DNA of 37,065 nucleotides from Roseomonas sp. GTDB lineage: Bacteria; Pseudomonadota; Alphaproteobacteria; Acetobacterales; Acetobacteraceae. Under the pieces are notes generated by a model. It was given only the letters and a program-made list of their open reading frames with translations, searched no databases and was not told the DNA's origin. Both the position numbers and the translations under genes were made by a program. Shown in pieces: positions 1 through 37,065 of the stretch; the stretch's first letter is position 1, and each line of letters opens with the position of its first letter. Where the stretch lies: positions 1 to 37,065 of the forward strand of contig JADCEX010000199.1 of the NCBI GenBank assembly GCA_020249825.1, given 5' to 3'.

Positions 1-74
1 CCCCGCAGGGTCCGCCCGCGGGGCTCCCGGCAGTAGGGGCCGATGGTCGGCGCCCGCAACCGGAGACCGAGACG

Positions 75-842
75 ATGAAGCTTTCTGACACGCAGCGGAT
101 TGTACTGAGCCATGGCGCGCAGCACCCACAATTGCTGGCGATTGCGCCGAAGCATTTGCCCGTCGCTGCCTGCCGCGCGGTGGTGAACAGCCTGATCAAA
201 AGCCGTCTGCTGATTGAGGTGGCTGCGCCACGCGATCAACTGGCGATGGTCTGGCGCAAGGATGCGGATGGCACGCCGATCCTGATCCAGGTGACGGATG
301 AAGGGCTGCGCGCGATTGGCATTGACCCGAATGAGGGGCGCGTGGCGCCAGACACGGCGCCACAGGGCGGCGAGGACACGACACCGCAGGCTGAGGAGCA
401 GCCCGCCGCCGAGCCCGCCCAGGCCACGCCCGAGGCGCCCAACATGGCCAGCGTGAACCTGCGCGAAGCTGCCGAGCGCTTGCTCGCAGCCTGGGAAGAA
501 ACGCCACCGGTCAACGCGGATAAAGACCCAATCGCCCGTGCGATGGACATGCTGCGCAACGTGCTCTCACGGCGCAGCACACGCGCCACGGGCGCGCCAC
601 GCAAGCCGCGCGAGGGCACGAAGCAGGAAGTGGTGCTGGCGATGCTCCGCCGCCCTGAAGGCGCGACGGTGGCGCAAATCGCCGAGGCCACCGGATGGGC
701 ACAGCATACGGTGCGCGGATTTTTCGCAGGGCTGAAGAAGCGCCAAGGCATTACGGTGGAGATCGCCGAGCGCATTCGCCAAGTTGGTCCAAACAAGCAG
801 GGCGCCAAAGGGTCATACACCGTCTACCGCTTAGCAGAATGA
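75..842 (+). CDS. DUF3489 domain protein (winged-helix-like C-terminus)
   Basis: This 255-residue protein has a C-terminal block (about residues 180-255) typical of DUF3489: a lysine/arginine-rich lead-in, then a helix-turn-helix-like segment containing LRRPEGATVAQIAEATGW and QHTVRGFFAGLKKRQG. The N-terminal third (residues 1-85) is a separate small fold, and the middle (about 90-125) is rich in Pro, Ala and Glu and looks like a linker. DUF3489 proteins are commonly found in phage-like or integrated islands, often beside DUF2924 genes. They are presumed DNA-binding, but no function is established. The ATG follows a GGAGACCGAGACG leader. The gene sits outside the phosphorus genes and just outside the left breakpoint of the proposed inversion. 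The family call is confident; the role is unknown. Confidence 0.85.
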   Translation: MKLSDTQRIVLSHGAQHPQLLAIAPKHLPVAACRAVVNSLIKSRLLIEVAAPRDQLAMVWRKDADGTPILIQVTDEGLRAIGIDPNEGRVAPDTAPQGGEDTTPQAEEQPAAEPAQATPEAPNMASVNLREAAERLLAAWEETPPVNADKDPIARAMDMLRNVLSRRSTRATGAPRKPREGTKQEVVLAMLRRPEGATVAQIAEATGWAQHTVRGFFAGLKKRQGITVEIAERIRQVGPNKQGAKGSYTVYRLAE

Positions 843-879
843 AGCTGCACAGCCACAGCGGCATGAATGATTGCATAGT

Positions 880-912
880 CCAGGGATCATCGCGATCCCT
901 GGCGCTTTATTG
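880..912 (+). terminator. Probable intrinsic terminator after the DUF3489 gene
   Basis: A perfect 9-bp stem (CCAGGGATC at 880-888 pairing with GATCCCTGG at 894-902) closes a 5-nt loop and is followed by CGCTTTATTG. The T run is short, so termination is plausible rather than certain. It lies 38 bp past the DUF3489 stop codon and ahead of the next gene. Confidence 0.5.
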
Positions 913-969
913 CCTTGGCTCACGCGAAACACAGCGCGAAGCGTCCGTCACGCAAGACGGAGAGTGACG

Positions 970-1257
970 ATGCACGCAGAAACTGAAACTCGCTGGATCG
1001 TGCTGGGCACGGATGGGCGGCATGTTTCCCTTGGACGCACGGAACCAAGCGAGGCGGAAGTGAAGGCCGCCAGCGACGCTCTTGTCGCGCAGGGGCTTTC
1101 CGGATGGCTGGCACACATACAAGGCGAATACTACAGCCGGAGCAAGCTGACGCTGGAACCGCTGCGCATGTTGGGCTCAACGCCCGAGGCTGATTGGCAA
1201 GCCGCACTGACCGCCTTCCACGCTATGCGCCGCGACGCCATAGGCTGGAAGCCGTAG
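970..1257 (+). CDS. Small conserved-looking hypothetical protein (95 aa)
   Basis: I do not recognise this protein. It starts with a beta-like stretch ([16 protein letters not shown]), then a helix beginning [17 protein letters not shown], a G-W-L-A motif, and a region with [14 protein letters not shown]. There is no signal peptide or membrane segment. An upstream in-frame start at 871 exists, but ATG 970 is preceded by GGAGAG at a good distance and begins the protein-like part, so I use 970. The stop codon at 1255-1257 lies exactly at the point where sequence from the split ptxA gene begins. The last two or three codons may therefore have been altered by the rearrangement, although the length looks natural. 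Confidence 0.65.
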
Positions 1258-1589
1258 GAGGCCAGCAACAGCGGGTCGGCATTGCCCGCGCATTGGTGCA
1301 GCAGCCCAGATTGATCCTGGCTGATGAGCCGGTGGCGAGCCTTGATCCCGCAACTGCGGAGCGCGTGCTTACCCTGCTGCATGGCATTTGTCGTGCGGAT
1401 GGGCTGACTGCCGTGGTTTCGCTCCATCAGCTCGATTTCGCGCGCCGCTTTGGTGAACGCATCATTGGCTTGGCGGCTGGACGGATTGTGTTCGATGGGC
1501 CGCCAGACCGGCTGGATGATGCAGCCGCAGCCCGTCTCTATGGCGCCCCGACGCTGGGCAACCCTATCCGTGAGGAGGTATTCGCATGA
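1257..1589 (+). pseudogene. ptxA: C-terminal part of phosphite/phosphonate ABC transporter ATPase (ptxA/phnC), cut off from its N-terminus
   Basis: The open frame from 1257 encodes about 110 residues. They begin in the ABC signature ([13 protein letters not shown]), continue through Walker B (LILADEP) with the D-loop ASLDP, and the switch histidine (SLHQ), and end in the usual PhnC C-terminus. The Walker A half is missing. Upstream codons (an open frame is present from 1194) belong to the neighbouring unrelated gene in another frame. There is no plausible start at 1257. The stop overlaps the ptxB start (ATGA), which is the ordinary operon arrangement. The missing 151 codons are found at 19323-19793 on the minus strand. 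As it stands, the fragment cannot bind or hydrolyse ATP. Confidence 0.9.
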
Positions 1590-2446
1590 AACGCCGCAGC
1601 CTGATCGTCGGCCTGGCCACTCTTCCTGTCATGGCACAGGCCCAACCCCGCGATCCGCAGCGTTTGCGCGTTGCCCTGCTACCAGATGAAAATGCCAGCA
1701 CCATCATTCAGAATGCGCAGCCGCTGCGCGCGCATCTGGAACGCGCACTGTCAAAGCAGGTAGAGATCGTGGTTACCACAGATTACTCTTCCATGATCGA
1801 AGCCATGCGCTTTGGCCGTATTGAGGTGGCCTATTTCGGCCCCTTCTCCTACGTGCTGGCCAAGTCGCGCGCCCCAGGGATAGAGCCTTTCGCAGTTGGC
1901 GTTGAGCGCGGCTCCCCAACCTATCAGAGCGTGATGATTGCGCAGGCTGGCGGTCCGGTGCGCGAATTGGCGGATATTCGCGGGCGGCCCTTCGGGTTTG
2001 GGGATCAGGCTTCCACCTCCTCACACCTGGTGCCGCGTGCCACAATCCTGCAGCGCGCTAGCCTCGTTGGGGGTCGCGATTACCGTGTTGTTCATCTCGG
2101 CACCCATGATGCCGTGGCGCGTGCGGTCCAAGGCGGGCAGGTACCTGCCGGCGCTCTTTCCAAGCCCATTTTGGATACGCTGATCCGACGCGGCACCATA
2201 GACGCTGCGCGTATCGTTGAAATTGGGCTTTCCGAACCCATTCCGAATTACCCAATGGTCCTGCAAGGCAATCTGGCGGAGCCTTTGAAGGCCGCCATCC
2301 GCGCCGCCTTCATTGAGCTGCGTGATGCTGAGGTTTTGCGCAGCTTCCGTGTTGAAGGCTTCGCGCCGACAAATGACGAAGCTTATAATGTACTACGTGA
2401 GACAGCACGCCTGCTTGAACTCGATTTGTCGCAGATGCGCGGATGA
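1586..2446 (+). CDS. ptxB: Phosphite/phosphonate ABC transporter periplasmic binding protein PtxB (PhnD family)
   Basis: This 286-residue PhnD-family protein begins with a short signal sequence ([21 protein letters not shown]; cleavage probably near residue 20). It carries the family landmarks: a [13 protein letters not shown] segment, [10 protein letters not shown], and the ligand-loop motif [14 protein letters not shown], which resembles PtxB more than the DPNSTSG form of AEP-type PhnD. The start is set by a strong GAGGAGG leader, and the ATG overlaps the stop of the ptxA fragment. It is followed with overlaps by ptxC and ptxD, so the expected ligand is phosphite. It should work in the periplasm, delivering ligand to PtxC. 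Because ptxA is broken, its partner ATPase is uncertain. The family is certain; the ligand is inferred from ptxD. Confidence 0.88.
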
Positions 2447-3240
2447 ACCCCTCGCAGGATAGCATTCTTCAGGCTGATCGGGCCGCATTGGTCAGCCGCA
2501 CCGGTTTGGTTGGGGTAATCCTGATCATTGCCTGTGGTGCGCTTGCGCTGACCGGCTTCTTTGATCTGCAGCGCTTCGCGGAAGGCATGCCTGCGCTCGG
2601 CCAGCTTTTCTCCGAAATGATGCCGCCGGATTTCTCCCGCTGGCGAGATTGGCTCAATCCGCTGCTGGATACGCTCGCCATGTCCATTGCGGGCACGGCT
2701 TTGGCGGTGGTGATTTCTCTGCCACTTGGTTTGCTGGCGGCGCCCAATATCTCGCCCCACCCGGTGATCCTGATGGTCGCCCGTACCTTATTGGCCTTTT
2801 TACGCTCCGTGCCTGAATTGATCATGGGCATTCTTTTTGTGGCCGCGGTTGGTTTTGGCGCCTTGCCAGGTGTTCTGGCGCTTGGCCTTCATTCGGTGGG
2901 CATGGTTGGCAAGTTTTATGCTGAGGCGATTGAACATGCTGACCCCAGGCCAATCGAAGCGGCACGGGCCGCTGGCGCTTCGCCGCTCCAGGTCATCACT
3001 CACGCGGTACTGCCGCAGGTTCTTCCGCAGCTTGCTGATGTGACGATTTACCGTTGGGAATATCACTTTCGTGCTTCCACCGTGCTTGGCATTGTTGGCG
3101 CGGGAGGCATTGGCTTTCAGCTTATCGCGGCGTTGCGCCTGCTGGACTACGCGCAGGTTTCGGCCATTTTGCTGGCTATTCTGGCCTGCGTATTGGTGGT
3201 GGATGCCGTGGGTGCGGCGCTGAGACGGAGATTGAAATGA
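2443..3240 (+). CDS. ptxC: Phosphite/phosphonate ABC transporter permease PtxC (PhnE family)
   Basis: The product is a 265-residue integral inner-membrane protein. It has hydrophobic spans near residues 20-45, 80-105, 115-145 and 215-260, and an EAA-type coupling loop (AEAIEHADPRPIEAARAAGASP) that would contact the ATPase. The C-terminal STVLGIVGAGGIGFQL motif is characteristic of PhnE permeases. Its ATG overlaps the ptxB stop by four bases and its own stop overlaps the ptxD start (ATGA), so the three genes are translationally coupled. In ptxABCD operons this subunit forms the membrane channel for phosphite. Length matches the family. With ptxA split, the channel would need an ATPase encoded elsewhere. 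Confidence 0.88.
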   Translation: MNPSQDSILQADRAALVSRTGLVGVILIIACGALALTGFFDLQRFAEGMPALGQLFSEMMPPDFSRWRDWLNPLLDTLAMSIAGTALAVVISLPLGLLAAPNISPHPVILMVARTLLAFLRSVPELIMGILFVAAVGFGALPGVLALGLHSVGMVGKFYAEAIEHADPRPIEAARAAGASPLQVITHAVLPQVLPQLADVTIYRWEYHFRASTVLGIVGAGGIGFQLIAALRLLDYAQVSAILLAILACVLVVDAVGAALRRRLK

Positions 3241-4202
3241 CTGCCCGCATCATTGCCACAGCGCGGATTTTCCCCGCGACGCGTGCCCTGCTGGAACGCG
3301 CTGGCCCGGTCGCCCATCCCACTGGTGATGAACCTTGGGACAATGCCGCCTTGCGTGGTGCTTTGGCCGAGGCAGAGGCCATGATGGCCTTCATGACAGA
3401 CCGTGTGGATGCGGAGCTTTTGAAGGCTGCGCCCAAGCTGCGGGTTCTGGCCTGCGCGCTGAAGGGGGCCGATAATATTGATATCGCGGCCTGCGAAGCG
3501 CGCGGTATCGCGGTTTCCATCGTACCTGATCTGCTCACTTCCCCCACTGCCGAACTCGCCATTGGTCTTGCGATTGGCCTGGCGAGGCATATCCGCGCTG
3601 GGGACGCGGCAGTGCGTGCGGATTTTCGCGGCTGGCGTCCGAAATTCTATGGGCTCGGCTTGGACGGCGCAAAGGTGACGATCCTTGGGCTTGGGCGGCT
3701 CGGGCGCGCCATTGCCATGCGGTTGATGCCCTTTGGCTGCCAACTGCGCGGTGTTGACCCTGTGAATGATGTTCCTGGTGTTGAGCGCATGCCGCTGGAA
3801 CAGGCCTTGCACGGGGCAGATTTGGTCATCGCTGCCCTGCCGCTCACAGCAGAGACACGAATCCTCGTTGGCGCTTCCGCCATTGCCTGCCTGCCCAAGG
3901 GCGCGCTTTTGGTGAATATTGGCCGCGGTTCCACCGTGGATGAAATGGCCGTGGCTGAAGCGCTGCAAACCGGGCGATTGGGCGGCTATGCGGCGGATGT
4001 CTTTGCGATGGAGGATTGGGCCCTGCCTGACCGCCCCCGCGCCATTCCTCGCGCATTGCTTGATCATCCGCGGAGCTTATTCACACCGCATCTTGGTTCA
4101 GCAACGCTTGCCGCGCGTCAGGCAATTGAGGCCGAAGCGGCTCTCAATATCCTTGCCGGTCTTGGTGTCTCATTGCGGGAATTAAGTTCAGCTACGGCTT
4201 AG
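3237..4202 (+). CDS. ptxD: Phosphite dehydrogenase PtxD
   Basis: This is a 321-residue D-2-hydroxyacid-dehydrogenase-type enzyme closely resembling PtxD, which oxidises phosphite to phosphate with NAD+. The N-terminal third aligns without gaps to the Pseudomonas stutzeri enzyme as I remember it (shared MMAFM, RVDA, CALKG, VPDLLT, PTAELAIGLA). The PtxD active-site residues have counterparts: Met53, Lys76, Trp133, Tyr138, Arg230, Glu259, His285 and Ser288. The nucleotide fold has GLGRLG at 151-156, with Asp174 at the end of the next strand favouring NAD+ over NADP+. The residue before Arg230 is Gly rather than Cys. The ATG at 3237 overlaps the ptxC stop; a longer in-frame reading from 3054 lies inside ptxC and is rejected. 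A generic hydroxyacid dehydrogenase is the alternative, but context and motifs strongly favour PtxD. Confidence 0.92.
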   Translation: MTARIIATARIFPATRALLERAGPVAHPTGDEPWDNAALRGALAEAEAMMAFMTDRVDAELLKAAPKLRVLACALKGADNIDIAACEARGIAVSIVPDLLTSPTAELAIGLAIGLARHIRAGDAAVRADFRGWRPKFYGLGLDGAKVTILGLGRLGRAIAMRLMPFGCQLRGVDPVNDVPGVERMPLEQALHGADLVIAALPLTAETRILVGASAIACLPKGALLVNIGRGSTVDEMAVAEALQTGRLGGYAADVFAMEDWALPDRPRAIPRALLDHPRSLFTPHLGSATLAARQAIEAEAALNILAGLGVSLRELSSATA

Positions 4203-4299
4203 AGCGATTGCAAACCAAGCTCGCGCGCCAAATGACCACGCCTCCCTATTTCCGGCGCACATGAAAATTCGGCAATAATCTTCGGCATGTCAGGTTAAG

Positions 4300-4328
4300 A
4301 CGTCATCAATATTACGCATAATCGTCAT
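4300..4328 (+). promoter_or_regulatory. Weak candidate Pho box before pehA
   Basis: The 182-bp gap between ptxD and pehA holds ACGTCAT (4300-4306) and TCGTCAT (4322-4328), exactly 22 nt apart. The repeat expected between them (4311-4317) is degenerate. The phasing fits PhoB repeats, and the site is about 57 bp upstream of the pehA start. It would make pehA and the following transporter a separate Pho-controlled unit, but the match is weak. Confidence 0.35.
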
Positions 4329-4384
4329 GCAGCTGAAAATCTCAACCGTTATCGGATCATCGAGATTGAATTCAAGGCGATCCG

Positions 4385-5923
4385 ATGGCTCCCCCAAAAA
4401 ATGTCCTGCTTATTGTTGTTGATCAATGGCGTGCGGATTTTGTTCCGCATCTAGGCGCAGATTTTCTACGTACCCCGAACCTTGATCGCCTATGCCGCGA
4501 AGGGGTTACCTTCCGCAATCACGTCACGAACGCAGTCCCTTGTGGGCCGGCGCGGGCAAGCCTGCTCACGGGGCTTTACTTGATGAATCATCGTGCCGTG
4601 CAGAATACGGTTCCGCTTGATGCGCGCCACACTAACCTTGCCAAGCAATTGCGGTTGCTTGGTTATGATCCCGCCCTGATCGGTTACACGACTTCCACGC
4701 CAGACCCGCGCACTTCCGGCCCGCGCGATCCGCGTTTCACAACGCTTGGCGATTTGATGGATGGTTTCCGCAGCGTTGGCGCCTTTGAACCGAGCATGGA
4801 TGGCTATTTCGGGTGGCTCGCGCATCAAGGATACAAGCTTCCGCCGCGCAGGGAGGATATATGGCTGCCGGAAGGTGAGGATGCTGTCCCCGGTGTCACA
4901 GACCGGCCCTGCCGTATCCCGGCCGAATTGTCTGACAGCACCTATTTCACCGAAAGGGCGCTGACCTACCTGAAGGGCTGCAATGGTAAGCCTTGGTTCC
5001 TGCATCTTGGTTATTATCGCCCGCACCCGCCTTTCATCGCGCCGGCGCCCTATCACAAGATGTACCGTCCAGAGGACATGCCGGCACCCATGCGCAAGCC
5101 GCATTGGGAGGAGGAGGCGACCCAGCACCCGCTGCTGCGGCACTATTTGCGCGACATAAAGCAGGGTTCCTTCTTCCACGGTGCCGGCGGTACGGCGAGC
5201 ACGCTGGATGAGGCTTCCATCGGCCAAATGCGCGCAACCTATGCTGGGTTGATTACCGAAATTGATGATTGCCTTGGCCGTGTCTTCACCTGGTTGGAGG
5301 AGAATGGGCAATGGGAAAACACCATGATCATTTTCACCTCAGATCATGGTGAGCACTTGGGCGATCATTGGTTGCTCGGCAAGGTCGGTTATTTTGATGA
5401 AAGCTTCCGCATACCGCTGGTGATCAAGGATGCAGGGCGGAATACCCGCGCGGGTGCCATTGAAGAAGCCTTCACCGAAAGCGTGGATGTCATGCCCACC
5501 ATCCTGGAAGCGCTTGGCGGTGCCGCGCCGCGTTCCAGTGATGGGCATTCATTGCTTCCGTTGCTGGAGCATCTGCCGAGTGAGGCTTGGCGCGATATAT
5601 TGTTCTATGAGTATGATTTTAGGGACGTACACTACTCAAAACCAGAAAGCGCCCTTGGACTTTCCATGGATGATTCCTCATTGTGCGTCGTGCAGGATGC
5701 ACATTACAAATATGTTCATTTTGCCGCGCTGCCGCCCCTTTTCTTCGACCTGAAGCGTGATCCGCAGCAATTCACGAACCTCGCGGATGATCCGGATCAC
5801 GCGGATCTCGTAAAGGCCTATGCGCAAAAGGCTTTGTCTAAGCGGATGCGCCATGCCGAACGCACACTGACGCATTATCGCGCCACACCGCTCGGCCTTG
5901 AAGAACGTAAGCCCCCGGTCTGA
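4385..5923 (+). CDS. pehA: Phosphonate monoester hydrolase / phosphodiesterase (PehA, sulfatase fold)
   Basis: This 512-residue alkaline-phosphatase-superfamily enzyme is near-identical in layout to PehA of Burkholderia caryophylli and the Rhizobium phosphonate monoester hydrolase. The sulfatase signature CGPAR (Cys53-Arg57) marks the cysteine converted to formylglycine. The known active-site set appears at a constant offset of four from the Rhizobium numbering I recall: Asn74, Tyr101, Thr103, His214, Asp320, His321 and Lys333, plus metal ligand Asp13. It hydrolyses phosphonate monoesters and phosphate diesters. A formylglycine-generating enzyme must exist elsewhere in the genome. There is no signal peptide, so it is probably cytoplasmic, which fits the importer genes directly downstream. 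It would release free phosphonates or alcohols from imported esters. Confidence 0.93.
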   Translation: MAPPKNVLLIVVDQWRADFVPHLGADFLRTPNLDRLCREGVTFRNHVTNAVPCGPARASLLTGLYLMNHRAVQNTVPLDARHTNLAKQLRLLGYDPALIGYTTSTPDPRTSGPRDPRFTTLGDLMDGFRSVGAFEPSMDGYFGWLAHQGYKLPPRREDIWLPEGEDAVPGVTDRPCRIPAELSDSTYFTERALTYLKGCNGKPWFLHLGYYRPHPPFIAPAPYHKMYRPEDMPAPMRKPHWEEEATQHPLLRHYLRDIKQGSFFHGAGGTASTLDEASIGQMRATYAGLITEIDDCLGRVFTWLEENGQWENTMIIFTSDHGEHLGDHWLLGKVGYFDESFRIPLVIKDAGRNTRAGAIEEAFTESVDVMPTILEALGGAAPRSSDGHSLLPLLEHLPSEAWRDILFYEYDFRDVHYSKPESALGLSMDDSSLCVVQDAHYKYVHFAALPPLFFDLKRDPQQFTNLADDPDHADLVKAYAQKALSKRMRHAERTLTHYRATPLGLEERKPPV

Positions 5924-5966
5924 CCCGCCCGTCACACCCATTAATCATCATCGCAGGAGAACCCCC

Positions 5967-7586
5967 ATGCTGCGCCGTGAACTTCTTGCCCTTCCGGGCT
6001 TGGCCTTATTGCCTCGTTTCGCAATTGCCCAATCGGATCAGCGCCCTTCGATAACGATCGCTGTGCAGAAAATCGTCAATAGCAATACCTTGGAGGTGTT
6101 GCGCGAACAGTCCAACGTAGGTGAGCGTATCTTCTTCACCTCACTTTGGGAAGGACTGCTGGGACGGAATTGGCTCGGTAATCTCGAGACAATGCCTGGC
6201 CTCGCCACGGAATGGCGCCGTATCGATGATCGCACGGTTGAGCTTTCACTCCGCCGCGGTGTGATATTCCACAACGGCGATGAGATGACTGCCGAAGATG
6301 TGGCATTCACCTTCGGGCCTGAGCGTATGTTCGGGACCGGCACGCCTGCTACCCCTGCCGGCGGTACACTTTTCACGCGCATTCCTGGTCAAGGGCCGCA
6401 AGGCAAGGAGCTTCCGCCCGAAGTAGTAGCGGTATCTCGGCGCATCTGGCCGGCTCTTGAAAGGGTTGAAGTGGTTGATCGTTACACCGTGCGCTTCGTA
6501 AACCGGACGCCGGATGTAACAATGGAAGGGCGGCTTGCCCGGTATGGCAGTGACATCTGCTCACGCCGCGGCTTTAACGAGGCCGCCAGCTGGCTTGATT
6601 GGGCGCGTAAGCCTATCACCACTGGGCCATATATGGTGGCGGAATTCCGCCCTGATGTCTCGCTGACGCTGGTGGCGCATGATCAATATTGGGGTGGACG
6701 CCCGCCCTTGCGGCAAATCCGCTTTGTTGAAGTGCCGGAAGTTGCCTCACGCCTGAATGGCTTACTGTCGGGCGAATATCAATTCGCCTGCGACATGCCG
6801 CCTGACCAAATTTCCGGCATTGAACGTAACCGTGCCTTTGAAGTGCAGGGCGGGACTATTCTGAACCATCGCCTTACCGTGTTTGACAAGAACCACCCCC
6901 AGCTACGTGATGCGCGGATCAGGCGCGCCATGACGCATGCCATTGATCGGCAGGCGATTGTTGACAGTCTTTGGGCTGGCCGCACCGTTGTGCCGAAGGG
7001 TCTGCAATGGGAATATTACGGTGATATGTTCCATGCGGATTGGGCAGTGCCCGCCTTCAATCTGAATGAGGCGCGGCGCCTGTTGCGTGAGGCGAATTAC
7101 CGCGGTGACCCGATCCCCTATCGCCTGCTGAACAACTACTACACCAACCAGAACGCCACAGCCCAAGTGCTGGTTGAAATGTGGCGCCAGGCTGGGATCA
7201 ATGTTCAAATCGAAATGCGTGAGAATTGGGCGCAGATCTTCTCCCGCGAAACCCCGCGTGCGTTGCGTGATTGGTCCAATAGCGCGCCCTTTAATGATCC
7301 TGTCTCCTCCATCGTGAACCAACATGGTCCAAGCGGTCAGCAGCAGCAGGTCGGCGAATGGACGAACGAGGAATTCAACCGCCTATCGGCTGAACTTGAA
7401 ACCAGCACGGATCGTCCGCGCCGCCGCGCCGCCTTCCGTCGAATGCTGGAGATTGCTGAACGCGAAGATCCTGCCTTCACCGTGCTGCATCAGAACGCGA
7501 CCTTCACCGCCAAGCGGCGCGATACACGCTGGAAGGCAAGCCCGGCCTTCGCCATGGATTTCCGGCCTGGCAATTGGGGGGGTTAA
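5967..7586 (+). CDS. Family-5 (dipeptide/nickel type) ABC transporter substrate-binding protein
   Basis: The 539-residue product has an N-terminal export signal (MLRRELLALPGLALLPRFAIAQ, cleavage after about residue 21) and the SBP_bac_5 pattern. Landmarks include PGLATEWRRIDDRTVELSLRRG, a NGDEMTAEDVAFTF segment, IRRAMTHAIDRQAIVD, and YRLLNNYYTNQ. The chosen ATG is preceded by CAGGAGA; an in-frame start at 5898 lies inside pehA. It is the intact binding protein of the transporter encoded by the next genes. Its ligand cannot be read from the sequence. Position directly after pehA suggests a phosphonate ester or phosphonate-containing small molecule instead of peptides, which is inference only. 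Confidence 0.85.
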   Translation: MLRRELLALPGLALLPRFAIAQSDQRPSITIAVQKIVNSNTLEVLREQSNVGERIFFTSLWEGLLGRNWLGNLETMPGLATEWRRIDDRTVELSLRRGVIFHNGDEMTAEDVAFTFGPERMFGTGTPATPAGGTLFTRIPGQGPQGKELPPEVVAVSRRIWPALERVEVVDRYTVRFVNRTPDVTMEGRLARYGSDICSRRGFNEAASWLDWARKPITTGPYMVAEFRPDVSLTLVAHDQYWGGRPPLRQIRFVEVPEVASRLNGLLSGEYQFACDMPPDQISGIERNRAFEVQGGTILNHRLTVFDKNHPQLRDARIRRAMTHAIDRQAIVDSLWAGRTVVPKGLQWEYYGDMFHADWAVPAFNLNEARRLLREANYRGDPIPYRLLNNYYTNQNATAQVLVEMWRQAGINVQIEMRENWAQIFSRETPRALRDWSNSAPFNDPVSSIVNQHGPSGQQQQVGEWTNEEFNRLSAELETSTDRPRRRAAFRRMLEIAEREDPAFTVLHQNATFTAKRRDTRWKASPAFAMDFRPGNWGG

Positions 7587-7590
7587 GGCC

Positions 7591-8699
7591 ATGTTGCGTC
7601 GTCGTAGTTTTCTCGCCACTCCCGCCACCCTGTTGGGGGCGCCACTTGCCACGCCCGCCTTGGCGCAAGCTGATACGCGCCCAACACTTACCATCGCGGT
7701 TCAGCGGCTTTCCAATTCAAATACCTTTGAACCGCCGCGTGAACAATCCAATGTCGGCTTCCGCATTCACGGTCTTTACGCCGAACAGTTAATCGCAACC
7801 GATTGGCTGGGGAATGCCGCGCTGACGCCCGGGCTTGCCACTTCCTGGCGGCGCGTTGATGCGCGCACCCTTGATCTGACGCTGCGGCAAGGCGTGAAGT
7901 TCCATGATGGCAGCATTCTCACCGCGGAGGATATCGCCTTCTCCTTTGCGGATCGCCTGTTTGGTACACAAGGGGCGACGGGCGCTGGCCGCACCACGAT
8001 CCTCGCCGGGACAGCGACCAAGGAACCGCCCGCCGAGGTGATTGCCATTGGGCGCCGCACCTACTGGTGGATGCGCTTTGGGCGGGTCGCACCAAAATCC
8101 CGCGCGGTATGCAAATGGAAAGCTACGGCCAGATGTTCCTGGCCGATTGGGAGAATCCCCGCTTTGATCCCGCCGAGGCGCGGCGCCTGCTGCGTGAGGC
8201 GAATTATCGCGGCCAGCCTATCCCTTATCGGCTGTTGAACAATTACTACACCAATCAGGTGGCGAATGCGCAGATCATGGTGGAGATGTGGCGCGCAGTT
8301 GGCATCAACGTCGTGATCGAAATGAAAGAAAACTTCGCGCAGGTGACGGAACGCACACCTGGCCGCGGCGTGCGCGACTGGTCCAACACTTCCGTCTTTG
8401 GCGATCCAGTAGCAGGGCTTCTCCGTAGCTTTGGACCCAATACTGAGGCAGAACGTACTGGCGAATGGGCCAGCGAGGCCTTCAACCAAGCTTCAACCGC
8501 GCTTGAGTCTGAAACTGACCTAAACCGCCGACGTGAGCTTTTCCGCCGTGTTCTGACCATCGTGGAGCGGGAAGACCCCGGCTATATCACCTTGCACCAC
8601 GCTGCGGCCTTTACCGCCAAAAGGCGCAATATCGAATGGCGCGCTTCTTCTGGCTGGGCGATGATGTTTGGCCCCGGAAATTTGCGTGTGGGCGCATGA
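7591..8699 (+). pseudogene. Second family-5 substrate-binding protein gene, broken by an internal deletion with frameshift
   Basis: From ATG 7591 the reading frame gives a signal peptide and about 155 residues closely matching the preceding gene (PTLTIAVQRLSNSNTFEPPR, then EQSNVGFRIHG). Near 8062 the similarity jumps: the frame continuing from 8067 (VDALWAGRTKIPRG) matches residues about 331 onward of the intact neighbour and runs to its C-terminus at 8699. About 170 codons, roughly 510-520 bp, are missing, and the two parts are in different frames. The gene was evidently a tandem duplicate that lost its middle. Either fragment alone lacks a complete ligand-binding fold. The 3' end still overlaps the next gene (ATGA), preserving operon structure. 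Confidence 0.9.
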
Positions 8700-9676
8700 T
8701 GCCGCTGGTCCGCCTGACTGGGCTGTCGGTCGCTTTTGACGGTGCGCCAGCGCTGCGCGGCATAGACCTTTCGATCGCCAAGGGTGAGGCGGTTGGGCTT
8801 GTCGGCGAAAGCGGCTGCGGCAAATCCGTCACGTGGCTAGCGGCGCTTGGGCTGTTGCCGGCCAAAGCCCGCATCACTGGTAGCGTCATGCTGGATGGGC
8901 AGGAATTGATTGGCGCCCCGGCACCTGTTCTGGAACGGGTACGCGGTGGCCGTATTGCGATGATTTTTCAGGATCCCTCCAGCAGCCTCAATCCTGTTCA
9001 TCGTATCGGCAAGCAGATCATGGAAGCGCTTGGTCTGCACCGGGGCATGACAGGCAGCAATGCGCGCGCCGAGGCAAAACGCTTGCTTGACCTTGTCGGC
9101 ATCCCTGACGCGGCCAGAAGGCTTGATGCCTATCCGCATGAACTCTCAGGCGGCCAGAATCAGCGCGTGATGATTGCCATCGCGCTTGCCGGTCAGCCTG
9201 AATTGCTGGTGGCGGATGAACCCACGACCGCCTTGGATGTGACCATCCAGGCGCAGATTCTGGAATTGCTGCAATCCATACGCCGCCAGATGGGCATGGC
9301 GCTGGTGCTGATCAGCCATGATCTGGGCGTGATTGCCGAAGCCTGTGAACGCGTGGCGGTCATGTATGCCGGCCGCATCGTGGAAGAAGCACCGGTGGAG
9401 CAACTTTTTCAATCAGCCGCGCATCCCTATACGCAAGGATTGATTGGGGCGCTGCCGCCCATGAATGGCCCGCGCCGGCGTCTTGCTGCCATTCCGGGTG
9501 GTGTGCCGGAACCCTGGGCCATGCCACCTGGCTGTGGCTTTGCGCCGCGCTGCCAATTTCGCGCTGCCCCCTGTGATGCCGCAATGCCTGGCCTGATGGG
9601 CCTTTCTGGTCAGCATCGCGCGGCCTGCATTCGCGTGGCGCCGGCTGCGACGCAACTTGAAAGGATACCCGCATGA
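8696..9676 (+). CDS. Dipeptide/oligopeptide-type ABC transporter ATPase (DppD/OppD-like)
   Basis: This is a 326-residue ABC ATPase with Walker A GESGCGKS (37-44), Q-loop [11 protein letters not shown], signature LSGGQNQRV, Walker [13 protein letters not shown], and the switch histidine in ISHD. The C-terminal cysteine-rich oligopeptide-transporter extension (CGFAPRCQF, then APCDAAMP and AACIR) is the type that carries an iron-sulfur cluster in DppD/OppD proteins. Start ATG 8696 overlaps the stop of the broken binding-protein gene; a second ATG follows immediately. A longer open frame from 8636 would run inside that gene. It pairs with the next ATPase to energise the two permeases. Substrate is unknown. 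Confidence 0.88.
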
Positions 9677-10683
9677 AGGCCGGCAGCGCATTGCTGGAAG
9701 CCGAGGGGCTGGTACGCCGTTATGCCATGCGGCGGGGCTTGCTTGGCCGCGCGGTAGAAGTGCGGGCCGTTGATGGTGTTTCGCTGAAATTGGAACGTGG
9801 GCGCACGCTTGGCTTGGTGGGCGAATCAGGTTGCGGCAAGTCAACCACAGGCCGGCTCGTGCTCGGCATGGAAACCCCGGATGCGGGAAGCGTTAGTTTT
9901 GACGGCGCAATCATGCCGCAACCCGGTGGTGCCGCCTGGCGCGCCATACGGGCGCGCATGCAAATGGTGTTTCAGGACCCTTTGGGCGCGCTTGATCGTC
10001 GCCTGCCGATTGCGACCCAAGTGGGCGAACCGCTTGAGATCCACGGCATCGGCGCCCGTTCCGAGAGGGCCGCGCGGGTTGAGACCTTGTTGCGCGCGGT
10101 TGGGTTGCGACCTGATCAGGGTGCCCGCTATCCGCATGAGCTTTCCGGCGGTCAGCGCCAACGCGCGGTTTTGGCACGTGCCTTGGCAACCGATCCCGCG
10201 TTGCTGGTTTGTGACGAACCGATCAGCGCGCTTGACGTATCCATTCAGGCGCAGGTCATGAATCTGCTGGTGGATTTGCAGCAGCAATTCGGCACCGCCA
10301 TGCTTTTCGTGAGCCATGACCTCAGGGCAGTTCGGCAAGTAAGCCACCGTGTCGCTGTGATGTATCTTGGCCGTATTGTGGAAGAAGGGGAACCGGATGG
10401 CGTTCTGCATGAACCGGCCCATCCTTATTCCCGTGCCCTTGTTTCCGCCATCCCGCATCCTGGCCGCGCGGGCCAGCGCATTGTTTTGCAGGGGGACCCG
10501 CCCAACCCGGCGGATCGGCCTTCGGGCTGCGCCTTTCATCCTCGCTGCCCGGTCGCAACCAGCCTTTGCGGGCGTGAAACGCCCGCACTGAAGGCGCGGC
10601 CAGATGGGCGGCTTGTCGCCTGCCATGTGGCGCATGGGGAAGTGAGCGCGGGCCAAGGACACACAAGGCAGGAGGCCGCCTGA
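9673..10683 (+). CDS. Dipeptide/oligopeptide-type ABC transporter ATPase (DppF/OppF-like)
   Basis: This is the 336-residue partner ATPase. Walker A (GESGCGKST, about 50-58), Q-loop VFQDPLGALD, signature LSGGQRQRAVLARAL, Walker B LLVCDEPISALDVSIQAQ and switch histidine (SHDL) are all present. An OppF-like C-terminal extension contains CAFHPRCPVATSLC. The N-terminus has the typical insertion between the first strands (RRYAMRRGLLGRAVEVRAV). Its ATG overlaps the previous stop, and its stop overlaps the permease start at 10683. Both ATPases are complete, so despite loss of one binding-protein copy the transporter should be functional with the intact one. Confidence 0.88.
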   Translation: MKAGSALLEAEGLVRRYAMRRGLLGRAVEVRAVDGVSLKLERGRTLGLVGESGCGKSTTGRLVLGMETPDAGSVSFDGAIMPQPGGAAWRAIRARMQMVFQDPLGALDRRLPIATQVGEPLEIHGIGARSERAARVETLLRAVGLRPDQGARYPHELSGGQRQRAVLARALATDPALLVCDEPISALDVSIQAQVMNLLVDLQQQFGTAMLFVSHDLRAVRQVSHRVAVMYLGRIVEEGEPDGVLHEPAHPYSRALVSAIPHPGRAGQRIVLQGDPPNPADRPSGCAFHPRCPVATSLCGRETPALKARPDGRLVACHVAHGEVSAGQGHTRQEAA

Positions 10684-11615
10684 TGCTTCGTTTTCTGGCC
10701 ACACGCCTGGCGCGGGCCGCCTTGACCATTGCCATGGTCGTGACCTTTGCTTTTGTGGTGTTGCGCCTTTCGGGCGATCCCGCACAAATCATCATGGGGG
10801 CAGATGCGCCACCGGAAGCGGTGGATGCGTTCCGCTCTGCCTGGGGCTTGGATGAGCCGATTTGGGTGCAGTATTTCTCCTATTTCTGGGCCATTCTGCA
10901 GGGTGATCTTGGCCGGTCCATGCGCGATGGGCGGGATGCGATTGTGCTGGTAACGGAACGTATTCCGGCCACGCTGGCGCTCACGCTCCCTGCGCTAGCG
11001 ATCAAGATTTGTCTCGGGATTCCCGCCGGCATTTATGCTGCTTTGCATCGCAATTCTCTGGCGGATCGGGTGGTGATGATCATCGCGGTGGCAGGCTTTA
11101 CCGTGCCGTCCTTTGTCTTGGGGCTGCTGCTTGTGCTGGTTTTTGCCGTACAGCTTGGTTGGCTACCTTCAGGTGGGCAGGAAAGCTGGCGCCATGGCAT
11201 TCTGCCGGTGATCACCTTGGGCCTTGGCGGTGCCGCGGTTTTGGCGCGCTTTACACGCAGCGCGATGCTTGAGGTTCTGGGCCAGCCCTATATCCGCACC
11301 GCCAGCGCAAAAGGCGTGCCCTGGCGCGCGGTTGTCACCGGCCATGCCTTGCCGAATGCCGCCATTCCTACCGTCACCATCATCGGCTTCATGGTGGGCA
11401 CATTGATTGCGGGGGCGGTAGTGGTGGAAAGCGTTTTCTCCTGGCCGGGGGTGGGGCGATTATTAGTGGTCGCGGTCGCCAATCGGGATTTGGCGGTGGT
11501 GCAATGCATCTTGCTGCTGGTCGCCATCACCATGGTTTGCGCCAATCTGATTGTTGATTTGCTCTACGGCTTGCTTGACCCGCGCTTGCGCGCTGCGCCG
11601 CGAAAGGCTGCCTGA
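10683..11615 (+). CDS. Dipeptide-type ABC transporter permease (DppB/OppB-like)
   Basis: The 310-residue membrane protein starts with a hydrophobic span (about residues 8-28), followed by the periplasmic loop common to DppB proteins (RLSGDPAQIIMGADAPPEAVDAF). Four or five further spans follow around residues 95-125, 130-160, 170-195, 230-260 and 280-300. The EAA coupling loop contains RTASAKGVPWRAVVTGHALPNA, the usual site of contact with the ATPases. Start and stop are within one or two bases of the flanking genes, indicating one operon. It forms half of the inner-membrane channel. Confidence 0.88.
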   Translation: MLRFLATRLARAALTIAMVVTFAFVVLRLSGDPAQIIMGADAPPEAVDAFRSAWGLDEPIWVQYFSYFWAILQGDLGRSMRDGRDAIVLVTERIPATLALTLPALAIKICLGIPAGIYAALHRNSLADRVVMIIAVAGFTVPSFVLGLLLVLVFAVQLGWLPSGGQESWRHGILPVITLGLGGAAVLARFTRSAMLEVLGQPYIRTASAKGVPWRAVVTGHALPNAAIPTVTIIGFMVGTLIAGAVVVESVFSWPGVGRLLVVAVANRDLAVVQCILLLVAITMVCANLIVDLLYGLLDPRLRAAPRKAA

Positions 11616-11616
11616 T

Positions 11617-12495
11617 ATGCCGGAAGCTCCCCTTGTGATTACTGCCCCAACAGCGCCCACCAAAGCGCGGCGGAAAGCCCCGCCGGCCTTGGTGGTTTTC
11701 GGCATTGGCTGGCTGATGCTGATGCTTGTCGTTGCGCTGCTCGCGGATATCTTGGCGCCTTACGCCTATACGGCGCTTGATCTTCGCAATCGTCTTTCCC
11801 CACCCATCCTGCTTGGCGGCACTTGGCTTCATCCGCTCGGCACTGATGAGCTTGGGCGGGATGTGCTGTCGCGGCTTATCTATTCCATCCGCACAAGCCT
11901 ATTGATCGCCTTCGGTGCCACCATCATCGGGGCGGCTGTCGGTACGTCCCTTGGCTTCCTGGCGGCGCATTTCAGAGGGTTTATCGAACAGGCAGTGCTG
12001 GCGCTGGTGGATTTCTCCGCCTCGCTCCCCTTCCTGATTTTAGCGTTGGCGGTGCTGGCGTTTTTCGGTAATTCGCTGCTGCTGCTGGTTTGCCTTCTGG
12101 GGCTGCATGCCTGGGAAAGATATGCGCGTATTGCGCGCGGGCTTGCGCTTGCCGCCGGCACGCAAGGCTATGCGGCCGCGGTGCGGGGGCTTGGGGCGTC
12201 TCCATGGCGCATCTATGGGCGGCATGTCTTGCCCAATATCGCCTCGACACTCATTGTTTCCATGACGCTCGCCTTTCCGGAAGTGATCCTGCTTGAGTCC
12301 GGACTTTCCTTCCTTGGCCTGGGCGTGCAGCCACCAGAGACATCGCTTGGTTCAATGGTCGGCTATGGGCGGGAATATTTGACGCGGGCGCCCTGGATTC
12401 TACTGGCACCCGCCAGCACGATTGTGCTGACCACTCTCTCAGTTTCGCTGATTGGTGATTGGCTACGTGATGGGCTTGACCCGACGCTGCGGTGA
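11617..12495 (+). CDS. Dipeptide-type ABC transporter permease (DppC/OppC-like)
   Basis: The 292-residue membrane protein starts at ATG 11617, one base after the DppB-like stop; an in-frame start at 11551 would overlap that gene and is unlikely. An N-terminal cytoplasmic tail leads into the first span (VVFGIGWLMLMLVVALLADI). The DppC hallmark GTDELGRDVLSRLIYSIRTS and the EAA loop (AAVRGLGASPWRIYGRHVLPN) are present, ending with IGDWLRDGLDPTLR as in family members. It completes the five-component importer that begins at 5967 and closes the plus-strand operon. Confidence 0.88.
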   Translation: MPEAPLVITAPTAPTKARRKAPPALVVFGIGWLMLMLVVALLADILAPYAYTALDLRNRLSPPILLGGTWLHPLGTDELGRDVLSRLIYSIRTSLLIAFGATIIGAAVGTSLGFLAAHFRGFIEQAVLALVDFSASLPFLILALAVLAFFGNSLLLLVCLLGLHAWERYARIARGLALAAGTQGYAAAVRGLGASPWRIYGRHVLPNIASTLIVSMTLAFPEVILLESGLSFLGLGVQPPETSLGSMVGYGREYLTRAPWILLAPASTIVLTTLSVSLIGDWLRDGLDPTLR

Positions 12496-12510
12496 GGGGA
12501 TTCACCGCAG
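12487..12510. terminator. Hairpin between convergent operons, overlapping a stop codon
   Basis: A perfect 9-bp inverted repeat (CTGCGGTGA at 12487-12495, TCACCGCAG at 12502-12510) with a 6-nt loop sits on the end of the DppC-like gene and includes its stop codon. Two operons converge here. No clear T tract follows on either strand, so it may act as a Rho-assisted or bidirectional stop or as an mRNA 3'-end stabiliser. Confidence 0.45.
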
Positions 12511-12532
12511 CCGTTAGTGCTGAGCGCGAGTA

Positions 12533-13954
12533 CTAGCGCCGGCGCATCGCAGTTGGGTAAAGCCGCCCGTTTTCTGACCGCATGGCTTCAAGGACGAAAT
12601 CGCCCGGCAGATCGTGCAATTCTTCGCTGGGTGGAAGGTCTGCCGCGGCATCCAAAGCGCCGCGCAATGGGCGCCCTTCCATGCCGGAAGGGTCAACCCC
12701 CAGCATATGCAGAACCGTCGGCACGATGTCCGTCAAGTCAGCAGGTTCTTGGATCACCGAACCCTGACGGAAGGGGCCACCCTGCATCACCAGCACGGTC
12801 GCAAGCTCCGCACGATGCAGGCCGCCATGCATACCGCCGCCTTCTGGGACATCAGGTGCATCGAAGGGGGCCGTGCCTGGCAGGCCCCATTCATCCAAGC
12901 CTTCTTCGCCCGCGAATGTCGCGACCAGATCGGCGCTGCGCGTATGGGCTGAGCCCAGCAGTGCAAGCGGCGCCGCCCGCCCCGGAGAGAGGATGGCAGG
13001 ATCACGCGCCAATAAAGGACCAGCCCAATGTTGTGTGGCCAGGAAATCCGCCACCTGAGAGGCAAAGGATGGGTCTCTCAGCCAAAGCCCAGGCGCCGCC
13101 GCTGGCGCAACAACAATATCCACATCCGGCGCCATGCCGGTGCCAGCACGGAAGCCGGCGCGCTGCAATTCGCTCCGCAGGCACTTCTTGCCCCGGCCGG
13201 TAACATGGCCATGGTCTGAGAGAACGATAATTGCGATTTCCTTCGCATCTGGCTGCGCATCACGCCAGGTGATGATTTGCCCAAGCACCGCATCTGCCGA
13301 TTTAAGCGCGTGTTGCGTATGTTCAGCCCGCAAGCCACCCCAATGGAAGGATACGTCCGGTTCTGACAGCCACAGCAGCGCCACATCCGGTTTCACTCGG
13401 GGCAGCACGTGTTCAAGCAAAACGCGTCCGGCAAATTCAACCCGCGCGATATTCGGTACGGCAGCGGGCGGCGTCTCGCCAAGCGCTGAAACCACGCGCT
13501 GCGCTGTCTCGCCCTCAGTATCCTCGACATTCCAACGAAAGGCGCCAAGCCGCTCTGCCGCCGGGTGAAGCAGCCGGGCCGCCCCCGCCGTACCGGCGCT
13601 GACCAGGGCGAAACTCATTCCATGCGGTGCCAGGCGCTCCGCCAAGCTGGCACGTTGCAAAGGCGATTCCGCACCGGCGGCGAGGGTGACAACATCCTCA
13701 ACCAGCTTGGTCCGGATCAAACGATCGCGTGCCACCGATGCGTCGAACAGCGTATTGGCGACCAAGCCATGGCCCCCAGGGCGGCAGCCTGTGATGAGCG
13801 ATGGCGTTGCCACCCGCGTTTCAGAGGGGAACACACTCCGTGCCCGCAAAAAGCGCGCGCCCGCCATACCAAGCGCATGCAAATGAGGGGTCGCCACAGG
13901 ATCCACCATATCGGGTCGCAGCCCATCCAAGGCGACCATAATTACGCTTGTCAT
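12533..13954 (-). CDS. Alkaline-phosphatase-superfamily phosphodiesterase / nucleotide pyrophosphatase-like enzyme
   Basis: This 473-residue protein belongs to the type I phosphodiesterase/nucleotide-pyrophosphatase branch (PF01663-like). The first metal ligand is Asp10 in MVALDGLRPD. The likely nucleophile is Thr46 in FPSETRVATPS. Further metal-ligand motifs are LSEPDVSFH, LSDHGH and the late HGGLHRAE. No signal peptide is apparent, so it probably acts in the cytoplasm on imported substrate. ATG 13954 has GGGAG at good spacing. It is the last gene of the minus-strand cluster after a ugp-like transporter and a metallophosphoesterase, suggesting it cleaves imported phosphodiesters. Phosphonoacetate hydrolase (PhnA) lies in the same superfamily and cannot be excluded from sequence alone. 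Confidence 0.78.
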   Translation of the reverse strand: MTSVIMVALDGLRPDMVDPVATPHLHALGMAGARFLRARSVFPSETRVATPSLITGCRPGGHGLVANTLFDASVARDRLIRTKLVEDVVTLAAGAESPLQRASLAERLAPHGMSFALVSAGTAGAARLLHPAAERLGAFRWNVEDTEGETAQRVVSALGETPPAAVPNIARVEFAGRVLLEHVLPRVKPDVALLWLSEPDVSFHWGGLRAEHTQHALKSADAVLGQIITWRDAQPDAKEIAIIVLSDHGHVTGRGKKCLRSELQRAGFRAGTGMAPDVDIVVAPAAAPGLWLRDPSFASQVADFLATQHWAGPLLARDPAILSPGRAAPLALLGSAHTRSADLVATFAGEEGLDEWGLPGTAPFDAPDVPEGGGMHGGLHRAELATVLVMQGGPFRQGSVIQEPADLTDIVPTVLHMLGVDPSGMEGRPLRGALDAAADLPPSEELHDLPGDFVLEAMRSENGRLYPTAMRRR

Positions 13955-14072
13955 GTCATTCTCCCAAAGGTCAGCGGCGCGTGAGGTAGGAAGCCAAAAT
14001 TCTCAGCTTGTGTCAGCCGCTTTTACGATATTCGACGTGTTTTCATGCGCCAAGAAGCGCCACAACAGCGCT

Positions 14073-14900
14073 TCAGGACGTGGCGCGAGGATAAGTCAGA
14101 TGGCGGATAGGGCCAAGATAAGGCACTTCCATACCATCCGGTTCCAGCAGAACCGTCTCCACGTGATCCTCATGCAAATGATGCAGTAAGGCACCGCAAC
14201 GCCGCGCCCCGGGCAGGCCTTGCTGCTCATCCTCCTCAACCACAAAGGAAAGCGGTGGCGCCCAGACGAAGGATACGGCGTCTCGCTTGAATTCATGATG
14301 CAGGTGCAAATGACCAGAGGCGACCAACCGAAGCCCTGGATGCTCCAGTAACGGCATCAAGGTGTTCCGCGCATGCGGAGGTACAGACCAATAATCAAAA
14401 ACTGGATCGTCGGGATGCGTTATGAAGATTGGCTTATGCAGAAAAACTGCCAAGCGCCGAGCCTCCGCGCTTTCAAGCGCTTCGATGATGAAGCGTGCTT
14501 GGGCGTCTTCCTCCGGATGCCCCGTGCCCATGACCTCCGAATTGAGGCCAATGACGCGCCAGCCCGGCAGATCATGCAGACCATAGCCCGTACCCAAATA
14601 TTGCTGGAACCTAGTCAGCCGGGTGGCATCAAAGGGCTGACGGGGCATGGTATGCGGGTGACTGCCCGTATCATGATTTCCGGGCAGCGCCAGAAATGGG
14701 CCGGGGAAGCGGCCTAATTCTTCGGCGGCGAAAGCCATATCCGCATCATGATCCGCGCCATCCAGCGAAAGATCACCGCTTGCAACGGTAAGATCGGGCG
14801 GGGTTGCCGCCGCCAGGGCGTGAATCAGGGCGACATTACCGCGGAATAATTCATTCCGCGGCGAAAGATGCGCATCAGTAATCTGAAGGATCGTTTGCAT
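14073..14900 (-). CDS. Cyclic-nucleotide/glycerophosphodiester-type metallophosphoesterase
   Basis: The 275-residue calcineurin-like phosphoesterase carries all the class III phosphodiesterase metal motifs: D-A-H at 9-11 (ITDAHLS), GD at 42-43 (VASGDLSLDG), GNHD at 74-77, a histidine in VFLHKPIF, and GHLHLHH near 195-201. Relatives include GpdQ glycerophosphodiesterase and CpdA cAMP phosphodiesterase. It starts three bases from the stop of the upstream binding-protein gene, so it is co-transcribed with the ugp-like transporter. A role in opening glycerophosphodiesters to glycerol-3-phosphate, or in stripping phosphate from them, is the most natural reading. No signal peptide is seen, implying a cytoplasmic location. 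Confidence 0.82.
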   Translation of the reverse strand: MQTILQITDAHLSPRNELFRGNVALIHALAAATPPDLTVASGDLSLDGADHDADMAFAAEELGRFPGPFLALPGNHDTGSHPHTMPRQPFDATRLTRFQQYLGTGYGLHDLPGWRVIGLNSEVMGTGHPEEDAQARFIIEALESAEARRLAVFLHKPIFITHPDDPVFDYWSVPPHARNTLMPLLEHPGLRLVASGHLHLHHEFKRDAVSFVWAPPLSFVVEEDEQQGLPGARRCGALLHHLHEDHVETVLLEPDGMEVPYLGPIRHLTYPRATS

Positions 14901-14903
14901 ATT

Positions 14904-16184
14904 TCAGCCCCGGCGAGGCAGCAGACGGCGAACTTCGCTGGCCATATCGGCCAAAGCCACTTCGGGGGTCGCATTCCCTTCGACAACACGGGCCATGTTA
15001 TTCACCATCACTTCGGTCACACGAACGCTATTGGTGCCTGGGAACGCATACCATGGCACCATGCGGCCCACCTGCATGGTCGCAGTCTTGAACAGTGGAT
15101 TTTCGCGATAGAATTCCGAAAGATAACGTGGATCATCAATGGCAAGCTGGTTCGTCGGCACATAGCCGGTGTTCTTGACCATTAGCGTCGTTCCTTCTGC
15201 GCTTGTCGAAAAGCGCAGGAACCTCCAGGCAGCCTCCCGCTTCGCTGCATCACGCGCGGTCAGCATCCCGGCGGCACCGCCCGTAGGCAGGCGGCCATTC
15301 ACCGGGTCAACAACAGGCAATAGCGCGGTCTGCATTTCAAAGTTCCGCCCAACGCTGTTCATCATATTGCGCAGGAAGGCGGTGGAGCCAAAGCGCATGC
15401 CAAGCTTGCCGGCGGCAAACGCTTGCAGAGCCGTGGTGCCATTCAGTTGCGGCATGCCCCCTTCGGTCACCATGCGGCGGAGCAAGCGTAGGCTGGCAAG
15501 GCCTTCGGCACCTGCAAAGCCAACATCGCGTTCATCTGGTGTCAGCATGCGCGCACCATGGCTAAACAGCAGCGCGGAAAACATCCAGTCATCGCCCGGC
15601 CACTGGAACCACATGCCTTCAGTACCATCGCCAAGCGCCTTGATGCGCGCTGAAAGCGCAATGACCTCATCCCAGGTTTTTGGGAAGGCTTCGGGGGCAG
15701 GATTGGCACCAACGCGGCGAAGCAGTTCGGTATTATAATAGGAAATCGCATTGGATGCGGCATAGGCCAGCCCCGATTGCATGCCGCCGAAATGGCCAAG
15801 GGCAAGTATGCCAGGGGTATAGCCATGGGCCGCCGGATTACCCTCACGCGCAAGCAAAGGCGCCAGATCCTGGGCGATGCCGCGCTCGGCGAATACCCGC
15901 AGGCGATTGAAGCCCTGATAGGAAAGATCGGGCAATTGATTGGCAGCGGCCTGGCGGAGGATAAGCTGATTGCCTTCCTCATAATTCGGCGTGGTGATGA
16001 AGCGAACCGTCACATTGGGTTCGCGCTTGGCGAATTCCGCCGCGATCGCGTCATAGCTTTCCTTGAAGATTTGCGGCTGGGCGTAATGCACCGTGATGTC
16101 CACATTGGACTGAGCGCGCAGTTGTGGTGCGCTGAGCAAGCCGGCTGTGACGCCCAAGGCCGTGCGACGGGTAAATGGCTTCAT
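14904..16184 (-). CDS. ugpB: UgpB-like ABC transporter substrate-binding protein
   Basis: This is a 426-residue family-1 extracellular solute-binding protein. A twin-arginine-containing signal (MKPFTRRTALGVTAGLLSAPQLRAQ) precedes the mature chain. Typical features are FKESYDAIAAEFAKREPNVTV, TWDEVIALSARIKAL, a GWxxQ-like tract reading WFQWPGDDWMF, and FLRFSTSAEGTTLMVKNTGYVPT near the C-terminus, which resembles the UgpB family. ATG 16184 has AAGGAA upstream; the longer frame to 16259 would overlap ugpE. Glycerol-3-phosphate or a glycerophosphodiester is the suggested ligand, based on the two phosphodiesterase genes that follow. A sugar ligand remains possible. The symbol is given by similarity and context. 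Confidence 0.72.
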   Translation of the reverse strand: MKPFTRRTALGVTAGLLSAPQLRAQSNVDITVHYAQPQIFKESYDAIAAEFAKREPNVTVRFITTPNYEEGNQLILRQAAANQLPDLSYQGFNRLRVFAERGIAQDLAPLLAREGNPAAHGYTPGILALGHFGGMQSGLAYAASNAISYYNTELLRRVGANPAPEAFPKTWDEVIALSARIKALGDGTEGMWFQWPGDDWMFSALLFSHGARMLTPDERDVGFAGAEGLASLRLLRRMVTEGGMPQLNGTTALQAFAAGKLGMRFGSTAFLRNMMNSVGRNFEMQTALLPVVDPVNGRLPTGGAAGMLTARDAAKREAAWRFLRFSTSAEGTTLMVKNTGYVPTNQLAIDDPRYLSEFYRENPLFKTATMQVGRMVPWYAFPGTNSVRVTEVMVNNMARVVEGNATPEVALADMASEVRRLLPRRG

Positions 16185-16255
16185 GGTCCGATTCCTTTCG
16201 GTTTTTGGAAAAATGGAAACATCTGGTGATAGGTGAGTGATCATGCCGCGCATGG

Positions 16256-17098
16256 TCATCCCTTCAGCCCGGTTGTGGCGATGCCTTCAACGAAGCGCCG
16301 TTGTGCAAAAAGGAATGCCAGAACAAGAGGCAGTGTCATGATGACGGCAGCCGCCATCAATGCGGCAAAATCATCGCCTGCCTCGTCTGAACGGAAATAC
16401 AAGACGCCAAGCGCCGGGGTGGCGCGTGCCTGCCCTTCAATCACAATTAGCGGCCAGAAAAGATCATTCCAATGCGCGACGACAGAGAAAATCGCAAAGG
16501 CGGTGGCTGCCGGCCAGGCATTCGGCAGGATCACGCGCCAAACGATTTCAAACTCACCGATCCCATCAAGGCGTGCCGCATGAACCAGTTCATCGGGCAG
16601 CGCCTTGAAGAACTGACGGAATAGAAAGATCGCAAAGACTGAAATAGTGAAGGGCAGGATCAGCGCGGCATAGGTATTCAAGAGACCTGTTTTGCTAAAG
16701 GCCAAGTAGAGCGGGAGCGCCGGCACATGGGGCGGCACAAGAAGGCCAAGCATAACAAGGCCAAGGGCCAGATCACGCCCGGGGAAGCGAAGCTTCGCGA
16801 GCGCATAGGCTGCCGGAACGGCGAAAAGTAGCTGGAAGAAAAGTATGCCACCGCATACAACAATACCATTCCAGAGATAGCCAAATACTGGAATCTGCGA
16901 AAACACCTTCCCGTAATTCTCAATGCCGTGAAAGCGTTCTGGCCAGAGAATAAGGCTGGCACGAAACAACTCATCCAGTGGCTTTACGCTTGCTGAGATC
17001 ATCCAGATATAAGGCATGAGCAGCAATAGCGCGAGGCAGCCTAGCACAAGCAGGCGCGGCGCATCCGCCCAAAGCGATTTCGCGCCGCGCTCAGCCAT
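16256..17098 (-). CDS. ugpE: UgpE-like ABC transporter permease
   Basis: The 280-residue inner-membrane protein of the MalG/UgpE type has hydrophobic spans around residues 13-33, 75-100, 107-130, 140-160, 185-205 and 240-262. The EAA loop (ELVHAARLDGIGEFEIVWRVILPNAWPA) is a clear match to sugar/G3P permeases. The C-terminus RRFVEGIATTGLKG is the usual ending for this family. It overlaps the ugpA-like gene by eight bases and is separated from the ugpB-like gene by 71 bp, in the order C-A-E-B. It forms one half of the channel. Confidence 0.8.
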   Translation of the reverse strand: MAERGAKSLWADAPRLLVLGCLALLLLMPYIWMISASVKPLDELFRASLILWPERFHGIENYGKVFSQIPVFGYLWNGIVVCGGILFFQLLFAVPAAYALAKLRFPGRDLALGLVMLGLLVPPHVPALPLYLAFSKTGLLNTYAALILPFTISVFAIFLFRQFFKALPDELVHAARLDGIGEFEIVWRVILPNAWPAATAFAIFSVVAHWNDLFWPLIVIEGQARATPALGVLYFRSDEAGDDFAALMAAAVIMTLPLVLAFLFAQRRFVEGIATTGLKG

Positions 17099-18026
17099 AA
17101 TGCACCCGCTTATCCAAAGCCTTGGTTTGCAGCCAGACCAAGCCCAGAACCATCAACAGGAAAACCAGGGTGATCGCCGCAGAATATCCAAGCCGCAGAA
17201 ACGTGAAGCCTTCCTTGTACATGGTGTGCAGCAGGACTTCACTCGCCTTATTCGGCCCGCCTTGGGTCAGAACAGCGACCGTATCAAAGACCCGAATGCT
17301 ACGGATCATGGTGATGGTCAGCACGAAGAGTGTTGTGGGTCCAAGCATGGGCCAAGTGACAAGCCGAAACCGATCAAGCCAGGATTTCGTCCCGTCAACT
17401 TCAGCGGCTTGATAGAGTTCCCGCGGAATGGCGCTGAGGCCTGCCAGGAAAAGTACCATATTGTAGCCGACATTCTCCCAAACGCCGATTGCCCCGAGAC
17501 TGAGAAGTACCCAATCCGAAGATGAAAGCCAGAAGGGTGGGGCGGTAACGCCAAGAAGGCGCAAGAAGGCATTCAAAGGCCCAATCGTCGGATGCAGCAG
17601 GTATTGCCAAGCAGCTGCCATGGCGACCGTCAGTGAAACAACCGGCAGGAAGAAGACAGCGCGAAACAGGGCGCGCCCACGCATCCCCGCTTCAATTAAA
17701 AGCGCTGCGCCCAAGCCAAGCAAGATGGAAAGTGGTGTGACGAGCCCGACATAGATGACCGTATTGCGGAGGGCGATGGCAAATCCACGATCTTCCAGCA
17801 TTTCTTCAAAATTCGCGGTGCCAATCCAGCCCCACTCCAGCGCGCCCAATTCGTAATCTGTGAAGGCCAAAAGGATCGTGGCCAAGCTAGGCAATAGGAG
17901 CATCAGAAAATAAGCGATGCCTGCCGGCATGTTCAGCATAAGGCCGACCAAGGCTTCGCCACGTGTCAGGCGGCGCGATCTTCCCTGAAATGATGCAGGC
18001 TGCGCTGCAGATAAGGTTTCAGGCAA
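17091..18026 (-). CDS. ugpA: UgpA-like ABC transporter permease
   Basis: This is a MalF/UgpA-type permease of about 311 residues with spans near 27-50, 90-115, 125-150, 175-200, 220-245 and 280-303. Its EAA loop reads ELYQAAEVDGTKSWLDRFRLV. The open frame extends back to 18299, but that part overlaps the ATPase gene and is not protein-like. The best start is TTG 18026 (Met-Pro-Glu-Thr-Leu-Ser), which overlaps the ATPase stop by eight bases, the same overlap used between ugpA and ugpE. No ATG or GTG is available before the first membrane span. It pairs with the UgpE-like protein. Confidence 0.75.
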   Translation of the reverse strand: MPETLSAAQPASFQGRSRRLTRGEALVGLMLNMPAGIAYFLMLLLPSLATILLAFTDYELGALEWGWIGTANFEEMLEDRGFAIALRNTVIYVGLVTPLSILLGLGAALLIEAGMRGRALFRAVFFLPVVSLTVAMAAAWQYLLHPTIGPLNAFLRLLGVTAPPFWLSSSDWVLLSLGAIGVWENVGYNMVLFLAGLSAIPRELYQAAEVDGTKSWLDRFRLVTWPMLGPTTLFVLTITMIRSIRVFDTVAVLTQGGPNKASEVLLHTMYKEGFTFLRLGYSAAITLVFLLMVLGLVWLQTKALDKRVHYG

Positions 18027-19161
18027 GGGTAAATTCCTGACTGTGAGCAGGATGATCGTGCAGCGCGACACGTTTGCCATTCTTGTCAAACAGCAGAGCG
18101 TGCTCAGTTTCAAAGGTAAGGTGGATCGCTTCTCCAGAATGCGGCCGAGGCATTTCTGGTGGAAGCCGTACGACCAAGGCTTCATCACTGGCTGTATGAC
18201 GCGCATGGAGCAGCAAGCTTTCGCCCAGAAATTCGAAGCCTTCTGCCACGCAGGGCATACCGCTGGAGGCAAGCCGCAGATTTTCCGGACGAATGGCAAT
18301 AGTCACTGGTCCAGGCGCAGCATGAAGCCCGCTCGGCCTTCCCGCGATATGGACATGGCCTGCGGCATCGGCTTCAGCAGAGATTAAATTGATCCGTGGA
18401 CTACCGATGAAGGTCGCCACGCGGATATCCTGCGGATCGTGGTAAATCGCCTCGGGCGACGAAACCTGCAGTATCTGGCCGGCTTGCATGACGGCCACAC
18501 GGTCCGCCATGGTGAGGGCCTCAGATTGATCATGCGTCACGTAAAGTGTCGCGGCACCGACGCGGCGATGAATCTCAACAATCTCACGCCGTGTTTGCAC
18601 GCGAAGCGCCGCATCCAGATTGGAAAGCGGCTCATCCATCAGAAACGCGTCAGGATGGCGAACAATTGCCCGGGCCAATGCTACGCGTTGCCGCTGTCCG
18701 CCTGAAAGCTGCCCAGGCTTTCGATCCAGTAGCGCTTCCAGGCCGAGTGATTGGGCGGCCTTGAGGACATCGGTGGCTATGGCCGCCCGTTTTTGGGCAA
18801 GGCCAGGCATTACGCGACCAAAAAGAGGAAAACGCTCCACGGTAGAAAGCCGCCTCATGGCGAGAGGAACGGCAATGTTCTCGCTCACGGTCAGATGTGG
18901 GTAAAGCGCATAATTCTGGAATACCATCGCGACATTACGCTCAGCGGCACGCAAAGCTGTGACGTCCCTAGAACCGATGGAAAGTGAACCCGCGTCAGCG
19001 GTTTCAATACCGGCCACAATCCGCATAAGGGTCGATTTTCCGCAGCCGGAAGGGCCAACAAGGGCGACGAACTCACCTGCGGCCACGTCAAGGGAGACAT
19101 TATCAAGCGCTCTTACTGCCCCGAAATGACGCGATATGAATTTGATGGAGAGGCCATGCAC
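18019..19161 (-). CDS. ugpC: UgpC/MalK-type ABC transporter ATPase
   Basis: The 380-residue ATPase has Walker A GPSGCGKST (36-44), Q-loop FQNYALYPHLTV, signature [16 protein letters not shown], Walker B AFLMDEPLSNLDAALR and switch histidine YVTHDQSEA. A C-terminal TOBE-type regulatory domain (about 290-365, VTIAIRPENLRLA) follows. There is an insertion of about 20 residues between the Q-loop and the signature (RRLSTVERFPLFGRVMPGLA) compared with standard MalK. It is the first gene of the minus-strand cluster. In the present arrangement it lies 161 bp downstream of the truncated ptxA fragment in the same direction, so read-through from the ptxA Pho promoter is possible. Confidence 0.83.
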   Translation of the reverse strand: MHGLSIKFISRHFGAVRALDNVSLDVAAGEFVALVGPSGCGKSTLMRIVAGIETADAGSLSIGSRDVTALRAAERNVAMVFQNYALYPHLTVSENIAVPLAMRRLSTVERFPLFGRVMPGLAQKRAAIATDVLKAAQSLGLEALLDRKPGQLSGGQRQRVALARAIVRHPDAFLMDEPLSNLDAALRVQTRREIVEIHRRVGAATLYVTHDQSEALTMADRVAVMQAGQILQVSSPEAIYHDPQDIRVATFIGSPRINLISAEADAAGHVHIAGRPSGLHAAPGPVTIAIRPENLRLASSGMPCVAEGFEFLGESLLLHARHTASDEALVVRLPPEMPRPHSGEAIHLTFETEHALLFDKNGKRVALHDHPAHSQEFTLA

Positions 19162-19218
19162 GCGGAGAATTCCTGAAAGGTCGGGGCCTTTTCCTTGCAG
19201 AGGAACAATGGCAGTGGT

Positions 19219-19247
19219 GTTTCTGATTTATGATAGTTTTAAGAAGG
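19219..19247 (-). promoter_or_regulatory. Weak candidate Pho box before the ugp-like operon
   Basis: On the minus strand, CTATCAT (19236-19230) matches the PhoB 7-mer at six of seven positions. It is preceded four bases upstream by CCTTCTT and flanked by A-rich 4-nt spacers, about 69 bp upstream of the ugpC start. The third repeat is poor. It would suit a phosphate-starvation transporter but is not convincing alone. Confidence 0.3.
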
Positions 19248-19322
19248 CGAATATGGCGTGGTTGGAGGTGGTTCCGAGAAGTCGTAGTCAAATCAGTTAG
19301 TCAGGCGAAGCCGGGACGTTTA

Positions 19323-19793
19323 CTAAATGCCTTGCCCGCCCGAAAGCTGATCCGCGCGTGCAAGGGCCTTATCCAAAAGGCCAACGCGTTCCAGAGCCTC
19401 AATCGCCAGGCGCTTCTCCTGTGCATTGAACGGTAAAAGCGTGCGCAAGGCGGTATGATAGCCAAGCCGGCCCATGAGCACATTGCCGAGTACGGAGACC
19501 CTTCCGATCAGCTGGTGCTGCTGAAAGATCATACCAGTTTCGCGCCGATGGTGCCGCAAGGTCCGCCTTTCGGCGATGTACTCACCACGGCTGTCGAGGA
19601 CACGGCCTTCGGTTGGGCGAACGAGCCCATTTAGGGAACGGAGCAGGGTTGATTTACCAGCACCCGAAGCGCCCAGCAGTACGGTGAAAGAGCCCGGCTT
19701 TATGGTCAGATCCACTGGTGCCAGAGCCACCGCACCATTTGGGTAAGTTACGCTGAGCGATTGAGTTTGGATGGCGGAATTCGAAGGAAACAT
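19323..19793 (-). pseudogene. ptxA: N-terminal part of phosphite/phosphonate ABC transporter ATPase (ptxA/phnC), cut off at LSGGQ
   Basis: The frame encodes 156 residues. It begins with a normal PhnC start (SLSVTYPNGAVALAPVDL) and contains Walker A GASGAGKST (41-49) and a Q-loop (TGMIFQQHQLIGRVSVLGNVLMGRLG) highly typical of PhnC. It stops just after ALARADQLSGG, with Gln-Gly-Ile and a TAG that do not belong to the family. Walker B, D-loop and switch regions are absent, so it cannot be an active ATPase. The missing part is at 1257-1589 on the other strand; residues 1-151 plus that 110-residue piece make about 261 residues. A strong Pho box lies 34 bp upstream, so the fragment is probably transcribed during phosphate limitation. 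Confidence 0.9.
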
Positions 19794-19826
19794 GACGATC
19801 GCCTAGGCGTTCGCCATGATGGCCGT

Positions 19827-19855
19827 GTGACAGAAAAATGAAGGTTTAATGTCAC
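19827..19855 (-). promoter_or_regulatory. Pho box controlling the ptxA promoter
   Basis: Read on the minus strand, three 7-mers occur at exact 11-nt intervals: GTGACAT, CCTTCAT and CTGTCAC, separated by TAAA and TTTT. The last differs from the CTGTCAT consensus at one position. The array ends 34 bp before the ptxA start codon. The 7+4 spacing with A/T-rich spacers is the PhoB pattern. In the uninverted arrangement it would drive ptxABCD; now it drives only the ptxA fragment and possibly the ugp-like operon. Confidence 0.72.
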
Positions 19856-20128
19856 TTTATGCTTGGGCCTATCTGAGATGTTGGAAGTTCATTGTGTTTG
19901 GCGGGATACCCTCTCGGGTTTGAAAGCTTGAGGTGCGCGCTTTGAATTTTGGTTGATCTCTTATTTCTTAAGACGTGTGAAAAGCAGAGAGCAGTAAGGC
20001 CTGATTGCCGCTAAAGCCTCACCCCCTACACTGAATTGTGTCATCACTTTCAGGCACTAATTGGCCAGGCAAAACTCTCCGCAGCCGCACGCACCCTGTT
20101 GGTAGCATTTCAAATAGATTACGCGATT

Positions 20129-20157
20129 TCGTCATCCAAGCGTCATATATTCATGAC
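20129..20157 (+). promoter_or_regulatory. Pho box before pmtA
   Basis: TCGTCAT (20129-20135) and GCGTCAT (20140-20146) are spaced by 4 nt, followed after ATAT by the weaker TCATGAC (20151-20157). The array lies 82 bp upstream of the GTG start proposed for pmtA. It supports that start, because the longer open frame would be coding through the box. Confidence 0.6.
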
Positions 20158-20239
20158 AATGCGGGCTCCTGGTCCGATCTGTTCGGGCGTCAGCGTCTAT
20201 CGCCTTTCTGATCCGAGACATTCAATTTTGGAGTCGGCC

Positions 20240-20839
20240 GTGTCGCAAGTCCACCTTACCGTCAGCGGAAAAGACAAACAATCACGCGACATAACTATGT
20301 TCCTTCGACGCTGGCTTGCTAATCCTTTGCAAATGGGCTCCATCATTCCTTCATCGCCTAGGCTTGGAGAACTCATTGCCCGGCAGATAGACAGACAGTC
20401 CAATTCATTCGTGCTAGAACTAGGTGCTGGCACCGGTGCAATCACCAGAAGCCTGATAAATTCTGGTATTTCGCCGGGGCGCATCGCAGTCGTGGAAATC
20501 GTGCCGGAGATGGCCGATCATCTGCAAACAAAATTCCCTCAAACGACGGTGCTACAGGCAGACGCCTTCAATTTGCCTATCGAGCTATTGAAAGATACTA
20601 CGACGGAAATAGGCACTGTTATTTGTGGCATTCCACTCGTTCTGCTCAGCGAATCCAGGCAGCGGCAATTCATTCAGCAGGTCGAGTTGGTGGCACCAGG
20701 GCGCGGCTTTCTTCTCTATACTTATTGTATCACATCACCGCTGCCATACCGCACCCTTGGGCTTGAGGCACGAAGGCTCGCCTGGACACCTCTGAATTTT
20801 CCGCCGGCCAGTATTTGGCACTACTGCCCCAAGAAATGA
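20240..20839 (+). CDS. pmtA: Phospholipid N-methyltransferase PmtA
   Basis: The 199-residue SAM-dependent methyltransferase matches the soluble PmtA family, which methylates phosphatidylethanolamine towards phosphatidylcholine at the inner membrane. Residues 21-40 (FLRRWLANPLQMGSIIPSSP) are the conserved PmtA N-terminal segment. The SAM-binding glycine loop ELGAGTGAITR is at 60-70, and VVEIVPEMADHL is motif II. GTG 20240 has GGAG six bases upstream and gives the standard family length; the open frame back to 20036 adds 68 unlikely residues. The gene ends four bases from the convergent diacylglycerol kinase. Its Pho box suggests induction during phosphate limitation, as part of lipid adjustment with plcP and agt. 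A ribosomal-RNA dimethylase-type fold is the only similar alternative and lacks the N-terminal motif. Confidence 0.85.
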   Translation: MSQVHLTVSGKDKQSRDITMFLRRWLANPLQMGSIIPSSPRLGELIARQIDRQSNSFVLELGAGTGAITRSLINSGISPGRIAVVEIVPEMADHLQTKFPQTTVLQADAFNLPIELLKDTTTEIGTVICGIPLVLLSESRQRQFIQQVELVAPGRGFLLYTYCITSPLPYRTLGLEARRLAWTPLNFPPASIWHYCPKK

Positions 20840-20843
20840 GGAT

Positions 20844-21722
20844 CTAGGGCACTACGACCCTGAGCGGTTGGGTGAATGGCACTATATGAATTGGCAGGCA
20901 GCCGGCGTCATCACCATCTGCTTGCACCGGTAGATCAGCGCCGAATACCTGAATGTCATGGCCGCGCTGCAGAGAGATGCTGGAAAGATAGGGAAGCTGG
21001 CCAAGACCCAGGGCGGCGGCGTGCTTTAAAGCATCCATAAAATGATTTTGCTGGAGGGAAACTACGTGAAAATAGGAATCACGCGGGTCTGCTTGCGGCG
21101 CAATCTGAAAGTGCCCTGCGTAATAGCGCCCCTTGGTGACAACCAGTCCGGAGGCTTCCAGTTCATTCCCATCAATCTGTACCCGAAAAGAACGAAAGGG
21201 GTAGCAGGTCAAATCGCGCAAGGTTTGTAAAACATAGGCGCCCTTTCCGAAGACTCGCTTAAGGCCAAGCGGCAAGTGATGGACAACAACTGAATCCAAT
21301 CCAACCCCTACCATTTGAATGAAAAGACGATCCTTCAGGGAGCCCCGCTTCAAAATACCTGGATAGACGCTGGTACTGCGCCCCATCAGAAGCGCGCGCG
21401 CAGCTTCGCGCGGATTAAGCGGTACCGACATTTCCAAGGCAAAGACATTTGCGGTCCCAAGGGGTAAGATACCAAGCATCGCCTGGGTCCCAACAAGGCC
21501 GGCGGCTACTTCCGCTATTGTGCCATCCCCGCCTGCAGCGACAACAATGCCATTTTCCTCAGCGGCCATACGGGCGAATTTTTCTGCATCACCACGCGCC
21601 TTGGTTTCCATAAGTTGGAATTGTACTCCCAGCCCGTACAATAGATCCAGCGCAGCATGAAGCCTGGCACGCCGCCGCGCACCGGCCGAAGGATTGAAAA
21701 TGACAACGAGAATCTTTGGCAT
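20844..21722 (-). CDS. Diacylglycerol kinase / YegS-like lipid kinase
   Basis: This is a 292-residue protein with a DAGK catalytic domain. Landmarks are the N-terminal ILVVIFNPSAGARRRARLHA, the nucleotide-binding VVAAGGDGTIAEVAAGL (GGDGT), and LGILPLGTANVFALEM. The C-terminal beta-sandwich domain includes DGNELEASGLVVTKGRYYAG and the late QADGDDAG motif. It would phosphorylate diacylglycerol (or a related lipid) to phosphatidic acid using ATP at the cytoplasmic membrane. I chose ATG 21722; a TTG at 21740 is possible, and neither has a clear ribosome site. It faces pmtA tail-to-tail and plcP head-to-head. Diacylglycerol is the product of PlcP, so the gene sits logically in the pathway. Confidence 0.82.
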   Translation of the reverse strand: MPKILVVIFNPSAGARRRARLHAALDLLYGLGVQFQLMETKARGDAEKFARMAAEENGIVVAAGGDGTIAEVAAGLVGTQAMLGILPLGTANVFALEMSVPLNPREAARALLMGRSTSVYPGILKRGSLKDRLFIQMVGVGLDSVVVHHLPLGLKRVFGKGAYVLQTLRDLTCYPFRSFRVQIDGNELEASGLVVTKGRYYAGHFQIAPQADPRDSYFHVVSLQQNHFMDALKHAAALGLGQLPYLSSISLQRGHDIQVFGADLPVQADGDDAGCLPIHIVPFTQPLRVVVP

Positions 21723-21803
21723 AGCCTTGAAGGAAACCAAATGAAAATTGCATATTCATGATGATCTGGAGAACTTTCAGTTAAATTATCCAATCAACAT
21801 CAT

Positions 21804-21821
21804 TTGTCATCGAAGATTCAT
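21804..21821 (+). promoter_or_regulatory. Probable Pho box before plcP
   Basis: TTGTCAT (21804-21810) and GATTCAT (21815-21821) are separated by CGAA, giving the two-repeat PhoB arrangement, 100 bp upstream of the plcP start. The second repeat is imperfect. plcP is a known Pho-regulon gene in alphaproteobacteria, which raises its plausibility. Confidence 0.5.
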
Positions 21822-21921
21822 GCCAAGATGCTCAAGGGTGGGGTAGCGCGGCTTCGAATGTAACAGGAAAGGTGGTTGCCGATTCGTATCGGCGCTGGCT
21901 TCCGTAACAGGAGCGTAGATC

Positions 21922-22749
21922 ATGACCCTCGCTTCAGCATCGCGATGCTATCGCACCATCTTCCTCTCAGATATCCATCTTGGCCTTCGCAGTTGTCGCA
22001 GTGACTCACTAGTAGAATTCCTGCGTAACGTTCAATGCGAAAAACTCTATCTCGTCGGCGATATCATTGATGGATGGCGCCTTCGGCGATCCTGGTATTG
22101 GGATGCCTATCATGATGAAGTCATCCGCCTGATCCTCCGGATGGCACGCCACGGAACAGAGGTGACCTATGTTCCTGGCAATCATGATGAAATCTTCCGT
22201 GACTGGCTTGGGCTTGAAGTGGCGGGGGTCAAATTATCGCGTGAAGCCGAGCATATAGCGGCAGATGGTCGTCGGTTTCTTGTCATCCATGGTGATGAGT
22301 TTGATGGTGTTATTCGGTATGCAAAATTCCTCGCTCATATGGGCGACTGGGCCTATGATTTCGCTCTATTGGCCAATCGCTGGTTCAATTTCCTCCGGCG
22401 CAGCTTGGGCTATCCGTATTGGTCCCTATCGCAATGGCTGAAGCGTCAAGTGAAGGAAGCGGTCAAAGCCATAGACCGCTTTGAGACGGCTCTCGCACAA
22501 GAAGCGCGCTCGCGCGGCATGGATGGCGTTATCTGTGGCCATATTCATCACGCGGAAATGCGAATGATACACGGTATTCTATACATGAATGATGGCGATT
22601 GGGTGGAGAGCTGTACGGCCCTGGTTGAACATCAAGATGGCCGCTTTGAATTGCTCGATTGGTCACACCGCGGGACTCTCGTGATTGGGAAACCTGTGCC
22701 CATGCCGGCACCCGATCTGATGGCAGAAGTTTTACGCGGTGCTCGATAA
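21922..22749 (+). CDS. plcP: Phospholipase C-type phosphoesterase PlcP (lipid remodelling)
   Basis: The 275-residue metallophosphoesterase resembles UDP-2,3-diacylglucosamine hydrolases but has the PlcP layout. Metal motifs are D17-x-H19 (SDIHLG), GDIID at 46-50, GNHD at 86-89, HGDEFD at 123-128 and GHIHH at 206-210. PlcP cleaves the head group of phospholipids to release diacylglycerol and a phosphoalcohol during phosphate starvation. A good AGGAG site precedes the ATG. The gene is immediately followed by agt, the classic plcP-agt pairing, which argues against an LpxH/LpxI role in lipid A synthesis. There is no signal peptide; it acts at the inner face of the membrane. Confidence 0.88.
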   Translation: MTLASASRCYRTIFLSDIHLGLRSCRSDSLVEFLRNVQCEKLYLVGDIIDGWRLRRSWYWDAYHDEVIRLILRMARHGTEVTYVPGNHDEIFRDWLGLEVAGVKLSREAEHIAADGRRFLVIHGDEFDGVIRYAKFLAHMGDWAYDFALLANRWFNFLRRSLGYPYWSLSQWLKRQVKEAVKAIDRFETALAQEARSRGMDGVICGHIHHAEMRMIHGILYMNDGDWVESCTALVEHQDGRFELLDWSHRGTLVIGKPVPMPAPDLMAEVLRGAR

Positions 22750-22753
22750 CGCC

Positions 22754-23755
22754 ATGCGCATTCTAATCGTCAGTGATGCCTGGTTTCCGCAAGTGAATGG
22801 CGTTGTACGGACATTGTCGGTTGTCGCAGACAAGCTAAGGGCCATGGGCGATACGGTCGAAGTGATAGGTCCCGATCGCTTCCACAGCATGCCCATGCCA
22901 GGCTATGCGGAAATCCGGCTTGCCATCGCACCCAAGCGCAAATTGGCGCGTCTTGTCGCGGAATTCAGGCCGGAGATTATTCATATCGCGACAGAGGGAC
23001 CGCTTGGTTGGGCCATGCGAGGCCTTTGCCGGCGCAACCACTGGCCCTTCACAACAGCCTTTCACACACGTTTCCCGGAATACCTCGAGGCTAGAACGGG
23101 GATTCCTGCCGATTGGTCCTGGCGCGTCATGCGCCGCTTCCATGAGGCGGGCGAAGGTACCTTTGCCGCCACAGCCTCCTTAAGACAGGAACTGACGAGA
23201 CGGGGCTTTACCAAGCTCCGCACTTGGACCAGGGGCGTTGATCTGGATAAGTTTCGTCCAGGTGAAGGGGATGCCTGGGCGGGGCTAGCACGGCCTATTT
23301 TTCTCTATGCAGGTCGCGTTGCGATTGAGAAGAACATTGAGGCTTTCCTTTCACTGGACCTACCGGGCACCAAAGTGGTTGTCGGCGGTGGCCCGGCCTT
23401 AGAAAGCCTGAAACAAAAATTTCCCCAGGTCACCTTTACCGGCTACCGCGAAAATGGCGCGCTTGCCCGTTCCTATGCGGGCGCGGATGTTTTTGTTTTC
23501 CCGTCGCGCACAGATACTTTCGGACTGGTTCTGCTTGAAGCGTTGGCATCGGGGACGCCTGTTGCGGCCTTCCCGGTCACTGGCCCCATTGACGTGGTGA
23601 CCGATTCACGCATTGGCGCTTTGGATGAGGATCTCCGGGCTGCCTGCCTCAAGGCCATAGAATGTGACCGCGCTGCTTGCCGTCAGCACGCCGAGGCCTG
23701 GTCCTGGGACGCGTGTGTAGCGCAGTTTAGGGCCGTGCTTGTGCCCATCAAATAA
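22754..23755 (+). CDS. agt: Diacylglycerol glycosyltransferase Agt (GT4)
   Basis: The 333-residue GT-B, family-4 glycosyltransferase begins with the typical RILIVSDAWFPQVNGVVRTL donor/acceptor loop. It has HIATEGPLGWAMR and TTAFHTRFPEY in the N-domain, and in the C-domain YAGRVAIEKNIEAFL plus the nucleotide-sugar motif VFPSRTDTFGLVLLEALASGTPVAA (E-x7-E). Agt enzymes convert PlcP-derived diacylglycerol to glucosyl- or glucuronosyl-diacylglycerol, phosphorus-free lipids that replace phospholipids. ATG 22754 begins the conserved sequence; a GTG at 22739 overlapping plcP is the alternative start. It is in one unit with plcP. The sugar used cannot be told from sequence. Confidence 0.87.
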   Translation: MRILIVSDAWFPQVNGVVRTLSVVADKLRAMGDTVEVIGPDRFHSMPMPGYAEIRLAIAPKRKLARLVAEFRPEIIHIATEGPLGWAMRGLCRRNHWPFTTAFHTRFPEYLEARTGIPADWSWRVMRRFHEAGEGTFAATASLRQELTRRGFTKLRTWTRGVDLDKFRPGEGDAWAGLARPIFLYAGRVAIEKNIEAFLSLDLPGTKVVVGGGPALESLKQKFPQVTFTGYRENGALARSYAGADVFVFPSRTDTFGLVLLEALASGTPVAAFPVTGPIDVVTDSRIGALDEDLRAACLKAIECDRAACRQHAEAWSWDACVAQFRAVLVPIK

Positions 23756-23766
23756 CACCAGATGCG

Positions 23767-23795
23767 CTGTCATCATTCTTTCATCGTTGCGTCAT
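23767..23795 (+). promoter_or_regulatory. Strong three-repeat Pho box before phnD
   Basis: A perfect consensus CTGTCAT (23767-23773) is followed at 11-nt spacing by CTTTCAT (23778-23784) and GCGTCAT (23789-23795), with CATT and CGTT spacers. It lies 55 bp upstream of the phnD ATG and immediately after agt. This shows phnD-phnE-phnE has its own phosphate-starvation promoter instead of relying on plcP-agt. Confidence 0.78.
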
Positions 23796-23850
23796 GCCTC
23801 CATCATTCAATTCGGCCAAACGAGACATGATCTGATGAAGGGAAGTTAAG

Positions 23851-24762
23851 ATGCTTCGACGCCGTTCCGCCATCATGCTGCCCGCCCTGGCTATTGCGCC
23901 GCGCCTAGCGGGTGCGCAAGAAGATTGGCGCCAGCAGTTGCGCGAAGTGCGCTTTGGCATGATCTCGGTCGAGAATGAACGTGATGCCATTGCGCGGCTG
24001 CAAGGCTTACAAGCCTATATGTCGCGTGAATTGCGTTCGCCTTTCCGGGTTTTCCGCGGTTCTGATTATGCCGCTGTTGTCGAGGCCTTGCGTGCCGGCC
24101 ATGCCGAACTTGCCTATCTTGGTCCTGCTTCCTATGGCCTGGCGCGTCGCGTCATGGGTGAACGAATCGCGCCCATTTTCCGCTACATAGATAATGAGGG
24201 CATGGAGGGTTATCACAGCGTGATGATCGTGAAGGCGGATAGCCCCTACCGCCAATTGGAAGACATGCGTGGCAAGACGCTGGGTTTCAGTGACCCCAAT
24301 AGCACTTCCGGCTTTCAGGTGCCTGGCTGGTTCCTGCGCCGTCAGGGCATGGATCCGGCCACCTATTTCTCCCGAACTGGCTTTACCGGCAGCCATGAAC
24401 AGGGCGTCATGGCGGTGATCAACGGCACCTTCGATGCCGCTGTCATTTCCTATTCCAATGAACGCCGCAATACCTTCCAGCGTATGGCGGAAAAGGGCAT
24501 GATCCCGGAAGGCGCGGTCAGGGTGATCTGGAAATCGCCGCTCATTCCAAATGCGCCGATCGTCATGCGGATGGACCTGCCGGAGGCGTTTCGCCGTGAC
24601 GCTGTCGCGACCTTCGGCGCCATGCCGCAGCGCGACCCGCAAGCCTTCCGCGACATGTCATCTGATGCGCGCGGCATGGTCGCCGCCAAGCACGAAGATT
24701 ACCTTGATATCGTTGCTATCCTTGAAGAAAATGCCGCACGCCGGCGGGAACGGCGCTCCTGA
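23851..24762 (+). CDS. phnD: Phosphonate ABC transporter periplasmic binding protein PhnD
   Basis: This is a 303-residue PhnD with signal peptide MLRRRSAIMLPALAIAPRLAGAQ. Family motifs are FRGSDYAAVVEALRAGHAELAYLGP, GYHSVMIVKADSPY, GKTLGFSDPNSTSGFQVPG (the ligand loop typical of phosphonate-binding PhnD), and a conserved Glu/His segment reading GSHEQGVMAVINGTFDAAVI. A GGGAAG site precedes the ATG. It is only distantly similar to the ptxB product in this window and probably binds a different ligand, a phosphonate rather than phosphite. Two permease genes follow directly, but no ATPase gene accompanies it, which is unusual for phnCDE operons. Confidence 0.88.
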   Translation: MLRRRSAIMLPALAIAPRLAGAQEDWRQQLREVRFGMISVENERDAIARLQGLQAYMSRELRSPFRVFRGSDYAAVVEALRAGHAELAYLGPASYGLARRVMGERIAPIFRYIDNEGMEGYHSVMIVKADSPYRQLEDMRGKTLGFSDPNSTSGFQVPGWFLRRQGMDPATYFSRTGFTGSHEQGVMAVINGTFDAAVISYSNERRNTFQRMAEKGMIPEGAVRVIWKSPLIPNAPIVMRMDLPEAFRRDAVATFGAMPQRDPQAFRDMSSDARGMVAAKHEDYLDIVAILEENAARRRERRS

Positions 24763-25619
24763 CCGCTTCCCCTTCTGTTCTGGCAGCAGAATCGCGCTGG
24801 CGAGAGGCAAAGGCCCTTCGCCAGCGCAATTGGTTTCTTTGTGCTGCACTGCTTTCGTTGGCCATCGCGCTATCCGCATGGGTGGGAGAGGTCAGTATCT
24901 CGCGGCTGGTCCAGGGTCTTCCGCTGGCCGGCGCTTATATTGCGGGTACCCTGCCAAGCCTCCGCCTTGATCATCTCTCTGGCGATCTTGCTCATTGGAT
25001 GTGGGGATTTACGGATTGGCTGGAACTGTTGGCTGATACGATTCTAATTGCCTATGTTGGAACGGTTCTGGGCGGCTTGGTCGCCCTATTACTCTCCTTT
25101 CCGGCAGCAGCAACCTTGGCACCCGCTTGGATTGTCATGCCGGTGCGGCGCTTCCTTGAATTATTGCGCACGATTCCAACCCTCGTCCTGGCCCTCATCT
25201 TCGTTTACGCTTTTGGCCTTGGGGCCTTTGCCGGCATGCTGGCCATTGCTGTGCATACGGCGGGCGCCTTGGGCAAGCTTTTCGCGGAAGAACATGAAAA
25301 CGCCTCCCTTGCTCAGATGGAAGCTGTCCGCGCCGCCGGCGGCACTTGGGCGGCACAGATGCGTTTTGGCATTTTCCCGCAATCCCTGCCTGGTGTCCTG
25401 AGCTATGGCCTACTACGCTTTGAAATCAATGTCCGTGAAGCAAGTGTGCTTGGCATTGTCGGCGCCGGCGGCATTGGGGAGGAGCTCTATCTGGCAGTCC
25501 GCCAATTTGAGTATCAGGATATCTCGGCCATTCTGCTACTGATACTGGCGACTGTCGCCGCCATTGACCTGTTGTGCGGGCGCCTGCGCCATATCGTTTT
25601 GGGGAAGGCCGGCGCATGA
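24759..25619 (+). CDS. phnE: Phosphonate ABC transporter permease PhnE (first copy), probable CTG start
   Basis: The product is a PhnE permease of about 286 residues. The EAA loop (HENASLAQMEAVRAAGG) and the terminal ASVLGIVGAGGIGEELYLA motif are clear, with spans near 35-50, 95-120, 140-165 and 255-275. The frame has no ATG, GTG or TTG before TTG 24858, which lies inside the first membrane span. CTG 24759 overlaps the phnD stop (CTGA, mirroring the ATGA junctions used elsewhere here) and has GGCGGGAA upstream. It restores the charged N-terminal tail (SRWREAKALRQRN) and a full first span. I therefore propose CTG, with moderate confidence for the start and high confidence for the gene. Confidence 0.82.
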   Translation: MTASPSVLAAESRWREAKALRQRNWFLCAALLSLAIALSAWVGEVSISRLVQGLPLAGAYIAGTLPSLRLDHLSGDLAHWMWGFTDWLELLADTILIAYVGTVLGGLVALLLSFPAAATLAPAWIVMPVRRFLELLRTIPTLVLALIFVYAFGLGAFAGMLAIAVHTAGALGKLFAEEHENASLAQMEAVRAAGGTWAAQMRFGIFPQSLPGVLSYGLLRFEINVREASVLGIVGAGGIGEELYLAVRQFEYQDISAILLLILATVAAIDLLCGRLRHIVLGKAGA

Positions 25620-26389
25620 GAATTCCGTTCATAACGCCGGTAATTTTTATCCTGGGCGCACTGCTTTTGGGTGCGGGCCTTTGGCGTATGGATGCCTCAC
25701 CTGAACGCATATGGCTTGGCCTGACCAAATTGGGCTGGCTGGTGGCCTTGATGTGGCCCCCTTCTGCCGGCGGCGTCTTCTGGGAATTGCTGAAAAGCCT
25801 GCTGGAAAGCCTGGCCATGGCCTTCCTTGGTACCTTGCTGGCGGCAGTGATTGCGGTGCCACTAGCGCTGCTTGGCGCTGGTAATGTCATTGGCAGTATT
25901 ATGCTGCGCTTTTCTGCGCGGCGCTTCTATGATGGCCTGCGCGGCATTGATACGCTGATCTGGGCTTTGATTTTTGTTGCAGCGGTTGGCATGGGGCCCT
26001 TCGCGGGTATACTAGCCCTGGCGGTGCCAGATATTGGCGTATTGGCGAAGCTGTTCAGTGAGGCTTTGGAAGGCGCCGATCGCCGGCAGGTGGAAGCGGT
26101 GCGCGCCGCTGGTGCCAACCGCGTCCTTGCCGTGAGGATTGGCCTGCTGCCTCAGGTCTCGCCCGTCATGCTTTCCCAAATGCTGTACACTTTGGAATCC
26201 AACGCGCGATCCTCGACCGTGTTGGGGATTGTGGGGGCTGGCGGAATTGGTTTGGCGCTTTCAGATCGAATTCGGATCAACAACTGGGATGAGGTTGCCT
26301 TCATCATCCTGTTGATCCTGGGGATGGTGGCCTGCATTGATTGGGCCAGCCGAAAGCGGCGCTTGAAGCTGATCAGGCCGGCGCCATAG
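25616..26389 (+). CDS. phnE: Phosphonate ABC transporter permease PhnE (second copy)
   Basis: The 257-residue second PhnE-type permease starts at ATG 25616, overlapping the first copy's stop. Spans lie near residues 8-28, 40-58, 65-95, 112-145 and 228-248. The coupling loop SEALEGADRRQVEAVRAAGA and the STVLGIVGAGGIGLALSDRI motif are both present. Paired PhnE subunits are common in phnCDEE systems and would form a heterodimeric channel. The gene ends nine bases from the convergent AEP-type permease. No phnC follows, so an ATPase must come from elsewhere. Confidence 0.87.
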   Translation: MRIPFITPVIFILGALLLGAGLWRMDASPERIWLGLTKLGWLVALMWPPSAGGVFWELLKSLLESLAMAFLGTLLAAVIAVPLALLGAGNVIGSIMLRFSARRFYDGLRGIDTLIWALIFVAAVGMGPFAGILALAVPDIGVLAKLFSEALEGADRRQVEAVRAAGANRVLAVRIGLLPQVSPVMLSQMLYTLESNARSSTVLGIVGAGGIGLALSDRIRINNWDEVAFIILLILGMVACIDWASRKRRLKLIRPAP

Positions 26390-26398
26390 GGCGCTCAA

Positions 26399-28096
26399 TC
26401 AGCGACGCCAAGCTGACGTGAAGCGACCAAGAACACTGTTCATTGAAAGTTGCAGCAGTTTCGCGCTGAGCGAAATGGCCAGAATAACGCAAGCCATGGC
26501 AGCCGCGGCGCTGGCCTGACCCGCTTCATCCATATGCACCACTGCGACGGAAGCCGGTTTTGTATCTGGCCCATAGAGAAAAATCACGGCGCTGACGGTT
26601 GTCATGGCGCTGACAAAGAGAAACACGGCTATTTCGAGAATGGCCGGCAGACAAATGGGCAAGGTTACGCGGCAGAAAGTACGCCAAATAGGCACATGCA
26701 GACTGGCGCTGACCGCTTCAAATTCCGGATCCAGTTGCCGGATCGCGGTAACGGCGGTCAGATGGCAGACTGTGTAGAAATGCACGACAGAATTGAGTAC
26801 CAGAATCGCTAGCGTCCCGTAGATGATCTCAAGCGGGTTGTTGGGAGCATTGAAGAAAATGATATAGGCAAGGCCGAGGACAAGGCCGGGCACAGCCAGT
26901 GGAAGGGTTGCCAGGAACCGAAGTGGCGCGACGAACACCCCATGACGCGGGCCACGTTCCAGACTATAGGCCAAAATGAAAATGATCGCTGTGCCGATAA
27001 TAGCAGTAAGAAGACTGAGCTTTATTGAAAGCCATACGGTCTGCCATCCGGCGGAATCAAACCGCGCGAAATCATAGTTATCCAGGGTGAGCGCAAGATT
27101 ATAGGGCCAGAAACGGATCAAGGATCCCCAGACAACCACAGCAACAATGCCGGTGAGGGCAAGCGCTATCGCCAGACACAACAGAAAAGCGGGCCGATCG
27201 CGCGCCGCCCGAGGTTTCGGTTGATAAGGCACGGCGCGCCCGGAAAGCGTGGCGCTTTTCTTACCCAGCGCCCAACGATCCAGCAGGAAGGCCAGTATCG
27301 CCGGGATAAGCAGAACCAAGCCCACCACCGCGCCCATATTCAAATCCTGCCTGCCGACGACCTGCTTATAGACATCGGTGGCCAGAACGTTGAACTGCCC
27401 CCCAATGACTTTTGGAATACCGAAATCGGTGACCACAAGGGTAAAGACCACAACGCCGGCGGAAACCAAACCATACATGGCGCCGGGCAAGGTGACAGTA
27501 AGGAAGATCCTGAAGCGGGACGCCCTCAACGCCTCGGCAGCCTCGTACAACCGGCCATCGGCAGTAGAGAGCGCAACAGACAAGATGATGGTGGCTGCAG
27601 GGAAGCAATAGAAAATTTGTGCGCCAATAATGCCCCAGGGCCCATAAATGCTGCCACCATCCATCATCCAGCGGAGCATCCCCTGATTGCCAAAAAGGTA
27701 GATTAGGGAAAGGGCGGGCAGCAATGAAGGCGCGAAAATCGGCAGCAACATCACCGCTCGGAAGAACCACTTGCCCGGCATGCAGGACCGCGTGAGCCCG
27801 TATGCGTAAATGAAGGCCAGAGGTATCACGACCAGCGTCGTAAGCGCTGCCGTCCATATGGAATTCCAGGCTGAGCGGATCAGGCTGGGCGTGGTGATAT
27901 AAATGGCAAAATTCCGCAGACCAACAAAAGTACCATGCTGATCTTCAAAGGCCCGCAACAAAAGGCTGCCCAAAGGCAGCGCCAAAGCTACTGCCAGAAA
28001 CAGAAAGCCGAGGATGTGAATCGTGCGCAGCGCCGTTTCATCCGCTGAAGCCTTGGGCCGGACGCTATCCTGAAACGGCAAAGCGAATTTAGCCAT
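26399..28096 (-). CDS. Fused AEP ABC transporter permease (PhnU/PhnV-type, two permease domains)
   Basis: This 565-residue protein contains two complete permease domains joined in one chain, about twelve membrane spans in all: residues 25-290 and 305-560. Each has an EAA-type loop ([22 protein letters not shown] near residue 180, and [22 protein letters not shown] near 470). It matches the single-protein permeases annotated as putative 2-aminoethylphosphonate transporters (the PhnU2-type model) and is also related to FbpB-type iron permeases. It overlaps phnT by eight bases. A single gene replaces the separate phnU and phnV of Salmonella. With phnT and phnS it would import AEP. Confidence 0.85.
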
Positions 28097-29216
28097 TTGC
28101 AGGAAAGATCATGACCCGGTCCGGACGAAACCGTGCCAAAATCCGCGTCCCGGGAACCACGCCAAGAGCTGCTGTGAGGGCTGGGGCGACATCCGCCTCG
28201 AAACGCAAGCCATCGGCCTCAAGGGAAATACGACAGACTGGGCCGAGAAACTCAAGCCCGCTGATCTGTGCTTCAAAGCATCCTGCAGTGGGGTCATGCA
28301 GAGGATAGAGTTCAACATCTTCCGGGCGAACAAAGACCTCTACTTCCTCCCCATAAAGCAACGGGCCCGCCGCCATGGCCGGTATCACAAGCCCATGCGC
28401 CGTGATGTGCCCCGCTGGCGTATGGACCTTGGCCGTGAAATGCGCAGATCGCCCGACAAAGCCGGCAACAAAGGGGGATGCGGGCGCGCTATAGATTTCC
28501 TCAGGCGTGCCAATTTGTTCAATGCGGCCCTGAGACATCACCACGATCCGGTCTGAAACACTCAGCGCTTCTTCCTGATCATGCGTCACCATGATAGAGG
28601 TCACGCCCAGTCTTTGCTGAAGCGCGCGGATTTCCTGCCGTAAATGCAGCCTTACAATGGCATCCAGCGCCGAAAGCGGTTCATCCAGCAGTAACAATCC
28701 CGGCTCAGCCGCCAAGGCGCGGGCCAAGGCCACACGCTGCTGTTGCCCGCCTGAAAGTTGCGCCGGGTATTTCGCAATCTGATCGGCAAGCCCTACTAGA
28801 TGCAGTAATTCCGCGACGCGTTGCTGCTTGCGGGCCTTTGGCCAAGCACTGCCGCGCAGCCCATAACCGATATTCTCCGCAACCGTGAGGTTGGGGAATA
28901 GCGCATAGGATTGAAACACAATACCGAAGTCGCGTTCCGCCGGCGGCAGCGCCGTAATGTCTCTGCCCGCCTGAATAATGCGGCCCACAGTCGGCGGATC
29001 AAGCCCCGCGATGGCGCGCAGCAAAGTGGTCTTGCCGCAGCCCGATGGTCCGAGAAAGGAGACAAATTCGCCGGATGCAATGTTCAGGCTTACCCTTTCC
29101 AGGGCCACGAACTTACCGAATTGCTTTCCAACGTCGCGGATAGCCAAAAAGGCATCGCCGATGCCGGAAAATTCCCCGGCATCGGCGCCCGAACCATGAT
29201 CAAGGGCAGCGCCCAT
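28089..29216 (-). CDS. phnT: AEP ABC transporter ATPase PhnT
   Basis: The 375-residue ATPase of the PotA/FbpC group has Walker [10 protein letters not shown] (about 55-63), Q-loop [12 protein letters not shown], signature [15 protein letters not shown], Walker [21 protein letters not shown], switch histidine [10 protein letters not shown], and a C-terminal TOBE-like domain (about 290-370, [15 protein letters not shown]). The first 25 residues are not conserved-looking, and the true start could be slightly downstream. It lies between phnS and the fused permease, with a 5-bp gap and an 8-bp overlap. It is one of the complete transporter ATPases left in the window, but belongs to a different subfamily from PhnC and is unlikely to serve PhnE permeases. 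Confidence 0.85.
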
Positions 29217-29221
29217 GGCCT

Positions 29222-30235
29222 TCAGCGTGGCGCTGACTTGCCATCATAGCGGCGTTGCCATTCCGCGAGCAGCCTTTCTCGCGATGCAGCAATATCGGTG
29301 AAATTCGCATTCACCAGGCGTTGCGCGAATTCCGCCGGGTAGCCACGCACCGTCGGCTCAACACCTGGCAGGGCCAGCATCGCGTAGTAACGGCCATAAA
29401 GCTCAGCCGCCGTGCGCGTCACGGTGAAATCGGCCAAGCGCTTTGCCGCTTCCAGGTTACGCGTACCGCGCATGACGGCGGTGGCTTCCAAGTCAAAGCC
29501 CACACCATCGGTCGGTACGATGATGTCAATCGGCGCGCCCTGATTCTTCAAGGTGACGGAGCGCATGTCGAAGGAAAGACCAACGCCAAATTCACCGCGC
29601 GCGGCATTGTTGCAAGGCGCGCTGCCGGAATGCGTATATTGCTGAATGTTCTCATGCAGCTTGTCCATGAAGGACCACGCCGATTGCTCACCCTGGTTGG
29701 CAATCCAGCCGGCAATCGTCAGGAAGCCCGTGCCCGATGAATTTGGGTTCGGCATCACGATCTGCCCACGGAAGCGCGGGTCCAACAAATCCTGCCAGGT
29801 GCTGGGGCGCGGCAGGTTGCGCTGCTGCGCCACAACTGTGTTGAAGCAAATGGCGGAAACAAAGGCGTCCATGCCCGTCCAGGTCATGGGGCTGCGGGCG
29901 CTGCGCATATTCGCACGAAGTGCCTCAGCGCCGCGCGGCGTATAGGGTTCCAGCATATCCTGCGCTTCCATTTGTAGCAGGGAGAACACCGAAAGCCCCC
30001 ACACCAGATCAGCGCGCGGATTGGCTTTTTCAGCGATCAGGCGCGCAGTGATCACGCCGGTGGAATCACGCACCCACGCGATTTCAATATCACGGAGCGC
30101 TGCTTCGGCAGCCTGCTTGAACGGCTGAAGCTGCTCGTTTTCAAGCGCTGTATAAACCGTCAGCCGTGTGCGCTGCTGCGCTTCGGCCATGGGGGCAAGG
30201 CCAAGAAAGGCCAGGGCGAGAAGGAAGAATCGCAC
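29222..30235 (-). CDS. phnS: AEP ABC transporter periplasmic binding protein PhnS
   Basis: This is a 337-residue Fe3+/AEP-type binding protein with signal peptide [20 protein letters not shown]. Features are [64 protein letters not shown], and [20 protein letters not shown], as in the putative AEP-binding PhnS2 group. A perfect GGAGGT lies six bases before GTG 30235, so I take this over the upstream TTG at 30253. A three-repeat Pho box precedes it. It collects AEP in the periplasm for the PhnT/fused-permease importer. Ferric-iron binding is the alternative for this fold, but phnX next door argues for AEP. Confidence 0.86.
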
Positions 30236-30291
30236 GGGTGAACCTCCGATCAAAGGGAGATTTCCGCTATCTCGGGAACCACGACGTTCGC

Positions 30292-30320
30292 GTGACGGTT
30301 TTATGACGCTTTCATGTCAA
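30292..30320 (-). promoter_or_regulatory. Pho box before phnS, overlapping the phnX stop codon
   Basis: On the minus strand, TTGACAT, GCGTCAT and CCGTCAC lie at exact 11-nt spacing with GAAA and AAAA spacers. The array ends 57 bp before the phnS GTG. It includes the last bases of phnX, so the transporter genes have an internal Pho promoter inside what otherwise looks like one operon. Confidence 0.68.
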
Positions 30321-31141
30321 TTGGCCTCGATCAGCCCTGGCTTTTCGCCCGTGGCCAAACGTGTCTCGATATGGTCAATCAGCGTGGGAAGTTCCGCGAT
30401 GGTCTCAATGACCAAGTGCGCGCCGGCCCGCAAAAGAGGCTCACTGGCTGCACGCCGCAGGGCATCGCGCTCAGCGAGCGCCAAGCCTGCAAGTTCTTCT
30501 GCGGATAGGCCAGGATTATTCCCGGTGAGCGCAACACCGACCGCCCAACACCCGGCGGCACGCGCTTCACCTATGCCAGGCGCTGTATCATCCAGTTTGA
30601 TCACGCTACTCGCTGGCCAAATGCCCATTTGGGCCAAGGCTGACCAGATTTGCAGCGGCGCCGGGCGTCCAGCTGCCAGATCGCCGGCGCAGATTGTCAC
30701 CTCTGGCACGAAGCCCTGGGCGGCCGCGAGTGGCATCAGCCTTTCCATGATCGGCCGCGTATAGCCGGTGGTGGAGCCAATCCGAATGCCGCGTGCCTTG
30801 CACCAATCAAGGGCTTCGTGCGCACCGGGGATGAGTGCTGAATGGGCTTCAACGGCGGCGATGTTCATCGGTTCGAAAACGTCAAAAATCGCATCAATGG
30901 CGGCATCATCAAAATCGCGCCCATGCTTGGCCCGCCAAGCCGCGGCCACGGCGGGGGAAGTGCCCACCATACGGATATGGTCGCGCTTGGCCATGCCCAT
31001 CGGGCCACGCGCATCGGCGATTGAGATCGTTACGCCAAAATGCGCAAAGGCTTTCACAAAGGCCCCCATCGGCGCGCGACTGCCATGGTCCACTACGGTG
31101 CCGGCCCAATCCAGAATAATGGCTTTGATTTTCTGTGTCAT
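30317..31141 (-). CDS. phnX: Phosphonoacetaldehyde hydrolase PhnX (phosphonatase)
   Basis: The 274-residue HAD-superfamily enzyme splits the C-P bond of phosphonoacetaldehyde to acetaldehyde and phosphate. The nucleophile motif DWAGTVVD begins at Asp11. The Schiff-base lysine is Lys52 in GPMGMAKRDHIRM, matching the position (53) known in the Bacillus enzyme. The HAD serine/threonine motif appears as GSTTGYTRPIM, and the acidic loop as KLDDTAPGIGEA. Length is typical. Its start overlaps the flavin oxidoreductase stop (ATGA), so the two are coupled. Phosphonoacetaldehyde is normally made by PhnW transaminase, absent from this window. Confidence 0.93.
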   Translation of the reverse strand: MTQKIKAIILDWAGTVVDHGSRAPMGAFVKAFAHFGVTISIADARGPMGMAKRDHIRMVGTSPAVAAAWRAKHGRDFDDAAIDAIFDVFEPMNIAAVEAHSALIPGAHEALDWCKARGIRIGSTTGYTRPIMERLMPLAAAQGFVPEVTICAGDLAAGRPAPLQIWSALAQMGIWPASSVIKLDDTAPGIGEARAAGCWAVGVALTGNNPGLSAEELAGLALAERDALRRAASEPLLRAGAHLVIETIAELPTLIDHIETRLATGEKPGLIEAN

Positions 31142-32253
31142 GGGTTTGCTTCCATATCGGCCAATACTTCTTCGGCAAGGCCAAAGCCCGTGCTCGCGCC
31201 CGTGCCAGAGGTAACAGAAACCAGCCGGACGCCCGGCATAGGTGCTTCGAAGAATGCATCATCGGGACCAGAAGGATAAAGCCCAGTCCATCTTTCGATC
31301 ACTTTCGGCGCTGGCAGATCAAGCACAAGCTGCGCTTCGCGCAGGATCAGCGCGTCCACCTCCTCAGGTTGGAAGGGATCAGGCGTTGCGCCGTAATGGT
31401 GACTGTCACCCACTACAAGCGACCCATCTGCGCTTTGCACCACTATCAGGTGAACGCCATTGTCGAGTTCATTCTTTTGTTCACGCTGCAAGCGCTGGCG
31501 CAGCAGCGGCAGTGATGGGCAATCCGCATAACCGCGATAGCGGTGCAGCCCAAGATCACTCATGATCGCGGCCGGCAAGCGCCAGCCGGGATCGGCCAAG
31601 CGAAGCATATGCAGCTTGCAGAGTGTTACCTGCCGGTGCGCGAAGATATCGGGGAATAGGGTTGAGATATCCGGCCCAGGGCAAACCACAATGCGGGGGG
31701 CACTAAAGACACCTTGTGTAGAGTCTACTTCGCCTGAGGAAACACCACGTACGGCGGTGCGCCAGAAGAAGCTGACCCCAAGGCTTTGTTCTAGCCACTG
31801 CGCAAGGCGTGGAATCGCCTTCCGGCTTTCAACCCGAAGCTCATGCGGGCTATGCAGCGCGGCCAGAAGATAATCGCTGCGTAGGGGGACGGGAATATCG
31901 GCACCTTCAAGCAAGCGACAGCCTTCACCCATTGGGCTCGCCAGGAATTCCTGCAAAACGCTGACCGCTTCGGGCCGCCTAGCAGCCATTAGTAAGCCGC
32001 GATGATGAATAGGAATGCCGGCAAGCGGCGCGATTTCTGCCCAAACATCGCGGGCGCGACGCGCGCGGCGCCACGTGTGATGTTCCGCTTGGCCGGTAAC
32101 GGTGACAAAGCCGAAATTACGAATGCTGGCACCATTGGCCTGGGCGTCCCGATCCAGCACCGCAACCCTGAGGCCGCGGCGGGCAGCATGCAGGGCGTGC
32201 GCAAGCCCGATGATGCCGGCACCGATAACGAGGAGATCGAAGTTTTGCTTCAT
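31138..32253 (-). CDS. FAD-dependent oxidoreductase of phosphonate clusters (HpnW-type, TIGR03364-like)
   Basis: The 371-residue DAO-type flavoprotein has an N-terminal FAD fold GAGIIGLAHALHAARRGLRVAVLD (GxGxxG at 11-16). It also has RNFGFVTVTG, a segment typical of this phosphonate-linked clade, and a C-terminal WTGLYPSGPDDAFFEAPM plus VTSGTGASTGFGLAEEVLAD FAD-binding end. Enzymes of this group oxidise N-methyl-AEP, and some also AEP, directly to phosphonoacetaldehyde (work on Pbf-type flavoenzymes, from memory). Coupling to phnX by overlapping codons fits that exactly. It would replace the PhnW transaminase. Whether this copy accepts AEP, N-methyl-AEP or both cannot be read from sequence. 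Confidence 0.84.
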   Translation of the reverse strand: MKQNFDLLVIGAGIIGLAHALHAARRGLRVAVLDRDAQANGASIRNFGFVTVTGQAEHHTWRRARRARDVWAEIAPLAGIPIHHRGLLMAARRPEAVSVLQEFLASPMGEGCRLLEGADIPVPLRSDYLLAALHSPHELRVESRKAIPRLAQWLEQSLGVSFFWRTAVRGVSSGEVDSTQGVFSAPRIVVCPGPDISTLFPDIFAHRQVTLCKLHMLRLADPGWRLPAAIMSDLGLHRYRGYADCPSLPLLRQRLQREQKNELDNGVHLIVVQSADGSLVVGDSHHYGATPDPFQPEEVDALILREAQLVLDLPAPKVIERWTGLYPSGPDDAFFEAPMPGVRLVSVTSGTGASTGFGLAEEVLADMEANP

Positions 32254-32296
32254 ATGTTAGTCCCTGGGGCACGCATTCTTTATTGAAGAAGCGATA

Positions 32297-32312
32297 GGTT
32301 GAAATTTCAACC
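32297..32312. promoter_or_regulatory. Perfect 16-bp palindrome upstream of the flavin oxidoreductase gene
   Basis: GGTTGAAATTTCAACC is a perfect palindrome 44 bp before the start codon at 32253, in the promoter position. No Pho box is convincing here. It looks like the binding site of a dimeric repressor or activator, perhaps a phosphonate-specific regulator encoded elsewhere. No regulator gene is next to it. Confidence 0.45.
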
Positions 32313-32386
32313 AAAGGGCGACCTGTCAATTCTTCAGCGCCAACTCCGCACAAGACAAAGGGCCTTACCCCTTCGCCAAGGTCAAG

Positions 32387-32417
32387 ATAGCGCCAGTTGT
32401 TGTATTGAAGGCGCTAT
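32387..32417 (-). terminator. Possible hairpin terminator after the lysine-rich gene
   Basis: An 8-bp inverted repeat (ATAGCGCC at 32387-32394, GGCGCTAT at 32410-32417) with a 15-nt loop lies 8 bp past the stop of the lysine-rich gene. There is no strong T tract, so the call is weak. Confidence 0.3.
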
Positions 32418-32424
32418 GTGGCTC

Positions 32425-32826
32425 TCAAGCTTTCGCTTCGGCCTTGCTCGGGCCCCGGTCTTGCCAAGACGCAAGAAGAATTTGCAGAAATTCTGCTTTC
32501 TTGTGCCCCGCGTCCTTGGCGGCCTTTTTGAATTTCTTGCGAAACTCCGGCGTCACTGAAAAATTGAAATCTTCTTTACGTATTTTAGGTGGCTTGAGGG
32601 ACTTTCCGCGTGTGGGGGGGGTTGTTGTCGGTTTTTCAGGGATGCGGGTTGCCTTGGTCGCGGTTTGATGAATTTTCTTGGCTACACTCTTGCTGTCAAC
32701 TGCCGCCACAATCTTTGGCTTGATCGACGCCCCCTTTGTTCTATCGACGCTTTTTGTAACGGATTTAGAACTAGCTTTCACTGATCGGATCTCCCACAAG
32801 TCGGTGGCGACAGCACCCCCTGTCAT
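32425..32826 (-). CDS. Lysine-rich small hypothetical protein with a short DNA-binding-like C-terminus
   Basis: The product is 133 residues from ATG 32826. I do not recognise a named family. The first two thirds are low-complexity and very basic (Lys, Ser, Thr and Pro rich; SKSVAKKIHQTATKATRIP). The last 45 residues contain DFNFSVTPEFRKKFKKAAKD followed by a helix (KKAEFLQILLASWQ), resembling the strand-helix-helix of small ribbon-helix-helix-like proteins found in alphaproteobacteria. The start is uncertain: a GTG 57 bases further in has a better ribosome site (GGGAG). The gene may carry its own Pho box. A nucleic-acid-binding role is only suggested by charge and the terminal motif. Confidence 0.6.
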   Translation of the reverse strand: MTGGAVATDLWEIRSVKASSKSVTKSVDRTKGASIKPKIVAAVDSKSVAKKIHQTATKATRIPEKPTTTPPTRGKSLKPPKIRKEDFNFSVTPEFRKKFKKAAKDAGHKKAEFLQILLASWQDRGPSKAEAKA

Positions 32827-32848
32827 AAAATTGATCAATCACATCACA

Positions 32849-32877
32849 TTGAACTTTTTGTGAATTTTTTATGACAA
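32849..32877 (-). promoter_or_regulatory. Candidate Pho box before the lysine-rich gene
   Basis: On the minus strand TTGTCAT, AATTCAC and AGTTCAA are spaced every 11 nt with AAAA spacers, ending 23 bp before ATG 32826. Only the first is a good match, but the phasing and A-rich spacers follow the PhoB pattern. It lies immediately after the hairpin at 32878-32905. Confidence 0.4.
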
Positions 32878-32905
32878 GGCCGGGAGGTAACTCTCCCTCC
32901 CGGCC
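32878..32905 (-). terminator. Strong hairpin after the phytase-like gene
   Basis: A perfect 10-bp stem (GGCCGGGAGG at 32878-32887 with CCTCCCGGCC at 32896-32905) and 8-nt loop lies 23 bp beyond the stop of the gene ending at 32929. On the minus strand it is followed by TTGTCATAAAAAATT, only partly T-rich. It probably terminates that transcript and insulates the next gene. Confidence 0.6.
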
Positions 32906-32928
32906 ATCAAGTCTCTGCGCCGTGAAAG

Positions 32929-34317
32929 TCAACGAGCGCGCAAAAGCTCCGGCACACGCAGCAAGATGAACTCATTTGCGTCAGCCTGGAAGAATTGACG
33001 GCCCGCGCTGAAGGGCAAGTTGTTGTCATTGCCCACAATGATGTGGTCGCCGTCAACTGCCGCAACATTCTCGATCGTGAAGAAGGGGAAGGTGAAGCGA
33101 TCACGCGGCGCATTGGCCGGGAGGTCTCCCTTGATCCGCGCACGCCCATCGGGATCGCGGATCGCCATCAAATCAATATGGCCAATCTTGCGAACAAAAC
33201 CTTCAGCATCAGCCTGGGCAAGGTCAACAATATAGACGCGCTTGAAGCGTGCGGGCAGCGGGAAGCAGGGCTGCTGCAGTGTGGGGCGAACACCCTGCGC
33301 GCAAGCCAAGCCGGGATCGCCTTCGCCATTGTCACGTTCAATGACCAGGGCACGGGTTGCGTCGATGAAGTTGAAATCACCAATAGCCGTCGCACCAGCT
33401 TCAAGCCGATAGCGCAGGGTGTGGCCTGTCCATTCCATGCGCGGTACGCTGAATTCCAGAATGCGCAAGAACTGGCCTTCAGGCTGATCAGAATTGGCAG
33501 CGAAAAGCGGTTGCTCCAGTAGGGCCCACAATGTCTGGCCGTCTGGCGTTAGAGCCATCCCTTCATAGCCACCCGAACGCCGCACACGAAATGGCACACC
33601 CGCTGTCGGGCTCGCAGCCACTTGCAACGCCGGATGGTCAGGGGACATCAGCACCTGCCCATCCAAGCGCGTTTCAATCACCCGCTGCACCACCCCATCA
33701 GCCGAGACATGGATCAGGAAGGGTCCAAATTCATCGCCGATCATGAAAGACCCATCCGCAAGCGGCTGAATGCTTTCTAGGTCAAAATCCGCGCCTGTCA
33801 GATAGCGTTGTTCGGTGCCCTCATAGGCAATACGGAAGGGGATGCGGCGCAGGGGATCGCGCAGAAAGGTTGTTTGCAGCAGGCTCACTTGCCCAATCGC
33901 GAAGTCAGGCTTCACCTTATGGAACATCAGCAGGGCATCAGGGCTGTTGCGGCGATTACCAAACCCGTTATCGGTGAGCACCCAATAATGGCCAGGCTCA
34001 TTCGCCACCGGCTTAATGCCCGAAAAGCCTTGGACAGGTTGACCAATGAAGGGGAAGGCAATGCCGGTCTGCCGATTGCCGTGCATCGCCCCCGTGTCGC
34101 CCATGATGCTACCGGGCGTATCCACCCGGATGTTCCCCGGGCCTGCGAATTTACCGGAAACCAGCGCATCGCGCGGTGCATCCGCCGGTGGCAGAACCAT
34201 TGTGAAGGCAGGCAGTATTGCATGCCCAGCCAGCGTCGCCTCAAAGCGCTGATCCGCCCATGCGGGTGCGGAGAGACTAACGACGGTACAGAGGAAAAGA
34301 TCGCGCAGCTTAATCAT
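32929..34317 (-). CDS. Secreted esterase-like protein of the phytase family
   Basis: This 462-residue exported protein has signal peptide MIKLRDLFLCTVVSLSAPAWAD. The mature part matches the 'esterase-like activity of phytase' domain (PF13449). Repeated beta-propeller-like motifs include FSGIKPVANEPGHYWVLTDNG, DFDLESIQPLADGSFMIGDEFGPFLI, YEGMALTPDGQTLWALLEQ, and a late VDGDHIIVGNDNNLPFS, all rich in the acidic residues typical of these metal-dependent phosphoesterases. ATG 34317 is preferred to a TTG two codons upstream. A possible Pho box lies in front. A periplasmic or secreted phosphoesterase would fit the island's theme, but biochemical evidence for this domain is limited. Confidence 0.78.
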   Translation of the reverse strand: MIKLRDLFLCTVVSLSAPAWADQRFEATLAGHAILPAFTMVLPPADAPRDALVSGKFAGPGNIRVDTPGSIMGDTGAMHGNRQTGIAFPFIGQPVQGFSGIKPVANEPGHYWVLTDNGFGNRRNSPDALLMFHKVKPDFAIGQVSLLQTTFLRDPLRRIPFRIAYEGTEQRYLTGADFDLESIQPLADGSFMIGDEFGPFLIHVSADGVVQRVIETRLDGQVLMSPDHPALQVAASPTAGVPFRVRRSGGYEGMALTPDGQTLWALLEQPLFAANSDQPEGQFLRILEFSVPRMEWTGHTLRYRLEAGATAIGDFNFIDATRALVIERDNGEGDPGLACAQGVRPTLQQPCFPLPARFKRVYIVDLAQADAEGFVRKIGHIDLMAIRDPDGRARIKGDLPANAPRDRFTFPFFTIENVAAVDGDHIIVGNDNNLPFSAGRQFFQADANEFILLRVPELLRAR

Positions 34318-34350
34318 GTTCAAACCCCATGAGAGAACTTCGGGGGCGTT

Positions 34351-34379
34351 ATCAATGCAGCATGACAGGGCAACGACTG
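34351..34379 (-). promoter_or_regulatory. Candidate Pho box before the phytase-like gene
   Basis: On the minus strand a perfect CTGTCAT (34368-34362) is preceded at 11-nt spacing by CAGTCGT (five of seven) and followed by the poor CATTGAT. It sits 33 bp upstream of ATG 34317. One perfect repeat with correctly phased partners makes Pho control plausible. Confidence 0.42.
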
Positions 34380-34507
34380 AATGATTGCAAAGTGATTAAA
34401 GCATGGGAGTCGGCTGCTTGGCAGAAAAACGGTTCCGCATCGCGCGTCAAAATCACCATAACCGGCGACGTGTTGGGTAACATGTCGTCCAGTGCTTGGA
34501 TTTCCGC

Positions 34508-34930
34508 TCAGGCCCCAGATGACTCAAAGGGGTTGAGGACGCGAACTCCGAGGCCAGCTACGTCAGCGGCGTTGCGTGTTACCAGTACCAAGCCATGTAC
34601 GCTCGCGGTCGCAGCTAGAAGCGCGTCCACCACGGGCACAGAGCGGATGGCCGAGATCCGGCCCCAGCTTTCCGCCACGGCAGCGTCAATACCCAGTATG
34701 CGCGGCCCAAACGCCTGCACAATTGCTTGCAGCCACGCTTCAAGCGCGCGCGCCTTGTCTGGATCTCGGATCCGAACAGCTTCGACGCCCTTTCTAATCT
34801 CGCCAATGGTGAGCGTACTAAGGAAGAGGTCCCGATCCTCGACGCCGGACCACCATGCTGCAACGGCAGGATGACAGCGTGCCCCTTTCCGGACCTCGGA
34901 GATGATGTTCGTGTCAACAAGCCAAGTCAC
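34508..34930 (-). CDS. vapC: VapC-type PIN-domain toxin
   Basis: The 140-residue PIN-domain ribonuclease has the conserved acidic residues Asp6 (LVDTNIIS), Glu44 (TIGEIRKG), Asp102 (VVDALLAATA) and Asp123 after the TRN motif at 118-120. VapC toxins cleave RNA, commonly tRNA or rRNA, when the antitoxin is degraded. It begins with GTG 34930, overlapping the antitoxin stop (GTGA), so the two are translated together in antitoxin-toxin order. It appears intact and complete. Confidence 0.88.
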   Translation of the reverse strand: MTWLVDTNIISEVRKGARCHPAVAAWWSGVEDRDLFLSTLTIGEIRKGVEAVRIRDPDKARALEAWLQAIVQAFGPRILGIDAAVAESWGRISAIRSVPVVDALLAATASVHGLVLVTRNAADVAGLGVRVLNPFESSGA

Positions 34931-35244
34931 AGTTCGACGGCGCGCCCTGTATCGCGCGGGCGATCAAGATCAATTCCATCAAGCGGCGCGCACGCGATAA
35001 GGTCCTTGAGGGTGTGGATCGGCGCCGGAGCAAACTGGCGCAAAAGCAGCGCTCGCGCCTCAGCGGCTTGCCCCGGGTCTGTCAGGGCAGCGGCGATGGC
35101 ACGGACCAGCGGGGCATCTTCGCCGCGGACCTGGACCTCAAGCCTTTGCAGGCCACGGCTTCGCAACCGTTTCCTGTGCTGGGCAAGTGTCACGCTCGAG
35201 GTTGACCGAGATTTGGATGGAGGCAGGGGACGCTGTTTTGGCAT
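34927..35244 (-). CDS. Antitoxin partner of the VapC toxin
   Basis: This 105-residue protein lies directly upstream of and overlaps vapC. It has a basic N-terminus (KQRPLPPSKSRSTSSVTLAQHRKRLRSRG), probably a DNA-binding strand-helix unit, and an acidic, proline-containing C-terminus suited to binding the toxin. A segment reading RLEVQVRGEDAPLVRAIAAAL resembles antitoxins that pair with PIN toxins but lacks a clear SpoVT/AbrB or standard ribbon-helix-helix signature. The ATG immediately follows a TTCCGGAA operator-like repeat. The antitoxin call relies mainly on position. Confidence 0.75.
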   Translation of the reverse strand: MPKQRPLPPSKSRSTSSVTLAQHRKRLRSRGLQRLEVQVRGEDAPLVRAIAAALTDPGQAAEARALLLRQFAPAPIHTLKDLIACAPLDGIDLDRPRDTGRAVEL

Positions 35245-35265
35245 TCCGGAAATATATCCGGAAAT
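35245..35265 (-). promoter_or_regulatory. Operator-like repeats at the toxin-antitoxin promoter
   Basis: Two copies of TCCGGAA (inside TTCCGGAA at 35245-35252 and TATCCGGAAAT at 35255-35265) occur about 12 bp apart directly before the antitoxin start. Each is near-palindromic. Spacing of about one helical turn and location suggest autoregulation by the antitoxin-toxin complex. Confidence 0.6.
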
Positions 35266-35530
35266 GTGAAAAGGTGCAAGAAAATGCCATTTTTGCGCTG
35301 CGGGGCTAGCTAGGAAATTCAGAGAGTTTCGCCTTTCCGGTCTCTATTCCTGCTCCAGTCGCCACCTAGCCGAACCGGGTTAGCGCCCCAGGCGACCACC
35401 TAAATCCCCTTGAAAACAAAGCTTTTTCTGGCGACCTTGAGGGTGCTCAAGCGGAATATTCCGGCGTTTTTTCTCCAAATCCGCGAATTCTCTCCAAAGC
35501 TTGAGGGTAGGCCGATTTTTCCAACAAGGT

Positions 35531-35911
35531 TTAACGCGTTGATCTAAAATGGTTTCGGCTATGCTGCGGTGCGGCATGGTTGGGAAATGGACTGGTGGGG
35601 CGGTGGGGGTTGAGAAGGGAAAGTTGATCGGGGACTACAAGGTTTTTGGGGGCGGCCTCTACGGTCCAGCCAAAGCGTCTTCCGCTTGCCTTGGCCCGTT
35701 TGGCTAGAATCGCCGCGATGCACGCTTTGGCCGCACCCGCATAGGTGGTTAAGGCCAAGTTTCGCGCAGCGCTTCGGATATCTGGCCCGCCTGAATTCTT
35801 GCTTGCGATCAGGGCGCGCCAGATATCCTTTATTCCCCAATCCGTGGCGGTTTCGCCCAACCGCGGAAGGCCGCGTGCAAGGCTACCGATCAAGTTGCTT
35901 GGTGATGGCAA
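35531..35911 (-). CDS. Doubtful 126-codon reading frame, possibly a gene remnant
   Basis: The frame has a TTG start without a ribosome site. Its middle (GPDIRSAARNLALTTYAGAA, then KACIAAILAKRAKASGRRFGW) looks protein-like, with a helix rich in Ala and Lys, but the last 35 residues (Pro, His, Ser and Asn rich) do not. I recognise no family. It could be the decayed end of a longer gene or noncoding. Listed because the region is otherwise empty. Confidence 0.22.
   Translation of the reverse strand: MPSPSNLIGSLARGLPRLGETATDWGIKDIWRALIASKNSGGPDIRSAARNLALTTYAGAAKACIAAILAKRAKASGRRFGWTVEAAPKNLVVPDQLSLLNPHRPTSPFPNHAAPQHSRNHFRSTR
35776..35828. repeat. 11-bp perfect inverted repeat
   Basis: GGATATCTGGC (35776-35786) and GCCAGATATCC (35818-35828) form a perfect inverted repeat with a 31-nt spacer in a gene-poor stretch. 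It might be a regulator site, a recombination site or a chance repeat in a remnant. Confidence 0.4.
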
Positions 35912-36066
35912 AGATGCCGGTTGGCTTACTTGGGGGCGGGGCCGGCCAAGTGCTGCTTGCGCGCCGTTAAGCGTGACGCCCCTGGTGCCCGCCGGATTGA
36001 CACGGCCCGCCTTCCCATAAATAGATGGTTAATTAAACTGACAATCGGGCATTAGGAGTCATCGTC

Positions 36067-37065
36067 CTGCGCGCTTCCGGCAGTCTACGGTTTGGGGGGA
36101 TTGTGTTTGACCCTGTCCGGGGCGTGGTGCTTGCTGCCAATGGCTCGGAAACCGTGCTGCGCGCCAAGACGCTGGCACTGCTGGGTCTTTTGCTGGAAAG
36201 CGCTGGGCGGGTCGTTTCTGCCAATGAAATTCTCGACCGGATTTGGGGCGATGTGACTGTCACCCCCGATAGCGTGACCCAATGTATCGGTGAATTGCGC
36301 CGCGCCTTTGGGCCAGCCGGGACAGAGCTTTTGAAGACCCTGCCGCGCCGCGGCTATGTGCTGACAGCCACGCCCGATGCCCCGCCCTCAGCCCCGGCCC
36401 TGATGGAAATTGCAACCCCTGAAGTTGAAATCATTGACCGCGCGACTGATCGGCTACCGCTAACGGCCTCCATGCCCACGGTTGCGGTGTTGCGCCCGCG
36501 CTGGCTGGGGCCGGACCCGGAAGACCCCTGGCTGTCCGAAGGCATCGCGCATGACATTACGGAAATCCTGACCAGGTTTCGCGAACCGGTGGTGATTTCC
36601 AGCAATTCATCGCGCCTTATCGGTGTTGAAGGTGATGATTTTTCTGAAGCGGCACAGCAATTATCGGCGCGTTACCTTGTGACCGCCGCCTTGCGCAGCA
36701 GCGGCGAAAGGCTACGGCTTTCGATCGGCCTGGAAGATGCCTCAACCGGCGCAAGATTATGGTCTGACAGCGTCAACCTGCGGCGTGAGGAATTATTCGA
36801 TTTCCAGGATGAAGCGGCAAGCCGCATTGCCCATGCGCTGGTGCCCCAGATTGCGGCGGCGGAGCTGCGCTGCAGCCTGCGGCGCCCCCCGGAACATCTG
36901 GGGGCCTATCATTTGCTGTTACGTGCGCGTGAAATGATCGCCCGGCTTGATCGGGAATCCTTCACCGAAGCGGGGCGGCTTCTGGAACACGCACTTGGCC
37001 TTGATGCCGGTTATGGCAATTTGCATGGCGCCTATGCCGGTTGGCTGACCTTGCGCATGTTCCAG
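36067..37065 (+). CDS. Winged-helix transcriptional regulator with TolB/FlgO-like domain (CadC-like), truncated by the window end
   Basis: The frame is open to the end of the window, giving 333 residues. Residues 1-95 form an OmpR/PhoB-type winged helix: SLRFGGIVFDPVRG, LRAKTLALLGLLLESAGRVVS, and a recognition-helix region including TPDSVTQCIGELRRAFG with LPRRGYVL. After a linker, residues 135-250 form a TolB-N/FlgO-like domain (AVLRPRWLGPDPEDPWLSEGI, RYLVTAALRSSGERLRLSI). TPR-like helices begin near 275. No ATG, GTG or TTG precedes the domain. CTG 36067 follows TTAGGAG at suitable spacing; the next GTG (36100) would cut the first strand. Its targets are unknown. Confidence 0.8.
   Translation, partial: MRASGSLRFGGIVFDPVRGVVLAANGSETVLRAKTLALLGLLLESAGRVVSANEILDRIWGDVTVTPDSVTQCIGELRRAFGPAGTELLKTLPRRGYVLTATPDAPPSAPALMEIATPEVEIIDRATDRLPLTASMPTVAVLRPRWLGPDPEDPWLSEGIAHDITEILTRFREPVVISSNSSRLIGVEGDDFSEAAQQLSARYLVTAALRSSGERLRLSIGLEDASTGARLWSDSVNLRREELFDFQDEAASRIAHALVPQIAAAELRCSLRRPPEHLGAYHLLLRAREMIARLDRESFTEAGRLLEHALGLDAGYGNLHGAYAGWLTLRMFQ

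Follow-up and report, generated by a model that had tools for sequence, protein, structure and literature searches.

Why should the gene for a transporter ATPase lie in two pieces, on opposite strands and some 18 kb apart, in a genome whose relatives keep it whole? The window, that is, the whole stretch of 37,065 nucleotides analysed here (contig JADCEX010000199.1 of the Roseomonas sp. assembly GCA_020249825.1, our genome G000), contains such a gene, of the PhnC/PtxA type, cut within its LSGGQ motif. The original prediction had recognized two ATPase frames on opposite strands, and ORF and Pfam checks with alignment to the relative G034 recover both of them: a 5′ part at 19323-19793 on the minus strand (156 aa) and a 3′ part at 1257-1589 on the plus strand, which reads from GGQQQR to its stop. 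The 5′ frame, said to stop right after LSGG, in fact ends ADQLSGGQGI-stop, two residues past LSGGQ. In the Pfam profile ABC_tran the 5′ part covers positions 2-113 and the 3′ part positions 111-137, so that one domain continues from the first piece into the second. Aligned with the intact PhnC of G034, they correspond to residues 1-156 (92% identity) and 151-261 (95% identity). About 261 residues in total with no visible loss had been expected; the G034 protein has 261 aa, and no base is missing or added relative to the relatives' sites.

The arrangement can be read against other genomes. Among 99 genomes searched, our own included, the adjacent binding protein was found at E up to 1e-30 in 11; of the other ten, seven were fetched and the three weakest (G085, G048 and G046) left out. 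Closest among them are G034 (97% identity) and G024 (93%), which correspond to the Roseomonas MAG records JADCES010000007.1 and JADCFP010000014.1. G034 1-640 matches window 625-1264 on the plus strand and G034 19268-34311 matches window 19332-34400 on the plus strand, while G034 19276-12419 and 11929-639 match window 1257-8063 and 8043-19334, respectively, in inverted orientation. Identity is 92.6-92.8% in the inverted block, 92.0% in the left collinear flank (640 bases) and 88.8% in the right one (15 kb). The split therefore goes beyond chance, because the whole block between the phnC parts, and not merely both frames, is inverted relative to G034. The inverted segment spans 1265-19332 (18,068 bp, about 18.07 kb), with each end uncertain by about 8 bp owing to the short core that both breakpoints share. 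G024 has the same inner block in the G034 orientation with an uninterrupted phnC, and different DNA to the left of ugpC. The inversion proposed between the phnC parts is thus seen by comparison with G034, which has the whole segment in the opposite orientation and phnC intact, and the check suggested at the time, a search of close relatives for an uninterrupted ptx operon on one strand, is answered by G034 and G024, both of which have it.

Which arrangement is ancestral can be judged from both junctions. PhnC is uninterrupted in 7/7 of the relatives fetched. In 79 of the best 80 of 322 confirmed named loci, which include records of the fetched relatives, one PhnC alignment is continuous across LSGGQ, a comparison that speaks to continuity and is not a stop-codon test. 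In two of these 79 (L179 and L182) the N-terminal end of PhnC is cut by a contig edge, and the eightieth locus (L174) is uninformative, since its contig end leaves just 236 bases before the binding-protein gene. At the other site, the junction between a 95-aa orf (orf95) and ugpC is contiguous in G034, in G015 (C52) and in G002 (C271 and C502, two overlapping contigs). G025 and G013 have both the orf95-containing module and ugpC, separated by other sequence, and in G024 the module is absent there. Given the intact PhnC of the relatives and the adjacency of orf95 and ugpC in G034, G015 and G002, both junctions of the window are derived; the reverse view, with the G034 orientation as the derived state, is rejected by the remaining relatives. 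When window 1-1400 was compared with 35 genomes of the genus, scoring at most 11 candidates per genome, the joined form occurred, among the matches listed, only in its own genome. With all four half-sites accounted for, both window junctions derived and both ancestral junctions present elsewhere, the window carries, as far as the assembly shows, a derived and balanced inversion of about 18.07 kb.

The left flank (1-1257, plus strand) is the end of a prophage-type repeat module, with a DUF3489 orf at 75-842 (E 9.8e-23) and the 95-aa orf at 970-1257. The contig begins within this module, and its prophage-type identity is accordingly taken from a paralogue on contig C179 of the same genome, which adjoins two ParB/methyltransferase genes and a terminase small subunit. 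Parts of the module recur on seven other contigs of the genome (84-97% identity for the best piece per contig), and two more contigs have short matches at 76-78%. Copies of the DUF3489/orf95 module lie on C343, C179, C140 and C231, and the small orf has a different C-terminus in each copy aligned. Window 1200-1264 matches the corresponding site of G034 (site A) at 62/65 bases, through 1264, whereas alignments with four module copies of its own genome end at 1230-1241. This identifies the left half-site as the orthologue of the copy adjacent to ugpC.

At the left junction (1257-1264) the module match and the phnC match to G034 overlap by eight bases, such that the module side ends by 1264 at the latest and the phnC side starts by 1257. 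At the right junction (19332-19339) the comparison with G034 shows the 5′ part of phnC fused to the ugpC leader. The core common to both breakpoints is short, GGNGGNCA, and lies in inverted orientation. With the G034 alleles its identity is 7/9, which 1.0% of 400,000 random position pairs equal or exceed; the best agreement among the relatives' alleles, between the G002 site and the G034 phnC, is 8/9, reached by 0.1% of random pairs; and within the window itself the two copies agree at 6/8. On these counts the shared core is only weakly above chance, and past it the similarity of the two sites falls below that of random pairs, so that a microhomology step is suggestive only. Recombination between longer repeats was rejected, as none of 500 random pairs scored lower in local similarity than the two sites (7) and the longest inverted match between the 1.3-1.5 kb regions surrounding them is 11 bp. 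The original prediction supposed that sequence shared among ABC genes at LSGGQ had helped recombination. However, the partner breakpoint is the end of the prophage-type module beside ugpC, a site that encodes no ABC protein, and an exchange between two ABC genes is rejected. Nor was an element inserted into phnC, since the two parts lie on opposite strands, each joined to a different half of the ancestral orf95-ugpC junction.

We consider it probable that a single derived and balanced inversion of about 18.07 kb took place in the G000 lineage, most likely illegitimate and microhomology-assisted. The end of the module beside ugpC would have been joined to the 3′ part of phnC/ptxA, and its 5′ part to the ugpC leader, by an exchange within the inverted core with no base apparently lost. 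The enzymatic route that we infer, and the most likely one, would be a one-off, illegitimate, microhomology-assisted break-and-rejoin.

The two parts of phnC show little sign of age. Neither contains a frameshift or a stop. When changes are polarised with G024, both parts together carry 6 amino-acid and 10 synonymous changes on the window branch, compared with 6 and 27 on the G034 branch (Fisher p 0.17); ptxBCD on the window branch carry 11 and 44 (p 0.19 against the phnC parts). The ratio of amino-acid to synonymous changes in the phnC parts is higher on the window branch, not significantly so. With both parts in frame and without significant decay, the split looks recent relative to the divergence of the window and G034 genomes, or else reversible.

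Both a misoriented assembly and a reversible switch are less likely than a one-off inversion. An 18-kb contig placed in the wrong orientation, in an organism whose phnC is intact, would fit the conservation of both phnC parts. G000 is moreover a draft of 420 contigs (7.8% estimated contamination), and one breakpoint abuts a repeat family, the kind of place at which assemblies break. However, the window contains no N or ambiguous bases, neither junction has a gap, the two are reciprocal to the base, and the phnC breakpoint region, searched with window 19100-19900, has a single match in its own genome. The shared core is also far below the overlap length that assemblers normally need, and we regard such an artefact as improbable. 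That the prophage's own recombinase acted, treating the end of the module like an attachment site and phnC as a secondary target, appears more doubtful still. The exchange is conservative and one breakpoint falls within about 10 bp of the module end, as this would predict, yet the four copies compared in the same genome end at differing sequences, and no integrase was found among the proteins scanned around the C179 copy (6 + 6). In G013, by eye, the module near ugpC continues into the apparent start of the next module gene, so that its ugpC-side end looks like a deletion scar and not like an attachment site.

Least probable of the three is that a site-specific recombinase flips the segment reversibly and thereby toggles phosphite uptake and a ugp-like operon. 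The segment does join two phosphorus-uptake operons, the exchange is conservative, and the lack of significant decay in the phnC parts would be expected. Nevertheless, apart from the short imperfect core, inverted repeats were not found at its ends, and no recombinase, invertase or integrase domain was detected among 20 window proteins scanned with Pfam, where the contig start cuts the module. The unsplit form prevails in the relatives (7/7 fetched, and 79 of the best 80 of 322 named loci), and in the assembly, which has one match to the phnC 5′ region, no second orientation of the segment was found. Were it true, one orientation would give a working phosphite operon, and the other would break that operon and couple the ugp-like operon to its Pho-type leader. 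An 18-kb reversible switch in a phosphorus-scavenging island, with near-zero identity between its sites, strikes us as highly improbable. The one-off inversion is the reading adopted below.

Downstream of the 3′ part, on the plus strand, lie a ptxB/phnD-type binding protein (1586-2446; Phosphonate-bd E 3.4e-66; TIGR01098 above its cut-off, the PhnD equivalog TIGR03431 under its cut-off), a ptxC/phnE-type permease (2443-3240; TIGR01097 295.5 bits, cut-off 216.7) and ptxD (3234-4202). Pfam and NCBIfam together place a PhnD-family binding protein and a PhnE-family permease beside ptxD. The predicted product of ptxD belongs to the phosphite dehydrogenase type: in a phmmer search against solved structures its best relatives are phosphite dehydrogenases (E 1.8e-86), the best other hit being a glyoxylate reductase (1.6e-43), and no NCBIfam model reached its cut-off. 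PMC5700983 describes ptxABCD as genes of phosphite uptake and oxidation. ATPase, binding protein, permease and PtxD stand together there, as they do in the G034 and G024 orthologues; in contrast, the window's operon lacks an intact ATPase gene at its head, the gene being in two pieces.

By the established anatomy of ABC ATPases, the 5′ product is left without the Walker B region and the 3′ product without Walker A. Loss of the split ATPase is therefore the expected effect, and the inversion would inactivate ptxA. At E up to 1e-20 the genome yields 45 matches to ABC ATPases, including the two phnC parts. Loss of every other PhnC-type ATPase is not supported, for two further PhnC-like ATPases (46% and 52% identity) are intact, on C114 and C348, each in an apparently complete phn operon by eye. 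These might serve the split ptx operon in trans.

The ugp-like operon (14904-19161, minus strand) comprises an ATPase (18022-19161) and a binding protein (14907-16190), both recognized by Pfam, with UgpC and UgpB as the best NCBIfam names below their cut-offs, and two permease orfs identified by eye. It now shares a strand with the 5′ part of phnC. Upstream of that part (19816-19855, minus strand), a scan with the Pho-box consensus finds 11-bp-spaced Pho-box-like repeats, with mismatches at 3/14 positions in the window, 2/14 in G034 and 3/14 in G024; what had been called a strong Pho box is better described as a fair one. In the window, 10 Pho-box-like sites occur at up to 3 mismatches versus 2.5 expected, and the best of all (23767-23784, 1 mismatch) belongs to a second PhnD gene (23851). 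The ugpC leader (19162-19332, minus strand) has a weak Pho-like repeat, CCTTCTTAAAACTATCAT, with 4/14 mismatches (4-5 in the 6 relatives aligned). As 35 of 74,096 window positions score at up to 4 mismatches and 154 at up to 5, this site alone is weak evidence. The ugp-like operon was predicted to have come under a Pho promoter, and it does now lie downstream of one; however, it has kept its own leader with the weaker repeat. Transcription of ugp may, to judge from this layout, be extended from the phnC leader, and ptxBCD, now separated from that leader, would have lost it.

The surroundings also deserve mention. Window 1586-34323 resembles a phosphorus-scavenging island, with the ptx genes, the ugp-like operon, a second phn transporter, sulfatase-type and phosphodiesterase-type genes, a phytase-like esterase and a further ABC transporter with a HAD hydrolase and an FAD oxidoreductase (2-aminoethylphosphonate type, by eye). 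The second transporter (PhnD-PhnE-PhnE, 23851-26389) has no adjoining PhnC-type ATPase and may borrow one from elsewhere. Directly upstream of its PhnD gene, G024 (C46, locus L061, 25022-26889) has an IS21-type IstA/IstB pair, by eye, that is absent in the window. Within the inverted segment a second short-repeat rearrangement, at 8043-8063, has cost the window about 0.5 kb that both G034 and G024 possess. Of two tandem solute-binding-protein genes, the second is thereby broken: it is a single long frame in both relatives (629 codons in G034, 691 in G024), and in the window it is represented by two overlapping frames (7318-8235 and 7908-8696). A PIN-domain protein (34511-34930) is possibly the toxin of a toxin-antitoxin pair with a small orf at 34927-35244, by eye. 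RNA family (gathering threshold) and tRNA scans of the window were both empty.

The inversion is ordinary in kind and well documented at base level. A Salmonella chemostat study (PMC3411829) reports spontaneous inversions with short inverted homologous sequences at their endpoints, as here, counted apart from site-specific flagellar inversions. However, the cut-off deduced there for true inversions is at least 12 bp of microhomology, while here the core extends to no more than 8/9 bases and what is observed is a genome in its assembled state. Inversions driven by mobile elements (PMC12863080) likewise have a breakpoint at a repeat family derived from such an element, but no module copy lies at our second breakpoint, and the event is thus not recombination between two element copies. 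Invertons and phase-variable inversions (PMC11868660 and PMC11892184) similarly alter a gene or its expression; in contrast, the present segment lacks inverted repeats, and neither a recombinase among the proteins scanned nor a second orientation was detected. Among the papers listed by literature searches, none deals with this locus.

The locus thus offers a base-level case of a conservative, gene-cutting inversion with neither a repeat nor a mobile-element copy at both ends. As close relatives keep the ancestral state, its age, mechanism and effect are all testable. For the organism, the inversion leaves the ugp-like operon downstream of a truncated phnC and of a second Pho-type leader, and a survey based on ptxD alone would wrongly score it as intact for phosphite uptake.
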